Source: Sinorhizobium medicae
GTDB taxonomy: Bacteria; Pseudomonadota; Alphaproteobacteria; Rhizobiales; Rhizobiaceae
Reading direction: 5' to 3'
Length of the DNA: 64,000 nucleotides
Assembly (NCBI RefSeq): GCF_007827695.1
Contig: NZ_VITA01000004.1
Span: 310,001 to 374,000, forward strand
In this document: piece by piece, positions 1 through 64,000 of the stretch
Layout of the letters: every line of letters begins with the position of its first letter
Numbering within the stretch: position 1 is the first letter of the stretch
Position numbers and translations under genes: made by a program
The notes under the pieces: model-generated
Told to the model about the DNA's origin: nothing
The model's database searches: none
Seen by the model: the letters and a program-made list of their open reading frames with translations, nothing else

Positions 1-57
1 CTCCTCGCCGGTCATCGGGCCGGCTTTTGTGCCGCCCGCTGTCACGACGTTTGCCAT
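1..57 (-). CDS. 5' end of a leftward gene cut by the window edge
   Basis: Only 19 codons are visible, reading MANVVTAGGTKAGPMTGEE. An ATG at 57 is preceded by GGAGG (complement of 67-71) with a 9-base spacer, a strong ribosome binding site, so a real gene start is likely. The N-terminus with PMTGEE resembles starts I associate with MHS-type MFS permeases of rhizobia, but 19 residues are too few to assign a function. It is divergent from asd. Confidence 0.5.
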   Translation of the reverse strand, partial: MANVVTAGGTKAGPMTGEE

Positions 58-72
58 TATGATATTCCTCCA

Positions 73-92
73 CTCCAAAATATATATTGGAG
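73..92. repeat. Inverted repeat CTCCAA-N8-TTGGAG
   Basis: Six-base arms CTCCAA (73-78) and TTGGAG (87-92) flank an all-A/T centre, just upstream of the ribosome binding site of the leftward gene at 57. It could be an operator or a 5' leader hairpin. No regulator can be named. Confidence 0.35.
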
Positions 93-634
93 CGCCCATC
101 TCCCGGTCCGGACATTCCTCCCTGAACGTCGGGGTCCCCTTTGACGCCCGGGCATGGTGCGCCTCGTATCAAGATGTCAGAAAAGAGGCGCGCGAGGCAG
201 AGATGCTTTGGGCTTATGACTTTCGTCTAAGACGGTCGTCGTGCCGCCGCTCCTGATGGAGGCGGCTTGAGGACGCGACGGCGATGCGCACCGCTGAAGG
301 CGTTAAGCAAATTCGAAGTGCCGGCGAAGCCCGCCCACGACCCGCGGCGACTTGACTCTTCCCGAAAAGCCGGTAAGAGCAGCGGCGAACGAGGAAACCG
401 TCATGCGACCGATCGGTCCGTCCATCGCTGGGCTTCATCTGCCGGCCTGCATCGCCGGGCGGATCAGCCATTTCTCGCTCGCTAGCAAAACCACGGCCAA
501 AACGACGACGAAAACCGTCTGACGTCTCTGGCCTCCGCTCTCTCCCCGGTACGGCCGGGGACAGGAACTTCGCGGTCGGACCGCGCGGTTTCACCCTCCA
601 CCCGATGAGGAGAGACAGAAAGAGAGCTTAGATC
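93..634. other. Non-coding stretch upstream of asd
   Basis: This ~540-base stretch separates the leftward gene at 57 from asd. Short open frames cross it on both strands, but none has a convincing start, ribosome binding site or recognisable product. It should hold divergent promoters. I see no RNA gene or clear regulatory motif beyond the palindrome at 73-92. A GAGAGC element sits just before the asd ATG. Confidence 0.5.
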
Positions 635-1669
635 ATGGGTTTCAAAATTGCTGTCGCAGGCGCCACCGGCAATGTCGGCCGGGAGATGCTGAACATTCTT
701 TCCGAGCGCGGTTTCCCGGCGGATGAAGTGGTGGCGCTCGCCTCCTCGCGTTCGGTCGGCACCGAGGTTTCTTACGGCGACAAGACGCTGAGAGTCACGA
801 ATCTCGACACCTATGATTTTTCCGATACTGATATCTGCCTGATGTCGGCCGGCGGCGCCGTCTCGCAGAAATACTCGCCGAAGATCGGTCGGGAGGGCTG
901 CGTCGTTATCGATAATTCCTCGGCCTGGCGCTATGACTCCGAGGTTCCGTTGATCGTGCCGGAGGTGAACGCGGATGCAATCTCGATGTTCTCCAAGAAG
1001 AACATCATCGCCAATCCGAATTGTTCGACGGCACAGCTCGTCGTCGCGCTGAAGCCGCTGCACGACCGCGCCAAGATCAAGCGCGTCGTCGTTTCCACCT
1101 ATCAATCGGTTTCCGGCGCCGGCAAGGACGGCATGGACGAGCTCTTCAATCAGACGCGCGCCGTCTTCGTCGCCGATCCGATCGAGAGCAAGAAATTCAC
1201 CAAGCGTATCGCCTTCAACGTCATCCCGCACATCGACGTTTTCATGGAGGATGGCTATACCAAGGAAGAATGGAAGGTTCTGGCCGAGACCAAGAAGATG
1301 CTCGACCCGAAGATCAAGGTGACCTGCACGGCCGTGCGCGTACCGGTCTTCATCGGCCATTCCGAATCGGTCAATATCGAATTCGAGAACGAGATCACTG
1401 CCGATGAAGCGCGCGAGATCCTGCGTGAAGCACCGGGTTGCCTCGTCGTCGACAAGCATGAGAACGGCGGCTATGTGACGCCTTACGAATGCGCCGGCGA
1501 GGACGCAACCTATATCTCGCGCATCCGCGAGGATGCGACCGTCGAAAACGGCCTGAACATATGGATCGTCTCCGACAACCTGCGCAAGGGCGCGGCGCTC
1601 AACGCGGTGCAGATCGCCGAGCTCCTGGTGAACCGTGGCCTGATCAAGCCGCGCAAGCAGGCGGCTTGA
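635..1669 (+). CDS. asd: Aspartate-semialdehyde dehydrogenase
   Basis: Reductively dephosphorylates L-aspartyl-4-phosphate to aspartate semialdehyde with NADPH, the branch point to lysine/diaminopimelate, threonine and methionine. The 344-residue protein starts with the nucleotide-binding loop GATGNVGREM (from about residue 9). The catalytic cysteine is in NPNCSTAQ (C130), and the general-base histidine is near residue 242 in VFIGHSESVN. Length is normal for the Gram-negative family. The ATG follows a purine-rich stretch (GAGAGACAGAAAGAGAGC). The gene is monocistronic, with a hairpin terminator directly downstream. Confidence 0.96.
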   Translation: MGFKIAVAGATGNVGREMLNILSERGFPADEVVALASSRSVGTEVSYGDKTLRVTNLDTYDFSDTDICLMSAGGAVSQKYSPKIGREGCVVIDNSSAWRYDSEVPLIVPEVNADAISMFSKKNIIANPNCSTAQLVVALKPLHDRAKIKRVVVSTYQSVSGAGKDGMDELFNQTRAVFVADPIESKKFTKRIAFNVIPHIDVFMEDGYTKEEWKVLAETKKMLDPKIKVTCTAVRVPVFIGHSESVNIEFENEITADEAREILREAPGCLVVDKHENGGYVTPYECAGEDATYISRIREDATVENGLNIWIVSDNLRKGAALNAVQIAELLVNRGLIKPRKQAA

Positions 1670-1696
1670 CCGGCTTCGGCTGGCCTCGATTCTTAG

Positions 1697-1731
1697 CCCC
1701 GCCTTTCTCGCTACGGCGACAGGCGGGGTTT
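1697..1731 (+). terminator. Probable rho-independent terminator of asd
   Basis: Eight-base arms CCCCGCCT (1697-1704) and AGGCGGGG (721-728 of the second thousand) enclose a 16-base loop followed by only three T residues. It lies 28 bases after the asd stop. The long loop and short T-run make it moderate. Confidence 0.55.
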
Positions 1732-1753
1732 CGCAGTTCTTTCGGCAGGCGAC

Positions 1754-1769
1754 GGATTCACGTGAAACC
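1754..1769. other. parS-like ParB-binding site 1
   Basis: GGATTCACGTGAAACC, against the general bacterial parS consensus TGTTTCACGTGAAACA: the core and right arm are kept, and the left arm has T3 changed to A. That change creates GATTC, a GANTC methylation site. It is intergenic between asd and the transglycosylase gene, about 36 kb from the origin candidate. Confidence 0.7.
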
Positions 1770-1826
1770 TCAGCCGGCAGCGGATATTTCGAAGGCATCA
1801 CATTCGGGCAATCGACGGGGTATTTT

Positions 1827-2648
1827 ATGCACAAGGTGAAGATCGCAGCAGCCGGCCTTGCGGCCCTTATCTCAATCGCAGTTCTCCCGGGATCCGCCAG
1901 CGCGGCTCAGTGCGGCAATGACGGGAGCGGTTTCTCGGCCTGGCTGTCGGAGTTTAAGCGCGAAGCCGCAGGGAACGGCATCAATCCTTCCGTTGTCGAG
2001 CAGGCGCTCGCCAACGTCTCCTACAGCAGAGCAACGATTCGCGCCGATCGCGGCCAGAAGAGCTTCAAGCTGTCGCTCGACCAGTTCATGCAGAAGCGCG
2101 GCGGCCAGGTCATCATTTCGCGTGGCAAGAAGTTGCGGGCGCAAAATGCCCGGCTCTTCCAGAGCATCGAGCAGCGCTACGGCGTCCCCGCCGGCCCGTT
2201 GATCGCCATCTGGGGCATGGAGACCGGCTTCGGCTCGTTCTTGGGCAAGGAGCACACGCTCTCGGCCGTCTCGACGCTCGCCTATGACTGCCGCCGTTCG
2301 GATTATTTCACCAACCAGCTTTACGCCGCCCTCCAGCTCGTCGAGCGCGGCGATCTCAGCCCGGCGGCCCGCGGGGCGGCCCACGGCGAAATCGGCCAGA
2401 CCCAATTTCTCCCGGTGAACGTTCTGAAATACGGCGTGGACGGCGACGGCAACGGCCATGTCGACATGGTCCGCTCCAAGGCGGACGCGCTTGCCTCGAC
2501 TGCAAATTTCCTGCGCGGACACGGCTGGCAGCCGGGCGGCGGCTATCAGCCGGGCCAGGTCAACTTCGCCGCCATTCAGGGCTGGAACGCTGCCAGCGTC
2601 TACCAGCAGGCGATCGCCATCATCGGCGCCGCAATAGATGGTGGCTGA
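1827..2648 (+). CDS. Periplasmic lytic murein transglycosylase, MltB/SLT-2 type
   Basis: Cleaves the MurNAc-GlcNAc bond of peptidoglycan, forming 1,6-anhydro-muramyl ends. The 273-residue product opens with a Sec signal peptide (about residues 1-26, ending ASA). The catalytic glutamate is E132 in WGMETGFGSF, and the family motif GEIGQTQFLP follows. It is soluble rather than a lipoprotein, since no lipobox is visible, and shorter than E. coli MltB. It stands alone between a parS-like site and a transposase remnant. Confidence 0.9.
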   Translation: MHKVKIAAAGLAALISIAVLPGSASAAQCGNDGSGFSAWLSEFKREAAGNGINPSVVEQALANVSYSRATIRADRGQKSFKLSLDQFMQKRGGQVIISRGKKLRAQNARLFQSIEQRYGVPAGPLIAIWGMETGFGSFLGKEHTLSAVSTLAYDCRRSDYFTNQLYAALQLVERGDLSPAARGAAHGEIGQTQFLPVNVLKYGVDGDGNGHVDMVRSKADALASTANFLRGHGWQPGGGYQPGQVNFAAIQGWNAASVYQQAIAIIGAAIDGG

Positions 2649-2796
2649 AAACGAAGCTAGAAAGGGTGGGCGGTTTTCCACCCGCGGCCCGCTCTCGCTA
2701 GACTAGAGTCGGTCAGCCTTAAGCTGAATCGCCTGGGGATTCCCTTTTTGCTGCGATTGTCGTTCAAGATCATTGCTGGCGAGCAGGCCAGCAATG

Positions 2797-3092
2797 ATGG
2801 CGCGACCTGTTCTCTGGATTTACGCCAGCGCGTCGCCGACGCATTGGCCGGAGGCATGACGGTGCGGGCGGCCGCGTTGCGCTTTGGAATATCCGCGGCG
2901 ACGGCGGTGCGGATCGGCCAGCGCGAGCGGTCCGGCCGCGGTTTGGCGCCGGCCAAGATGGGTGGCCATGTCAAACCCATGCTGCGGGGCGCGGCGGCCG
3001 ATGAGGTTCACCGCCGGCTGGCGGCCAAGCCTGATTGGATGGTGCGGGCGCTTGCCGCCGATCTGGGTAGCGAGCACCAACGCAACAGATGA
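2797..3092 (+). pseudogene. Remnant of an IS630-type transposase (frameshifted and truncated)
   Basis: The frame ending at 3092 encodes SLDLRQRVADALAGG followed by an IS630-like helix-turn-helix (RAAALRFGISAATAVRI) and the KMGGH motif. The natural start MARP, at ATG 2797, is in another frame and joins SLDL only after a one-base shift near 2808. The protein ends at residue ~90 of the usual ~310, before the DDE catalytic residues. Upstream sequence from about 2715 looks like the insertion sequence leader. This is an old, inactive fragment; no right end is recognisable. Confidence 0.75.
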
Positions 3093-3202
3093 GTTCCCAG
3101 GACGTTCCGAAATACTATGCTGTACGGCGGTTCCACCCTGCTTTTCCTAAGTGCCCCGACAGAAATCGCGAAGACACGAAAGGACGTGTCGCTCTTTTGC
3201 TC

Positions 3203-3226
3203 TTTCTCCGCCGGCCGGCGGAGAAA
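3203..3226. repeat. 24-base perfect palindrome
   Basis: TTTCTCCGCCGG is followed directly by its reverse complement CCGGCGGAGAAA. It lies 27 bases beyond the carbonic anhydrase stop, so it may act as its 3' hairpin, or it may be part of a dispersed palindromic element left by the insertion event. There is no T-run on the carbonic anhydrase strand. Confidence 0.6.
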
Positions 3227-3252
3227 CTCTGATTGCGTTGGGCCCGCCGTCT

Positions 3253-3900
3253 TCACGATCCGGGCCGGGAGAAATCCCCGGTTTTGGCATCCATAACCCA
3301 GAGCTCGCCGGTCGAAATATCGAACCACGCGCCGTGCAGGCGCAGTTTTCCTTTCGACTCGAGAATGTTGACGCAGGGGAATGTCCTGAGATTGGCGATC
3401 GAATTGCGGATCGAAACCCGCTCGAGAGCGCGCTGGCGTTCAGCCTGGGTCATGAGCTCGTTGCTCTGGATCTGTTCGGCGGCGGGCTTCAGCAGGTTCA
3501 TCCAGCGGCCGATGAAATCGCCGGGGGAGAGGGGCTCCGCATCCGGGTCGAGTGCCGCCTTGATGCCGCCGCAGCGCCCGTGCCCCATGACGACGATATT
3601 GGTGACGCGCAGCGACTGGACTGCGAATTCGAGCGCGGCCGAAGTCGAATGATAATGCCCGTCCGGTTCGTATGGCGGCATCATGTTGGCGACGTTGCGC
3701 ACGACGAAGAGTTCTCCCGGGCCGGCATCGAATATCGTTTCGGGTGCCGCACGGGAATCGCAACAGGCGATAACCATCGTCCTTGGTTTCTGGCCGCTCT
3801 CGGCAAGCGTCTTGTAACGCTGCTGCTGTTCGTTGAAGCGGCCGCTCATGAAGTTGCGGTAGCCGGTCAGAAGATGTTCCGGAAAGCCCTGTATATCCAT
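3253..3900 (-). CDS. Beta-class carbonic anhydrase
   Basis: Interconverts CO2 and bicarbonate. Zinc-ligand motifs are clear: CCDSR (Cys46/Cys47-Asp48 of this model) and GHGRCGG (His107, Cys110). The Asp-Arg pair of the active site is in DSR. The 215-residue length fits the family. I chose ATG 3900 (MDIQGFPEHLL), because the helix PEHLLTGYRNF normally begins the protein and GGGG lies before this start. The in-frame ATG at 3936 would add 12 residues but has GGAAG directly touching it. Confidence 0.93.
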   Translation of the reverse strand: MDIQGFPEHLLTGYRNFMSGRFNEQQQRYKTLAESGQKPRTMVIACCDSRAAPETIFDAGPGELFVVRNVANMMPPYEPDGHYHSTSAALEFAVQSLRVTNIVVMGHGRCGGIKAALDPDAEPLSPGDFIGRWMNLLKPAAEQIQSNELMTQAERQRALERVSIRNSIANLRTFPCVNILESKGKLRLHGAWFDISTGELWVMDAKTGDFSRPGS

Positions 3901-4096
3901 CGGTAACCCCGTGTCATCCACTCGTTCATGCTGCATCTTCCGTGGTGCTCGTGTCTCTCATCGGAATTCGAGGAAACTTGCGGATAGCATGCCTGAGAGA
4001 CGGTCAGGGAAGCATGAAGCGTCGAACTGTTACAGCGAGCTTGGCCCAGCGGGAAGGACGAAATGCGACCAGAAGGCAATTCTTCCGTGTCGACCG

Positions 4097-4978
4097 CTAT
4101 TTCTTCCGCGCTTGGCTCGGATGCAGGAGGCGGCGCATCTGGACCATCGCCATCGGCGTCGCCAGGCTCGAAGCATCCTGCTCGAGCGTCAACTCATCGG
4201 CATCCCGTTTGCGGCTTCGCGCGATGATCTCATAGACGCTTGCGGTCGCCATCTGCAGCGCGCGCTCCTCCGGAAGCCCTTCGAGCAGTCGCGCCAGGAA
4301 TACGGCGGAGAGCAGGTCGCCGGTGCCGTTCGGCGGGCTGTCGATCAGCCGGTGCTCGGCGAGCAGGGCATGCCGCCCGGAGAGGTAGAGATTGCCCGTG
4401 CCGCCGCTCATCATCGGGATCGCAGACGTCACGAGTACGCGCGAAGGACCGAGATCGACCGCCGCCTCGAGGAGGTCTGCATTCGTCTCGAGGGCGGCGC
4501 CTGCCAACCAGGAAAGTTCGAACCGGTTGGGTGTGGCGAGCGTCGCAAGCGGCATTAGCAGTTCGCGAATGGCGGTGGCGATCTCTACCGGGACGTAAAG
4601 GCCGCCCGCATCGCCGATGATCGGATCACAGGCATAGAAGAGGTCGGGATTACGTTCGCGCAGCGCCGCCACGAGTCGAGCGACGCCCGCCGCCTGCGCC
4701 GGGGATCCCATATAACCGGAAAGAACCGCGCGCACCTCTCCGATCCAGGGTGCACGGATGAGATCGTCGATGATCGACCGGAAGTCCGCGTCCGGCATGA
4801 TCACCCGCGTCGACGGGCCGTGCCCGGGATGCCAGGGGAGAATGACCGTCGGCAATGCCCAGACCCGGTGCCCAAGCGTTTCCAGAGCGAAGACGGCCGC
4901 CCGGTTGCCGACTGCGCCCCGCACCACATGGCTGGAAATCACGATGATGGCACCGGGCGCGGCAGGCGATTCGGACAT
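4097..4978 (-). CDS. pdxY: Pyridoxal kinase
   Basis: Phosphorylates pyridoxal (and likely pyridoxine/pyridoxamine) to the 5'-phosphate in the vitamin B6 salvage pathway. It belongs to the ribokinase/PfkB-like fold, with the anion-hole motif NGTGDLLSAVF near residue 222 and the substrate region SSHVVRGAVGNRAA near the N-terminus. The start at ATG 4978 (MSESPAAPG) is preceded by GGAGGC-like purines. An upstream in-frame start at 5035 adds a low-complexity tail and is less likely. 293 residues is normal. Confidence 0.9.
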   Translation of the reverse strand: MSESPAAPGAIIVISSHVVRGAVGNRAAVFALETLGHRVWALPTVILPWHPGHGPSTRVIMPDADFRSIIDDLIRAPWIGEVRAVLSGYMGSPAQAAGVARLVAALRERNPDLFYACDPIIGDAGGLYVPVEIATAIRELLMPLATLATPNRFELSWLAGAALETNADLLEAAVDLGPSRVLVTSAIPMMSGGTGNLYLSGRHALLAEHRLIDSPPNGTGDLLSAVFLARLLEGLPEERALQMATASVYEIIARSRKRDADELTLEQDASSLATPMAMVQMRRLLHPSQARKK

Positions 4979-5260
4979 TGGAGGCCCCTTTTTTCCGTTC
5001 TGAATTGTGATCGCCCGGCCCTCACGGCCTGTCAACGGGCTCTCCCGAAGAGTGCCGGTGACATAAGCTTCGGCGATTTCTTGCGTTTCCGCCTTTTTTA
5101 GGAAATTTTCGCAAAATTGCCTTCGATTTAAATGGATTTAGGTGAAATCTTCGTGTTTTTCTCCGAAATCCGGCTCGGTTCTGCCGAAATCCGTCATAAA
5201 AACGGTCGCCAATGATCATGGTTCTGATAGGTTCATCTATCATCAGTGGAGAGCGGTTTG

Positions 5261-8200
5261 ATGGGCGTGAAGTATAATCCGAAGCGGGATCGGCACATCG
5301 ATGCGGCCCGGGCGGCAGGATCCAGATTTGGGGCCGAGACCCTGGCACCTGAAATCCTCTTCGGCGGCGCGAGCAACGACGATCTGGACCAGTACACGCC
5401 CGAAATGCTGGCACTCACCGCGGCCCATGCACGCAGCGAGCTCGCCCGCTGGGACGGCGGCAAGCCGCGGGTGTCGGTGGAGACGGTACCCGGCATTGCC
5501 CCTGGCGGCACCGAGGCCTCGATCATCGCGATCACCGAGCGCAACATGCCCTTCCTTTACGACTCGGTGATGGGAGAAGTGACGAGCACACACCGCGACA
5601 TCCATCTGGCGATCCACCCGATCCTGGTGATGGAAGCCGGCCAGGCGGTGAAGCTGTTTGATCCCGACGAGGGGAGTAGACCCGAGCACCGCGTCAGCCA
5701 CATCCAGATCCATTTGAGCAAGCTGACTCCGCTCGAGGAGCGATCGCTCAGCAAGCGGATTTCGGACGTCTTGGAGCAGGTCCACCAGGCGGTGCACGAT
5801 TGGCCGGCGATGACCGCTCTGCTCGACCAGGCAATGCGGGAGCTGGAGGATTACAACGCGTCCCGCAAGAAGAGCGACCGCGACGAGGCACTGGCTTTCC
5901 TTCGCTGGCTAAGGGACAGCAACTTTACCTTCCTCGGCATGCGGGAATATACCTATTCCGGCAAGGGCGGAGAGGCGACGGTCGAACGCGGCAAGGGCAG
6001 GGGCCTCGGCATCCTGTCCAATCCGGACGTGCGGGTCCTCCGCCAGGGCAAGGACGCGGTGCTGACGACGCCGGAGATCCTCGCTTTTCTCGAGGGTCCC
6101 GACTTCCTGATCGTCACCAAGGCCAATGTGAAGTCGGTCGTGCACCGCCGTGCTCACATGGATTACATTGGCGTCAAACGCTTCGACGCTTCCGGTAACG
6201 TCATCGGAGAGTTGCGTATCGTCGGACTGTTCACCTCGACGGCTTACACCCGGCAGGCATCGGAAATTCCGCTGCTCAGACACAAGATCGAAAAGATCAT
6301 CGATCACTTCGGCTACGATCCGCAGAGCCACTCCGGCAAGACGCTCGCGAATACGCTGGAGTCCTATCCACGCGACGATCTCTTCCAGATCGACATCGGC
6401 CTGCTTGCCGCCTTCTGCGAACAGATCAACGAGCTCGGCGATCGGCCGCGGGTGCGGGTGCTGCCGCGCATAGATCATTTCGACCGCTTCGTTTCCGTCA
6501 TCGTCTTCGTGCCGCGCGAACAATATGACTCCGATGTCCGGGAGAAGCTCGGCGAATATCTGAAAACTGTCTATGACGGCCGCGTCTCGGCCTATTACCC
6601 CGCTTTCCCCGAAGGCGGGCTTGCGCGAGTACACTTCATCATCGGCCGCTCGGGCGGCAAGACGCCACGGGTTCCGCAGGCGAAGCTCGAAGAGGCGGTC
6701 CGCGCCATCGTCACCCGCTGGATCGATCGGTTCAACCTGCTCGCGCGCAAGGAAGGAACGGAAATTTCCGTCGGGGAGGCCTACCAGGCAGCCTTCACAC
6801 CCGCAGAAGCCTATGCCGATCTCGCAGACATCTCGGCCTGCCGGGCCGACGACCCGATCCGCATCTCCTTCTACCATCGGCACCAGGAGAGGCCCGACAC
6901 GCTGGAACTGAAGATCTTCCATGCCGACACGCCCGTTTCGCTGTCGCGCCGTGTGCCGCTTCTCGAAAATCTCGGCTTTCGCGTGATCAGCGAGCAGACC
7001 TACGACATCGGCGTGCGCACTCATGGGGACGAGCCCCGCGAGGTCGTGCTCCACGACATGGAACTGATCCACCGCGACGGGCACACACTCAACCTCGCCA
7101 AGATGGGTCCGAACCTGGAGGAGGCCTTCCTCGCTGCCTGGGACGGCGCGACGGAGGACGACAATTTCAACCGGCTGGTCATGCTGGCTGGGCTAACCGC
7201 CCGCGAGGTGACGGTGCTGCGTGCCTATGCCCGTTATCTGCGCCAGGCAGGCATCACCTATTCCCAGGGTTATATCGCCGATACCCTCAACAAATATCCG
7301 ACGATCGCCGCCGACATCTTCCGGCTCTTCTCCACCCGTATGGATCCGACGACGGAGGTGAAGACGCGCACTAAGAAATGCAACGCCTTGCTGGCGGGGA
7401 TCGAGGAGGCACTGTCAGCCGTGCCCAGCCTCGATGAGGACAGGATTCTGCGCCGATACGTCAACGCGGTCCAGTCGACGCTGCGGACGAATTACTTCCA
7501 GAAGGACGCGGACGGCCGGCCGCGCGCGGTTCTCGCCTTCAAGCTCGACCCGAAACAGCTCGACGGCCTGCCGGAGCCGCGGCCTTTCCGCGAAATCTTC
7601 GTCTATGGCACCGAAGTGGAAGGTGTCCATCTGCGCTTCGGCAAGGTGGCGCGCGGCGGCCTTCGCTGGTCGGACCGGGCACAGGATTACCGCACCGAAG
7701 TGCTCGGTCTGGTCAAGGCGCAGCAGGTGAAGAACGCCGTTATCGTGCCGGTCGGGGCCAAGGGCGGCTTCTATCCCAAGCAGCTGCCTGCCGGCGGCAG
7801 CCGCGACGAGATCTTCAAAGCGGGAACCGAGGCGTACAAGACCTACATCCGCACGCTTCTCTCGGTCACCGATAATATTGTCGGCCAGGAGGTTGTGCCT
7901 CCCGCGGATACGCTGCGGCTCGACGGCGACGACCCCTATTTCGTCGTCGCGGCCGACAAGGGGACAGCGACCTTCTCGGACACGGCGAATGCGCTCGCCC
8001 AGGAAGCGGACTTCTGGCTGGACGACGCCTTCGCGTCCGGCGGTTCCGCAGGCTATGACCACAAGAAAATGGGGATCACCGCCCGCGGGGCATGGGAAGC
8101 CGTCAAGCGGCACTTCCGCGAAATGGATGTCGACATCCAGACCACGCCTTTCACAGTCGCCGGCGTCGGCGACATGTCGGGCGACGTCTTCGGCAACGGC

Positions 8201-10048
8201 ATGCTGCTGTCGGAAAAGATCCGCCTCATCGCCGCCTTCGATCACCGTGACATCTTCATTGACCCGAATCCGGATATCGATCTCTCCTTTGCCGAACGCA
8301 AGCGCATTTTCGCGCTGCCGCGCTCCAGCTGGCAGGATTATGACCGGAAGGCGCTCTCGCCCGGCGCCATGATCATTTCACGTTCGGAGAAGCTGGTGAC
8401 GCTCACCCCGGAAGCGATGGCGGCGATCGGGATCGACAAGCCGAAGGCGACGCCGTTCGAGATCATGAGCACCATTCTGAAAAGCCCGGTCGACCTCCTC
8501 TGGTTCGGCGGCATCGGCACCTATGTCCGCGGCAGCGGCGAGACGGATGCGGAGGTCGGCGACCGCGCAAACGATGCGATCCGCATCACCGCGGAGGAGG
8601 TGCGGGCCCGGGTGATCGGCGAGGGGGCCAATCTCGGGGTCACGCAGAAAGGCCGTATCGGCTTTTCCCTCAATGGCGGGCGCTGCAACTCCGACGCCAT
8701 CGACAATTCGGCCGGCGTCAATTCCTCCGACGTCGAGGTCAACATCAAGATCGCGCTCGCCTCTGCCATGCGCGACGGACGCCTGACCCGGCCGAAGCGC
8801 AACACGCTTCTGGCGTCGATGACGGACGAAGTCGGACATCTGGTGCTACGCAACAACTACCAGCAGTCGCTTGCGATTTCGCTCACCGAAATGCAGGGGC
8901 TCGCCAACCGCACGCCGCTCGCGCGGCTGATGGCGCGGCTCGGGGCCGACGGCCACCTCAACCGCAAGGTGGAGACGCTTCCGACCGATCAGGCAATGAG
9001 CGAGCGCTATCAGGCGGGCCGGCCGCTCACACGCCCGGAGATCGGCGTGCTGCTCTCCTATGCGAAACTGGTCCTGTTCGACGAACTGACCATCAGCGAT
9101 CTTCCGGACGATCCCTATTTCACGGCGACGCTGGAGCGCTACTTCCCGGCAAAGATGCGCAAGACCTATGCCGGCGACATTCACGGGCACCGGCTGCGCC
9201 GCGAGATCATCGCCACTGTGCTCGTCAACGAAACGATAAACCGCGGCGGGCCCGCTTTCGCCTCGACGCTGACGGACGCCACCGGCTTCCTTTCCGCCGA
9301 CGTCGTCAAGGCCGCGGTGCTGGCACTGGACGGTTTCGATCTGCCGCGCATCTATGCCGAGATTGACGCGCTCGACAACCGGATCGGCGGCATGATCCAG
9401 AACAGGCTCTATCAGGAGGTGGGACGCATCTTTGCCCTTGTCGCAGCGAGGGTGCTGCGCACCCGGGCCTCCGAGGGCTCCGTTGCGGAAGCGGTTGCGC
9501 GGCTGCGCGACGGCCTGCAGAAGCTGCGCGGCACCATGCGGGCGGCAATCTCCCGGGAGGGGGCCGAGGAAGCGCGTCAGAAGGCCGCGGGCTTCATTGA
9601 AAACGGCGTGCCGGCAAAGCTCGCCGAGGAAATCGCGGAGCTCTCGCTGATGACCCTCGTTCCGGAGATCATGCAGATCGCCATAGTGACCGGCGAGCCG
9701 CTGAACCGCACCGCCCAGGCCTATTTCACCGTCACCGAGAGCCTGAGGGTCAACCGCCTGCTTGCGGCCGCCGACCGGGTGCCTGCCACCGAGCAGTTCG
9801 AGGCAATGGCCTTGTCACGGGCCGTCGGCGATATCGGCACCGCGCGCCGCGACATCACAATCGCCGCGCTCGTCGAGTACAAGGGCGAACGGAATCCGGT
9901 CCTCGCCTGGCAGGACCGCGACCGGCAGCGTGTGGCGAGCGTCGGCGACCAGCTGAGGCTCCTGACCGAAAAGGGTGAAACGACGCTCGCCAAGGTGACA
10001 GTCGCAGCCGGCGTCCTCAGCGACCTTGCACGCGGCTGGACGAAATGA
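5261..10048 (+). CDS. gdhB: NAD-dependent glutamate dehydrogenase, large (~180 kDa) type
   Basis: Oxidatively deaminates glutamate to 2-oxoglutarate, a catabolic enzyme of the GDH2-like 180 kDa class of alpha- and gammaproteobacteria. 1,595 residues is the full family length. The catalytic core is central: the conserved block RWSDRAQDYRTEVLGLVKAQ with the following VPVGAKGGFYPKQL lies near residues 800-850. The N-terminal half carries ACT-like regulatory regions typical of the family. ATG 5261 follows GGAGAG at about the right distance; a GTG at 5246 overlaps that site. The gene symbol is tentative. Confidence 0.94.
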   Translation: MGVKYNPKRDRHIDAARAAGSRFGAETLAPEILFGGASNDDLDQYTPEMLALTAAHARSELARWDGGKPRVSVETVPGIAPGGTEASIIAITERNMPFLYDSVMGEVTSTHRDIHLAIHPILVMEAGQAVKLFDPDEGSRPEHRVSHIQIHLSKLTPLEERSLSKRISDVLEQVHQAVHDWPAMTALLDQAMRELEDYNASRKKSDRDEALAFLRWLRDSNFTFLGMREYTYSGKGGEATVERGKGRGLGILSNPDVRVLRQGKDAVLTTPEILAFLEGPDFLIVTKANVKSVVHRRAHMDYIGVKRFDASGNVIGELRIVGLFTSTAYTRQASEIPLLRHKIEKIIDHFGYDPQSHSGKTLANTLESYPRDDLFQIDIGLLAAFCEQINELGDRPRVRVLPRIDHFDRFVSVIVFVPREQYDSDVREKLGEYLKTVYDGRVSAYYPAFPEGGLARVHFIIGRSGGKTPRVPQAKLEEAVRAIVTRWIDRFNLLARKEGTEISVGEAYQAAFTPAEAYADLADISACRADDPIRISFYHRHQERPDTLELKIFHADTPVSLSRRVPLLENLGFRVISEQTYDIGVRTHGDEPREVVLHDMELIHRDGHTLNLAKMGPNLEEAFLAAWDGATEDDNFNRLVMLAGLTAREVTVLRAYARYLRQAGITYSQGYIADTLNKYPTIAADIFRLFSTRMDPTTEVKTRTKKCNALLAGIEEALSAVPSLDEDRILRRYVNAVQSTLRTNYFQKDADGRPRAVLAFKLDPKQLDGLPEPRPFREIFVYGTEVEGVHLRFGKVARGGLRWSDRAQDYRTEVLGLVKAQQVKNAVIVPVGAKGGFYPKQLPAGGSRDEIFKAGTEAYKTYIRTLLSVTDNIVGQEVVPPADTLRLDGDDPYFVVAADKGTATFSDTANALAQEADFWLDDAFASGGSAGYDHKKMGITARGAWEAVKRHFREMDVDIQTTPFTVAGVGDMSGDVFGNGMLLSEKIRLIAAFDHRDIFIDPNPDIDLSFAERKRIFALPRSSWQDYDRKALSPGAMIISRSEKLVTLTPEAMAAIGIDKPKATPFEIMSTILKSPVDLLWFGGIGTYVRGSGETDAEVGDRANDAIRITAEEVRARVIGEGANLGVTQKGRIGFSLNGGRCNSDAIDNSAGVNSSDVEVNIKIALASAMRDGRLTRPKRNTLLASMTDEVGHLVLRNNYQQSLAISLTEMQGLANRTPLARLMARLGADGHLNRKVETLPTDQAMSERYQAGRPLTRPEIGVLLSYAKLVLFDELTISDLPDDPYFTATLERYFPAKMRKTYAGDIHGHRLRREIIATVLVNETINRGGPAFASTLTDATGFLSADVVKAAVLALDGFDLPRIYAEIDALDNRIGGMIQNRLYQEVGRIFALVAARVLRTRASEGSVAEAVARLRDGLQKLRGTMRAAISREGAEEARQKAAGFIENGVPAKLAEEIAELSLMTLVPEIMQIAIVTGEPLNRTAQAYFTVTESLRVNRLLAAADRVPATEQFEAMALSRAVGDIGTARRDITIAALVEYKGERNPVLAWQDRDRQRVASVGDQLRLLTEKGETTLAKVTVAAGVLSDLARGWTK

Positions 10049-10172
10049 CAAAGTCCCTGCGGCCGTAGTTCCCCGGAGGTTCGAATCCGCTTCCGGGCGA
10101 AGTTCGTTCTTCATTGCACAAGCCGCCCCGATCGATCGCGGCGGGCTTGTGCAAGCGGCGGGGAGGGAAGGC

Positions 10173-11564
10173 GTGGACATTGCGGCCGGGCGAATGGATG
10201 AGCGGCCAGGGACCTCGCGTCTCGGCATTGCGGGCTGGATGCTCTTCGACTGGGCCGCGCAACCCTTCTTCACCGTCATCACGACCTTCATCTTCGCACC
10301 CTATTTCGTTTCCAGGCTGACGGCCGACCCGGCACAGGGTCAGGCGGTCTGGGGGTATACGCTTACTGCCGCGGGGATCGTGATTGCCCTGCTTTCTCCC
10401 GTCCTCGGCGCTATCGCCGATGCGACCGGCCCGCGAAAACCGTGGATTGCCTTCTTCGCCGCAGTGAAGATCGCCTCGCTCGCCCTGCTCTGGTATGCGG
10501 CGCCCGGCTCAAGCCTGATCTACGCGGCGCTCCTTCTGGCGCTAGCCACGGTGGCCGCCGAATTCTCCATCGTCTTCAACGATTCCATGATGACGCGGCT
10601 CGTGAGCGAAAGGGAAGTGGGCCGTATCTCGAACATCGCCTGGGGGCTCGGCTATCTCGGCGGCATGATCGTGCTCATCGCGGTAGTCGTGCTCGTTGCC
10701 AGCGATCCGCAGACGGGAAAGACAGTGCTCGGGCTCGATCCCCTGTTCGGGCTCGATCCGGCAAAGGGCGAGGATGCCCGCATCACCGGCCCGATCTCCG
10801 CCATCTGGTATCTCATTTTCATCCTGCCCATGTTTTTCTTCACGCCGGATGCGATCCGGGCGACGATGACGATGGCAGAGGCAGCCGCGCGGGGGCTCGA
10901 GGAGCTGAGGGGAACGCTCAGCGAACTCAAGGAGAGGGCCGGCATATTGCGGTTCCTGATCGCCCGGATGATCTTCCAGGACGGCGTAAACGGCCTGCTC
11001 GCGCTCGGCGGCACCTTCGCTGCCGGCATGTTCGGCTGGCAGACGATGGAGCTCGGTGTTTACGGCATCATCCTCAACATCGTCGCAATCGCCGGCTGCC
11101 TCGTTGCGAGCTGGCTCGATGCCCATCTCGGCTCGAAGAAGATCGTGGTCGCAAGCCTCGTCTGTCTCACGATCGCCACCCTCGGCATCGTCTCGACCGG
11201 ACCGGGCTTCACCCTCTTCGGACTCGCACCGCTGCCGAGCACGGATTCGGGCGGCCTGTTCGGCACCGCTGCCGAAAAGGCCTACATTGCCTATGGCCTG
11301 CTTGTCGGCATCGCCTTCGGCCCCGTCCAGGCCTCGTCTCGATCCTATCTCGCCCGCAGTGTATCGCCCGACGAAGCCGGGCGCTATTTCGGCCTCTATG
11401 CGCTTTCCGGCCGCGCGACGTCATTCCTGGCGCCCGCCTCGGTCGCCACCGTCACCTTGCTGACCGGCTCGGCCCGCATCGGCATGGTAGCGCTCGTCGC
11501 TTTCCTCGCCCTTGGACTCGTCCTTCTCCTGCGGACGCCCTATCCGGCTCATCGCCCGACGTGA
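10173..11564 (+). CDS. MFS permease of the UMF1 (Atg22-like) family
   Basis: An inner-membrane protein of about 12 hydrophobic segments, starting GWMLFDWAAQPFFTVITTFIFAPYF, which is the UMF1 signature W-x-L-x-D-W-A-x-x-P. In yeast the related Atg22 exports amino acids from the vacuole; the bacterial substrate is unknown. I prefer GTG 10173 because GGGAGG lies six bases before it; ATG 10194 is the alternative, giving 456 instead of 463 residues. It follows the glutamate dehydrogenase gene by 124 bases, so amino-acid-related transport is a loose inference. Confidence 0.82.
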   Translation: MDIAAGRMDERPGTSRLGIAGWMLFDWAAQPFFTVITTFIFAPYFVSRLTADPAQGQAVWGYTLTAAGIVIALLSPVLGAIADATGPRKPWIAFFAAVKIASLALLWYAAPGSSLIYAALLLALATVAAEFSIVFNDSMMTRLVSEREVGRISNIAWGLGYLGGMIVLIAVVVLVASDPQTGKTVLGLDPLFGLDPAKGEDARITGPISAIWYLIFILPMFFFTPDAIRATMTMAEAAARGLEELRGTLSELKERAGILRFLIARMIFQDGVNGLLALGGTFAAGMFGWQTMELGVYGIILNIVAIAGCLVASWLDAHLGSKKIVVASLVCLTIATLGIVSTGPGFTLFGLAPLPSTDSGGLFGTAAEKAYIAYGLLVGIAFGPVQASSRSYLARSVSPDEAGRYFGLYALSGRATSFLAPASVATVTLLTGSARIGMVALVAFLALGLVLLLRTPYPAHRPT

Positions 11565-11619
11565 GGGGGCCACAACCGAGGTTGTGGCATTTCGCCTGCA
11601 GCAGGATCAGAGGCGCCGC

Positions 11620-13230
11620 TCAGTGCCGGAAATGCCGCATCCCGGTGAAGACCATCGCGACATTGTGCTCGTCGGCCGCTGCGATCACCTCCTCGTCGCG
11701 CATGGAGCCGCCCGGCTGGATCACTGCGGTGGCCCCCGCAGCGATCGCGGACAGAAGGCCGTCAGCGAACGGCAGGAAGGCTTCCGAGGCAACCGCGGAG
11801 CCGCGTGTCAGAGGCTCGGCGAGACCGAGCGCCTTCGCCGCCTCTTCCGCCTTGATGGCAGCAATTCTCGCGGAATCGACCCGGCTCATCTGTCCGGCGC
11901 CGATACCCGCCGTCTGACCGCCTTTCGCGTAGACGACGGCATTCGACTTGACGTGCTTGGCCACCTTGAAGGCAAATTTCATGTCTTCGAGCTCCTGCGC
12001 CGTCGGCGTGCGCTTCGTGACCACCTTCAGTTCGATGTCTTCGATCATGCCGTCGTCGCGCGTCTGGACAAGAAGGCCCCCGGCCACCGTCTTTGCCGTC
12101 AGACCGGGCGTGCGCGGATCCGGCAGGCCGCCGGTCGCAAGCAGCCGCAGATTGGGCTTCCGGGCGATGATCGCTTTCGCCTCGTCGCTGACCGACGGGG
12201 CGATGATCACTTCGGTGAAGAGCTTCACGATCTCTTCGGCGGTCGCCGCGTCGAGTTCCTGATTAAGCGCGATAATGCCGCCGAAAGCGGAGGTCGAATC
12301 ACAGGCAAGCGCCCGGCGATATGCTTCCGCGAGCGATGGCGCGGTCGCAACGCCGCAGGGGTTGGCATGCTTGATAATGGCGCAGGCAGGCGCCTTTTCC
12401 GGCAGGAATTCCGCCACCAGCTCGAAGGCGGCGTCGGTGTCGTTGATGTTGTTGTAGGAGAGCTGCTTGCCTTGGAGAAGCGCTGCAGTGGCGACCCCCG
12501 GCCGCTTGTCACCGGTCACATAGAAACCGGCCTTCTGATGCGGGTTTTCGCCGTAGCGCATCTCTTCCTTGAGCACCCCGCCGATGACGCGGTGGCGCGG
12601 CATGGGCGTGTCGAGTACCTCGGCGAACCAGTTGGAGATTGCCGCATCATAGGCCGCTGTGCGGGCATAGGCCTTGGCGGCCATTTTCTGGCGGAAGGCA
12701 TAGCGCGTCGTGCCGCCCGCGATCTCCTCCAGCAGCAGCGGATAATCCGCCGGGTCGGTCACAACGGTCACATAGGCGTGGTTCTTGGCCGACGCCCGGA
12801 TCATTGCGGGACCGCCAATGTCGATATTCTCGACCGTGGTCGGATAGTCGCCGCCCTTGGCGCGAACCTCCTCGAAGGGGTAGAGATTGATGACGGCGAG
12901 ATCGATCGCTGTAATACCGTGTGCGCTCATCGCGCCGGCATGCTCCGCATCGTCGCGAATAGCCAGCAGACCGCCGTGAACGCCGGGATGAAGGGTTTTC
13001 ACGCGACCGTCCATGATCTCCGGAAACCCCGTCAGCTCCGAAACGTCGCTGACGGGAAGGCCCGCATCGGCAAGCGCCTTGTGCGTCCCGCCGGTCGATA
13101 CCAGCCGCACGCCCCTGTCATTGAGGTGGCGGGCGAGTTCGACGATGCCCGATTTGTCGGAGACCGAAAGGAGGGCGGTTTTGATCCGGACTTCGTCCGG
13201 GGCGGGAATTTTCTTGGAGGCGACAGCCAT
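11620..13230 (-). CDS. purH: Bifunctional AICAR transformylase / IMP cyclohydrolase
   Basis: Catalyses the last two steps of de novo purine synthesis: formylation of AICAR with 10-formyl-THF, then ring closure to IMP. The 536-residue protein has the N-terminal MGS-like cyclohydrolase domain ([23 protein letters not shown]) and the C-terminal transformylase domain, with [21 protein letters not shown] and [12 protein letters not shown]. It is last in the leftward run htpX-rsmB-heparinase-purH, an arrangement I recognise from rhizobia. It starts at ATG 13230. Confidence 0.96.
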
Positions 13231-13381
13231 CGACCTTGCTCCTTTGGCAGCGCCGGACGCGTGAGGAGGAGGTTCCGGCGGTTGGGCTGGCTGCCCGTTA
13301 GCATAGCTTCATCCGGGAAGAAACCTTCGGCGTGTCGCAGAGCGTGGAATTGCCCGTCTGGACGGTTCCCGGCAGCGTCCA

Positions 13382-15088
13382 TCATGCTGCCCGCGTGAAA
13401 GTCCACTGGATTTCGGGCTGGTCGCCGGCGGCGAAAGTCACCGTGATCTGCGACGAGGCGCGCACGCCGGAGGGATCGGCGAAGAAGATGTCCTCCTCCA
13501 CGGCGAGCTTGCCGTCCCGACATGCGAAGAGCCAAGCCTCACCGTCGGGCGCCGTCAGGTATATTTCGCTCTCGCTGTGCCGGCGCATGCCGATCGCCGG
13601 ATGAATGTGGAATCGGGCGATGGCGATCGAGCCGTCCTCCGGATCAGGGTCGCCGCCGTCCTCGAGCAACAGGCGGTCGCGACCGCGAATCAGCCGGCCT
13701 CCATTGAGTATTCCGATGTCACGCTCGTGGAGCAGTCCGAAGGGCGCAACATAGCCGTCATGGCTCGCCTTGACCGTCTCCATTCTGCCTGGCTCGTCCT
13801 TCCTCTCGACCGCGACGCGGGACGGCCCCCCGGCCACGATCGGACCGAGGAATCGCGACTGCGAGAAGCGGCAAGAGGATCTGTCGTTCAGGGTGACAGT
13901 GGAATGCGCTGCCGTGGTGCGCGCCATTTGCCGAAATCGATCGCCGGCGAATTTCGGCGCGCCGGAATTGATGACGAAGCGATTCCGGCCGGAGGACATC
14001 TCGAAAGAGAGACAGCCTGCATGGGCACTGCGCGACAGATCGACCGATAGTGGCCGCCCGGTGTCCACGATGACGACGGTTTCACCCAGCGACAGGCGTT
14101 CGTATTGCGCATGCGGAAGCGATCGGAAAGGTTCGCCAGCGGTCTCGTCATATCTGAGCACAGAGGCGAGCTCATGGGCAGCAACGGATGTCGCGCTGTT
14201 GAAAAGGGCGAGCTCGCCGCTTTGGTGACGGAAGAAGCGGAGCGCCGGATACATGCGGTCGATACAGGAAATCAGCTTCGAAGGCACGTCGTGTCCGAGA
14301 TTGACATATGTCTGACGCAGCGGCAGCAGATCGAGCAGGAGCTCGAGCCCCGCCCGTGGATTGCGGGAGAAATGCGCTCCGTCCGGGAGGATCTGCCGTT
14401 CCAGCTCGAGATCGAGATTGCGGGACGCCCTGCGGATCGCCGAAGCCGTCGCCGGCATCGAGACGGAGGCCATCGCGAGCGCAAGGCGAACCCTCAGCCG
14501 TGCCTCTCCATCGGGCACGGTCCCGGCAACATGCCGGAGATGACGCACCTGGAGGGCCAGGCTCTTCAGGAATCGGCGATAAAAGCCATGCTCGGCATTG
14601 CGCAGCACGACCGGCGAGTGGGACAGCCAGGCGATGACGCGCTGTGCCACCACGTCCGCGTCCCACGAGATTTCACCGATAGTTCGGCCATGGCTCCCCA
14701 TCCAGTCGTCGACAATCTGGCGCAGCCTGGCCGAGCCGGCTTCATCCTGGACTGCCCGCATGTGACGCAGCCAGCCGAAGGAATGGAGGCGGATCGCGAA
14801 TTCGTAAGACGGCAGATCGATCTCGAAAGCCGACTCACCTTCGGTATCCAGAACCCGCCCGGCGAGCGGAAACCGGCCTGCGAGGATCTCCTCCGCAACG
14901 AATGGGTCTATTGCGCGAAGGTCCGTCGGCGCGACGATGAGGCGGACGGGCGTTGAGCCGGCATAGCGCTGCGCCGCGGTCCGGCCAAGCGAAAGCCGGC
15001 GCTCAAGCCGCCGTGTGCCTTCGCGCAGGTACAGATATAGGAACCTTGGTTTATTGGAAAGCGGCATCGGCGCCCGTAAGTTCCTCAT
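13382..15088 (-). CDS. Heparinase II/III-like protein
   Basis: About 568 residues, with an N-terminal helical (alpha/alpha-toroid) region and a C-terminal beta-rich heparinase II/III domain beginning around the stretch AHAGCLSFEMSSGRNRFVINSG. The family includes polysaccharide lyases, but no signal peptide is visible (it starts MRNLRAPMPLSNKPRFL), so this copy would stay in the cytoplasm and its substrate is unknown. ATG 15088 follows GAAGG; a TTG at 15112 and an ATG at 15067 are alternatives. It sits between rsmB and purH, and its link to them is not evident. Confidence 0.82.
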   Translation of the reverse strand: MRNLRAPMPLSNKPRFLYLYLREGTRRLERRLSLGRTAAQRYAGSTPVRLIVAPTDLRAIDPFVAEEILAGRFPLAGRVLDTEGESAFEIDLPSYEFAIRLHSFGWLRHMRAVQDEAGSARLRQIVDDWMGSHGRTIGEISWDADVVAQRVIAWLSHSPVVLRNAEHGFYRRFLKSLALQVRHLRHVAGTVPDGEARLRVRLALAMASVSMPATASAIRRASRNLDLELERQILPDGAHFSRNPRAGLELLLDLLPLRQTYVNLGHDVPSKLISCIDRMYPALRFFRHQSGELALFNSATSVAAHELASVLRYDETAGEPFRSLPHAQYERLSLGETVVIVDTGRPLSVDLSRSAHAGCLSFEMSSGRNRFVINSGAPKFAGDRFRQMARTTAAHSTVTLNDRSSCRFSQSRFLGPIVAGGPSRVAVERKDEPGRMETVKASHDGYVAPFGLLHERDIGILNGGRLIRGRDRLLLEDGGDPDPEDGSIAIARFHIHPAIGMRRHSESEIYLTAPDGEAWLFACRDGKLAVEEDIFFADPSGVRASSQITVTFAAGDQPEIQWTFTRAA

Positions 15089-15333
15089 GACTGCAAGACC
15101 TTCGAAGCGCAAAGCACCTAGCGGATTGCCTGGCGCAGCACCGTGCGTCTCCAGAAACGCAGAAAAGGTCGCTGTTGAGTGGCTGCAGACGCTTGAATCG
15201 GAATTGATTCGAAGGTCAAGCAGGAGACCGGAATCGTGCGGGAAAGATCATTAAATATTTATCAATCCTGAAGTCATTGATAGGCGGACCGCCTCAATGC
15301 GTCAATTGTCACGATCAAACCTGTCGACAAGCA

Positions 15334-16746
15334 TCAGGCGTCGGCCCGGCGCAACACGGCCGCATAGAAACCATCCAGACCGCTGGCGAAAGGCGGTCCA
15401 AGGGACAGCATCGCCGGTGTCGTCCGGAATTCTCCGAGGGCGGTAATCGCCTGTTCGAGCCCAGGCCAGGCGGCCGCGTCGATCGGCACCCGCTCGCATC
15501 CGCCGTCGGCAACGACGCGCGCCACGACCTCCTCGCCCTCGCGCGGGTCGAGCGAACAGTTGGAAAAGACGAGAAGCCCTCCGGGCTTCACCAGGGTGAG
15601 TGCATGCCGCAGCAGCCGCTCTTGCAGCCCGGCAAGCTTCTCGACGTCATCAGGGCCTTTTGTCCAGAGCACATCGGGATGCCGCCGGGTGGTGCCGGTC
15701 GACGAGCAGGGGGCGTCGAGAAGGGCGGCGTCGAAGAGTTCTTCCGGCCGGAAATCGGCCATGTCGGCCTCCTTCGTCGCGCTCTCTAATCCAAGCCGCT
15801 CAAGGTTGGCCTTGAGTCGCCGGAGGCGGCTGGAAGACTGATCCAGCGCGATCACCTTTGCCCCTGCGAGAACGAGTTGCGCCGTCTTGCCGCCGGGCGC
15901 GGCACAAAGGTCGACCACCTTTCTGCCGGAAATATCTCCGAAGAGGCGCGCCGGAATGGAGGCAGCCGCATCCTGGACCCACCATCCGCCCTCCGAAAAA
16001 CCGGGCAGAGACGGAATGGAGCCGTCAAAATCCTGAAGTCGAACGGAACCGGTCGGCAACACGGTGCCGTTGAGCCGGTCGGCCCAGGAAGCTGCATCGG
16101 ATTTAACGGTGACATCGATGGCGGCGGGTACGAGCTGCGCGTCAGAGATGCGCTCCGCTTGATCGCGTCCGTAACAGGTGACGAGCCTGTCGAAGAACCA
16201 GCCCGGCATCGCCGGCACCTGTTGCAGACGTTCGAGAATCGCCTCCTTTTCACGCGAAAGCCGCCGCAGCACCGCATTGACAAGGCTGGCGAAACGGCGA
16301 TTTCGCGGATCGGACTGGGCCTGTTCCACTGCGAGGTCGACGGCGGAATGATCCGGAACATCAAGATAGAGAATTTGTGCGGCAGCAACGGTCAGGACAT
16401 GTTCGAGTGCCCGCGCACCCTCAGGCAATGGTGTCTGCAGCAGGGAATCGATCGCCGCGCGGATGCGTGGCAGATGGCGCAGTGCGGAGTTCAGAATGGC
16501 GCGCACCAGCGCGCGGTCGGCATCGTTCAACTCACGATAGACCGGGTTGCCCCGCTCCGGGTCCAGCATCCCGTCGAGCGGCGTTTTCCGGTCGACCACC
16601 GCCGCAAGGATCTTCGCCGCTGCCTGGCGGCTCTTCAAGCCCGGTTTGGCCGGGGCAAGCGCGCCGGCCTTGGGCCCTCCCAATCCGGGGCGCCTGTGTT
16701 CTCGGATTCGTTTCGGATGAGAATCGTTCTTGCTGTCTTCGGGCAT
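15334..16746 (-). CDS. rsmB: 16S rRNA (cytosine-967-C5)-methyltransferase, RsmB/Sun family
   Basis: Methylates C967 of 16S rRNA using SAM. An N-terminal NusB-like helical domain (about residues 35-175) precedes the Rossmann methyltransferase domain: SAM loop DLCAAPGGKTAQL, then DAPCSSTGT and SNCSLDPREGEEV, which hold the two family cysteines. The basic N-terminal 30 residues are extra. The start codon overlaps the last base of htpX, so the two are translationally coupled. 470 residues, slightly longer than E. coli RsmB. Confidence 0.92.
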   Translation of the reverse strand: MPEDSKNDSHPKRIREHRRPGLGGPKAGALAPAKPGLKSRQAAAKILAAVVDRKTPLDGMLDPERGNPVYRELNDADRALVRAILNSALRHLPRIRAAIDSLLQTPLPEGARALEHVLTVAAAQILYLDVPDHSAVDLAVEQAQSDPRNRRFASLVNAVLRRLSREKEAILERLQQVPAMPGWFFDRLVTCYGRDQAERISDAQLVPAAIDVTVKSDAASWADRLNGTVLPTGSVRLQDFDGSIPSLPGFSEGGWWVQDAAASIPARLFGDISGRKVVDLCAAPGGKTAQLVLAGAKVIALDQSSSRLRRLKANLERLGLESATKEADMADFRPEELFDAALLDAPCSSTGTTRRHPDVLWTKGPDDVEKLAGLQERLLRHALTLVKPGGLLVFSNCSLDPREGEEVVARVVADGGCERVPIDAAAWPGLEQAITALGEFRTTPAMLSLGPPFASGLDGFYAAVLRRADA

Positions 16747-17705
16747 CAGGACCAGGGGCCTTTCGGCGGTTCGGAACCACCGCGACCCCAGCCGGTTCTC
16801 GGGACAGAGCGCGATTTTCGCACCGCATTATCAGGCCGAACGGGTGCCGTCGACCCCGTGGACATCTCCCGGGCCATTCTCTCGAGGGCCACGACCCGGT
16901 TCTCGGTGTTGGGATGGGTCGAGAACAGATTGTCCATCCGCTCGCCCGAGAGGGGATTGATGATGAACATATGCGCGGTCGCAGGATTGCGCTCGGCATC
17001 GGGATTGTGAACGACATGCGCCGCTCCGGCGATCTTGCGGAGCGCCGAGGAAAGCCAGAGCGGGTTGCCGCAGATCTCCGCGCCGCGCCGGTCGGCGGAA
17101 TATTCGCGGGTGCGGCTGATCGCCATCTGCACGAGCGCCGCCGCCAGCGGAGCGACGATCATCGCGATCAGCACGCCGATAAAGCCGAGCGGATTGTTGT
17201 TCTCGCGGTTTCCGCCGAAAAAGAAGGCAAAGTTGCCGAGCATGGAAATCGCACCGGCAAGCGTTGCCGTCATCGTCATCGTCAGGGTATCGCGGTACTG
17301 GATATGGGCAAGCTCGTGCGCCATCACCCCGGCGACCTCCTCGTAGGAGAGCGAATGCAGCAGTCCCGTCGAAGCGGCGACCGCGGCGTTTTCGGGATTG
17401 CGCCCGGTGGCGAATGCGTTCGGCTGGGGACTGTCGATGACATAGACGCGCGGCATCGGCAGGCCGGCATTCTTTGCGAGGTCACGCACGATGCCGTAAT
17501 ATTCCGGGGCGCTTCGCTCATCGACCTCCTGCGCCCGGTACATCCGCAGCACCATCCGATCGGAATTCCAATAGGAGAAGAAATTCATGCCCGCGGCAAT
17601 GACGAGGGCGATCATCATGCCACCCCGGCCGCCGATCACATAGCCGACGGCCATGAACAGGACGGTCATGAAGGCTAGCAGCATTGCGGTGCGCATGAGA
17701 TTCAT
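16746..17705 (-). CDS. htpX: Membrane-bound zinc metalloprotease HtpX
   Basis: An M48B protease that degrades misfolded inner-membrane proteins. The N-terminus has two closely spaced membrane segments ([18 protein letters not shown], then [17 protein letters not shown]). The zinc motif HELAH lies in [12 protein letters not shown], and two further hydrophobic segments follow. ATG 17705 (MNLMRTAML) gives the usual 319 residues; upstream in-frame starts extend into the parS-like site at 17791 and are unlikely. A Gly/Pro/Arg-rich tail follows the catalytic domain. Confidence 0.93.
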
Positions 17706-17790
17706 GAATGAGCTCCAACCAGTTCGTGATCCGTTCCGCACTCTGTGGAAAGCCGCCTGCGGCCGCATCGCTCCATCAGCCCTGTGCGAG

Positions 17791-17806
17791 GGTTTCACGT
17801 GAATCA
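17791..17806. other. parS-like ParB-binding site 2
   Basis: GGTTTCACGTGAATCA. The core and left arm match parS. The right arm has the mirror image of the site 1 change, again creating a GANTC site (GAATC at 17801-17805). It is intergenic, between the divergent htpX and SDHAF4-like genes. Confidence 0.7.
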
Positions 17807-17886
17807 GCTTTTCCGCTTGCACGGAATGCCTATATGATGGGGATAAACCGCCAGCTCTTCAATATCGTTACGGAAACAGTGCCCGT

Positions 17887-18087
17887 ATGCAGAACGACAA
17901 CGACAATTCTCCCGACCATCCAAGACGTCCGCTGTCTCCCGCCGCGCTCCGCGCTCTGAAGGAGGCGGAGGAGAGACGGGGCGCCAAGGCGCCCAAGGAA
18001 ATTCCTGCGGAAGTGGGCGGGCGCGGCGGCCTCGATCCGGCACGCTTCGGCGATTGGGAAATCAAGGGCAGAGCGATCGATTTCTGA
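17887..18087 (+). CDS. SDHAF4-like succinate dehydrogenase assembly factor (DUF1674)
   Basis: A 66-residue soluble protein ending in the family signature GGLDPARFGDWEIKGRAIDF, preceded by a charged, disordered-looking N-terminus rich in Asn/Asp/Pro. In eukaryotes the homologous factor (Sdh8/SDHAF4) binds flavinylated SDHA and aids complex II assembly; the same role in bacteria is inferred from homology. ATG 17887 gives MQNDNDNSPDHP. It is divergent from htpX and stands alone. Confidence 0.8.
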   Translation: MQNDNDNSPDHPRRPLSPAALRALKEAEERRGAKAPKEIPAEVGGRGGLDPARFGDWEIKGRAIDF

Positions 18088-18173
18088 GGCTTGCCTCGAA
18101 ATTTAGTTTCGGATGCGAATCGGTCGAGCGCTTTGGCGTTGAGGCGCCGCGGGAGCCCCTCAATGCGCCGCGA

Positions 18174-18223
18174 CCTTCTCCCCGCATGCGGGGAGAAGGA
18201 GAGGGTTAGAGTTAGGGTTAGGG
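18174..18223. repeat. RIME-like palindromic repeat with GGGTTA-type tail
   Basis: CCTTCTCCCCGCA (18174-18186) is followed at once by its exact reverse complement, a 26-base perfect palindrome, then by a GGGTTA/GAGTTA/GGGTTA/GGG tract (18203-18223). Palindromes built on CTTCTCCCC/GGGGAGAAG are characteristic of the dispersed rhizobial intergenic mosaic elements (RIME). It lies between the SDHAF4-like gene and acsA, which converge on it, so it may also act as a two-way 3' hairpin. Confidence 0.7.
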
Positions 18224-18253
18224 ACGAAGCGGAGCGCCCGTACCCAACTCACG

Positions 18254-20203
18254 TCAGGCGCGGTTCTGGCGATTGGCGATCAGGTCATCGACGACCGAGG
18301 GATCGGCCAGCGTCGAAGTGTCGCCAAGCGAACCGAAATCGTCCTCGGCGATCTTCCGAAGAATCCGGCGCATGATCTTGCCCGAACGCGTCTTGGGCAG
18401 GCCGGGCGCGAACTGGATCTTGTCCGGTGTCGCGATCGGTCCGATTTCCGAGCGTACGTGCTTGACGAGTGCCTGGCGCAGTTCGTCGTTGCCGACCTCG
18501 CCCGCCATCAGCGAGACATAGCAATAGATGCCCTGACCCTTGATCGAATGCGGATAGCCGACGACCGCGGCCTCGGAGACGAGCTGGTGCGAGACCAGCG
18601 CCGATTCAACCTCAGCCGTCCCTAGCCGGTGTCCCGAGACGTTGAGCACGTCATCGACGCGGCCGGTGATCCAGTAATAACCATCCTCGTCGCGGCGGCA
18701 GCCGTCTCCGGTGAAATACTTGCCCTTGTAGGTAGAAAAATACGTCTGGATAAAGCGTTCGTGATCGCCATAGACCGTCCGCATCTGACCGGGCCAGCTG
18801 TCGATGATGCAAAGGTTGCCGTCGGCCGCACCCTCGACGACATTGCCCTCGCCGTCGACGATCTGCGGCTGGACTCCGAAGAGCGGCCGCGTCGCGGAAC
18901 CCGGTTTGAGGTCCGTAGCGCCGGGCAGCGGCGTGATCAGAATGCCGCCGGTTTCCGTCTGCCACCAGGTATCGACGACTGGACAACGCTCGTCGCCGAC
19001 CACGTGATAGTACCATTCCCAGGCTTCCGGATTGATCGGCTCGCCGACGGTTCCGAGCAGGCGCAGCGACGAGCGCGAGGAGCGCTTGACGAAATCGTCG
19101 CCGGCGCCCATCAGCGACCGGATTGCCGTGGGTGCGGTATAGAAGATGTTGACCTTGTGCTTGTCCACGACTTCCCAGAACCGTCCCGCATCCGGAAAGT
19201 TCGGCACGCCCTCGAACATCAGGGTCGTCGCCGCATTGGCGAGCGGACCATAGACGATATAGGAGTGGCCGGTGACCCAGCCGACATCGGCCGTGCACCA
19301 GTAGATGTCGCCGTCCTGGTAGTCGAACACGTATTGATGCGTCATCGAGGCATAGACCAGATAGCCGCCGGTCGTATGCAGCACGCCCTTCGGCTTTCCG
19401 GTGGATCCCGAGGTATAGAGAATGAAGAGCGGGTCCTCGGCATTCATCCTTTCCGGGGGGCAATGCGGCTCCACTGCCGCAGTCTCCTGGTGGTACCAGA
19501 GATCGCGCTCCGGGGCCCATCCGACCTTGCCGCCGGTGCGGCGCACGACCAGAACCTTGCCGACCGTGACATTCTGCTTGGCGGCGATCCCCACGGCCGT
19601 ATCGGTGTTCTCCTTCAGCGCCACGGGCTTGCCGCCACGCACGCCCTCGTCGCAGGTGATCACGAAGGTCGACTCGCAATCGACGATCCGGCCCGCCAGG
19701 GCCTCAGGCGAAAAGCCGCCGAATACGACCGAATGGACGGCGCCGATGCGGGTGCAGGCAAGCATGGCATAGGCCGCTTCGGGGATCATCGGCATGTATA
19801 TTGTAACGCGGTCGCCCTTCTTGACGCCATGCTTTTTCAAGACGTTGGCAAGACGGCAAACCGTGTCGTAGAGCTCATTATAAGTGATCTTCTTGTCGAG
19901 ATAGGGATTGTCTCCCTCCCAGATGATCGCCGTCTTGTCGCCATGCGCTTTCAGGTGGCGATCGATGCAGTTGTAGGAGACGTTAGTCAGCCCGTCTTCG
20001 AACCACTTGATCGAGACATCGCCCTCGAAGGTCGTATTCTTGACCTTGGTATAGGGCTCGAACCAATCGATTCGCTTGCCATGCTCGCCCCAGAACGTCT
20101 CCGGATCGGCAACGCTCTCCTGGTACCATTTCAGATAGGTCTCATTGTCGAGCAGCGTACGGTTCTTGGCCGCTTCCAGGACCGGGTAGGTCTTGACGTC
20201 CAT
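18254..20203 (-). CDS. acsA: Acetyl-CoA synthetase
   Basis: Activates acetate to acetyl-CoA via acetyl-AMP. 649 residues, the normal length. Adenylation motifs are intact: P-loop [48 protein letters not shown] and the C-terminal [14 protein letters not shown], whose lysine is the usual acetylation target of this family. ATG 20203 ([14 protein letters not shown]) follows GGGAGG; the upstream in-frame extension is not conserved-looking. It is divergent from trcR. Confidence 0.95.
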
Positions 20204-20476
20204 ATTTTCCTCCCTGCGTATTTCTGATCTGATCATGAGCGGAATGCACCAGAAACCGCGCGCAGTTTCCTCGTCCCGCTCCGGCCCGGCTCCCACCGTT
20301 CCTTTGCGACAATTCATAAGCAGGTCGCTTCCGGTCCGCAATTAGACAAAAGCACATTTGAAAGTGAAGAATTGCAATTTCGAGACAAGAACGGTATAGA
20401 ACCGCCAATTCCCGGAAATCAGTGGTAGACTCCACGGCCCGCGACGCCGGCGCGGACGGACAAAAGGACTATATCC

Positions 20477-21175
20477 ATGGCTCAGCAACTGCTTATGCCC
20501 AAGGCAACAGCCGTCTGGCTGGTTGACAACACCGCACTCTCGTTCGACCAGATCGCGCAGTTCTGCAAACTGCACCCGCTCGAGGTCAAGGCGATTGCCG
20601 ACGGTGAATCGGCGCAGGGCATCAAGGGGCTCGATCCAATCGCAACTGGGCAGCTTTCGCGCGACGAGATCGCCCGCGGCGAGGCGAACTCCAATCACAA
20701 GCTCAAGCTTTCGGAGCCAAAGGTCCGCGTCCCGGACTCCAAGCGCAAGGGTCCGCGCTACACGCCGGTCTCAAAGCGCCAGGACCGCCCGAATGCCATC
20801 CTGTGGCTGGTTCGCAACCATCCAGAACTCAAGGATGCACAGATCTCGCGTCTGGTCGGAACGACGAAGGCGACAATCGAGCAGATTCGCGAGCGTACCC
20901 ACTGGAACTCCGCCAACCTGACGCCGATGGACCCGGTGACGCTTGGCCTCTGCTCGCAGATCGACCTGGATCTCGAGGTCGAACGCGCTGCCAAGGGCCG
21001 CCCGCTTCCCTCGGCAGCCGAAACCGGCGCAACGCTCGAATCCGCACAGGAGACCGAAAAGCTCAGCTTCGGACAGGAGCGCGAAGAGGAGAAGGAAATC
21101 GACGCCGATGCCGTCTTCGCCAAGCTCAAGTCGCTGAAGTCGGACCGCAAGGACGACGAGGACGACGACTATTGA
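20477..21175 (+). CDS. trcR: Cell-cycle transcriptional regulator TrcR (DUF1013 family)
   Basis: 232 residues of a family confined to Alphaproteobacteria and annotated as TrcR. The N-terminus (MAQQLLMPKATAVWLVDNTALSF) carries a helix-turn-helix-like segment, DQIAQFCKLHPLEVKAI, and a second one occurs around residues 108-135 (DAQISRLVGTTKATIEQI). The C-terminus is acidic and charged (KDDEDDDY). ATG 20477 follows an AGGA-containing stretch. A strong terminator follows. Its presence beside the origin and parS region suits a cell-cycle role, but target genes cannot be read from this window. Confidence 0.85.
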   Translation: MAQQLLMPKATAVWLVDNTALSFDQIAQFCKLHPLEVKAIADGESAQGIKGLDPIATGQLSRDEIARGEANSNHKLKLSEPKVRVPDSKRKGPRYTPVSKRQDRPNAILWLVRNHPELKDAQISRLVGTTKATIEQIRERTHWNSANLTPMDPVTLGLCSQIDLDLEVERAAKGRPLPSAAETGATLESAQETEKLSFGQEREEEKEIDADAVFAKLKSLKSDRKDDEDDDY

Positions 21176-21202
21176 TCGATTCGTCGGCGATGACGATTAA
21201 AG

Positions 21203-21230
21203 AACCCGGATCGCAGGAGCCGGGTTTTTT
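21203..21230 (+). terminator. Rho-independent terminator of trcR
   Basis: Arms AACCCGG (21203-21209) and CCGGGTT (21220-21226) with a 10-base loop, then an unbroken run of six T (21225-21230). It lies 27 bases past the trcR stop. Confidence 0.85.
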
Positions 21231-21265
21231 GTTGGCCTTCATCCACTTTAAACATCAATCCCCTT

Positions 21266-23173
21266 TTAAACACCAATCCCCTTCGCCCGCAGCACATCGG
21301 CTATTTCTTCCAGAATTGCTGGATCGTCGATCGTCGCCGGCATTTTCCAGGGTTGGCGATCAATGATCTTCTGGATCGTGGAGCGCAGGATCTTGCCGGA
21401 CCGCGTCTTGGGGAGGCGCTTGACGCAAACCGCGGTCCTGAAGGCGGCTACCGGCCCGATGCGCTCGCGCACGAGAGCGATGACCTCCTTCTCTATTTCC
21501 GCTGTTTCACGGGAAACATTGGCGTTGACGACGAGGAAGCCTGCCGGAACCTGCCCTTTGAGGGAGTCAGCAATACCGATCACGGCACACTCCGCGACAT
21601 CCGGATGGCTGGCGCAGACCTCTTCCATGGCGCCCGTCGACAGCCGATGTCCCGCCACATTGATGATGTCGTCGGTCCGCGCCATGATGAAGATGTAGCC
21701 GTCGTCGTCGACATAGCCGGCATCGGCCGTCTTGTAGAAGCCGGGATATTCTTCGAGATAGGCTGCATGAAAGCGGCGATCGGCATTCCAGAGCGTCGGC
21801 AGGCAGCCGGGCGGCAACGGCAGCTTGATCACGACATTGCCGAGCGTGCCGGATCCTACCGGATGGCCCGCGTCATCCACGACCTGTACGTCATAACCCG
21901 GAAGGGGAACCGCCGGCGAACCGTATTTCACCGGCAGGAGGCCAAGACCCAGCGGATTGCCGGCGACGGGCCAGCCTGTTTCCGTCTGCCACCAATGATC
22001 GATGACCGGGACCTTCAGCGCCCGTTCCGCCCAGCGGATCGTGTCCGGGTCGGCCCGCTCGCCCGCGAGGTAGAGCGCCCGAAATTTCGATAGGTCGTAT
22101 CGCTGCACGTGATTTGCTTCCGGATCCTCCTTGCGGATCGCACGCAGTGCCGTCGGCGCGGTGAACGTGACGGCGACGCCGTGTTCGGAAATGACGCGCC
22201 AATAGGTTCCGGGGTCGGGTGTGCCGACCGGCTTTCCTTCGAAGAGGATCGATGTGGATCCGTTGAGGAGCGGACCATAGACGATATAGGAGTGGCCGAC
22301 GACCCAGCCGATATCGGAAGCGGCCCAGAACACCTCGCCGGCATTCACGCCGAAAAAATGCTCCATCGACCATCTGAGCGCGACCATATGCCCGCCATTG
22401 TCACGCACAACGCCTTTCGGCTGTCCGGTCGTTCCGGAAGTATAGAGCACATAGAGCGGATCCGTCGAGGCGACGGAGGCGCAAGGTGCCTCCTCGCCTT
22501 TATCCTTGGCCTCCGCAAGCGCCTCGGCGAAGTCGATGTCGCGATCTTGAACCATGGCGGCATCGAGCATGCCGCGCTGGTAGATCAGGCAATGGGCGGG
22601 CTTGTGGGTTGCCGTTTCAATCGCCTGGTCGAGCAGAGGCTTGTAGGCCACGGTCCGCCCGGGCTCGAGCCCGCAGCTTGCGGAGACGACGAGTTTCGCC
22701 TGGCAGTCATCGATGCGGACGGCCAGCTCATTGGCGGCAAAACCGCCGAAAACGACGGAATGCACCGCGCCGATCCGCGCTGCCGCGAGCATGGCGATAG
22801 CGGCCTGCGGGATCATCGGCATGTAGATGATGATGCGATCGCCTTTGACTACGCCGAGCTCGTGGTAGATTGCAGCCATTGCCTTCACATCGGCTAGCAG
22901 GTCCGCATAGGAGATCTTCTCGGTCACGCCGGTGACGGGACTGTCATATATGAGGGCCGGTTGCTCGCCACGGCCAGCCTCGACATGCCGGTCTAGGCAA
23001 TTGTGACAGGTGTTGGTCATGCCGTCCGGAAACCAGTGGCCATAGGTGCCGCCCTCCGGGTCGAAAACGCGCTCCGGCTGCTTGATCCAGTCGATCGCCG
23101 ATGCGGCATCTGCCCAGAATCCCTGCGGATCAGCTTTCCACGCGGCGTACACTTCGCGATAGCGGCTCGCCAT
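21266..23173 (-). CDS. prpE: Propionate-CoA ligase (propionyl-CoA synthetase)
   Basis: An AMP-forming acyl-CoA synthetase of the PrpE/ACSS3 group, related to acsA but distinct: it opens MASRYREVYAAWKADPQGFW. Motifs are TSGTTGQPKGVVRDNGGH, DHWWQTETGWP and KTRSGKILRSTIQK. 635 residues. It would feed propionate into methylmalonyl-CoA metabolism. ATG 23173 follows GGAACGGG. The coding sequence contains a parS-like site, encoding NVSRETAE near residue 552. Acetoacetate or another short acid cannot be excluded as substrate. Confidence 0.85.
   Translation of the reverse strand: MASRYREVYAAWKADPQGFWADAASAIDWIKQPERVFDPEGGTYGHWFPDGMTNTCHNCLDRHVEAGRGEQPALIYDSPVTGVTEKISYADLLADVKAMAAIYHELGVVKGDRIIIYMPMIPQAAIAMLAAARIGAVHSVVFGGFAANELAVRIDDCQAKLVVSASCGLEPGRTVAYKPLLDQAIETATHKPAHCLIYQRGMLDAAMVQDRDIDFAEALAEAKDKGEEAPCASVASTDPLYVLYTSGTTGQPKGVVRDNGGHMVALRWSMEHFFGVNAGEVFWAASDIGWVVGHSYIVYGPLLNGSTSILFEGKPVGTPDPGTYWRVISEHGVAVTFTAPTALRAIRKEDPEANHVQRYDLSKFRALYLAGERADPDTIRWAERALKVPVIDHWWQTETGWPVAGNPLGLGLLPVKYGSPAVPLPGYDVQVVDDAGHPVGSGTLGNVVIKLPLPPGCLPTLWNADRRFHAAYLEEYPGFYKTADAGYVDDDGYIFIMARTDDIINVAGHRLSTGAMEEVCASHPDVAECAVIGIADSLKGQVPAGFLVVNANVSRETAEIEKEVIALVRERIGPVAAFRTAVCVKRLPKTRSGKILRSTIQKIIDRQPWKMPATIDDPAILEEIADVLRAKGIGV
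21503..21518. other. parS-like site 3 (one core mismatch), inside prpE
   Basis: TGTTTCACGGGAAACA differs from the parS consensus only at position 10 (T to G), and has both outer T/A bases that most other sites here lack. It is read on the prpE strand as Val-Ser-Arg-Glu-Thr. The broken CACGTG core may weaken ParB binding. Confidence 0.5.
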
Positions 23174-23285
23174 ATCCCGTTCCTCCCACTCGCTCTTCCG
23201 GACAAAATTCCCGGCTCCTCCGCCTCGAAAGATAGGCGAACGGACGTAAACGGGAACCCCGACGAAAGGGTGAGGGGACAGGAGC

Positions 23286-23945
23286 TCAGCGCGCTCCGAA
23301 AATGGCGGAACCGACCCGCACGCTGGTAGCGCCGAAGGCGATCGCAGTCTCGAAATCACCGGACATGCCCATGGAGAGCCTGGAAAGGCCGCACTGGGAG
23401 GCGAGCTTTGCGAGCAGCGCAAAATGTGGCCCCGGGTTTTCGTCGAGCGGTGGAATGCACATGAGCCCTTCGATATCGAGGCCCAGTTCCTCGCGGCAGA
23501 AGGTGACGAAGGCACCGGTGCCTTCAGGGGCGATACCCGCTTTTTGCGGCTCAAGTCCGGTGTTCACCTGAACATAGAGGCGGATCTCCCGTTCCTGGCG
23601 CTTCATTTCGGCGGCGAGGGCGCGGGCGATCTTTTCCCGATCCACGGTCTCGATGACGTCGAAAAGCGCGACGGCATCGGCAGCCTTGTTGGATTGCAGC
23701 GGGCCGATCAGGTGCAGCTCGATGTCCGGCGTCCGGCCCTTCAGCGCCGGCCATTTCGATTGCGCCTCCTGCACACGATTCTCGCCGAACACGCGCTGCC
23801 CGGCGTCGATCACCGGGCCTATCGAGTCTGCGTCGAAGGTTTTGGAAACGGCGACCAGGCTGACGGCATTCTCCGATCGGTTTGCCGATTTCTCGCTCTT
23901 GCGAATCCGGCTCAGGACATCGTTCAACCGCTCTTCGACTTCCAT
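23286..23945 (-). CDS. YggS-type pyridoxal-phosphate homeostasis protein
   Basis: A single-domain, fold-III PLP protein of 219 residues that binds PLP and affects amino-acid and B6 balance, with no known catalytic activity. The PLP lysine is K35 in LVAVSKTF, followed by the family block RVFGENRVQEA. The C-terminus has LSMGMSGDFETAIAFGATSVRVG, whose MGMSxD part binds the phosphate. Start at ATG 23945. It is divergent from leuS, whose upstream region it shares. Confidence 0.93.
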   Translation of the reverse strand: MEVEERLNDVLSRIRKSEKSANRSENAVSLVAVSKTFDADSIGPVIDAGQRVFGENRVQEAQSKWPALKGRTPDIELHLIGPLQSNKAADAVALFDVIETVDREKIARALAAEMKRQEREIRLYVQVNTGLEPQKAGIAPEGTGAFVTFCREELGLDIEGLMCIPPLDENPGPHFALLAKLASQCGLSRLSMGMSGDFETAIAFGATSVRVGSAIFGAR

Positions 23946-24201
23946 CGCTATTCTCCTATGCAGATCGTCTCGACATCGTCGCCTTGCGGCTTATTGAATC
24001 TCGCGCTGCTTGCCAAGTCCGTGGGCAAGCGGAGCGGCTTGCCGGTTGGCCTTCGGCATCGTTCCGACTCCCGATCGGTTGCAGTTTAAGGCTGCGTGAG
24101 CCCTCAAAACTTGACGCTTGAGGCATTTCGTGGTGAAGGTCACCCAGCTATCACGCGCGGGCGCTCGCGCCCCGCAGAATTTCCGGAACATCGACAAAGA
24201 C

Positions 24202-26832
24202 ATGGCTACCGAACGATACAATCCGCGCGATGCCGAACCGCGCTGGCAGCAGCAATGGGAAGCGGGCAAGATCTTCGAGACGAAGAACGACGATCCGCGC
24301 GAGAAATATTACGTGCTGGAAATGTTCCCCTATCCGTCCGGACGGATTCACATGGGACATGTGCGCAATTACACGATGGGGGACGTGGTCGCCCGTTACA
24401 AGCGGGCGCGCGGCTTCAACGTACTCCACCCGATGGGCTGGGACGCTTTCGGCATGCCGGCGGAAAACGCCGCGATGGAGCGCGGCGTCCATCCGGCGAG
24501 CTGGACGTACCAGAACATCGCCTCGATGAAGGCGCAGCTCAAGGTCATGGGGCTTTCGCTCGACTGGAGCCGCGAATTCGCGACTTGCGATCCGGAATAT
24601 TATCAGCGTCAGCAGCACCTCTTCCTCGATTTCCTGGAAAAGGGGCTGGTCTACCGCAAGCAGTCGAAGGTCAACTGGGACCCGGTCGACAACACCGTGC
24701 TTGCCAACGAGCAGGTGATCGACGGCCGCGGATGGCGCTCCGGCGCGCTCGTCGAACAGCGCGAGCTGACGCAATGGTTCTTCCGCATCACCGACTTCAG
24801 CCAGGATCTGCTCGACTCGCTCGATACGCTCGACGAGTGGCCGGAGAAGGTCCGGCTGATGCAGAAAAACTGGATCGGCCGCTCGGAAGGACTTTCGGTC
24901 CGGTGGGAGCTCGATCCGGCGACGGTTCCCGGCGAGGAGAAGGAGCTGACGGTCTATACGACACGGCCCGACACTCTCTTCGGCGCCTCCTTCCTGGCGA
25001 TCTCCGCCGATCATCCGCTTGCCAGGGATGCTGCCGCGAAGAGCGCCGAGATCGAGGCATTCTGTGAGGAATGCCGTCGCGCCGGCACGTCGCTTGCCGC
25101 GCTCGAGACAGCGGAGAAGATGGGCATAGACACCGGAATTCGCGCGAGACATCCCTTCGATCCGGACTGGGAGCTCCCGGTCTACGTCGCCAATTTCGTG
25201 CTGATGGACTACGGCACGGGCGCCATCTTCGGCTGCCCTTCGGGCGATCAGCGCGACCTCGACTTCGCCCGCAAATACGGTCTCCCGGTCGTTCCGGTCG
25301 TCATGCCGAAGGACGCTGATCCTCAGACCTTCACCATCGGCGACGAAGCTTATGTCGGCGACGGCGTGATGATCAATTCCCGCTTCCTTGACGGGCTTTC
25401 GACGGAAGAAGCGTTCGAGACCATCGCTACCAGGCTCGAAAAGGATCTGCTGAACGGTACGCCCCGCGCGGAACGCAAAGTCAATTTCCGGCTGCGCGAC
25501 TGGGGCATTTCCCGCCAGCGTTACTGGGGCTGCCCGATCCCGGTTATCCACTGCGACGACTGCGGGGTCGTGCCCGTTCCCAAGACGGACCTGCCGGTGA
25601 CGCTGCCGCCGGACGTGACCTTCGACAAGCCCGGCAATCCGCTCGACCGCCATCCGACCTGGCGGCACGTCGCCTGCCCCCAATGCGGCAAGGATGCCCG
25701 CCGGGAGACGGACACGATGGACACTTTCGTGGATTCCTCCTGGTATTTTACCCGCTTCACGGCGCCTTGGGAGGATGGTCCGACCGACCCGAAGGCTGCC
25801 AATCACTGGCTGCCCGTCGACCAGTATATCGGCGGAATAGAGCACGCGATTCTCCACCTGCTCTATTCGCGCTTTTTCACGCGCGCGATGAAGGCGACCG
25901 GACATGTGGCGCTGGATGAGCCCTTCAAGGGCCTGTTCACGCAGGGGATGGTCGTTCACGAAACCTACAGCCGCGGCGAGGGCGCTCAGCGGGAATGGAT
26001 TACGCCCGCCGAGATCCGCATCGAGGAAGCCGACGGCCAACGGCGCGCGGTCCACATTGAGACCAGCGAGGAGATCGCCATCGGCTCGATCGAGAAGATG
26101 TCGAAGTCGAAGAAGAACGTGGTCGACCCGGACGATATCATCGCCTCCTACGGCGCCGACACCGCCCGCTTCTTCGTGCTCTCCGATTCGCCGCCGGATC
26201 GCGACGTCATCTGGTCGGAGGCCGGGGTGGAAGGCGCCCATCGTTTCGTGCAACGCGTCTGGCGCCTGCTGAGCGAGGCCGCAGAGGGGCTGAGCGCCGC
26301 CGAGGCCGCGCCGGCAAGGGAAGGCGAGGGACTCGCTGTCTCCCAGGCGGCGCACCGCACGCTCAAGGCAGTAGAGGCCGACTATGACAAGCTCGCCTTC
26401 AATAAGGCGGTAGCGCGCATCTATGAGCTTGTGAACACATTGGCCGCACCGTTGGCACAGATTGCCGCCGGCAAGGCGGACCAGGCGCTCACAGCCGCCG
26501 TCAAAGACGCCGCCGGGATCCTGATCAGCCTGATCGCGCCGATGATGCCGCATCTTGCAGAGGAATGCTGGAGGGCGATCGGCGGCAAGGGCCTCATCGC
26601 CGAGAGGCCTTGGCCGAAGTTCGATGCGACGCTCGTCGTGGAGAACGAGATCACACTGCCGGTCCAGATCAATGGCAAGAAGCGCGCCGATTTGACAATC
26701 GCTCGCGACGCAGACCAGAGTGCGATCGAAAGTGCCGTGCTTGCGTTGGACGTCGTGAAAACTGCCCTCAACGGAAGCAATCCGAAGAAGATCATCGTTG
26801 TGCCTCAGAGGATCGTCAATGTCGTTGTCTGA
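24202..26832 (+). CDS. leuS: Leucyl-tRNA synthetase
   Basis: Charges tRNA-Leu; class Ia enzyme of 876 residues. HIGH motif is HMGH (in [15 protein letters not shown]), KMSKS is at about residue 632, and the CP1 editing domain lies between them ([12 protein letters not shown], near residue 255). ATG 24202 ([12 protein letters not shown]) is chosen because the in-frame extension from 24118 is unlike the family. A GC-rich hairpin (GGGCGC/GCGCCC, 24159-24172) lies in the leader. It is first gene of leuS-lptE-holA; its 3' end overlaps lptE by 14 bases. Confidence 0.96.
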
Positions 26833-27364
26833 TTTAGCTGGCTTTCGTCGTCGGTCGCTGAGCTTTGTAGCCGGCGCATTGTCGCTCGCCGCTATCGGTG
26901 GCTGCCAGGTCAGGCCGCTTTATTCCGACGGTCCGACCGGCTCGGCTTCGACGGCGCTCGCCGCAATCGAAATTTCGGATGCCAACGACCGCGTCGAGCA
27001 AGAGGTCCGGAACGCTCTCGTCTTTCTAACCTCGCGTGGACAGGGCGAGCCGGTCAATCCGCAATACCATCTCGCGCTCAGCGTCTCGCACCGGACTATG
27101 GGCGTGCTGTACGAGAGCACGGATAACGACGATGACGACGACGATGCCGGAGCGGGCCGCGTCGTCGTAAAAGCCGATTACAATCTGACGAGAACAGCCA
27201 CCGGCGAGACGGTGAAGGCGGGCAACCGCGCGGCCGTAGCGCTGGTCGACTTCCCCCAGCAGGAATTCGCCAAGATTCGCGCCATCCGCGATGGCGAGAA
27301 TCGCGCCGCGAAGGAACTGGCGGAGATTATCGGCGCCGATCTCGCAGCCGCCCTCGGCCGCTGA
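26819..27364 (+). CDS. lptE: LPS-assembly lipoprotein LptE
   Basis: Outer-membrane lipoprotein that plugs the LptD barrel during lipopolysaccharide export. 181 residues; signal peptide with lipobox LAAIGGC, cysteine at residue 29, then QVRPLYSD. The body matches the alphaproteobacterial LptE type in layout ([10 protein letters not shown]...[12 protein letters not shown]). It contains a run of six aspartates near residue 105 ([11 protein letters not shown]). It overlaps the end of leuS and is followed 12 bases later by holA, the usual neighbour. Confidence 0.85.
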
Positions 27365-27376
27365 TCCGAACGTCAG

Positions 27377-28408
27377 ATGAGCGAAATAAAGTCGCACGAG
27401 TTCGACAACTTTCTGCAGCGATCTGCGGCGGGCTACCGGCTTTTCCTGCTCTACGGTCCGGACCGAGGACTTGTGTCCGAACGCGCAACAGCGCTCGCCG
27501 AAACTTTCGGGATCCCTCTCGACGATCCTTTTGCCGTCGTCAAAATGGATGCCACGGGATTGCAGGGTGCCGGAAGCCTCCTTGACGAAGTGAATGCAAT
27601 CGGCCTCTTCGGCGGCGAGAAACTGGTGTGGATGCGTGGCGCCTCCACGGAGAAGGCGCTCATCGACGCCCTGCAGTTTCTCGCGTCAGATCCCTCTGTC
27701 GGCGCCCGTCTCATCGTCGAAGCGGGAGATCTGAAGAAGGGAGCGGCGCTGAGGAAGGTTGGCGAGTCTTCCCGTTCCGTCGCCTCAATCGCCTGCTACA
27801 GCGACGACGCCCGTGGCCTGCAAGCCCTTATAGACAAAGAACTTTCCGATGCGGGCCTGCGCATCAGCCCGGCCGGGCGCGAGCGCCTCATGGACGCGCT
27901 CGGCGGCGACCGGATGGCCTCGCGCAACGAGCTTCGCAAGCTAGCTCTCTATTGTCTCGGCAAGGATATGGTCGACGAGGTCGACGTCCTTGGGATCGTG
28001 GGCGACGCCAGCGCCATCTCGGTGGACGATGCGGTCGATGCGGTGCTGAAGGGCGATCCTGACGCGCTGTTGCATGCTATGAAGAAAATAACCACGTCCA
28101 AGACGCCGCCGTTTCTCGTGCTTCAGGCTTGTCTCAGGCAGTTCCAGCAGCTCGACGTCATGCGCGCCGAAATGGATGCGAACCGCCAGCCTCCGGCCCA
28201 GGTGGTCGCGACCCTCGGGCGCGGCCTGCATTTCCGCCGCAAGCCGGTGGTCGAGGCGGCGTTGAAGCACTGGACCGCACCGGCGATCCGGCGCGAATTG
28301 AGCCGCCTGCAATCAACGATCTACCAAAGCCGCAGCCGCCAGAGCCTCGAGGAGAGCCTTGTGATACAGAATTTGCTGGCGATTACGATCCAGTCGGCTC
28401 GGCGCTGA
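27377..28408 (+). CDS. holA: DNA polymerase III subunit delta
   Basis: A subunit of the clamp loader that opens the beta sliding clamp. 343 residues, AAA+-like fold: N-terminal YRLFLLYGPDRGLVSERA in the degenerate P-loop position, and VWMRGAST near residue 84 in the central domain. The C-terminal collar domain ends LVIQNLLAITIQSARR. It is translationally close to lptE and convergent with parB. Confidence 0.92.
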   Translation: MSEIKSHEFDNFLQRSAAGYRLFLLYGPDRGLVSERATALAETFGIPLDDPFAVVKMDATGLQGAGSLLDEVNAIGLFGGEKLVWMRGASTEKALIDALQFLASDPSVGARLIVEAGDLKKGAALRKVGESSRSVASIACYSDDARGLQALIDKELSDAGLRISPAGRERLMDALGGDRMASRNELRKLALYCLGKDMVDEVDVLGIVGDASAISVDDAVDAVLKGDPDALLHAMKKITTSKTPPFLVLQACLRQFQQLDVMRAEMDANRQPPAQVVATLGRGLHFRRKPVVEAALKHWTAPAIRRELSRLQSTIYQSRSRQSLEESLVIQNLLAITIQSARR

Positions 28409-28442
28409 GTTCCGGGACCCACCAACGCCGCCGCGCCACGCT

Positions 28443-29333
28443 TCAGCGCCGCTCGAGCAGCCTGCAGATCTCTTCCAGCTGATCGAGCGTCTTATACGTG
28501 ATCTTGAGGTGGCCACCACTGGCCTTGTGGTTGACGGTCACCTCGAGGCCGAGACTATCCGACAAGGTCCGCTCCAAGGCCAGTGTATCGGCGTCCTTCT
28601 CATCGCGCTGGCGCGCTTTCGCATAATTGGGATCGTTCTGCGACCTTATGTCGTTCTGCGCCAACCTCTCGACTTCGCGGACCGAAAGTCCCTTTGCCAC
28701 CACTGCGCGCGCCAATGCGACCGGGTCGGAGGTGGGTATGAGCGCACGGGCATGGCCGGCGGAGAGGCTGCCGTCGGACAGCATATCGCGGACTGGCTCC
28801 GGCAGTTTTAGCAGGCGCAGGCTGTTCGCAACATGGCTCCGGCTCTTGCCGATGATATCGCCGAGATCGTTCTGCGTGTATCCATGCTCCGCGATCAGCT
28901 GTTCGTAGCCAAGCGCCTCTTCGAGGGGATTGAGGTCGGACCGCTGGACATTCTCGACAATCGCAATCTCAAGCGCCGTCCTGTCGTCCACATCGCGCAC
29001 GATAACAGGTATTTCGGTGAAGCCTGCAAGCTGCGCCGCCCTCCAGCGCCGTTCGCCTGCAATAATTTCATAGCGGTCGGACCCAATCGTGCGGACGACG
29101 ACTGGCTGGACGATCCCGTGCTGACGGATCGAGCTTGCGAGGTCCTGGAGCTCAGCCTCGTCAAACTGCCGCCGAGGGTTACGAGGATTGCGGGAAACGA
29201 ACTCTATCGGGATACGCCGGTCCGCGCTGACCGGAGAGACGGGAGCACTGCCGGTTTGCAACGGCTGGTCCATTTCCCCGATTAACGCTGCTAGGCCACG
29301 ACCAAGACGTCGCTTGGAGCTGTCATCGTTCAT
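28443..29333 (-). CDS. parB: Chromosome-partitioning protein ParB
   Basis: Binds parS sites, loads as a CTP-dependent sliding clamp and guides origin segregation with ParA. 296 residues: N-terminal ParA-activating segment (KRRLGRGLAALIGE), the CTP-binding ParB/sulfiredoxin domain with GERRWRAAQLAG, the HTH domain (TQNDLGDIIGKSRSHVANSLRLL) that reads parS, and the C-terminal dimerisation domain. Likely targets are the parS-like sites listed in this window. 32 bases separate it from parA. Confidence 0.97.
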   Translation of the reverse strand: MNDDSSKRRLGRGLAALIGEMDQPLQTGSAPVSPVSADRRIPIEFVSRNPRNPRRQFDEAELQDLASSIRQHGIVQPVVVRTIGSDRYEIIAGERRWRAAQLAGFTEIPVIVRDVDDRTALEIAIVENVQRSDLNPLEEALGYEQLIAEHGYTQNDLGDIIGKSRSHVANSLRLLKLPEPVRDMLSDGSLSAGHARALIPTSDPVALARAVVAKGLSVREVERLAQNDIRSQNDPNYAKARQRDEKDADTLALERTLSDSLGLEVTVNHKASGGHLKITYKTLDQLEEICRLLERR

Positions 29334-29365
29334 CTGACACCTGATTAATTACGGTTCCGAAACGG

Positions 29366-30160
29366 TCAGGCAGCCTTCCGCTGCCTCTCGCGTTGAATCA
29401 CTTCCGAGGCAAGCTGCAGATAGGCCTGACTTCCGGCGCACTTCAGATCATACAAGATGGCCGGTTTGCCATAGGATGGCGCCTCGGACACCCGAACGTT
29501 GCGGGGGATCAGGGTATGATAAACCTTATCCCCCAGATGAAGGCGAACGTCGCTGACTACCTGTTGCGCCAGGTTGTTGCGCGAGTCGAACATGGTCAGA
29601 ACGATGCCCTGAATATCAAGCGCAGGGTTCACCGTTCGACGAACCTGATCGACCGTCTCCAGCAGCTGGCTTAATCCTTCCAAGGCGAAAAATTCGCATT
29701 GGAGGGGGACGAGAACCGAATGCGCCGCAGCCATCGCGTTCATCGTCAAAAGATTAAAGGATGGTGGGCAGTCAACCAGAATATAGGAGTAGGCGAGTGC
29801 TTCCGCCGAACCCAAGGCCTTGCGCAACCGGAACACCCGATCCGACTCCTTGGCGATTTCCATCTCGACGCCGAGCAGATCCATCGTGGATGGAACAATG
29901 GACAGGTTCGGCACGGCCGTGTCCTGCGCGATCTCGGCGATGGAATGCGTGCCCATCATAAGCTCATAGGAGGAAAGGTGGCGCGCGCGCCGCTGTATAC
30001 CAAGCCCGGTGCTGGCGTTACCCTGCGGATCAAGATCGACAATAAGAACTTTCTCGCCAATAGCGGCCAAGGCCGTCGCAAGATTAATTGCAGTGGTCGT
30101 CTTGCCGACGCCACCTTTCTGGTTGGCAATGGTGATGATCCGGTTCTTTGGGCCAAACAT
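29366..30160 (-). CDS. parA: Chromosome-partitioning ATPase ParA
   Basis: Deviant-Walker ATPase that forms a nucleoid-bound gradient pulling the ParB-parS complex. The deviant Walker A, KGGVGKTTTAINLATA, is at residues 15-30; Walker B-like VDLDPQGNAS and DCPPSFN follow. ATG 30160 (MFGPKNRIITI) gives 264 residues, the common length; ATG 30178 would overlap rsmG and is less likely. It sits 14 bases after rsmG, so rsmG-parA-parB are probably co-transcribed. Confidence 0.97.
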   Translation of the reverse strand: MFGPKNRIITIANQKGGVGKTTTAINLATALAAIGEKVLIVDLDPQGNASTGLGIQRRARHLSSYELMMGTHSIAEIAQDTAVPNLSIVPSTMDLLGVEMEIAKESDRVFRLRKALGSAEALAYSYILVDCPPSFNLLTMNAMAAAHSVLVPLQCEFFALEGLSQLLETVDQVRRTVNPALDIQGIVLTMFDSRNNLAQQVVSDVRLHLGDKVYHTLIPRNVRVSEAPSYGKPAILYDLKCAGSQAYLQLASEVIQRERQRKAA

Positions 30161-30174
30161 GTTTCGCTCGCCTA

Positions 30175-30816
30175 TCACTTCGTCCGACGTGAAAGATTTG
30201 CGACCTCGAGCACGACTGAATCCGGCTCGACGACACTTGCGTGTTTTACCAGATCGAATTGAAAGCGGCTAACGGCTTTATCGATTTCAAGTTGATAATC
30301 CCGCCCTTTATGAAAAAACGCGATGGTTCGGGATGCTTCGACTGTCATCCAGGGTGCGCAATATTCCAGTAACTGGCTTAAATCGGAGAGCGCACGCGCC
30401 GATATGGCGTCGCAAGTGGGAATTTCAGCGGGCGCCTCTTCGATTCGAATCGGATGGACGGTCCCCCTTGCAGCGGTCTCGCGAAGCGCGACTCGCAGAA
30501 AGGCGGCTTTCTTGTTGTTGCTTTCGACCAAATGCACCCAGCCAGACTCTGTCTCGGAGAGGCAAATCGCAGTGATCACACCTGGGAAGCCGCCGCCGCT
30601 TCCGAGATCGACCCAGGTCTTGGGCGCAGGGGAGAGTTGAAAAAGCTGAATGCTATCGAGAATATGGCGGCGCCATAGATCGTCCAATGTGGAAGGGGCG
30701 ACGAGGTTGATCGACCGCGCCCACTTCTGGAAGAGCGAAGCGAAGTGTTCCAGTTTCTCGACGGTTTCACGTGAAACACGCAATCCGTTCAGCGCTCGAT
30801 TGAGACTCGTTTGCAT
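30175..30816 (-). CDS. rsmG: 16S rRNA (guanine-527-N7)-methyltransferase
   Basis: Methylates G527 of 16S rRNA; loss often gives streptomycin tolerance. SAM-binding loop [14 protein letters not shown], then [17 protein letters not shown] 30816 ([12 protein letters not shown]) gives 213 residues; the frame stays open to 30870 but those residues run into mnmG. The N-terminal sequence [11 protein letters not shown] is encoded by a parS-like site, so the protein sequence here is partly set by centromere function. It is 8 bases after mnmG. Confidence 0.93.
30763..30778. other. parS-like ParB-binding site 4, inside rsmG
   Basis: GGTTTCACGTGAAACA matches the parS consensus at 15 of 16 positions (first T is G), with both arms and the core intact. 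It lies 0.6 kb from parA and 1.4 kb from parB and is read as Val-Ser-Arg-Glu-Thr in RsmG. With site 5 it is the best candidate for a high-affinity site. Confidence 0.85.
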
Positions 30817-30824
30817 TGCAGAAC

Positions 30825-32696
30825 TCAACCCCCTACACGCTTCGAACGGCGGTCTTCTCGTCGCAGCCATGACAGGATCAGTGAAATGGCCGCGGGTGTC
30901 ACGCCGTCGACCTTCATCGCCTGGGAAAGGTTGCGCGGCTTCTGCTGCGCGAGCTTCTGCTTCAGCTCATTCGAAAGCCCAGGCAGCGATTCGTAATCAA
31001 AAGCCTCGGGAATGGCTGTACTCTCTTCTCTCTGTACTCCGATGATGTCGGCGGCCTGCCGTTCCATATAGACAGCATAGGCCGCATCAATCTCCAACGC
31101 GGCGGCAACATCAGTCGCAATGGCCTGAAGCTCCGGCCAAAGCGGCCTCAGACCCTCGATCGATTGATCCGGATAGGAGAGAATCTCGAATGCCGTGCGG
31201 CGCTGCCCGTCCTGATTAAGCTTCAAGCCGAAACGCTTGCCTTCATTCGGTGTCACTGAAAGCGATTGCAGGAGCGTGCGACCGGCCTCATAGGCAGACT
31301 TCCACTGTTGAAAGCGGGTTAGGCGAGCATTGCCAACGCATCCGAGTTCGATACCAACAGGCGTAAGTCGCATGTCGGCGTTGTCCGCCCGCAGGGACAG
31401 CCGGTATTCAGCACGGGACGTGAACATGCGATACGGCTCAGCTATTCCTCTTGAAGTTAGGTCATCGATCATCACCCCGATATAGGAGTCGGTTCGGCTG
31501 AAGAAGAACGGAGCGCGTTCAGCTGCACGGAGCGCGGCATTCAGACCGGCGACGAGACCTTGCGCGCCAGCTTCCTCATAGCCGGTCGTGCCATTGATCT
31601 GTCCTGCAAGAAACAGCCCCGGCATCCTACGCACGCCGAGAGACGGTTCAAGTTCCCTAGGGTCTACATGATCATACTCGATGGCATAGCCCGGCTGAAG
31701 TATCGTGACCTGTTCAAGTCCTGGGATGGTCCGAATGAAGGCATCCTGCACATCCTCCGGGAGAGAAGTCGAAATCCCGTTCGGATAGACGGTGTCATCG
31801 TCCAACCCCTCCGGCTCCAGGAAAATCTGGTGCCCGTCCCTTTCACCGAAACGAACAATCTTGTCCTCAATCGAAGGACAGTATCGGGGGCCCACACCTT
31901 CAATTTGACCCGAGTACATCGCCGAACGGTGAATGTTGTCGGCGATAATCTTGTGCGTCGCATCCGTCGTCCGGGTCACCCCGCAGTCAATCTGACGGTT
32001 GACGATCGCGTCGGTCATGAATGAGAAGGGCACCGGATTTTCGTCGGGACCCTGACGCCCGACACGGCCCCAATCGATGGTACGTCCATCCAGGCGTGCC
32101 GGCGTGCCGGTCTTCAAGCGGCCAAGCTGCAGGCCGAAACGTGCCAGCGTTTCTGAAAGGCCGACGGACGGCTGCTCACCGACGCGACCGGCCGGCATTT
32201 TCCGATCACCTATATGGATAAGCCCTCTGAGGAATGTACCTGTTGTGAGGACTACGGATGCTGCCCGGAAGCTTCGTCCGTCCTTCATCACTGCCCCACA
32301 AACAACCCCGTCCTCCGTCTGCAGGTCAAACGCATCGCCCTCAGCGACGTCGAGATTCTCGATCGAAGCAATCTCACGCTGCATCGCCTCACGATATAGT
32401 TTTCTGTCAGCCTGCGTGCGTGGCCCCCGGACCGCAGGTCCCTTGCGTCGATTGAGCAGCCTAAACTGGATGCCGGCTGCGTCAGCAACGCGCCCCATAA
32501 GGCCATCGAGAGCATCAATCTCGCGGACAAGGTGTCCCTTGCCTAATCCGCCGATGGCGGGGTTGCAGGACATGACCCCGATCGTATCTTTCTTATGCGT
32601 GATCAGCAGCGTGCGCGCGCCGAGCCGAGCCGACGCCGCTGCGGCCTCACAACCCGCATGGCCTCCGCCAATTACGATGACATCATAATCCGCCAT
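30825..32696 (-). CDS. mnmG: tRNA uridine-34 5-carboxymethylaminomethyl modification enzyme MnmG
   Basis: FAD enzyme that works with MnmE to place a (carboxymethyl)aminomethyl group on wobble U34 of several tRNAs. 623 residues; FAD loop [19 protein letters not shown] at the N-terminus, followed by [19 protein letters not shown] with the family cysteine. ATG 32696. It is second in mnmE-mnmG-rsmG-parA-parB, the widespread gidA/gidB-par arrangement near origins. Confidence 0.97.
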
Positions 32697-32754
32697 AGTA
32701 TCGCTCCGAATTTACGCACATTTTGATCAAAAGTTCCATATCTTCGACTGGACG

Positions 32755-32770
32755 TTTCACGTGAAACGGC
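32755..32770. other. parS-like ParB-binding site 5 (perfect palindrome)
   Basis: CGTTTCACGTGAAACG is a perfect 16-base palindrome containing the invariant 14-base GTTTCACGTGAAAC of parS. It is intergenic between mnmE and mnmG, 5 kb from the origin candidate. Confidence 0.88.
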
Positions 32771-32813
32771 TCAATGACTCGCCTGCGTTGTATTCGCTCT
32801 CACAGGTAATAGT

Positions 32814-34136
32814 CTATTTTCCGATGCAGAACTCCGAGAATATCACGTCTAAAAGTTTCTCTACATCGACGCGTCCTGTTATTCTGCCCAGCGCGTCACC
32901 GGCTTGCCGTAGCTGTTCAGCCTGAAGTTCGAGCTCTCTGGCCTCCATGCTACGCACCAGCGCTGCGCCGGCCTGCCGCAAGCAATCGACATGACGCCTC
33001 CGCGATGGCATGGACAGGGCCGTATTGCCCGCCAGATCAGGGAGATGTGCCTGAAGCATAGCCAGCAACTTATCCATACCCTCGCCGGTTCTGGTCGAGA
33101 GAAACACGTCCGCCTCGGAAGTCTTCCAACGCGGCATCGGCCGATCAACTTTGGTAGCGACGCGTATAACCGGGACACTCTTTCCCGGCTGCCATTCGTC
33201 CAAGCGGAAATCACTCGGCTTTTCCGATAGCAGGAGCACAAGATCGGCATCGGCGATAACCTGGCGGGCACGCCGAATCCCTTCCCGCTCAACCACTTCA
33301 TCCGTTTCGCGCAGGCCTGCCGTGTCGAAGAGCTTGACTGAGAATCCGGCTAACGAAAGGTCGACAGACAGAACATCCCGTGTCGTGCCGGCAATCTCCG
33401 TAACGATAGCTATATCCCTTTGCGCCAAAGCGTTGAGCAGGCTGGACTTGCCGGCATTGGGTTCGCCGGCAATAACGATTTTGAGCCCGTCACGAATGAT
33501 CTCGGCGACACCAGCGCGGGCGATGTGCTCATCTATCTCTTCTCGCAGCCTGCCGATATCGGTCCAGATCGCCGCACTGACGGAACCCGGAATATCGTCC
33601 TCGTCGGCGAAATCGAGCTCCGCCTCGATCATGGCCCGTGCATGGGTCAGGCGTCGGGCCCAGCCCGCGTAAAGAGCCGACTGGCCTCCTCCGGACTGCT
33701 CAACCGCAAGTCGCCGCTGCATCTCCGTCTCGGCCGCAATCAGATCCGCCAGTCCCTCCACTTCGACCAGATCCAGCTTGCCGTTCTGAAAAGCTCGCCG
33801 CGCAAATTCTCCCGCTTCCGCATGCCTCAGCCCATCCATCGCGGCCAGCTCGTCCAGAATGGCACTCACCACGGCTCTTCCGCCGTGAACCTGCAACTCG
33901 CAGCAATCCTCACCTGTGAAAGAGGCCGGACCGGGGAAGTAGAGGACGAGGCCGCTGTCCAGGATGTCACTGTTTCGAGTCCGAATCGTTCTCAAGGTCG
34001 CAACACGCGCCGGCGGCAGTGGGCCACACAATCGCGCCAGGGCGTCGGCTGTTGCCGGACCACTGACGCGGATCAATGCGACCCCAGCCGGTGGCGAGCC
34101 GCTCGACAGCGCGTAGATCGTATCGGTGAATTGCAT
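32814..34136 (-). CDS. mnmE: tRNA modification GTPase MnmE
   Basis: Dimeric GTPase partner of MnmG. 440 residues: N-terminal tetrahydrofolate-binding domain (DTIYALSSGSPPAGVALIRVSG), helical domain with inserted G domain (G1 GEPNAGKSSLLNAL, G2/G3 region EIAGTTRD and DTAGLRET), and the diagnostic C-terminus FCIGK whose cysteine is conserved. The G4 motif is less usual (TKVDRP). A 117-base gap containing a parS-like site separates it from mnmG. Confidence 0.96.
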   Translation of the reverse strand: MQFTDTIYALSSGSPPAGVALIRVSGPATADALARLCGPLPPARVATLRTIRTRNSDILDSGLVLYFPGPASFTGEDCCELQVHGGRAVVSAILDELAAMDGLRHAEAGEFARRAFQNGKLDLVEVEGLADLIAAETEMQRRLAVEQSGGGQSALYAGWARRLTHARAMIEAELDFADEDDIPGSVSAAIWTDIGRLREEIDEHIARAGVAEIIRDGLKIVIAGEPNAGKSSLLNALAQRDIAIVTEIAGTTRDVLSVDLSLAGFSVKLFDTAGLRETDEVVEREGIRRARQVIADADLVLLLSEKPSDFRLDEWQPGKSVPVIRVATKVDRPMPRWKTSEADVFLSTRTGEGMDKLLAMLQAHLPDLAGNTALSMPSRRRHVDCLRQAGAALVRSMEARELELQAEQLRQAGDALGRITGRVDVEKLLDVIFSEFCIGK

Positions 34137-34341
34137 CGCTTACCGGTTCATCAATGGCGAACGGCGCTAAGCCGCAGGCCGGGCCTGCCGTCTCGGCTTC
34201 GTCAATATCGGAATCGGGCGTAGCCGGCAGGATGCGCGGTCACTGTACCTGCGAATTCCTCGGCATTTTCGGCCGTGAAGTTGGGCCTTATGCACGCGGC
34301 CGGATTGAAAATCAAGTACCGCGGTGCCTGCTATCGGGCCG

Positions 34342-34357
34342 CGTTTCACGTGAATCA
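34342..34357. other. parS-like ParB-binding site 6
   Basis: CGTTTCACGTGAATCA: intact left arm and core, right arm with the recurrent substitution that creates GAATC, a GANTC site, at 34352-34356. It lies in the 391-base gap between rho and mnmE. Confidence 0.7.
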
Positions 34358-34431
34358 TTCGATGTGCCGAAACTGGCGGCAAGCAGGAAGCAAAGAAACC
34401 ACGAGATCCGGGCGCAATCGCTCTTGCTTCG

Positions 34432-34484
34432 TCTCCCCGCCGTAATGGGGAGAGGTACCGGCAGGCGGCAAAAGCTGCCGCCTG
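34432..34484. repeat. Two hairpins downstream of rho, RIME-like
   Basis: TCTCCCC/GGGGAGA (34432-34438, 34447-34453) is followed by CAGGCGGCA/TGCCGCCTG (34462-34470, 34476-34484). The first resembles a decayed form of the RIME palindrome at 18174; the second is a perfect 9-base hairpin with a 5-base loop. They lie 3' of rho and may end its transcript or stabilise its message. The rest of the 34137-34527 gap holds only parS site 6 and no gene I can support. Confidence 0.5.
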
Positions 34485-34527
34485 TGGTTCATGCGCCGCT
34501 GTGGGGGCTTAAACCGCTCTCCCGCGG

Positions 34528-35793
34528 CTATGTATTCATCGAGTCGAAGAAGTCGCCGTTCGTCTTCGTCTGCTTGAGCTTGTCGATGAGGAATTCGATC
34601 GCATCGGTCGTCCCCATCGGCGCGAGAATGCGGCGAAGAACGAAGATCTTCTGCAGGTCCTGACGCGGGACCAGGAGATCTTCCTTACGCGTGCCGGATT
34701 TGAGAATATCCATTGACGGGAAGATGCGCTTGTCTGCCACCTTGCGGTCCAGAACGATTTCCGAGTTGCCGGTGCCCTTGAACTCTTCGAAGATCACTTC
34801 ATCCATTCGGCTGCCGGTGTCGATCAGCGCCGTCGCAATGATCGTCAGCGACCCGCCTTCCTCGATGTTACGAGCCGCGCCGAAGAAGCGCTTGGGGCGC
34901 TGCAGCGCATTGGCGTCGACACCACCGGTCAGGACCTTGCCCGATGAGGGAACGACTGTGTTGTATGCGCGGCCGAGACGAGTGATCGAATCGAGCAGGA
35001 TCACCACATCGCGCCCATGTTCCACGAGGCGCTTTGCCTTCTCGATCACCATTTCCGCGACCTGTACGTGGCGTGTTGCCGGCTCGTCGAAGGTCGAGGA
35101 TACCACCTCGCCCTTGACCGAACGCTGCATGTCCGTGACTTCCTCCGGCCGCTCGTCGATCAGGAGGACGATCAGATAGCACTCCGGGTGATTCGCCGTG
35201 ATCGAATGCGCGATATTCTGCAGAAGAACCGTTTTACCGGTACGAGGCGGCGCAACGATCAAGCCACGCTGGCCTTTGCCGAGCGGCGCGACCAGATCTA
35301 TGACACGTGCCGACAGGTCCTTGGAGGTCGGGACCTCGAGTTCCATCTTGAAGCGCTCGTTCGGATAGAGCGGCGTCAGGTTGTCGAAGTGCACCTTGTG
35401 GCGGATCTTCTCCGGATCGTCGAAATTGATCGTGTTGACCTTCAGCAGTGCGAAATAGCGCTCGCCTTCCTTGGGTCCGCGGATCGGACCCTCGACCGTG
35501 TCGCCGGTCTTCAGCGAGAAGCGGCGGATCTGGGAAGGCGAAATGTAGATATCGTCCGGGCCTGGAAGATAATTCGCATTCGCCGAGCGCAGGAAGCCAA
35601 ATCCGTCCTGCAGGACCTCGACGACACCCTCGCCGATGATCTCGATCTCCTGCTGAGCCAGCATTTTGAGGATCGCGAACATCAGCTCCTGCTTGCGCAT
35701 CGTGCTGGCATTCTCCACCTCGAGCTCTTCGGCAAGGGCCAGAAGGTCGGTCGGAGTCTTGTTCTTAAGTTCTTGAAGCTTCATTTCAGCCAT
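34528..35793 (-). CDS. rho: Transcription termination factor Rho
   Basis: Hexameric RNA helicase that ends transcription at rut sites. 421 residues: N-terminal [21 protein letters not shown] helical bundle, cold-shock-like RNA domain ([26 protein letters not shown]), Walker [17 protein letters not shown], Walker B region [16 protein letters not shown], and the Q-loop/R-loop [24 protein letters not shown] 35793. Transcribed towards mnmE, with a gap that includes hairpins and a parS-like site. Confidence 0.97.
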
Positions 35794-35916
35794 GAAGGGT
35801 CCGTGCTTGATCTGGGATTGGGAGCCGGCGCGATTTGTAAGGGAGCTGCAAGGGGGAAGAGGCAGGCTCTAAAACTTCGTCACTGGCCAAGGGGAGAAGG
35901 AGATGAGGGAAAATAG

Positions 35917-35932
35917 CGATTCACGTGAAACG
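35917..35932. other. parS-like ParB-binding site 7
   Basis: CGATTCACGTGAAACG: right arm and core intact, left arm with the T-to-A change creating GATTC (35918-35922), a GANTC site. Intergenic between rho and hemJ, 1.6 kb from the origin candidate. Confidence 0.7.
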
Positions 35933-35954
35933 CCGCAAGGGGTCGCTCCAAATT

Positions 35955-35973
35955 AGCTGCAACTATTGCAGCT
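35955..35973. repeat. Inverted repeat 3' of hemJ
   Basis: AGCTGCAA-CTA-TTGCAGCT: perfect 8-base arms and a 3-base loop, 16 bases past the hemJ stop. It could be the terminator of the hemE-hemJ operon, although only a weak T-rich stretch follows on that strand. Confidence 0.5.
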
Positions 35974-35988
35974 GCGAATCGATTGAAT

Positions 35989-36531
35989 TCAAAATGGCTT
36001 CACGACAACGAGGATGACAATGACGATCATCAGCAGGGTCGGGGCCTCGTTCATCAGCCTCCAGTAGCGGGCATCCCGGCGATTCTCGTCTCGCTGGAAG
36101 ACTTTGACTGCGCGGCTGAAATGCACATGTACCATGGTCAGCAGAAAAACGCAGAAAATCTTCGCATGGAGCCACCCCCCGTGAAAACCGTAAACGCCCC
36201 AGGCGAGGTAAAGACCAAGCACCCAGGAGATCATCATTGCCGGGTTCATGATGACCTTGAGCAACCGCTGTTCCATCATCTTGAAGGTCTCCGACTGCTC
36301 CGATCCCGGTGCGGCGTCGGTGTGGTAGATGAAGAGGCGCGGCATGTAGAGAAGGGCCGCCATCCATGAGATCACCGCGATGACGTGAAGCGCCTTGATC
36401 CAAAGATAGAAATCGTCCGGCTGCCAAGCGAAGAGGCCGATCAGCAAGGCCGTAAAGGCGGAAAGCGCGATAGCAGCCCGAAACCGCGCCCGTCTGCCGG
36501 GGCCGCGGTCGGTTTGACGTTCGCCTCTCAT
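35989..36531 (-). CDS. hemJ: Protoporphyrinogen IX oxidase, HemJ family
   Basis: Membrane enzyme converting protoporphyrinogen IX to protoporphyrin IX in haem synthesis, the form found in many Alphaproteobacteria lacking HemG/HemY. 180 residues with about four hydrophobic segments, including [20 protein letters not shown] with its conserved histidine and [22 protein letters not shown] 36531 overlaps the hemE stop by four bases (ATGA), indicating coupling. The longer frame upstream lies inside hemE and is not real. Confidence 0.9.
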
Positions 36532-37559
36532 CGGCGTCCTCGGACGCGAGACACAAGCGCGGCGACATGCTCCGGATCCGCGTCCGGCGTGATGCCGTGG
36601 CCCAGATTGAAGATCAGCGGCCCTTGCCCGAGGACGTCCAGGATACGGTCGATTCCATGCTCCAGCGCCGCGCCACCGGCCACGACCCGCACCGGATCGA
36701 GATTGCCCTGAACCGGCCCGTCCTTCTGCAGCTCCGCTGCGAAGGAGAGCGGCACCGACCAATCGAGGCCGATTGCGTCCGCGCCGGTCGCTTGCCGATA
36801 GTTCTTCAACAGGATGCCGGCGCCTTTCGCAAAGGCGATGATTTTCGCCGAAGGCCGGCGGGACCGGACCGAGGCGATGATCCGCCGGACAGGCTCCACC
36901 GCGTAACGTTGGAATTCTTCCTCGCCGAGCACACCGGCCCAGGAGTCGAAGATTTGCACCGCATCCGCACCGCGATCGATCTGTTCGACCAGGTAGTCGG
37001 CGGAAATATCGGCAAGCAGCGCCAGAAGCCGTTCAAAGGCCTTGGGATGACGATAGGCGAAGAGGCGCGCCGGCGCCTGGTCTGGCGTCCCGCGACCGGC
37101 GATCATATAGGTCGCCACGGTCCAGGGCGCCCCGCAAAAGCCGAGCAGCGTGATTTCCGCCGCCAATTCGCCCCTGAGTCGAGAGACCGTCTCGAAGACC
37201 GGGGCAAGGTGCTCGATGACGCCTGTCTGGCTCAGCTGCGCTATACCGTCCTCGTCGATCGGATCCATCCGCGGTCCCTGCCCCTCTTCGAAGCGAACAT
37301 TTCGATTGAGTGCATCGGGAACGACCAGAATATCGGAGAAGAGGATCGCGGCATCGAAGCCGTAGCGGCGGATCGGCTGCAATGTCACTTCGACTGCAAG
37401 CTCGGGTGTGTAGCAGAGGTCGAGGAAGCTTCCGGCCTTTATCCGGGTTGCCCTGTATTCGGGGAGGTAGCGTCCAGCCTGCCGCATCAGCCAGATGGGG
37501 GGAGGCGTGAGCGATCTCCCGTTCAAAACCTCTAGCACTTTGCGATGCGTTCCGCTCAC
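36528..37559 (-). CDS. hemE: Uroporphyrinogen decarboxylase
   Basis: Decarboxylates the four acetate groups of uroporphyrinogen III to give coproporphyrinogen III. 343 residues; N-terminal signature [17 protein letters not shown], and the aspartate-containing substrate loop [11 protein letters not shown]. The C-terminus has [19 protein letters not shown] 37559. In Caulobacter and rhizobia the chromosomal origin adjoins hemE, which supports the origin call next door. Confidence 0.97.
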
Positions 37560-37570
37560 TTGCCGCTTCC

Positions 37571-37612
37571 TAATATAAAAATAAAACTGAATTTATAAGG
37601 TTTCTATTTCTT
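37571..37612. other. AT-rich tract, candidate DNA unwinding element
   Basis: About 85% A/T over 42 bases directly upstream of hemE, the most A/T-rich stretch I noticed in the window. It could serve both as the unwinding element of the origin and as part of the hemE promoter. Confidence 0.5.
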
Positions 37613-37828
37613 AGAGTCGGTGAGTATCAAGGATTAAAATCGATCCTCGTTCCATCCAGTCCGCCTCGATCGCCGGCAATCGGCCGGGAGAGATTCCAGG
37701 CAGATCACGGCCCAAGCGGGGAAAATTTGGGAAAACGCGGTAAAGTCAGAGACTTGCCAAAGGCCAGCAGCTTGCGCTTCCTGTGAATGGGGAGTCGATC
37801 GCGTGACAATTTGTCTTGGCGATGAGTC

Positions 37829-37837
37829 TTTTCCACA
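37829..37837 (+). other. DnaA box TTTTCCACA
   Basis: One mismatch to TTATCCACA. A GANTC site (GAGTC, 37824-37828) abuts it directly, so CcrM methylation could lie next to DnaA contacts. Confidence 0.65.
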
Positions 37838-37888
37838 TGCAAGGGAAAGCGATTTCCTGCGGGGGTCCGATTGTGAACAACTCGGCAC

Positions 37889-37897
37889 TTTTCCACT
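37889..37897 (+). other. DnaA-like box TTTTCCACT
   Basis: Two mismatches to TTATCCACA, but it shares the TTTTCCAC core of the box 60 bases away and has the same orientation. Confidence 0.5.
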
Positions 37898-37963
37898 TGC
37901 CTGATGGCAGGCGGCGCCGTTAGCTGTTTTTGTCCCGCCCTATCAACAGACCGCGGAGAATTG

Positions 37964-37972
37964 CGTGGAAAA
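37964..37972 (-). other. DnaA-like box TTTTCCACG over the ppsR start codon
   Basis: The inverted core TTTTCCAC covers the GTG start of ppsR, 75 bases from the previous box. If bound, DnaA would block or tune ppsR expression. It may also simply be coding sequence. Confidence 0.35.
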
Positions 37973-38786
37973 CCGAAAAAACTACTTCCACCTGCATCTT
38001 ATCTCCGATTCGACTGGCGAGACCCTGATCGCCGCGGGACGTGCGGCGGCCGCACAATTTCAATCCTCCCACGCGCTGGAACATGTCTACCCGCTGATCC
38101 GAAACCGGAAGCAGCTGATGCAGGTCATGGAAGCGGTTGACGGCGCCCCGGGCATCGTCCTTTACACGATCGTCGACCGAGAGCTTGCCGGCCTCATCGA
38201 TCAAAGGTGCCGTGAGATCGGCGTCCCTTGCGTCTCGGTGCTCGACCCGATCATCGAGCTTTTTCAATCCTATCTCGGTTCGCCTTCGCGCCGCCGCTCT
38301 GGCGCGCAGCACGTGATGGATGCCGAGTATTTTGCGCGCATAGAGGCTCTGAACTTCACGATGGATCATGACGACGGCCAGATCCCCGCCGATTTCGACG
38401 AGGCGGATGTGGTGCTCGTGGGCGTGAGCCGCACGTCGAAGACGCCGACGAGCATCTATCTGGCCAATCGCGGCATAAAGACGGCCAATATCCCGATCGT
38501 GCCGGGCGTGTCCCTGCCGGAGGGGCTGCTGACCGCGACGAAGCCGCTGATCGTCGGCCTCATTGCATCCGCCGAGCGGCTGTCCCAGGTGCGCCAGCAC
38601 CGGGTGCTCGGAACGACGCAGAGTTTCCACGGAGAAGATTATACGGACCGGGCTGCGATCGCCGAGGAGTTGAAATATGCCCGCTCGCTATGCGCGCGCA
38701 ACAACTGGCCGCTGATCGATGTGACGCGCCGTTCGATCGAAGAGACGGCCGCAGCGATCGTTGCCCTGCGGCCGCGGCTCAGATAG
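37965..38786 (+). CDS. Pyruvate phosphate dikinase / PEP synthase regulatory protein
   Basis: Bifunctional ADP-dependent kinase and Pi-dependent pyrophosphorylase that switches PPDK or PEP synthase off and on by threonine phosphorylation (DUF299 family). 273 residues with the N-terminal [13 protein letters not shown] and the nucleotide-binding segment [18 protein letters not shown] near residue 156. GTG 37965 gives [12 protein letters not shown]. Being the first gene right of the origin, it is replicated first. Whether the partner is PpdK or PpsA is not visible here. Confidence 0.9.
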
Positions 38787-38842
38787 AGCGAAGCGGAAGG
38801 AATACAGCTCCAGGATTGCGGACAGAAACCGGAACGGAAAAC

Positions 38843-39442
38843 ATGAGACCCTCGCTCGTATTGGCATCGGCCAGTCCCTTCCGCCGCACTCTGCTCGTCA
38901 ATGCGGGACTTTCGTTCGAGGCCCGGGCGGCTGAAATTGACGAGCGTGCACTCGAGCAGCCGCTCGAATCGTCGGGCGCGTCGCCGGCCGATGTGGCGCT
39001 TGTGCTTGCCGAGGCAAAGGCGAAGGATGTCGCGCGACATTTTCCGGGGGCTCTCGTGATCGGCTCCGATCAGACGATGTCGCTTGGAAGCCGGGTCTAT
39101 CACAAGCCCCGGGATTTGGCGGAAGCCGCCGAACATCTCCTGTCGCTCTCGGGCAAGACGCACAGCCTCAACAGTGCGGTGGTGCTCATTCGCGATGACG
39201 CGGTTGTCTGGCGGCATGTTTCCACTGCAAGCATGACGGTGCGGCGGCTGAGACAGGGCTTCATCGATCGGCATCTCGAACGCGTGGGCGCCAAGGCGCT
39301 GACAAGCGTCGGCGCCTATCAGCTTGAAGGTGAGGGCATCCAGCTGTTCGAGAGGATAGATGGCGATTACTTCACCATCCTCGGACTGCCGATGCTGCCG
39401 CTCCTGTCCAGACTTCGCGAAATGGGTGCGATCGATGCGTGA
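38843..39442 (+). CDS. maf: Maf-like nucleoside triphosphate pyrophosphatase
   Basis: House-cleaning hydrolase of non-canonical nucleotides; some family members inhibit septation. 199 residues starting [14 protein letters not shown], with the family's substrate motif SASP-x-R-R, and [11 protein letters not shown] holding the catalytic aspartate. ATG 38843 is chosen; upstream codons in frame overlap ppsR. It overlaps aroE by eight bases and is in the ppsR-maf-aroE-coaE order. Confidence 0.9.
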
Positions 39443-40295
39443 TTCACGTGAAACATTTGTTAACCATGCCTTCGTCGCGGGCTATCCGGTGAAGCATTCG
39501 CGCTCGCCGCTCATTCATGGCTACTGGCTGAAGCGCTTCGGAATTCAGGGAAGCTACCGTGCCCACGAGGTCACGTCCGACGCCTTCCCGGATTTCATGC
39601 GGCAGATCAAGGAGGGAACCGCCGGCTTCTGCGGCGGCAATGTCACGATTCCGCATAAAGAGGCCGCCTTTCGGCTGTCCGACCGGCCGGACGAATTGAG
39701 CGCCGAACTGGGGGCCGCCAACACGCTCTGGCTCGAGAATGGGACCATCCGCGCGACGAACACCGATGGTCGCGGTTTCGTTGCCAATCTCGATGAGCGC
39801 GCCAAAGGCTGGGACCGCATCTCGGCCGCGGTCATTCTCGGCGCCGGCGGTGCCAGCCGTGCGGTGATCCAGGCAATCCGCGACCGCGGGGTGAAGGCGA
39901 TCCATGTGGTGAACCGCACGCCCGAGCGGGCGAGGGAACTCGCGGATCGCTTCGGTAGCGCGGTGCACGCGCATTCCATGGCCGCGCTTCCAGAAGTTCT
40001 TTCCGGCGCCGGGCTTTTCGTGAACACGACGTCACTCGGAATGGATGGCGAGCCTGCGCCGGCGATCGACTTTTCGAAGCTGGCGCGGGACGCCGTCGTG
40101 ACTGATATCGTCTATGTGCCGTTGAAGACGCCGCTGCTTCGGCAGGCCGAAGAACAGGGCTTTCGCGTTGTCGATGGACTTGGCATGCTCCTCCACCAGG
40201 CGGCGCCCGGATTCGAAAAATGGTTCGGCCTCAGGCCGGTCGTCGACGAAGCGCTCAGAGAGATCATCATCAGCGATATGGACAAGCACGCATGA
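39435..40295 (+). CDS. aroE: Shikimate dehydrogenase
   Basis: NADPH-dependent reduction of 3-dehydroshikimate in aromatic amino acid synthesis. 286 residues: substrate-binding [12 protein letters not shown], catalytic lysine in [11 protein letters not shown], Rossmann loop [12 protein letters not shown] and NTTSLGM. ATG 39435 is inside the last codons of maf. The N-terminus [13 protein letters not shown] includes Ser-Arg-Glu-Thr encoded by a parS-like site, so residues 3-7 may be constrained by DNA function rather than enzyme function. Its stop overlaps the coaE start (ATGA). Confidence 0.95.
39440..39455. other. parS-like ParB-binding site 8, maf/aroE junction
   Basis: TGATTCACGTGAAACA matches parS at 15 of 16 positions; the only change, T3 to A, creates GATTC (39441-39445), a GANTC site. 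It covers the maf stop and the first codons of aroE, 1.5 kb right of the origin candidate, and is the only core-intact site on that side. Confidence 0.78.
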
Positions 40296-40876
40296 TCATC
40301 GTCGGCCTTACCGGTTCCATCGGGATGGGGAAATCGACCGCAGCAGGGATGTTCCGGGAACTGGGCGTGCCGGTCAACGATGCCGACGAAGTGGTGCACC
40401 AGCTATATCGCGGGGAAGCGGTGGAGCCGATCGAAGCCGCCTTTCCGGGCGTCGCGAAGGACGGCACCATCGACCGGTCGGAGCTTTCGCAGCGGCTTGT
40501 CGCGGCTCCCGAGCGCCTTGCCGAATTGGAGCAAATCGTCCATCCCTTGGTGCGTGCCAGAGAGCAGGAATTCCTCGCGCGTTGCAAGGCAGCCGGCTCT
40601 CCTTTCGTGGTTCTCGACATTCCGCTGCTCTTCGAGACCAAGGCCGAGACACGCGTCGACCGCGTCATAGTCGTGACCTGCGATCCCGAGATGCAGAAAG
40701 AACGCGTCTTGAAACGCCCGGGAATGACGGCCGAAAAATTCGCGATGATTCTCAAGCGGCAGGTGCCGGACAGCGAGAAACGCAGCCGTGCGGACTATGT
40801 CGTCGATACCAGCGACAGCTTCGATGTCACACGGCAGCAGATCCGCGCGATCGTCGACGATTTGAGGGCGAATTAG
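40292..40876 (+). CDS. coaE: Dephospho-CoA kinase
   Basis: Last step of coenzyme A synthesis: phosphorylates the ribose 3'-hydroxyl of dephospho-CoA. 194 residues, P-loop [17 protein letters not shown] at the N-terminus and the substrate motif VLDIPLLFE near residue 108. ATG 40292 overlaps the aroE stop by four bases, showing coupling. Confidence 0.95.
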
Positions 40877-41011
40877 CCGTTCGCCGCGGAAAGGTGCTCG
40901 TATCAACGGTGCAAAGCCTTCGCCGCAACTTCAATTGACGGTCGAATGACACTAAGAATGGAAAACAGCTTCGGGTGATTCGCTCCGAAACATCGTCTAC
41001 AGGGCTCCCGC

Positions 41012-41740
41012 ATGCGTGAAATCATCTTCGATACGGAAACGACCGGTCTCGACAACCGCGAGGACCGGGTCATCGAGATCGGCGGAATCGAGCTCGAGAA
41101 TCAGTTTCCGACGGGGCGCACGATCCATATCTATATCAATCCGGGCGATCGCAAGGTTCATCCGGAAGCGCTCGCCGTCCACGGCATTACGGATGATTTC
41201 CTGAAGGACAAGCCGTCCTTCGCCGAGATAGCACAGGAAATCGTCGATTTCTTCGGCGATGCCCGCTGGGTCGCCCACAACGCGACCTTCGATATGGGCT
41301 TCATCAATGCGGAGTTTGAGCGGCTCGGTCTGCCGCCGGTTGGCAGCGACAGGGTGATCGACACGCTATCCCTTGCCCGGCGCAAGCACCCGATGGGGCC
41401 GAATTCGCTCGATGCGCTCTGCCGCCGCTACGGTATCGACAACTCCCATCGAACCAGGCACGGGGCGCTGCTCGACTCCGAACTCCTCGCCGAAGTCTAT
41501 ATTGAGATGATCGGGGGGCGCCAGGCGGCGCTGGGTCTCGTGATGACGGAGACGGGTGGACGGTCGCTCGAAGCCGACGACGGGCCGGTTATCATCGTCG
41601 GGAGGGAGCGGCCTTTGCGGCCACGGCTGACGGAGGCCGAAATCGCTGCTCATGCGGCGCTCGTCTCGAAGATCGGCGCAAATGCAATATGGGCAAAATT
41701 CAGCGAAGCTGAAGATATCCTGAGATCGGAAGCCGTTTAG
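41012..41740 (+). CDS. dnaQ: DNA polymerase III epsilon subunit (3'-5' proofreading exonuclease)
   Basis: DEDDh exonuclease: Exo I DTETTGLD at residues 7-14, Exo II around HNATFDMGFINAEF, Exo III HGALLDSELLAEVY. 242 residues, including the C-terminal linker that binds the alpha subunit. ATG 41012. It is separated by 135 bases from coaE, so it may have its own promoter. A two-way terminator follows, facing secB. Confidence 0.95.
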   Translation: MREIIFDTETTGLDNREDRVIEIGGIELENQFPTGRTIHIYINPGDRKVHPEALAVHGITDDFLKDKPSFAEIAQEIVDFFGDARWVAHNATFDMGFINAEFERLGLPPVGSDRVIDTLSLARRKHPMGPNSLDALCRRYGIDNSHRTRHGALLDSELLAEVYIEMIGGRQAALGLVMTETGGRSLEADDGPVIIVGRERPLRPRLTEAEIAAHAALVSKIGANAIWAKFSEAEDILRSEAV

Positions 41741-41854
41741 CGCCTACGGCGCCGTGCAGACGCACAAAGGCCGCTGTAGCACCTTGATCTACTGCCCGTG
41801 GCAAAACGGTGGAGCACCGTTCCTATTTGCGAACTGGTTGTGCGGGCACGATAC

Positions 41855-41884
41855 AAAAAACCCGGCTCGCTGAGCCGGGTTTTG
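41855..41884. terminator. Bidirectional rho-independent terminator between dnaQ and secB
   Basis: AACCCGGCTC (41859-41868) pairs with GAGCCGGGTT (41872-41881) across a GCT loop. A-run 41855-41860 and TTTT at 41880-41883 give U-tracts on both strands. It is 18 bases from the secB stop, so it probably serves secB strongly and dnaQ also. Confidence 0.88.
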
Positions 41885-41901
41885 CGGATATTTCAAAGCG
41901 G

Positions 41902-42408
41902 TCAGTTAGCCGTATCGTTGGTGTTAGCGACCTGCGCGCGCACCTTTTCCTCTGCCATGCGCTGGGCAAACATCTGCGCGAAATCGATGGGGTCGATCAT
42001 CAGGGGCGGGAAGCCGCCATTGCGGGTGGCATCGGCTACGATCTGGCGCGCGAAGGGAAACAGCAGGCGCGGGCACTCGATGAAGAGCAGCGGCAGCATG
42101 TGTTCCTGCGGGAAGCCGGCGACACGGAAGACGCCGCCATAGGCGAGCTCGACGTTGAACAGCATCTTGTCGCCGTCCTTCGCCTGGGCGCTCAGCGACA
42201 GGACGACATCGAAATCATTCTCCGCAAGCGGATTGGCGTTGACGTTGACATTGATGTTGATCGCCGGAGAGCGGTCGCGGGCCTGGAGCGAGCGGGGTGC
42301 GCCGGGGTTCTCGAAGGAGAGGTCCTTGACATACTGGGCCAGGATGTTGAGCGACGGGCTTGGCTGTTGGGCACTGCCGTTGCCGTTGGATGCGGAATCA
42401 GTCGTCAT
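41902..42408 (-). CDS. secB: Protein-export chaperone SecB
   Basis: Tetrameric chaperone that keeps preproteins unfolded and delivers them to SecA. 168 residues; core [21 protein letters not shown] and the C-terminal block [31 protein letters not shown] in part. The N-terminus is a low-complexity [15 protein letters not shown] tail. ATG 42408 is preceded by GGAAAC; ATG 42450 would add 14 unlike residues. Confidence 0.94.
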
Positions 42409-42500
42409 AAGAGTTTCCTCGGACTTCGAAATGGTGAGGCCATCTAGCATCTCGGACTTTGGCTTACAACCCTCGTGGCCCGGCTCCGAGGCAAGGCGAT

Positions 42501-43049
42501 TTAGCGAGACAGACGGTTCGTCGGTGGCTCTGGCCCGTCCTCGTCCTTCTTCTTGCGCGAGAATTCGTCCTCCTCGAGATCAATGATCAGCGGCCCGCGG
42601 CGGTCCTCCCGCCGAGGTCCCGAAGATCCGGGGTCAGTGGAGTGGGGACCAGAGGATTGAGGATTGGAGGATCCGTATCCGGGGGCGCTGCTCAATATCG
42701 TTATCCGGCTGCGCAGAAAGGCAGCGACGGCGCGACGGACCGGGGGCAGGAAGATGAAGACGCCGAGAATGTCGCTGATGAAGCCCGGCACGATCAAAAG
42801 AATTGCGGCGATGAACACCAGCACGCCTCCGAGGACGTCGAGCCCGGGATCAATGCCCGTTCGGGCCGCTTCCTGCACGCGCCGGAGTACGCTGAATCCT
42901 TGGATGCGCAGGAGCATGATGCCGGCGATGGCGCTTAAGAAAACAAGGAGAAGTGTCATCGCCACGCCGATTTCGCGTCCGACGGCAACGAAGCCGGCGA
43001 TTTCGGCGAGCGGCAGCCCGAGAATGAGGAGCGGGATCAGGAAACGCAT
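42501..43049 (-). CDS. FxsA family membrane protein
   Basis: 182 residues with four hydrophobic segments, starting [24 protein letters not shown], then [18 protein letters not shown] and [30 protein letters not shown], the last being the family signature. The tail is charged and Ser/Pro-rich. In E. coli FxsA eases F-plasmid exclusion of phage T7; its housekeeping role is unknown. ATG 43049 chosen for its strong membrane start; ATG 43064 is the alternative. Confidence 0.88.
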
Positions 43050-43177
43050 CGTCCGTGCTCGCAAGAAGGTGAGTGCAATTATCCGGTCTCCGGTTTATGG
43101 GTGCGACATCGTCGTTTGAATGGTCTATCCTTCCAGACTATATGGAACAGTACGAGAAATTCTAACAGCGGTTCCGG

Positions 43178-43888
43178 GTGGAAATGGGCTCTTTTGATTT
43201 CATCACATTTTTTTTCCTGATCGCTGCCGTGGTCATTTTCCTGCAATTGCGTAGCGTACTTGGTCGCAGGACCGGCAGCGAGCGGCCTCCTTTCGATCCA
43301 TATTCCTCACGGGATATCGCTCAGGGTCCGGAGGCCAAGGATAACGGCAAGGTCGTTCAGCTTCCTCGACGCGACGGCGCGGCCGAAGACGAGTCCCGGT
43401 ATGCCGAGATCGAAACGGTCGCCAAAGCCGGGACCCCGCTCAACGCCCAGCTGAGGGCCGTTACGGATGCGGATCCCAATTTCAATCCGGTCGAATTCCT
43501 CAACGGTGCGAAGATGGCCTACGAGATGATCGTCATGGCCTTTGCCGATGGCGATCGCAAAACGCTTAAGGGATTGCTGTCGCGCGAAGTCTATGAGGGC
43601 TTCGAGGCCGCGATCGCGGAGCGCGAGAACAAGGGCGAAGTCGTCAAGTCGACTTTCGTCGGCATAGACAAGGCCGACATCGTGCATGCGGAGATCAAGG
43701 ACAGCGAGGAAAATATCACGGTCAGGATCATCAGCCAGCTTATTTCCGCAACCTACGACAAGCAGGGAAAGCTGGTCGATGGGGACGCCGAATCGGTTGC
43801 CGAAGTGAACGATCTGTGGACCTTCTCGCGTGACATCCGTTCACGCGACCCGAACTGGAAGCTGATCGCTACCGAATCTGAAAACTGA
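43178..43888 (+). CDS. Tim44/TimA family protein
   Basis: 236 residues with one N-terminal membrane segment (FITFFFLIAAVVIFLQLRSVLG) and a C-terminal Tim44-like domain (from about residue 85: NPVEFLNGAKMAYEMIVMAFADGD). The mitochondrial relative tethers Hsp70 to the import channel. The alphaproteobacterial protein is an inner-membrane adaptor of uncertain partner. The GTG at 43178 and the ATG at 43184 are both possible starts. It is divergent from fxsA and begins the run timA-mltA-smr-xre. Confidence 0.85.
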   Translation: MEMGSFDFITFFFLIAAVVIFLQLRSVLGRRTGSERPPFDPYSSRDIAQGPEAKDNGKVVQLPRRDGAAEDESRYAEIETVAKAGTPLNAQLRAVTDADPNFNPVEFLNGAKMAYEMIVMAFADGDRKTLKGLLSREVYEGFEAAIAERENKGEVVKSTFVGIDKADIVHAEIKDSEENITVRIISQLISATYDKQGKLVDGDAESVAEVNDLWTFSRDIRSRDPNWKLIATESEN

Positions 43889-43905
43889 CCGGGAAGCGGG
43901 CGGCC

Positions 43906-45024
43906 ATGGCTTTTGATCTCGAGCCGGTCTCCTTTTCGGAGCTGCCAGGCTGGTTTGCGGACGACCCGGCGCCGGTGATCGCTTCACTTCGCCGCTGTCA
44001 CCGGCATGTAACGACGGTGAAGCCGTATAAGACCGGTTCGCTCGGGCTTTCGGTGGAGGACATGTTGCCGGCCTTCGAGGCGGCGGGTGGGGATTTCGCC
44101 AATGCGGCGGCCGCACGTGCTTTTTTCGAGGCCTGGTTCGTTCCGTTTCGTATCCGCCCGAAAGGGAAACGGGCGGGCTTCGTCACCGCCTTCTACGAGC
44201 CCGAGATCGAAGTCCGGGAAGAGCCGGATGCGAATTTCCGCTTTCCATTATACCGGCGCCCCTCCGACCTCGTCGATATAAACGACGCAAACCGGCCGGA
44301 GGGGATGGACCCCTATTTCGCTTTCGGATGCCTTCGTGACGGCAGGATCGAAGAATATCCGGATCGCTGCGCCATCGAAGAGGGCTTTCTCGCCGGGCGC
44401 GGGCTGGAGATCGCCTATGCCCGCTCCAAGGTCGACGTCTTTTTCGTCCATGTGCAGGGGGCAGCCCGGCTGAACTATCCGGACGGGTCGCGTCGGCGCA
44501 TCACCTATGCCGCAAAAACCGGGCATCGCTTCACCGCGATCGGCAAACTGTTGATCGAGCGTGGAGAGATCGACGCCGCCACCGTGTCGATGGCCAGTAT
44601 TCGTGAATGGCTCGCGGCCCATCCGGACAGGACGGATGAGGTTCTTCGGCATAACCGGTCCTTCATCTTTTTCCGCGAGGCGCCGGTCGAGAAAGATGAT
44701 CTCGGCCCCGTCGCTGCTGCCAAGGTGCCGCTCGAGCCGGGCCGGTCGCTTGCGGTGGACCGACTCATCCACACTTTCGGCGTTCCTTTTTACATCGCGA
44801 GCGAGACGCTGACCCATCTCGACGGAGGAAATTCCTTCGGCCGCCTGATGCTCGCGCTGGACACCGGCTCTGCCATTGTCGGCCCGGCCCGTGGCGATAT
44901 TTTCACCGGTTCCGGCGACGCGGCGGGGGATCTCGCCGGTTCCGTGCGCAACGAAGCAGACTTCTTCATTCTCGTGCCCCTTGCGGCCGCGGCCCGATAT
45001 CGCCGGCAGTCCAGTCATGGCTAG
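43906..45024 (+). CDS. mltA: MltA-type lytic murein transglycosylase
   Basis: 372 residues with the MltA N-terminal and 3D domains: TAFYEPEIEV, VHVQGAARLNYPDG, and the catalytic-aspartate block ALDTGSAIVGPARGDIF near residue 318-335. E. coli MltA is an outer-membrane lipoprotein, but no signal peptide or lipobox is visible here (MAFDLEPVSFSELPGWF) and no earlier start encodes one. Export is therefore unexplained. It is 17 bases after timA and overlaps the smr gene by eight bases. Confidence 0.88.
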   Translation: MAFDLEPVSFSELPGWFADDPAPVIASLRRCHRHVTTVKPYKTGSLGLSVEDMLPAFEAAGGDFANAAAARAFFEAWFVPFRIRPKGKRAGFVTAFYEPEIEVREEPDANFRFPLYRRPSDLVDINDANRPEGMDPYFAFGCLRDGRIEEYPDRCAIEEGFLAGRGLEIAYARSKVDVFFVHVQGAARLNYPDGSRRRITYAAKTGHRFTAIGKLLIERGEIDAATVSMASIREWLAAHPDRTDEVLRHNRSFIFFREAPVEKDDLGPVAAAKVPLEPGRSLAVDRLIHTFGVPFYIASETLTHLDGGNSFGRLMLALDTGSAIVGPARGDIFTGSGDAAGDLAGSVRNEADFFILVPLAAAARYRRQSSHG

Positions 45025-45592
45025 GGAAAAGAAACTCTCCGCCGAGGACCGGATTCTCTGGGGGAAGGTGGCGCGCTCGGCGCGCCCGATGCCCGGGCGG
45101 CTGGATGATCTCGAGGAACTGCTCGGCGGGGCGGCGGAAATCAAGGCCGTGCCTGGTCCGGAGGCGGACTCCTCGAGCGCCCCCGAGAAGATCGACAGAG
45201 GCTTTTCGATCAGCCGGGAGAAAATGGAACAGCGCCCGCATCATCCGCTGGAGCGGCCGGTCAAACGCAAGCTCGCTAAGGGCAGGTTGACGCTGGAGGC
45301 CCGTATCGACCTTCACGGCATGATCCAGAGCGAGGCGCACGGCCTGCTGCTGCAGTTCCTCCTCAGAGCGCGGGAGCGCGGTATGCGTCATGTCCTTGTC
45401 ATAACCGGCAAGGGCACATCCCTTGGCAGCGACGGCGCCTTGAAGCGCGCGGTGCCGTTCTGGTTTTCGCTGCCGGAGTTCCGGCCGTTGATTTCGTCCT
45501 ACGAACCGGCAGCGCGCAATCATGGCGGCGAGGGGGCGTTGTATGTGCGGCTGGCGCGGGCGAAGGAAGCGCGTCATGACCCCATTCGGTGA
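45017..45592 (+). CDS. Smr-domain protein
   Basis: 191 residues. The C-terminal Smr domain (from about residue 88: LEARIDLHGMIQSEAHGLLLQFLL) contains the D-L-H-G motif, followed by VLVITGKGTSLGSDGALKRAVPFWF, matching the T-G-K-G motif of this nuclease-type fold. The N-terminal half is low-complexity and charged. ATG 45017 is inside the end of mltA. Function is a presumed nucleic-acid nicking or ribosome-related role; not established in this genus. Confidence 0.86.
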   Translation: MAREKKLSAEDRILWGKVARSARPMPGRLDDLEELLGGAAEIKAVPGPEADSSSAPEKIDRGFSISREKMEQRPHHPLERPVKRKLAKGRLTLEARIDLHGMIQSEAHGLLLQFLLRARERGMRHVLVITGKGTSLGSDGALKRAVPFWFSLPEFRPLISSYEPAARNHGGEGALYVRLARAKEARHDPIR

Positions 45593-45953
45593 GGCCGTAC
45601 GGGAGCTCCGGCGGCGCAAGGGCGTGACGCAGAAGGAGATGGCGGCGGCCATCGGGGTTTCGCCGGCCTACCTCTCGGCTCTCGAACATGGCAAGCGGGG
45701 CGCGCCGAGCTTCGATTTCCTCCAGCGCGTTGCCGGCTATTTCAACGTGATCTGGGACGAGGCCGACGAACTTTTCCGGATCGCGCATATTTCAGACCCG
45801 AAAGTGGTGCTCGACACCTCCGGTCTGCCGCCCGGTCATACCGCCTTCGCCAATCGTTTGAGCGGGCAGATTCGCAGCCTCTCGGCGGAGACGATCCGGG
45901 CACTGGAAGATGTTTTGGAAAAAGCCACATTTCCTGATAAGGACAGGGGATGA
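45576..45953 (+). CDS. XRE-family helix-turn-helix regulator
   Basis: 125 residues; N-terminal Cro/CI-type HTH at residues 5-60 (VRELRRRKGVTQKEMAAAIGVSPAYLSALEHGKRG). The rest is short, with no recognised ligand domain. ATG 45576 overlaps the smr gene by 17 bases, so the two are expressed together. Targets unknown; autoregulation of the mltA-smr operon is possible. Confidence 0.85.
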   Translation: MTPFGEAVRELRRRKGVTQKEMAAAIGVSPAYLSALEHGKRGAPSFDFLQRVAGYFNVIWDEADELFRIAHISDPKVVLDTSGLPPGHTAFANRLSGQIRSLSAETIRALEDVLEKATFPDKDRG

Positions 45954-45988
45954 AAGCCCATCCCGGCGGCAATTTTTGCGTTCGGGAT

Positions 45989-46016
45989 TTGGAACCGACG
46001 GACAAATTTCCTATAG
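45989..46016 (+). promoter_or_regulatory. Possible sigma-70 type promoter of gyrB
   Basis: TTGGAA (45989-45994), a 16-base spacer, then CTATAG (46011-46016), 72 bases before the gyrB ATG. CTATA-type -10 elements are common in rhizobia. The -35 is a weak match. Confidence 0.4.
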
Positions 46017-46081
46017 TCCGCGAGGCATCTCGCGCTGTGATTCGCAATGGATCACGACGTCCGAAACCTGGAAAGACCTGA

Positions 46082-48523
<2,442 letters not shown>

Positions 48524-48560
48524 CATCTGATTCCAGCAAGCGGCTGCATAGCTTCGAAAG

Positions 48561-48589
48561 AGCAGGGCGGATCTCCGTCCTGCTTTTTC
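48561..48589 (+). terminator. Rho-independent terminator of gyrB
   Basis: AGCAGGGCGGA (48561-48571) pairs with TCTCCGTCCTGCT, giving an 11-base stem with one G-T pair and a tiny loop, followed by TTTTT (48584-48588). Confidence 0.88.
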
Positions 48590-48600
48590 GTCGCTACGGC

Positions 48601-49197
48601 TCATTCGCCCTTGAAGTGCCCTTCGAAGACGAATTCGCTGAAAGGCCGGCGCTGGCTTGGTTTCTCGCGTTCGCGCAGGTCGTCCGGCAGGGTCGAGGGA
48701 TCGGCGATGCGGCCGATCGCAACGGCTGCCTCTACCCGGTAATGCTCCGGCACGCCCAGCACCTGTATCGCCTTTTCCCTGTCGACGCCCGCCATAGCAT
48801 GGGCATGCCAGCCGGAAAGCTGCGTCTGCAGCGCGAGTGCGAACCAGGCCGCTCCGGTATCGAAGGCGTGCGTATAGGCCGGCCGCACTTCGCCGGTCGA
48901 CGTGGTTCTGTGGGTTTTCGAAAGGATGATGACCAATGCGGAGGCGTTCTTTGCCCAGCGTTGGTTGCCTTCGTCGAGGGTCGACAGCAGGCGAGCGAAG
49001 TGCCCGGTGCCTCGACGGGCATAGACGAAGCGCCAAGGCTGGAGATTGCTGGCCGAAGGGGCCCAACGCGCCGCTTCGAAAAGCGCGAGCAGATCCTTTT
49101 CGCCTATCTCCTCGCCGGTGAAGGCTCGCGGTGACCAGCGCTCCAGAAAGATCGAGTGTATGGGGTGATCGGCTTTTCTATGGTTGATTTCTGTCAC
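48601..49197 (-). CDS. Nitroreductase family protein
   Basis: FMN-dependent oxidoreductase of about 198 residues: N-terminal RWSPRAFTGEEI and the FMN-binding ARWAPSASNLQPWRFVYA. The C-terminus GRIADPSTLPDDLREREKPS is typical of the NfnB/Frm2-type group. Physiological substrate unknown. ATG 49197. Convergent with gyrB. Confidence 0.9.
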   Translation of the reverse strand: MTEINHRKADHPIHSIFLERWSPRAFTGEEIGEKDLLALFEAARWAPSASNLQPWRFVYARRGTGHFARLLSTLDEGNQRWAKNASALVIILSKTHRTTSTGEVRPAYTHAFDTGAAWFALALQTQLSGWHAHAMAGVDREKAIQVLGVPEHYRVEAAVAIGRIADPSTLPDDLREREKPSQRRPFSEFVFEGHFKGE

Positions 49198-49358
49198 GAA
49201 CGAACATCCTTATTTCTCTAAAGCACCGCGCCGAGCTCCATTGTCGGGGCTCTGTATCGGCATATGGCATTGCCATCCGTGCGCATGAGTTCAGCATAAG
49301 CGGAAAGGACCGGTAAACGGCATATACATAATTGTCGAACCGGCAAAAAAAGTTGTAT

Positions 49359-49367
49359 AACTTCTGT
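49359..49367 (+). promoter_or_regulatory. AACTTCTGT element upstream of the aldehyde dehydrogenase gene
   Basis: AACTTCTGT, followed by AGAT, lies 26 bases before the dehydrogenase start. The same nine bases begin the long inverted repeat at 52754, upstream of the dehydratase gene. It may be a half-operator for the GntR-type regulator at 51785, though no inverted copy is present here. Confidence 0.35.
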
Positions 49368-49392
49368 AGATTTTTTTGAGGAAGGACGCGCC

Positions 49393-50847
49393 ATGAATTT
49401 GAAAGACCCGTCGCTGTTTCGCCAGGCCGCTCTTGTGGGCGAAACCTGGATCGAAGCCGATCCGAAAAACGCGATCGAGGTGAACAACCCTGCGACCGGT
49501 GAAATCATCGGCCATGTTCCGAAGCTCGGCGCCGCCGAGACGAAGGCCGCGATCGAGACTGCGGCACGGGTACAGAAGGAATGGGCCGCGAGGACCGCCA
49601 AGGAGCGTTCGGCGGTGCTGCGCCGTTGGTTCGAGCTGATGATCGAGAACAAGGACGATCTCGGCCGAATATTGACGAGCGAGCAGGGCAAGCCGCTTGC
49701 GGAGGCGACCGGAGAGATCGTTTACGGCGCCAGCTTCATCGAGTGGTTTGCGGAAGAAGCGCGTCGCATCTATGGCGATCTCGTTCCAGGCCATCAGAAA
49801 GACAAGCGCATTCTGGTGATGAAGCAGCCGATCGGCGTCGTTGCGGCGATCACGCCCTGGAACTTCCCGAACGCAATGATCACCCGCAAGGCCGGCCCCG
49901 CCTTTGCCGCCGGCTGCGCCATGGTCCTGAAACCGGCTGCACAGACGCCGTTCTCGGCCATTGCCATTGCCGTGCTCGCCGAGCGCGCGGGCATGCCGAA
50001 AGGGCTCTTCAGTGTCATCACCGGCTCGGCGCGGGAGATCGGCGCCGAGATGACGTCGAACCCGACCGTCCGCAAACTGACCTTTACCGGCTCTACCGAA
50101 GTCGGCGCGGAGCTGTATCGCCAGAGCGCCGCCACGATCAAGAAGCTTGGACTGGAACTCGGCGGCAACGCCCCCTTCATCGTCTTCGATGACGCCGATC
50201 TCGATGCGGCGGTAGAAGGCGCTCTCATCGCCAAGTTCCGCAACAACGGGCAGACCTGCGTCTGCGCAAATCGCATCTATGTGCAGGAGGGCGTCTACGA
50301 CGCCTTTTCCAGGAAGCTTGCCGCGGCCGTCGGCAAACTCACGACCGGCAACGGTATGGAAGACGGCGTCATCCTCGGTCCGCTGATAGACCAGCCGGCA
50401 CTTGCCAAGGTCGAGGAGCATGTGGCCGACGCGCTGGCGAAAGGCGCGCGCGTGATCGAGGGCGGCCGGCGCCATGCGCTCGGCGGTACCTTCTACGAGG
50501 CGACGGTCCTTGCGGACGTCACCCAGGAGATGGCGGTCGCACGCGAGGAAACCTTCGGTCCGGTGGCGCCGCTCTTTCGTTTCAGGGACGAGTCGGACGT
50601 CATCCAACAGGCCAACGACACGGAATTCGGTCTTGCCTCCTATTTCTACGCCAAGGATCTCGCCCGCGTCTTCCGGGTCGCGGAAGCGCTGGAATACGGC
50701 ATGGTCGGCGTCAATACCGGTCTTATCTCGACTGCGGAAGCACCCTTTGGCGGCGTCAAACTCTCGGGGCTTGGCCGCGAGGGCTCGCGTTACGGCCTCG
50801 AGGAGTTCACCGAGATCAAATATGTCTGCCTCGGCGGTATCGCCTGA
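49393..50847 (+). CDS. gabD: NAD(P)-dependent succinate-semialdehyde-type aldehyde dehydrogenase
   Basis: 484 residues of the GabD-like class: general base E255 in LELGGNAPF, nucleophile C289 in NNGQTCVCANR, and cofactor loop FTGSTEVG. GabD oxidises succinate semialdehyde, but relatives act on glutarate semialdehyde, 2-oxoglutarate semialdehyde or lactaldehyde. Its position beside a 2-oxo-acid aldolase and a sugar-acid dehydratase makes an aldehyde released by that aldolase a reasonable alternative substrate. The gene symbol is by similarity. A clear terminator follows. Confidence 0.85.
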   Translation: MNLKDPSLFRQAALVGETWIEADPKNAIEVNNPATGEIIGHVPKLGAAETKAAIETAARVQKEWAARTAKERSAVLRRWFELMIENKDDLGRILTSEQGKPLAEATGEIVYGASFIEWFAEEARRIYGDLVPGHQKDKRILVMKQPIGVVAAITPWNFPNAMITRKAGPAFAAGCAMVLKPAAQTPFSAIAIAVLAERAGMPKGLFSVITGSAREIGAEMTSNPTVRKLTFTGSTEVGAELYRQSAATIKKLGLELGGNAPFIVFDDADLDAAVEGALIAKFRNNGQTCVCANRIYVQEGVYDAFSRKLAAAVGKLTTGNGMEDGVILGPLIDQPALAKVEEHVADALAKGARVIEGGRRHALGGTFYEATVLADVTQEMAVAREETFGPVAPLFRFRDESDVIQQANDTEFGLASYFYAKDLARVFRVAEALEYGMVGVNTGLISTAEAPFGGVKLSGLGREGSRYGLEEFTEIKYVCLGGIA

Positions 50848-50869
50848 GGTTGCCTGCCCATCAAAGCCA

Positions 50870-50904
50870 AGCCGGCCGGAAAGTTCTGGCCGGCTTTTTC
50901 TTTT
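50870..50904 (+). terminator. Rho-independent terminator after the aldehyde dehydrogenase gene
   Basis: AGCCGGCC (50870-50877) and GGCCGGCT (50888-50895), 10-base loop, then TTTTCTTTT. It makes the following aldolase gene likely to have its own promoter. Confidence 0.88.
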
Positions 50905-50983
50905 GTCGGTAAGAGGTTACGAACTCACGTTTTTGCCGGCGGATTACGGCAGACGGACTCGGACGCGAAGAGGAGAGCAATCG

Positions 50984-51784
50984 ATGCCCGCCCCGAAAAA
51001 TACCTTCAAAGCGGCGCTCCGCGAAAACCGCTTCCAACTCGGTCTCTGGGTGGCGCTCGCCAGTCCCTATGCTGCCGAAGTGGTGGCCGGCAGTGGATAT
51101 GACTGGCTGCTGATCGATGGCGAGCATGCGCCGAACGACCTTCCGATGCTGGCGGCGCAGTATCGCGCCATTGCGGGCGGGGGCAGCCATCCGATCGTGC
51201 GCCTGCCGGTCGGCGACGCGGTCATGATCAAGCAGATCCTCGATGCCGGCGTTCAGACCGTGCTGATCCCGATGGTCGACGATGTCGAGCAGGCGCGCCA
51301 GCTCGTGCGCGCTGTCCGCTATCCGCCTCACGGCATTCGAGGCGTCGGTGCCGCACTGGGGCGGGCCACGAATTTCAGCCGGATCGGCGACTATCTTGAG
51401 AACGCCAATGACGAGATCTGCCTGCTTCTGCAGATAGAGAGCCGGGCAGGGCTCGAGGCGATCGACGCCATTGCCGCGCTTGACGGCGTCGACGGCCTGT
51501 TCGTCGGCCCGGCAGATCTTGCCGCTGATATGGGTTATCTCGGCAACCCCGGCCATCCGGAGGTGCGAACCGCGATCATCGACGCTTTTGAGCGCATTCG
51601 GCAGGCGGGCAAGGCGCGCGGCATCATGACCCTCGATCCGGCCCAGGCGCGCGATTATCGCGACCTCGGTGCCGATTTCATGGCCATCGGCACCGACGTG
51701 ACGCTGCTCGTCAGCGCCTCGGAGCGGCTGCGCCTGGAGTTCCTTGGAGAAGCTGGACCGGCCCGGCGCGAAGCCGGCTACTGA
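50984..51784 (+). CDS. HpcH/HpaI-type 2-oxo-acid aldolase
   Basis: Class II aldolase of 266 residues that reversibly cleaves 4-hydroxy-2-oxo acids into pyruvate and an aldehyde. Motifs: YDWLLIDGEHAPND (general acid/base region), QIESRAGLEAID with the metal-binding glutamate, and LFVGPADLAADMG with the metal-binding aspartate. ATG 50984 follows AGGAGAG. The neighbouring dehydratase would supply a 2-keto-3-deoxy acid and the aldehyde dehydrogenase would clear the aldehyde. Its stop and that of the regulator share TGATCA back to back. Confidence 0.88.
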   Translation: MPAPKNTFKAALRENRFQLGLWVALASPYAAEVVAGSGYDWLLIDGEHAPNDLPMLAAQYRAIAGGGSHPIVRLPVGDAVMIKQILDAGVQTVLIPMVDDVEQARQLVRAVRYPPHGIRGVGAALGRATNFSRIGDYLENANDEICLLLQIESRAGLEAIDAIAALDGVDGLFVGPADLAADMGYLGNPGHPEVRTAIIDAFERIRQAGKARGIMTLDPAQARDYRDLGADFMAIGTDVTLLVSASERLRLEFLGEAGPARREAGY

Positions 51785-52663
51785 TCACGGGATCGATTGC
51801 AGCAGTGTCTCCCGCGCCGACTTCAGATGCCGCCGGCAGGCCTGCTCGGCCGACATGGGATCCCGCGACTGCAGCGCAGCGATATAGTCGAGATGCTCTT
51901 CGAGCGCACGGGCGTTGCGCTCGCGCGCATTCGCCTTGTTCCACTGGTAATGATAGTGGAAGACGATGGCGATGACATCGTAGAAGTCGATGATGAAGCG
52001 GTTGCTCGACGACTTGTGCACCAGCAGGTGGAGGCGTTCGTCGAGTTCGGAAAATTCCCCGTAACGCTCGTCGATGGCGGCGAGGATCTCGCGGTGCACC
52101 GCCTCGATCGTCCTCAGTTCCTCCCAGGCCGGATCCTCTTCGGGAAGGGAGACGAATCGGGCGGCCGAACGCAGCTCGAACATCTCCCTCACTTCCGTCA
52201 GTTCGAGCGCGAACTCGCGCGTGAACCCTTTCAGGACCCAATGACTGTTCGGCCGCTTCTCGATCAGGCCGAACCGGCTGAAGCGGATCAGGAATTCGCG
52301 AACGCTGGTGGTCCCCGTGCCGATCTCGCGCGCAAGCTCCAGTTCGTTGATCTGCATGCCGGGCTCGGCGCCGCCCGCAAGAATCCGGCGCATAAAGCTG
52401 CGCTCGATCCTCTCGGCGAGTGAATCGGTCTCCTCGCTCGGAAAATAGTCCGAGGGCTCAGGGTTTCGGAGCACTGTCTTGCTGCGCTTGTCCCAGGCAA
52501 TCAGGCTCAGTTCCTCGCAGCGCGTCAGTATGGCGCGAACGGTCGTACGGCTGACGCCGAGCGCCTGGCCCAGCTCCGGTTCGGAAGGAAGAGTGGCGGT
52601 CTCTGCGAACAGCTCGAGGCAGCGGTTGAAAGCATCCTTGAATACGGTGTTCTGCTTCGCCAT
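51785..52663 (-). CDS. GntR-family regulator with two winged-helix domains
   Basis: 292 residues. An N-terminal GntR-like winged helix (about residues 20-65: LPSEPELGQALGVSRTTVRAI) is followed by a second HTH (about residues 85-145: INELELAREIGTGTTSVREF) and then a FadR/FCD-type helical ligand domain (from about residue 150, with HREILAAIDERYGEFSELDERLH). A single HTH is normal for this family, so the tandem arrangement is unusual. It is divergent from the dehydratase gene, with a 32-base palindrome between them as likely operator. The inducer is probably a sugar acid. Confidence 0.83.
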   Translation of the reverse strand: MAKQNTVFKDAFNRCLELFAETATLPSEPELGQALGVSRTTVRAILTRCEELSLIAWDKRSKTVLRNPEPSDYFPSEETDSLAERIERSFMRRILAGGAEPGMQINELELAREIGTGTTSVREFLIRFSRFGLIEKRPNSHWVLKGFTREFALELTEVREMFELRSAARFVSLPEEDPAWEELRTIEAVHREILAAIDERYGEFSELDERLHLLVHKSSSNRFIIDFYDVIAIVFHYHYQWNKANARERNARALEEHLDYIAALQSRDPMSAEQACRRHLKSARETLLQSIP

Positions 52664-52754
52664 GGCTGGGTCTGTCCCGTTTCGGGTTGGTCGTGAAGGC
52701 AGTCGAAGCTTTCGTTCGGCAACGACCCGCCAGAGCCATAATAGCCATTGACGA

Positions 52755-52786
52755 ACTTCTGTCTATTGTAGATAAAAGACAGAAGT
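52755..52786. promoter_or_regulatory. Candidate operator: ACTTCTGTCT-N12-AGACAGAAGT
   Basis: Perfect 10-base arms around an AT-rich centre (ATTGTAGATAAA) in the divergent gap between the GntR-type regulator and the dehydratase gene, ending 42 bases before the dehydratase start. Its centre holds a smaller palindrome, TCTA-TTG-TAGA. The size suits a dimer whose subunits have two DNA-binding domains each. No terminator context and no T-run on either side. Confidence 0.6.
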
Positions 52787-52828
52787 GATGCCCGCCCAGA
52801 TTGGGGAAACGTTCGGGAGGAGTTTGAT

Positions 52829-54334
52829 TTGCCCGCACCGTCATCGATTCTTCTTTCAACTGACGACAACGTCGTCGTCGCCACCGCGGCGATCGCGCCG
52901 GGTGACAGGCTGGTCGGCGAAGTATCCGCAGTCGCGCGGATAGAGCCGGGCCACAAGGCCGCGGTCCGCGCGATCGAGGCAGGCGAGGCCGTGGTAAAAT
53001 ATGGTCAGGCAATCGGCCGTGCCACCTCGCCCATTGCCCCTGGCGAACACGTCCATTCGCATAACCTCGCCTTCGATCAGGGTCGGCTGGCCATTGGCGC
53101 TCCCGTTCCGCCGGAGGCTGCGAGCGAGGCCGACAGGACGCGCACATTCCTCGGCTACCGCCGGGCGGACGGGCGTGCGGCTACGCGCAACTATATCGGC
53201 ATCGTCGCCAGCGTGAACTGTTCCACCACGGTCTGTCGCGCAATCGCCGATGAGGCGAACCGGCGCGTCCTGCCCAAGTATGAAGGCATCGACGGCTTCG
53301 TTCCGATCGTCCATGACCAGGGATGCGGCATGTCGTCCACCGGCGACGGAATGAAGAACCTGCACAGGACGCTCGCCGGCTATGCGCGCCACGCGAATTT
53401 CGGCGGCGTGCTGATGGTGGGGCTCGGTTGCGAGGTCAATCAGCTGACGCTCTACGGCCAGAGCGGAGCGGGGGCCGAGAAACGGCATTTCAACATTCAG
53501 GAGGCTGGCGGTTCGCGCCGCTCGGTGGAACGCGCCCTCGGCATTCTCGAGGAGATCGCGAAGGAGGTAGCGACAGCCCGGCGTGTGCCGATCCCGGTCA
53601 GCGAAATCATCGTCGGCCTGCAATGCGGTGGTTCGGACGGTCTGTCGGGCATCACCGCCAACCCGGCGCTCGGTGCGGCGGTCGATATACTTGCCGGCGC
53701 CGGCGGCACCGCCATCCTCTCCGAAACCTCCGAGATCTACGGGGCCGAGCATCTGCTGCGCAGCCGCGCGGTCAACGAGGCGGTCGCGGTCAAGCTGGAC
53801 GGGCTGATCGCTTGGTGGGAAGATTATGTGGCGATGCATGGCGCATCGCTCGACAATAATCCTTCGCCGGGTAACAAGAGGGGCGGTTTGACGACGATCC
53901 TCGAAAAATCGCTGGGTGCCGTCGCCAAGGGCGGCCGATCGCCTTTGACGGCCGTTTATAATTACGCGGAACGCGTGACGGAGCCCGGCCTGGTTTTCAT
54001 GGACACGCCCGGCTACGATCCGGTCTCGGCAACCGGCCAGGTCGCCGGCGGCGCCAACGTCATCGCGTTCACGACCGGACGCGGCAGCTGTTTCGGGTGT
54101 CGGCCGGCGCCATCGATCAAGCTCACCAGCAACACGGCGCTTTATCAGGCGATGGAAGAGGACATGGACATTGACTGCGGCATCATCGCATCGGGAGAAG
54201 CCACGATTGCAGGCATGGGCCGGGGGATCTTCGATCTGATCATAGAGACCGCCTCGGGCCGCAAGACCAAGAGCGAGCTTTTCGGCTACGGCGACAACGA
54301 GTTCGTGCCATGGCACCTGGGGGCAACGCTTTAG
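52829..54334 (+). CDS. UxaA/GarD-type sugar-acid dehydratase
   Basis: 501 residues with an N-terminal SAF domain (about residues 1-85) and the C-terminal galactarate/altronate dehydratase domain (VHDQGCGMS, GLQCGGSDGLSGITANP, GRGSCFGCRPAPSIKLTSN). Family members convert altronate, galactarate or, in some species, L-fuconate to 2-keto-3-deoxy acids. TTG 52829 is used because GGGAGG lies eight bases before it and no ATG fits. The true substrate is not readable from sequence. Confidence 0.87.
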   Translation: MPAPSSILLSTDDNVVVATAAIAPGDRLVGEVSAVARIEPGHKAAVRAIEAGEAVVKYGQAIGRATSPIAPGEHVHSHNLAFDQGRLAIGAPVPPEAASEADRTRTFLGYRRADGRAATRNYIGIVASVNCSTTVCRAIADEANRRVLPKYEGIDGFVPIVHDQGCGMSSTGDGMKNLHRTLAGYARHANFGGVLMVGLGCEVNQLTLYGQSGAGAEKRHFNIQEAGGSRRSVERALGILEEIAKEVATARRVPIPVSEIIVGLQCGGSDGLSGITANPALGAAVDILAGAGGTAILSETSEIYGAEHLLRSRAVNEAVAVKLDGLIAWWEDYVAMHGASLDNNPSPGNKRGGLTTILEKSLGAVAKGGRSPLTAVYNYAERVTEPGLVFMDTPGYDPVSATGQVAGGANVIAFTTGRGSCFGCRPAPSIKLTSNTALYQAMEEDMDIDCGIIASGEATIAGMGRGIFDLIIETASGRKTKSELFGYGDNEFVPWHLGATL

Positions 54335-54398
54335 GCGGGGAGATGCGGGGCAGCACCAGGCGTATTAAGGGCGCAATCCTTGGAGGAGGAGGCAAGGG

Positions 54399-55418
54399 AT
54401 GCAGACGAGAAGGATCGGACGGACCGCGCTTGCGGTGACCGAATACAGTTTCGGCACCGCCGGACTGGGAGGTCTCTACCGCGAATGCACCCGTGAAGCG
54501 GCAATGGCGACGCTCGACGCCGCCTGGGAAGCAGGGATCCGCTATTTCGACACCGCGCCGTTCTACGGGCTCGGCCTTGCCGAGCGGCGCGTCGGCGATT
54601 TCCTGCGCGACAAGCCGCGTAACAGCTTCGTGCTGTCGACGAAGGTCGGCCGCCTGCTTCATCCGGTGCCGGAGGACAAGGTTCCGGATTACACCTACGT
54701 CAAGCCGTTGAATTTCGACATCACCTATGACTACGGCTACGACGCAATCATGCGCTCGGTCGAAGTGAGCTATGCCCGCCTCGGCCTCAACCGCATCGAC
54801 ATCCTCTATGTCCATGACATCGGCGGCTACACGCACGGAGCGGCGAAAAACAACGTTTATCTGGAGCAGCTGCTGGATTCCGGTCTGAAGGCGCTCGAAG
54901 AGCTGAAATCCAGCGGAGTCATCTCGGCCTACGGTCTCGGCGTAAACGAGGTGCCGGTCTGCCTCGATGTCATGCGTCAAGCTGAAATCGACTGCATCCT
55001 GCTTGCCGGTCGCTACACGCTCCTCGACCGCTCCGCGGTCGCCGATCTGCTGCCGCTCTGCGCGAAGAAGGGAACCTCGCTGGTCGTGGGCGGTGTCTTC
55101 AACTCCGGCATTCTCGCAACCGGTCCGGTCGAGGGAGCACATTTCGATTACATGCCGGCGACGGAGGAGGTGCGCGCCAAGGTCGCGGCGATGGAGCGCA
55201 TCGCCGAGAAGCGCGGCACGCCGCTCGCCGCGCAGGCCATGCAGTTTCCGCTGGCCCGGCCGGAAGTCGCCTCCGTCCTGCTCGGAACCGCAAAACCGGC
55301 CAGCCTCAAACGAAACATGGAGCTGCTGCGCTTCGAAATCGCGCCCGACGATTACGCCGCCTTCGAGCCTCACACGCTTGTTGCGCCCGAACTCGGGCCG
55401 GAGGCGGTAAGGGCCTGA
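54399..55418 (+). CDS. Aldo/keto reductase-type aldose (L-fucose/D-threo-aldose) 1-dehydrogenase
   Basis: 339 residues; catalytic tetrad in place: D51 and Y56 in RYFDTAPFYG, K82 in VLSTKVG, H139 in DILYVHDIGG. It belongs by sequence style to the AKR group containing L-fucose/D-threo-aldose dehydrogenases and pyridoxal dehydrogenase, starting RRIGRTALAVTEYSFGTAGLGGLY. It would oxidise C1 of an aldose to the lactone. GGAGGAGG precedes ATG 54399. A lactonase gene is not seen nearby. Confidence 0.82.
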   Translation: MQTRRIGRTALAVTEYSFGTAGLGGLYRECTREAAMATLDAAWEAGIRYFDTAPFYGLGLAERRVGDFLRDKPRNSFVLSTKVGRLLHPVPEDKVPDYTYVKPLNFDITYDYGYDAIMRSVEVSYARLGLNRIDILYVHDIGGYTHGAAKNNVYLEQLLDSGLKALEELKSSGVISAYGLGVNEVPVCLDVMRQAEIDCILLAGRYTLLDRSAVADLLPLCAKKGTSLVVGGVFNSGILATGPVEGAHFDYMPATEEVRAKVAAMERIAEKRGTPLAAQAMQFPLARPEVASVLLGTAKPASLKRNMELLRFEIAPDDYAAFEPHTLVAPELGPEAVRA

Positions 55419-55460
55419 TCCCCGACGCCTTCGTGGAGAGACGTTCATTTCATAAGCACC

Positions 55461-55483
55461 GGACCGCATGCACCTGGCGGTCC
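55461..55483. repeat. Hairpin before the ABC operon
   Basis: GGACCGC (55461-55467) and GCGGTCC (55477-55483), 9-base spacer, in the gap between the aldose dehydrogenase gene and the binding-protein gene. It may be an operator or an mRNA hairpin. No T-run follows, so not a standard terminator. Confidence 0.4.
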
Positions 55484-55527
55484 GTCTCGATAAACGGAAC
55501 GAGGTGTGATTTAAGAGGAGAACCCTG

Positions 55528-56517
55528 ATGAGCATAGCCAAGCGCATTCTTTCCCGCCGGGCCTTCAATGCCCTGGCCGGCGCCGCATTCGTTGCAGCAA
55601 TGATGCCTGCGACCTCTTTCGCGCAGGACGTCACGATTCCGATCATCGTCAAGGACACCACGTCCTTCTATTGGCAGATCGTCCTTGCGGGCGCGCGCGC
55701 CGCCGGCAAGGACCTCGGCGTCAATGTGCCGGAACTCGGAGCCCAGTCGGAAGCGGACATCAACGGCCAGATCACCATCCTCGAAAACGCCGTCGCGAGT
55801 GCCCCGGCAGCAGTTGTGATCGCTCCGACGGAGTTCAAGGCACTCGGCAAGCCTGTCGACGAGGCCGCCAAATCGGTTCCGGTGATCGGCATCGATTCAG
55901 GCGCCGATTCCAAGGCGTTCACCTCGTTCCTGACGACCGACAATGTCCAAGGCGGGCGCATCGCCGCCGACGGCCTCGCGGCTGCAATCAAGGAGGCGAC
56001 CGGAAAGGAAGAGGGTGAAATCGCGATCATCACCAGCCTGCCGGGCGTCGGCTCGCTCGATCAGCGCCGCGAAGGTTTTCTCGATCAGATCAAGACGAAA
56101 TATCCCGGTCTGAAAGTCGTCGCCGACAAATATGCCGACGGTCAGGCAACGACCGGTCTCAATATCATGACCGACCTGATCACAGCCAACCCCAACCTCG
56201 TCGGCGTTTTCGCATCCAATCTGATCATGGCGCAGGGCGTCGGCCAGGCGATCGCCGAGAACAAGCTCGGCGACGAGATCAAGGTGATAGGTTTCGACAG
56301 CGACGAAAAGACGGTGGGTTTCCTCAAGGAGGGCGTGCTGGCCGGCCTCGTCGTCCAGGATCCCTATCGCATGGGCTATGACGGCGTGAAGACGGCCTTG
56401 GCAGTCTCCAAGGGCGAGAAGGTCGAAGCCAATGTCGACACCGGCGCGAACCTGGTCACCAAGGCCAATATGAGCGAGCCGAAGATCGACGCGCTCTTGA
56501 ACCCGAAGGTCAACTGA
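55528..56517 (+). CDS. Periplasmic sugar-binding protein of a CUT2 ABC transporter
   Basis: 329 residues, ribose/galactose-binding-protein class. The signal peptide (MSIAKRILSRRAFNALAGAA, cleavage near ...TSFAQ) contains an S-R-R-A-F twin-arginine-like motif; Tat export is possible but the rest of the hydrophobic core also suits Sec. Body has VIGIDSGADSKAF and VGVFASNLIMAQGVGQA. AAGAGGAGAA precedes ATG 55528. It begins the transporter genes with ATPase and permease following. Confidence 0.9.
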   Translation: MSIAKRILSRRAFNALAGAAFVAAMMPATSFAQDVTIPIIVKDTTSFYWQIVLAGARAAGKDLGVNVPELGAQSEADINGQITILENAVASAPAAVVIAPTEFKALGKPVDEAAKSVPVIGIDSGADSKAFTSFLTTDNVQGGRIAADGLAAAIKEATGKEEGEIAIITSLPGVGSLDQRREGFLDQIKTKYPGLKVVADKYADGQATTGLNIMTDLITANPNLVGVFASNLIMAQGVGQAIAENKLGDEIKVIGFDSDEKTVGFLKEGVLAGLVVQDPYRMGYDGVKTALAVSKGEKVEANVDTGANLVTKANMSEPKIDALLNPKVN

Positions 56518-56530
56518 CGAAAAGGAAATG

Positions 56531-56562
56531 CGCGGCGCTGTACGGCAGAGTCGCGCTTTCTT
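56531..56562 (+). terminator. Weak hairpin between the binding-protein and ATPase genes
   Basis: GCGCG (56531-56535) and CGCGC (56553-56557), then TTTCTT. A second short stem, CGGCC/GGCCG, follows at 56586-56600. Such leaky structures often reduce expression of the ATPase and permease relative to the binding protein. Confidence 0.3.
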
Positions 56563-56631
56563 CCGCAATTCAAGAAACTCCGCAACGGCCGGGAGGGCCG
56601 GCCGCTGTGATCCGGAGTGGAGGAGACTGCG

Positions 56632-58185
56632 ATGATAGGGCTTCAAGAGGTCAGCCATCGCCATGACGATCAGGTGAGGGCGGCAGGCAGCCATCCCGTT
56701 CCGAAGGGTGAGCCCATTCTGGAGCTGCGCGGCCTGCAGAAAAACTACGGTGCGGTAGAGGCGCTGAAACCCGCGAACATGACCTTCCTCTCGGGCGAGG
56801 TACACGCGATCGTCGGCGAGAATGGAGCCGGCAAATCGACGCTCATCAAGCTCCTGACCGGGGTCATTGCCCGCAGTGCCGGAGAGGTCCGCTGGTGCGG
56901 TGAAACGGTCGAGCTCGCCACGCCCAACGAGGCGATCGCGCGCGGCATCAACGCGGTTCATCAGGAGGTGGTTCTATGCCCCCATTTGAGCGTTGCGGCG
57001 AACATGTTCCTGGGCGACGAGATGAGCCGGCGCGGGGTGATGCGCAAGCGTGCGATGACCGATGCGGCCCAGGGCGTGCTCGACGACCTCGGTTTCAATC
57101 TTCCGGCAAATGCCGAACTAGGCAGCCTGACGATCGGCCAGCAGCAGCTGGTCGCAACCGCGCGGGCGGCGATGCGCGGCACGCAGTTTCTCATCTTCGA
57201 CGAGCCAACCGCCTATCTCACACGACAGGAGTCCGCCCAGCTGTTCCGCCTCATTCGCCGGCTGCAGAGCGAAGGCGTGACGATCGTTTATATCAGCCAC
57301 CGGTTGGAAGAAGTGTTCGAGCTCGCCGACCGGGTTTCGGTGCTGCGCGACGGCACGCATGTCGGCACGCGCGCAATTTCCGAGACGAACGAAACCGAAC
57401 TGATCGCCCTGATGATCAACCGTTCGATCGAGCAGATCTATCACAAGGAGCATTTCGAACGGGGCGAAACGATCGTCGAGACGCGCGGCCTGTCCGGCCC
57501 CGGTTTTCGCGAGATATCGCTTTCGGTCAGGGCCGGTGAAATCGTCGGTCTCTACGGTCTGATCGGCGCCGGCCGGAGCGAATTCGCACTCGGCCTTTAC
57601 GGGCGCAATCCGGTGAGTGGCGGAGAGATATTCTGGCAGGGCCGCAAGACCGCCATAGCCAACGAGCGGGATGCGATGGAACTCGGGATCGCGCTGGCGC
57701 CGGAGAGCCGGCGCGACCAGGGCTTGTGCCTCAACCTGCCGATCGGCCTCAACATCAACTTGCCCGTTTTCAAGAGGCTGACACGCGGCTTGACGATTAA
57801 CCGCGCCGAGGAGGCCTCCAATGCCGACCGTCAGATCAGAGACCTAAATATCAAGACGCCGTCGCGGCGCGTGCTCGCCTCCGCCATGTCCGGAGGCAAC
57901 CAGCAGAAGATCGTGATCGGCAGATGGCTGAGCCATGGCGCAAAGCTCTTCATCTTCGATGAGCCGACCGTCGGTGTCGACGTCGGCACCAAGGCGGAAA
58001 TCTACCGGCTCTTTGCGCGGCTTCTGGAGAATGGTGCGGGGATCATCCTGATCTCCTCCTATCTGCCGGAGGTCTATGAGCTTGCCGACCGTCTGCACGT
58101 GTTCAGGCAGGGGCGGCTTGTGGCGAGCCACGATTACCGTGGCGCTAGCCATGAGGAAGTACTCGCGCAGGCGATCAATGCCTGA
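56632..58185 (+). CDS. CUT2 sugar ABC transporter ATPase (two ABC domains)
   Basis: 517 residues with fused ABC domains. First: Walker A GENGAGKSTLI, signature region LTIGQQQLVATARA, Walker B QFLIFDEPTAYL. Second: degenerate Walker A GLIGAGRSEFA, signature SGGNQQKIVI, Walker B KLFIFDEPTVGV. This pattern is the norm for RbsA/MglA-type proteins. ATG 56632 follows GGAGGAG; the GTG at 56617 overlaps it. Confidence 0.94.
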   Translation: MIGLQEVSHRHDDQVRAAGSHPVPKGEPILELRGLQKNYGAVEALKPANMTFLSGEVHAIVGENGAGKSTLIKLLTGVIARSAGEVRWCGETVELATPNEAIARGINAVHQEVVLCPHLSVAANMFLGDEMSRRGVMRKRAMTDAAQGVLDDLGFNLPANAELGSLTIGQQQLVATARAAMRGTQFLIFDEPTAYLTRQESAQLFRLIRRLQSEGVTIVYISHRLEEVFELADRVSVLRDGTHVGTRAISETNETELIALMINRSIEQIYHKEHFERGETIVETRGLSGPGFREISLSVRAGEIVGLYGLIGAGRSEFALGLYGRNPVSGGEIFWQGRKTAIANERDAMELGIALAPESRRDQGLCLNLPIGLNINLPVFKRLTRGLTINRAEEASNADRQIRDLNIKTPSRRVLASAMSGGNQQKIVIGRWLSHGAKLFIFDEPTVGVDVGTKAEIYRLFARLLENGAGIILISSYLPEVYELADRLHVFRQGRLVASHDYRGASHEEVLAQAINA

Positions 58186-58221
58186 TCGGCCCGAGGAAAA
58201 CCACAGCAGGGGAGGAAAACT

Positions 58222-59196
58222 ATGAGTGTGGAAACCGTCGAAAGCGCGGGACCGAGGCCGAAGAAAGGCGTCAGCATCCTGTTCGGCCTGACGCTTCTGG
58301 GATTGCTGCTTGCTCTCTGGCTGGCTTTGGGTGTATCGACCCAGGCTTTCTGGACGCCGAACAACATCAGCAACCTTCTGCGCCAGGGCGCGATGACCGC
58401 TATTCTCGCCGTCGGCCAGACCTTCGTCATCATTACCGCGGGAATCGACCTGTCGGTCGGCGCTGTGGTCGGTTTTACCAGCGTTATCGTCGCCTGGCTG
58501 CTCGCGGCAGGCGTTCCGCTCTGGCTCGCGATCATCGCGACGCTGGCGATCGGGGTGCTGATCGGCGCCTTTCATGCCTTCGGCATCGTTCGCATGGGGC
58601 TGCCGCCCTTCATCATCACGCTGGCGACGCTGACATCGCTTCGCGGCATAGGTCTCCTGATCACCAATGGCTCGACGATCTCGATCACCCACGATGCCTT
58701 CACCACGTTCTCGCGCGCCGATTTCCTCGGAGTTCCCAGTCTTTTCTGGATGGTGATCGTCGTTGCCATTCCGGCTTTCGTCTTTCTGCATCTGAGCCGC
58801 TTCGGGCGCTATCTTTTCGCGGTCGGCTCCAATCGCGAGGCGGCGCGCCTCTCCGGCGTCAACGTCGACCGTACGATCTATCTCGCCTACATCCTGTCAT
58901 CGACCTGCGCCGCCTTTGTCGGGTTGCTGCTCGCCTCGCGCATCGGCATCGGCAACGCCACGCAAGCCGAAGGATGGGAGCTGCAGGCGATCGCGTCCTC
59001 GGTCATCGGCGGCACGAGCCTTTTTGGTGCCGTCGGCTCGGTTCACGGCCCCCTTCTCGGCGCCTTCATTCTCGCCACGATCAACAACGGCGCCAACCTC
59101 CTGAACGTCAACTCCTTCTGGCAGCGCATCATCACGGGCCTGCTGATCATCGTCATCGTCTATTTCGACCAGTTGCGGCGGCGGGGCGCGCGATGA
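58222..59196 (+). CDS. CUT2 sugar ABC transporter permease
   Basis: 324 residues, RbsC-like, with about eight or more hydrophobic segments and the family stretch GQTFVIITAGIDLSVGAVVG and the C-terminal block SSVIGGTSLFGAVGSVHGPLLGAF. GGGGAGG precedes ATG 58222. The 36-base spacing to the ATPase gene indicates one operon. Together the three genes import one sugar, probably a 6-deoxyhexose or pentose by context. Confidence 0.94.
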   Translation: MSVETVESAGPRPKKGVSILFGLTLLGLLLALWLALGVSTQAFWTPNNISNLLRQGAMTAILAVGQTFVIITAGIDLSVGAVVGFTSVIVAWLLAAGVPLWLAIIATLAIGVLIGAFHAFGIVRMGLPPFIITLATLTSLRGIGLLITNGSTISITHDAFTTFSRADFLGVPSLFWMVIVVAIPAFVFLHLSRFGRYLFAVGSNREAARLSGVNVDRTIYLAYILSSTCAAFVGLLLASRIGIGNATQAEGWELQAIASSVIGGTSLFGAVGSVHGPLLGAFILATINNGANLLNVNSFWQRIITGLLIIVIVYFDQLRRRGAR

Positions 59197-59242
59197 TGGC
59201 CGCCCGCCCGCACCCGGCCGCAAGCAAACTTCGGAGCACCAC

Positions 59243-60259
59243 GTGAAAGCCGTCCTATGTTCAGAGCCGGGCCACATCGCCCTTGTCGCCCGCGATGCGC
59301 CTGAGGCACCGCCGCCCGGCTCGGTGCGCCTTGCCGTCAGCCGCGTCGGCATCTGCGGCACCGATTATCATATCTTCGAGGGCAAGCACCCCTTTCTCGA
59401 ATATCCGCGCGTGATGGGCCACGAAATCTCGGCGAGAGTGATCGAGGGCGGTCCCGGCACCCGGCTCACGCCGGGAACGCTCGTCGTCGTCAACCCCTAT
59501 CTCTCCTGCGGAACTTGCAGCGCCTGCCGCAAAGGCAAGCCGAACTGCTGCACGGCGATCCGCGTTCTCGGCGTCCACACCGACGGCGCGTTCTGTGAAG
59601 AAATAGTCATGCCCGAACAGAACCTTTATCCGGCTGATGGCCTGTCGCCCGAAGCCGCCGCCGCCGTCGAGTTCCTGGCCATCGGCGCGCACGCCGTCCG
59701 GCGTTCGGCGGTAGGCAAAGACGTCCGTTCGCTGGTGATCGGTGCCGGGCCGATCGGACTTGGTACGGCCGTCTTTTCCCGGATCGCCGGTCATGACGTC
59801 AGGCTGCTCGACACGAGCGTGGAGCGACTGGCCTTCGCCGCCGAAAAGCTCGGCTTCTCCCCTGGCATCCTCGCGGGTGACGATGCGGCGCTTGCGCAGG
59901 CAACCGGCGGGGATGGTTTCGACGTCGTCTTCGACGCCACCGGCAGCGCCCGGTCCATGGAACGGGCATTTGCCCACGTCGCCCATGGCGGAACGCTGGT
60001 CTTCGTCAGCGTGGTCAAGGAAGAGATCCGCTTCTCGGATCCCGAATTCCACAAGCGGGAAATGACGCTTGTCGCAAGCCGCAACGCCACGCGCGAGGAT
60101 TTCGATCACGTCATTCAGTCGCTTTCGGCGGGGCTCGTTCCGATCGAGGCGCTCGTCACACACCGCACAACGCTTGAGGACCTCGCCCATGACCTTCCGC
60201 GCTGGGCCCATGATAAGACGGGGCTCGTCAAGGCAGTAGTCGCGGTAAGCGCCTGCTAG
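59243..60259 (+). CDS. Zinc-dependent medium-chain dehydrogenase
   Basis: 338 residues, sorbitol/threonine-dehydrogenase-like. Catalytic zinc ligands in GICGTDYH and PRVMGHEISA; structural zinc cysteines in CGTCSACRKGKPNCC; NAD-binding VIGAGPIGLGTAV. The relatives include L-galactonate and L-sorbose-type oxidoreductases. The start codon is GTG 59243. It ends the transporter operon and may oxidise a secondary hydroxyl on a sugar acid or 2-keto-3-deoxy acid. Confidence 0.86.
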   Translation: MKAVLCSEPGHIALVARDAPEAPPPGSVRLAVSRVGICGTDYHIFEGKHPFLEYPRVMGHEISARVIEGGPGTRLTPGTLVVVNPYLSCGTCSACRKGKPNCCTAIRVLGVHTDGAFCEEIVMPEQNLYPADGLSPEAAAAVEFLAIGAHAVRRSAVGKDVRSLVIGAGPIGLGTAVFSRIAGHDVRLLDTSVERLAFAAEKLGFSPGILAGDDAALAQATGGDGFDVVFDATGSARSMERAFAHVAHGGTLVFVSVVKEEIRFSDPEFHKREMTLVASRNATREDFDHVIQSLSAGLVPIEALVTHRTTLEDLAHDLPRWAHDKTGLVKAVVAVSAC

Positions 60260-60346
60260 CCAGGCCGTCGCCATCGGCACCTGCTTGCCGCCGCATGCAG
60301 GGCGTCGATTTTGTCCGGCCATAGATCGAAGGGTAAAGGTATAGAC

Positions 60347-60629
60347 TTAACTTTCCGGGAGCTTGTCCGGCCACTGTTGCGCAGCGTGCAGGACACGAAG
60401 GATGTGGACTGTCGTTTTGGCCACGGCATAGCCAGCGATATAAGGCGTGCCGGTAATCACAAGCTCGCGAGTCCCGGCAACCCTGCCGGGACGGTCACTT
60501 TCCGGAAATTCCCGCAGACGGCGTACAGCGGCCGCGATCCGTTCAGCGACTGCGGCGGAGGGATTATCGGCCGATGTGCGTGAAAATGCCGTCGCGGTCG
60601 AGGAGCGCGAAGGCGGACCATACGAGATC
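60347..60629 (-). pseudogene. Frameshifted ParE/RelE-like toxin
   Basis: The C-terminal frame (RRLREFPESDRPGRV, then TRELVITGTPYIAGYAV) is a clear ParE-type toxin. Its N-terminus is in another frame, reading DLVWSAFALLDRDGIFTHIG from 60629 and running into a stop at 60564-60566. The two join at ADNPSAAVAERI after a shift near 60567-60572. No ATG or GTG in the first frame follows the antitoxin stop. The toxin is thus probably inactive, while the antitoxin gene upstream is intact. A sequencing error is the main alternative. Confidence 0.7.
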
Positions 60630-60936
60630 ACGAGTTCTGGTTGCCCGCCTTGTGGCGTGCCGCCGCACGCGGCTCCGCGAAATGCGCCTCTGCCTCGTGA
60701 TCTGGAACATCGGGTCGGGTATCGTTCAGCGCCTGCAGCACTTTAGCCCTGAACCAGGCGTCATGGGCCTCGCTGCCCGTCACCAGCTCGAGCGGCAGCA
60801 CGCCTTCATTGGCGGTTCGGGTGAGCAGGATCCGCACGACGTCGGAGACCGTCAGCCCCATGCTTTCGAGCACGGCGGATGCACGATCCCGGACTCCGGC
60901 ATTGATACGGGTCTGAACCAGAGCATTCGCGGCCAT
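60628..60936 (-). CDS. RelB/DinJ-type antitoxin
   Basis: 102 residues; N-terminal ribbon-helix-helix with NALVQTRINAGVRDRASAVL and the DinJ block MGLTVSDVVRILLTRTANEG. The C-terminus (DAWFRAKVLQAL, HFAEPRAAARHKAGNQ) is the toxin-wrapping region. The stop overlaps the toxin remnant. Likely autorepresses its own promoter; an AT-rich stretch lies upstream at 60950-60975. With the toxin broken it may be an orphan antitoxin. Confidence 0.85.
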   Translation of the reverse strand: MAANALVQTRINAGVRDRASAVLESMGLTVSDVVRILLTRTANEGVLPLELVTGSEAHDAWFRAKVLQALNDTRPDVPDHEAEAHFAEPRAAARHKAGNQNS

Positions 60937-61167
60937 TATCGCCTCCTTTCATCGATCTAAATGTAATGCAATGAATGCTCAATGCCAGTCTTCTACAGGC
61001 CGCAGATGCGGCACGCATGCCCGATGAAGGACGTAAAACACGGTTACTTGTTGCGCTGCACAAGAATGGTGCTAGTCTGGCAGCGATTGCGGAAATCACG
61101 ATGGACAACCGCAAGCGTCGGACTGGGAGCGGCGTTGTCTTTGATCTGAAACAAGGGGTACGCGCCC

Positions 61168-62442
61168 ATGTTCTACCAGTTTTACGAGTTGAACCATGCA
61201 ATGATGGCTCCGTGGCGCACTGCGGCTGACGCCATGCGGCTGGCCTTCAGCAATCCGATGAATCCGGTCTCGCATACGTATTTTGGCCGAGCCGCCGCCG
61301 CAGGGCTGGAGGTGTTCGAGCGCGCCACCCGCCGCTACGGAAAGCCGGAATTCGGATTACCGGAAACCGAGATCGACGGCCAGCCCGTGGCGGTGCGCGA
61401 AAGAATCGTCTGGCGTCAGCCGTTCTGCAACCTCATACACTTCGAACGCAGGCTCCCCAAGGACCGCGCTCCCGATCCCAAAGTGCTTATCGTCGCGCCG
61501 ATGTCCGGCCATTATGCCACGCTCCTGCGCGGAACCGTGGCGGCAATGCTGCCCCATTCCGACGTCTATATCACCGATTGGATCGATGCCCGAATGGTCC
61601 CGTTGAGCGAGGGAACCTTCGATCTCGACGACTATATCGACTACGTCATTCAGATGCTGCACTTTCTGGGACCGGATGCGCATGTGATCGGCGTGTGCCA
61701 GCCGGCCGTTCCGGTCCTGGCGGCCGTCGCGCTGATGGAGGCGGAGGATGATCCGCTAACGCCCTCGACGATGACACTGATGGGCGGTCCGATCGACACG
61801 CGCATCAACCCGACGGCGGTCAACCAGCTGGCGAAGGAGCGGCCGCTCGACTGGTTCCGCGACAATGTCCTCATGCCGGTGCCATGGCCTCAGCCCGGTT
61901 TCATGCGGCTGGTCTATCCGGGTTTCCTCCAGCTCTCCGGTTTCATGTCGATGAACCTCGACCGGCACTTGATGGCCCACAAGGAGTTCTTCGCTCATCT
62001 GGTGAAGAACGACGGGGATGCCGCCGACAAGCACCGCGAATTCTACGACGAGTATCTCGCGGTGATGGACCTCACCGCGGAGTTCTACCTGCAGACGGTG
62101 CAAGTCGTCTTCATGCAGCACGCGCTGCCTAAGGGCGAGATGATGCACCGGGGCAAGCGCGTCGATCCTGCGTCGATCCGCCGGGTGGCGCTGTTGACCG
62201 TCGAGGGTGAGAACGACGACATCTCCGGCCTCGGCCAGACCGAGGCAGCGCAGACGATCTGTAACAGCATTCCGGATCATATGCGGCAGCACTACATGCA
62301 GCCCGACGTCGGACATTATGGCGTGTTCAATGGATCGCGCTTCCGTCGCGAGATCGCACCGCGCATCGTGGCGTTCCAGCGGCAGCATTCGCGCCATGCG
62401 AAGCCGGTCAAACAGCTCATCAAGGGCGGCAAGTCGGCCTGA
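61168..62442 (+). CDS. phaZ: Intracellular polyhydroxybutyrate depolymerase
   Basis: Degrades stored PHB granules to 3-hydroxybutyrate oligomers. 424 residues; active-site cysteine C177 in HVIGVCQPAVPVL (cysteine nucleophile is typical of this intracellular family), aspartate in VEGENDDISGLGQT and histidine in DVGHYGVFNG. PHB metabolism is central to rhizobia. ATG 61168 follows AAGGGG. The gap upstream (60937-61167) holds its promoter; a short open frame there (60975-61229) overlaps phaZ and lacks support. Confidence 0.93.
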   Translation: MFYQFYELNHAMMAPWRTAADAMRLAFSNPMNPVSHTYFGRAAAAGLEVFERATRRYGKPEFGLPETEIDGQPVAVRERIVWRQPFCNLIHFERRLPKDRAPDPKVLIVAPMSGHYATLLRGTVAAMLPHSDVYITDWIDARMVPLSEGTFDLDDYIDYVIQMLHFLGPDAHVIGVCQPAVPVLAAVALMEAEDDPLTPSTMTLMGGPIDTRINPTAVNQLAKERPLDWFRDNVLMPVPWPQPGFMRLVYPGFLQLSGFMSMNLDRHLMAHKEFFAHLVKNDGDAADKHREFYDEYLAVMDLTAEFYLQTVQVVFMQHALPKGEMMHRGKRVDPASIRRVALLTVEGENDDISGLGQTEAAQTICNSIPDHMRQHYMQPDVGHYGVFNGSRFRREIAPRIVAFQRQHSRHAKPVKQLIKGGKSA

Positions 62443-62632
62443 GGCGCCGGCGAAGACCTTTGATCTGCCGGGCAGACTATCTTTTCAAGGTGTTGTGCAT
62501 TCGTTTTGACGCAGCAAAGTCAGGGGGTTGTCCGATTCCTCGATGCGATGTCTTGCGCATGGACGGTGGGTTTCCCACATCGTTTTCATCGGGCCGCGAA
62601 GGGCGGCCCACTGACTGCGAGGAATCCTGAAT

Positions 62633-63058
62633 ATGAACCAATCTGCACTGATCCGTCCGGACTGGACGCCTGCGACCATTGCATTGATGGTGCTGGGTTT
62701 CGTTGTGTTCTGGCCGCTGGGCCTGGCAATGCTTGCCTATATTCTCTTCGGCGACAAGCTGCGGGCCTTCAAGAAGGACGCCAACGAAGGAGTCGATCGC
62801 ATGTGTGCCGGCTTCAAGCGAACCAATTGGGGTCAACGGACACATCATCGCACCGGCAATGTCGCTTTCGACGACTGGCGGACTGCGGAACTATCCCGTC
62901 TCGACGAAGAGCGCCGCAAGCTTGACGAGATGCGCGAGGAATTCGACGGTTATGTGCGCGAGCTCCGCCGCGCAAAGGACCAGGAGGAATTCGACCGCTT
63001 CATGCGCGAGCGCAAGAGCGGCCGCCCAGGTCCGGAAGCCGGCTTCGAATCGAGCTGA
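62633..63058 (+). CDS. DUF2852 family membrane protein
   Basis: 141 residues: an N-terminal hydrophobic segment (ATIALMVLGFVVFWPLGLAMLAYI in part) followed by an ILFGDKLRAFKKDANE stretch and a charged, coiled-coil-like C-terminus (RLDEERRKLDEMREEFDGYV). Family is alphaproteobacterial and of unknown function. ATG 62633, just before which lies GCGAGGAA. It follows phaZ by 190 bases. Confidence 0.8.
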   Translation: MNQSALIRPDWTPATIALMVLGFVVFWPLGLAMLAYILFGDKLRAFKKDANEGVDRMCAGFKRTNWGQRTHHRTGNVAFDDWRTAELSRLDEERRKLDEMREEFDGYVRELRRAKDQEEFDRFMRERKSGRPGPEAGFESS

Positions 63059-63104
63059 TCGATAAGTCGGAGGGGTGGAACCGCATGGCGCCATCCCGTC
63101 ATGA

Positions 63105-63130
63105 TCCGGCGTTTCATGTGAAACGCCGGA
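63105..63130. repeat. 26-base palindrome containing a parS-like core variant
   Basis: TCCGGCGTTTCA - TG - TGAAACGCCGGA. The inner 16 bases, CGTTTCATGTGAAACG, are parS with one core change (C to T at position 8). The arms extend beyond parS and no T-run follows, so it may be a parS variant, a hairpin at the 3' end of the DUF2852 gene, or both. It lies 25 kb right of the origin candidate. Confidence 0.45.
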
Positions 63131-63180
63131 TTGCCTATGTCTACCTGCCAACGTGCCCGCGAATCGGTTAAAACGGCCCC

Positions 63181-63936
63181 ATGTTCTCATCTCTCAAGCG
63201 GCGCCGTGTCAGAGGACCGTCACTTGATGTCGTTCGTGACATCGAGGTCGCCGGCAAGGTCCTTCCCCTGACCATTCGGGAAAATGCGCGCGCGACGCGG
63301 ATGACGCTTCGCATCGAGCCCGGTGGCAGGGCGCTGAAGCTCACCGTGCCGGAAGGTCTGCCGGAGCGTGAGGTCAGCGCCTTTCTCACCCGCCATCAGG
63401 GCTGGTTGATGACCAAGCTTGCCCGCTTTTCCGGCGAGAGCGAGATCGAGGATGGCGGCAGCATCCTCATCCGGGGCATTGCTCATCGCATCGAGAGGAC
63501 CGGCCGCCTGCGCGGTTTGACCGAGGCGGTCGTCATCGACGACGAGGCAGTGCTGAAAGTAGGCGGCGCCGAGGAGCACCTGCGCCGGCGGATTGCCGAT
63601 TACCTGAAGAAGGAGGCGCGCGGCGAGCTCGAGCGTCTCGTCGCCATTTATACCGGCAGGTTGGGGCGCAAGGCGCGCTCCATCAGCCTGAAAGACACCC
63701 GAAGCCGCTGGGGGTCCTGTTCCGCCCAAGGCGATTTGAGCTTCTCCTGGCGTATCGCCATGGCGCCACCGAAGGTGATCTCCTATCTGGCGGCGCACGA
63801 AGTCGCCCATCTTCAGGAGATGAATCACGGGCCGGGCTTCTGGGCGCTGTGCGAAGGCCTTTGCCCTGAAACGAAAGACGCCAAGCACTGGCTGAAGCGC
63901 AACGGCACCATGCTGCATGCGATCGATTTCAGCTAG
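63181..63936 (+). CDS. YgjP-like (SprT/M48-type) zinc metallopeptidase
   Basis: 251 residues; C-terminal zinc site AAHEVAHLQEMNHGPGFW (HExxH plus a third histidine in NHGPGFW), preceded by the family stretch DTRSRWGSCSAQGDLSFSW. N-terminal part is a basic linker. Biological target unknown. ATG 63181. The downstream edge of the window (63937-64000) contains no feature I can support. Confidence 0.85.
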   Translation: MFSSLKRRRVRGPSLDVVRDIEVAGKVLPLTIRENARATRMTLRIEPGGRALKLTVPEGLPEREVSAFLTRHQGWLMTKLARFSGESEIEDGGSILIRGIAHRIERTGRLRGLTEAVVIDDEAVLKVGGAEEHLRRRIADYLKKEARGELERLVAIYTGRLGRKARSISLKDTRSRWGSCSAQGDLSFSWRIAMAPPKVISYLAAHEVAHLQEMNHGPGFWALCEGLCPETKDAKHWLKRNGTMLHAIDFS

Positions 63937-64000
63937 GTGAGGGCATCCTTGTGCCGCCAGGCGGACGAGGAGGCGCCCGCATGGTTCGTCGAAAAACGCC

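Follow-up and report, generated by a model that had tools for sequence, protein, structure and literature searches.

Sequence comparison points to a conserved CcrM target in one arm of several parS sites of rhizobia and many of their relatives

Why should several centromere sites of a rhizobial chromosome carry GANTC, the target of the methyltransferase CcrM, in one arm and never in both? The question is raised by a 64,000-nucleotide stretch of Sinorhizobium medicae (contig NZ_VITA01000004.1, positions 310,001 to 374,000; hereafter the window), which holds the chromosomal parB gene (28443..29333, - strand; 296 aa, with ParB_N, HTH_ParB, and ParB_C domains) and parA (29366..30178, - strand; 270 aa, AAA_31). 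The locus has the hallmarks of a ParABS system, namely, 16-bp palindromes with a CACGTG core near parAB and the origin and a cognate ParB with ParB_N, HTH, and C-terminal dimerisation domains.

Two sites in the window are perfect. Their 14-mers lie at 30764..30777, within the 5' end of rsmG (gidB; S. meliloti counterpart L268:37575), and at 32754..32767, between mnmG (gidA) and mnmE (trmE; L268:39578), and the corresponding 16-mers start at 30763 and 32753. Five further sites have an intact core and a T-to-A change at position 3 of one arm. The GATTC is in the left arm (+ strand) at 1755..1768, with a semialdehyde dehydrogenase gene and a lytic transglycosylase gene on either side (L268:8619, same arm); at 35918..35931, between rho and the gene that follows it, which is hemJ in S. 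meliloti (L268:42692); and at 39441..39454, overlapping the maf stop codon and the aroE start (L269:1869), where the A is doubly constrained, being also part of the maf TGA stop. In the remaining two it is on the - strand, so that the right arm reads GAATC on the + strand: 17792..17805, which coincides with or closely precedes the start of an M48 peptidase gene (S. meliloti htpX, with the corresponding site, L268:24374, 87 bases upstream), and 34343..34356, between mnmE and rho (L268:41150). The letters at 1754, 17791, 34342, 35917, and 39440 and the assignment of arms thus agree with the initial annotation, and all seven sites that it counted are present, with the single correction that the perfect site placed at 32755 was off by one or two. 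Two parS-like sequences with one mismatch in the core and no GANTC are also present, one (GTTTCACGGGAAAC, 21504..21517) inside an AMP-binding enzyme open reading frame and the other (GTTTCATGTGAAAC, 63111..63124) a possible weak site; an identical one-mismatch sequence occurs in S. meliloti (L269:26886). The whole genome has 14 parS matches with up to two mismatches (7 for a reversed-pattern control): 2 perfect, 6 with the single-arm T-to-A change, 2 with another single mismatch, and 4 scattered ones with two mismatches. None of the 14 is a double GATTC...GAATC site. The sixth T-to-A site lies outside the window, at G000:C4:399118, and the eight perfect and T-to-A sites cluster around parAB in an 88-kb span of a single contig.

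We asked whether such a coincidence could be due to chance. With the frequency of GANTC in the window (156 occurrences), the probability that at least five of seven 14-mers contain one is ~1.6e-7, and the probability that six of eight one-mismatch sites share the same one of 21 arm-folded substitutions is ~3e-7, so a chance origin was ruled out. Elsewhere in the loci compared here, GANTC is depleted to 0.38 of the first-order expectation. Its density near perfect sites in Hyphomicrobiales is 7.8 per kb within 30 bp versus 2.1 per kb at 500 to 1500 bp; for 27 sites outside the Alphaproteobacteria, the respective values are 5.6 and 3.4.

The change turned out to be stable within the genus. All seven sites recur in S. 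meliloti, and their arms agree. In an alignment of seven genus genomes (the window plus six), all 14 columns of the site at 34343 are invariant amid unalignable flanks (23 of 478 columns invariant), as are all 14 of the site at 35918 (flanks, 199 of 318). In Sinorhizobium K101, the latter site retains GATTC despite a changed opposite arm. Sites were counted in 33 related genomes, with complete site lists for G001 to G009 and a partial one for G010; the lists for G002 and G009 do not include the site at 35918. Random position-3 changes in related genomes, which would have spoken against the initial annotation, were not observed: the same sites and the same arm are kept. Judged from these alignments and the wider comparison below, a GANTC target appears to be held in place by evolution in several parS sites of rhizobia and many relatives.

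Near parB, 72 of the 104 sites with one mismatch in 60 genomes of the order are T-to-A, as are 27 of 36 in a second Hyphomicrobiales set; elsewhere, the shares were 1/12 (other orders of the class), 0/15, and 1/7 (outside the class), the one GATTC site outside the class being in L172. The regional loci span ~20 kb around parB and in some cases a shorter stretch, which means that more distant sites are missed. The 80 named loci were sorted by title, and three whose titles name no alphaproteobacterium (L228, L258, and L261) were left among the other Alphaproteobacteria. L200 was moved to the Hyphomicrobiales because of its ParB and counted there (32 Hyphomicrobiales and 48 other named loci) for the GANTC density, the ParB tree, the T-to-A shares, the near-parB counts of second substitutions, and the chance figures; for the expected number of double sites and the Fisher tests, it stayed among the other alphaproteobacteria (31 and 49). 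In a quickly built ParB tree with 133 rows, the GATTC-arm state changes at least 17 times.

The presence of the methylase does not account for this distribution. S. medicae has its own CcrM (L093:1384-2514, 376 aa; match to CcrMI, 6PBD, E 5e-160), and matches were found in 146 of 150 genomes of the order and 104 of 142 of the class. A full-length match was also found in 35 of the 40 genomes of other orders whose loci were sampled; these 40 loci contain 76 perfect sites, a single one-mismatch GATTC site (L102), and a two-mismatch site with GATTC (L109). The mere presence of CcrM was thus rejected as a sufficient cause: the genomes with CcrM sampled from other orders have retained perfect sites almost without exception, and across the sampled orders the pattern does not track the methylase. 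Five Bradyrhizobium loci, for which CcrM was not looked up by name, have perfect arms only. A change in ParB specificity was rejected as well, because the recognition-helix columns hardly differ between loci of the order with and without GATTC arms.

A sign of a second constraint comes from sites with one more substitution in the changed arm. In 297 whole genomes of the order, A arms vary at the N position, with 28 GACTC versus 3 GATCC, while T arms show the reverse order, 4 GTCTC versus 54 GTTCC (reversed-pattern controls gave 3 and 14 matches). The reversal is significant by site (Fisher p 1e-15) and by the number of families with each type, counted by hand (p 0.003). Near parB, where chance matches are negligible, the counts are 18/0 for A arms versus 2/6 for T arms (p 1.2e-4). 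The G, A, T, and C of GANTC are fixed and N is variable, with only T or C above chance; N = A and N = G occur once each in the 297 genomes, at chance level, so that N is only partly free. As far as the letters can tell, the second changes follow a G-A-N-T-C logic, beyond a mere tolerance of A, and their reversed order is hard to attribute to ParB tolerance alone. The interpretation offered in the initial annotation thus stands as regards the non-random change, the conservation of site and arm, and the GANTC-like constraint; its further suggestion, that methylation could set ParB affinity, finds no support in the distribution of CcrM.

The restriction to one arm calls for less. The claim that GANTC never occurs in both arms was weak on seven sites alone; it holds in the order, with no such site in 297 whole genomes and none in the regional set, versus ~11 expected if the arms were independent. 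It is adequately explained by ParB requiring one good arm, and CcrM need not enter: in the part of PMC4368675 available to us, ParB binds better to Pseudomonas aeruginosa sites that retain an intact arm than to those changed in both. The same fact supports an explanation without methylation, in which a strong arm plus a weakened arm is selected to tune affinity, T-to-A is the cheapest weakening in Hyphomicrobiales, and GANTC is a by-product. We consider this possible, though not probable. Sites as a rule retain one perfect arm, and no doubles are seen; for Caulobacter, a legend in PMC5815017 (available in part) describes one half of parS as the conserved half; other lineages have different one-arm changes, such as GTTCC in family f28; and the pattern is missing in the sampled CcrM-bearing genomes of other orders. 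Under an additive model of affinity, however, both arm types should tolerate changes at the next two bases in the same order, and the order reverses. Nor does such tuning sit well with a recognition helix that is nearly the same in users and non-users of the variant, or with an A and an arm side that are fixed in relatives of the genus, at one site amid flanks that cannot be aligned.

We therefore prefer to describe these sites in terms of two codes, a reading that the pattern of substitutions makes quite possible: one arm, GTTTCAC, would be a perfect ParB half-site, and the other, GAYTCAC, would be both readable by ParB and a CcrM target, with selection maintaining both readings and ParB nucleation depending on methylation. 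The variant sites may well be bound by ParB, to judge from their conservation. By established biology, passage of the fork should turn sites in the origin region from fully methylated to hemi-methylated, and because these sites lie there, this would happen early in S phase and last until CcrM returns late in the cycle. Both strands of the arm would carry m6A in the major groove, which the ParB recognition helix enters, and methylation could then govern nucleation at the auxiliary sites, while ParB loading at the perfect sites in rsmG and between mnmG and mnmE would be continuous. Overall, newly replicated origins would load (or release) ParB more strongly. The fuller scheme for Hyphomicrobiales, a methylation-gated centromere with constitutive perfect sites and GANTC-armed sites that are switched by the fork, reset by CcrM, and mark new origins for segregation, is at present rather doubtful. 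In Agrobacterium tumefaciens, depletion or overexpression of CcrM caused no obvious change in ori1 duplication or partitioning, according to the accessible part of PMC11514494; the parS letters of that species were not compared.

The order of events could also be the opposite, with ParB bound to the arm keeping CcrM off, so that an unmethylated GANTC would mark an occupied site and might allow the occupancy of the centromere to be inherited. We regard this as improbable. MucR and CtrA do shield GANTC from CcrM, and GANTC methylation at the Caulobacter parS locus is unaltered by CcrM stabilisation or excess or by foreign GANTC methylases, but the accessible text of PMC5172544, the source of both observations, is silent on whether that GANTC is methylated or unmethylated and does not state whether it lies inside parS. 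The unaltered methylation at the Caulobacter locus also counts against the two-code reading. Methylation data for parS of Hyphomicrobiales were not found in the literature consulted, and a term search of PMC11711589 gave no match. Finally, it is very improbable that the GANTCs belong to GcrA/CcrM-controlled promoters (those of mnmE, hemJ, and nearby genes) and coincide with parS through the shortness of the intergenic regions. In its favour, several sites are intergenic, the site at 34343 has a conserved promoter-like block ~48 bp away, and other GANTCs are modestly commoner within 25 bp of GATTC-armed sites (3.5 versus 1.9 per kb far away). Against it, the GANTC register inside parS is fixed across gene contexts and arrays, and for 36 of 81 GATTC-armed sites another parS lies no more than 70 bp away. 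Promoter and terminator predictions in 34100-36000 did not exceed those in shuffled sequence.

Searches of openly available papers turned up no mention of GANTC within a chromosomal parS, nor any paper with the letters GATTCACGTGAAAC; a parS-internal GANTC goes unmentioned in the accessible parts of PMC11514494, PMC9040568, PMC5172544, PMC3973325, PMC5815017, PMC9239152, PMC7383237, and PMC4368675. If the two-code reading were true, the DNA itself would encode a direct link of fork passage, CcrM, and ParB loading. Even without a role for methylation, a lineage-wide, arm-exact variant whose tolerance at the following bases is reversed would mean that ParB reads the arms in a context-dependent manner, beyond the consensus.

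The link in timing between segregation and replication is largely explained by the position of parS near the origin. The system resembles the known chromosomal ParABS centromere (consensus TGTTTCACGTGAAACA) in the sequence of its sites, their clustering at parAB and rho-hemE, and the ParB_N, HTH, and C-terminal domains, and differs from it in having auxiliary sites with a CcrM target in one arm and not the other. Control by hemimethylation operates at E. coli oriC through Dam and SeqA. There, as would be the case here, hemimethylation after fork passage acts as a clock; unlike there, the players here would be CcrM and GANTC, not Dam and GATC, the site serves segregation, not initiation, and no reader protein is shown. 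In the regulation by CcrM with GcrA, MucR, and CtrA, too, GANTC overlaps or adjoins the site of another protein, as seen in the available portions of PMC5172544, PMC11514494, and PMC9040568. A parallel in partitioning is the repABC promoter of A. tumefaciens, where one GANTC lies near two predicted RepB parS sites and a role in partitioning was suggested (PMC11514494, in part). These, however, are promoters or plasmid-type repABC modules; GANTC there is placed beside parS and, in the accessible part of PMC9040568, not stated to be inside it, whereas here it is inside the chromosomal ParB site.

The 6.5-Mb genome carrying the window (68 contigs) has its chromosomal parB at 28443-29333, accompanied in the window by parA, rsmG, mnmG, mnmE, rho, hemE, a kinase/pyrophosphorylase gene, maf, and aroE. 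The set parAB-rsmG-mnmG-mnmE-rho-hemE-maf-aroE forms the customary surroundings of the alphaproteobacterial origin. Over 12 kb, the window matches Sinorhizobium records at about 83% identity, and its source is therefore probably a Sinorhizobium. The window holds two perfect parS 14-mers (GTTTCACGTGAAAC; 30764 and 32754) and five sites of the form GAYTCACGTGAAAC (1755, 17792, 34343, 35918, and 39441), a form that appeared 0 times across 100 shuffles. The initial annotation had reported GANTC, the CcrM methylation target, in five of seven parS sites, and this was borne out: all five carry GATTC, each in a single arm. A whole-genome scan added a sixth GATTC-armed site elsewhere and found no double-armed one. 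From GANTC density, the probability of GANTC in five of seven sites is ~1.6e-7, and that of six of eight one-mismatch sites having one and the same of 21 substitution types is ~3e-7; since the window sites are tied by common ancestry, the comparative data weigh more than these values.

The accompanying claim that the change never affects both arms also held in a set of 297 genomes of the order Hyphomicrobiales, the double site GATTCACGTGAATC being found in 0 of them; about 11 doubles were expected under independent arms in a regional set of 91 loci, against none seen. GATTC-type arms were present in 50 of 92 loci, and 48 of these 50 also had a perfect site. In Pseudomonas aeruginosa, a site that keeps one arm intact is bound better by ParB than a site in which both are altered (PMC4368675), and one half of the Caulobacter parS is the conserved one (PMC5815017). 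These data give a sufficient account of the one-arm-only feature.

In each of the 33 genomes of the genus, between 6 and 9 sites fit the form GWTTCACGTGAAWC. Near parB, the succession of site states and arms matched the window, missing sites aside, in nine genomes listed fully (G001-G009) and a tenth listed partly (G010); G002 and G009 lack the rho-hemJ parS, and G004 lacks the eighth, outer one. S. meliloti Ak57 has all seven sites in identical order and with identical arms, the rho-hemJ site of Sinorhizobium K101 retains GATTC despite a change in the opposite arm, and a Shinella stretch has four GATTC-armed sites. Across seven genomes, 14/14 letters of parS 34343 were invariant, versus 23/478 flank columns, and 14/14 of parS 35918, versus 199/318. 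Retained amid rewritten flanks, the A at 34343 looks, from this alignment, to be maintained by selection. At 39441 there is also an ordinary cause for conservation, since the A belongs to the TGA stop codon of maf. Beside parS 34343, the blocks CTTATGCA and AAATCAAG (34287-34316) are conserved in the seven genomes within unalignable sequence; on the minus strand they resemble the -10 and -35 elements of a putative mnmE promoter.

Two further parS-like sequences were noted in the window. One, GTTTCATGTGAAAC (63111-63124; one mismatch), has a changed core; it recurs in S. meliloti (stretch L269, position 26886) at a comparable distance past maf-aroE, and loci L087, L089, and L090 (families f30 and f31) have the same core change with no perfect site in the stretch. 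The other, GTTTCACGGGAAAC (21504-21517), occurs in Sinorhizobium K101 (L270:11497), at a near-equal distance from the adjacent parS, and in another rhizobial locus (L189:15992). The record CP090106.1, from which both Ak57 stretches (L268 and L269) derive, is titled pSymB; this name looks wrong, because parAB, hemE, and gyrB, which belong near the chromosomal origin, lie on it.

For a wider comparison, up to 20 kb around parB was taken from 60 of the 145 order genomes with a ParB match, from 40 of the 127 such genomes in the remaining orders of the class, and from 40 genomes of other classes of the phylum, together with 80 named loci, nearly all with alphaproteobacterial titles. T-to-A made up 72/104 one-mismatch sites in the order set and 27/36 in named Hyphomicrobiales, as against 1/12 in other orders, 0/15 in the remaining named loci, and 1/7 outside the class, so the comparison across related genomes proposed initially shows that the changes are not random, with T-to-A at position 3 predominating in the order. 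Named loci with GATTC arms include Rhizobium, Mesorhizobium, Brucella, Bartonella, Cohaesibacter, and Pseudovibrio; none was seen in five Bradyrhizobium, one Methylobacterium, and one Methylocystis locus. On a quick ParB tree with 133 rows, in which 63 of the 130 inner branches are weak, the arm state changes at least 17 times; the GATTC arm seems, on this phylogeny, to have been gained and lost repeatedly, almost always inside the order. Each of the five Bradyrhizobium loci holds between 4 and 6 perfect sites, with an added core-changed site in two of them, and a Hyphomicrobiales MAG has 12 perfect parS inside 4 kb near parB (L202:4488-8486); such arrays of perfect sites are an alternative to GANTC-armed ones. 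Four Rhodobacterales loci (L219:17427, L222:17325, L241:17633, and L260:17744) have a GCATCACGTGAAAC site at a comparable distance from parB, which is a different recurrent one-arm variant.

The presence of CcrM (376 aa in this genome; matches in 146/150 order and 104/142 class genomes) is not a sufficient cause of GATTC arms: a full match was counted in 35 of the 40 other-order genomes that supplied loci, and those loci have 76 perfect sites and a single one-mismatch GATTC site. Nor is a change of ParB specificity an evident cause, the recognition-helix columns being nearly identical between 34 order loci with arms and 26 without.

A rival reading is that the A alone matters, with ParB affinity adding up base by base; this predicts the same order of tolerance in both kinds of arm, while a requirement for GANTC predicts a reversal. 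In the 297 genomes, GWVTCACGTGAAAC gave 35 sites (reversed-pattern control, 3), namely GACTC 28, GTCTC 4, and GAATC, GAGTC, and GTGTC 1 each, and GWTVCACGTGAAAC gave 68 (control, 14), namely GTTCC 54, GTTGC 5, and GTTAC, GATCC, and GATGC 3 each, the last four types being about as frequent as chance, judged by the control of 14. When the second base of the 14-mer is A, the third turns to C and the fourth stays; when it is T, the reverse holds. Third- versus fourth-base changes were 28:3 in A arms and 4:54 in T arms (Fisher p 1e-15 by site, where shared descent and arrays, as in Mesorhizobium, inflate the counts), 6:3 versus 2:20 by families having each type (hand count; p 0.003), and 18:0 versus 2:6 near parB in 92 Hyphomicrobiales loci, where chance matches are negligible (p 1.2e-4). 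We consider it somewhat more likely than not that selection keeps GANTC itself, beyond the mere A. A caveat is that N is confined to T and C in these arms; either ParB still demands a pyrimidine there or it reads GAYTC as an alternative arm. GANTC is depleted, its ratio to first-order expectation being 0.38 for loci of the order, 0.45 for the remaining orders of the class, and 0.73 beyond the class (loci L033-L092 and L096-L175).

As to mechanism, ParB would most likely read the perfect arm and tolerate GAYTC in the opposite one. Once methylated, the adenines would sit in the major groove where the recognition helix enters, adjoining the guanine touched by R173 in Caulobacter ParB (PMC7383237). 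With CcrM acting late in the cycle, origin-proximal GANTCs stay hemimethylated through much of S phase; a study of Agrobacterium tumefaciens gives a lower GANTC signal near ori1 than near the terminus (PMC11514494). ParB loading at the auxiliary GANTC-armed sites would then follow methylation, much as the initial annotation had proposed for fork passage. Two results argue against a strong effect: in A. tumefaciens, whose parS sites may or may not be of the GATTC type, duplication and partitioning of ori1 did not visibly change on CcrM depletion or overexpression (PMC11514494), and at the parS locus of Caulobacter neither stabilised CcrM nor foreign methylases altered the methylation of GANTC (PMC5172544). 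We consider an influence of methylation on ParB action at GANTC-armed parS possible, if slightly doubtful, and a methylation-gated centromere, in which perfect sites would load ParB constitutively and GANTC-armed sites would switch with hemimethylation, rather unlikely.

No description of GANTC inside a chromosomal parS was found in the open-access texts consulted. The sites themselves are parS; their novelty lies in a second code that one arm carries and that is conserved.
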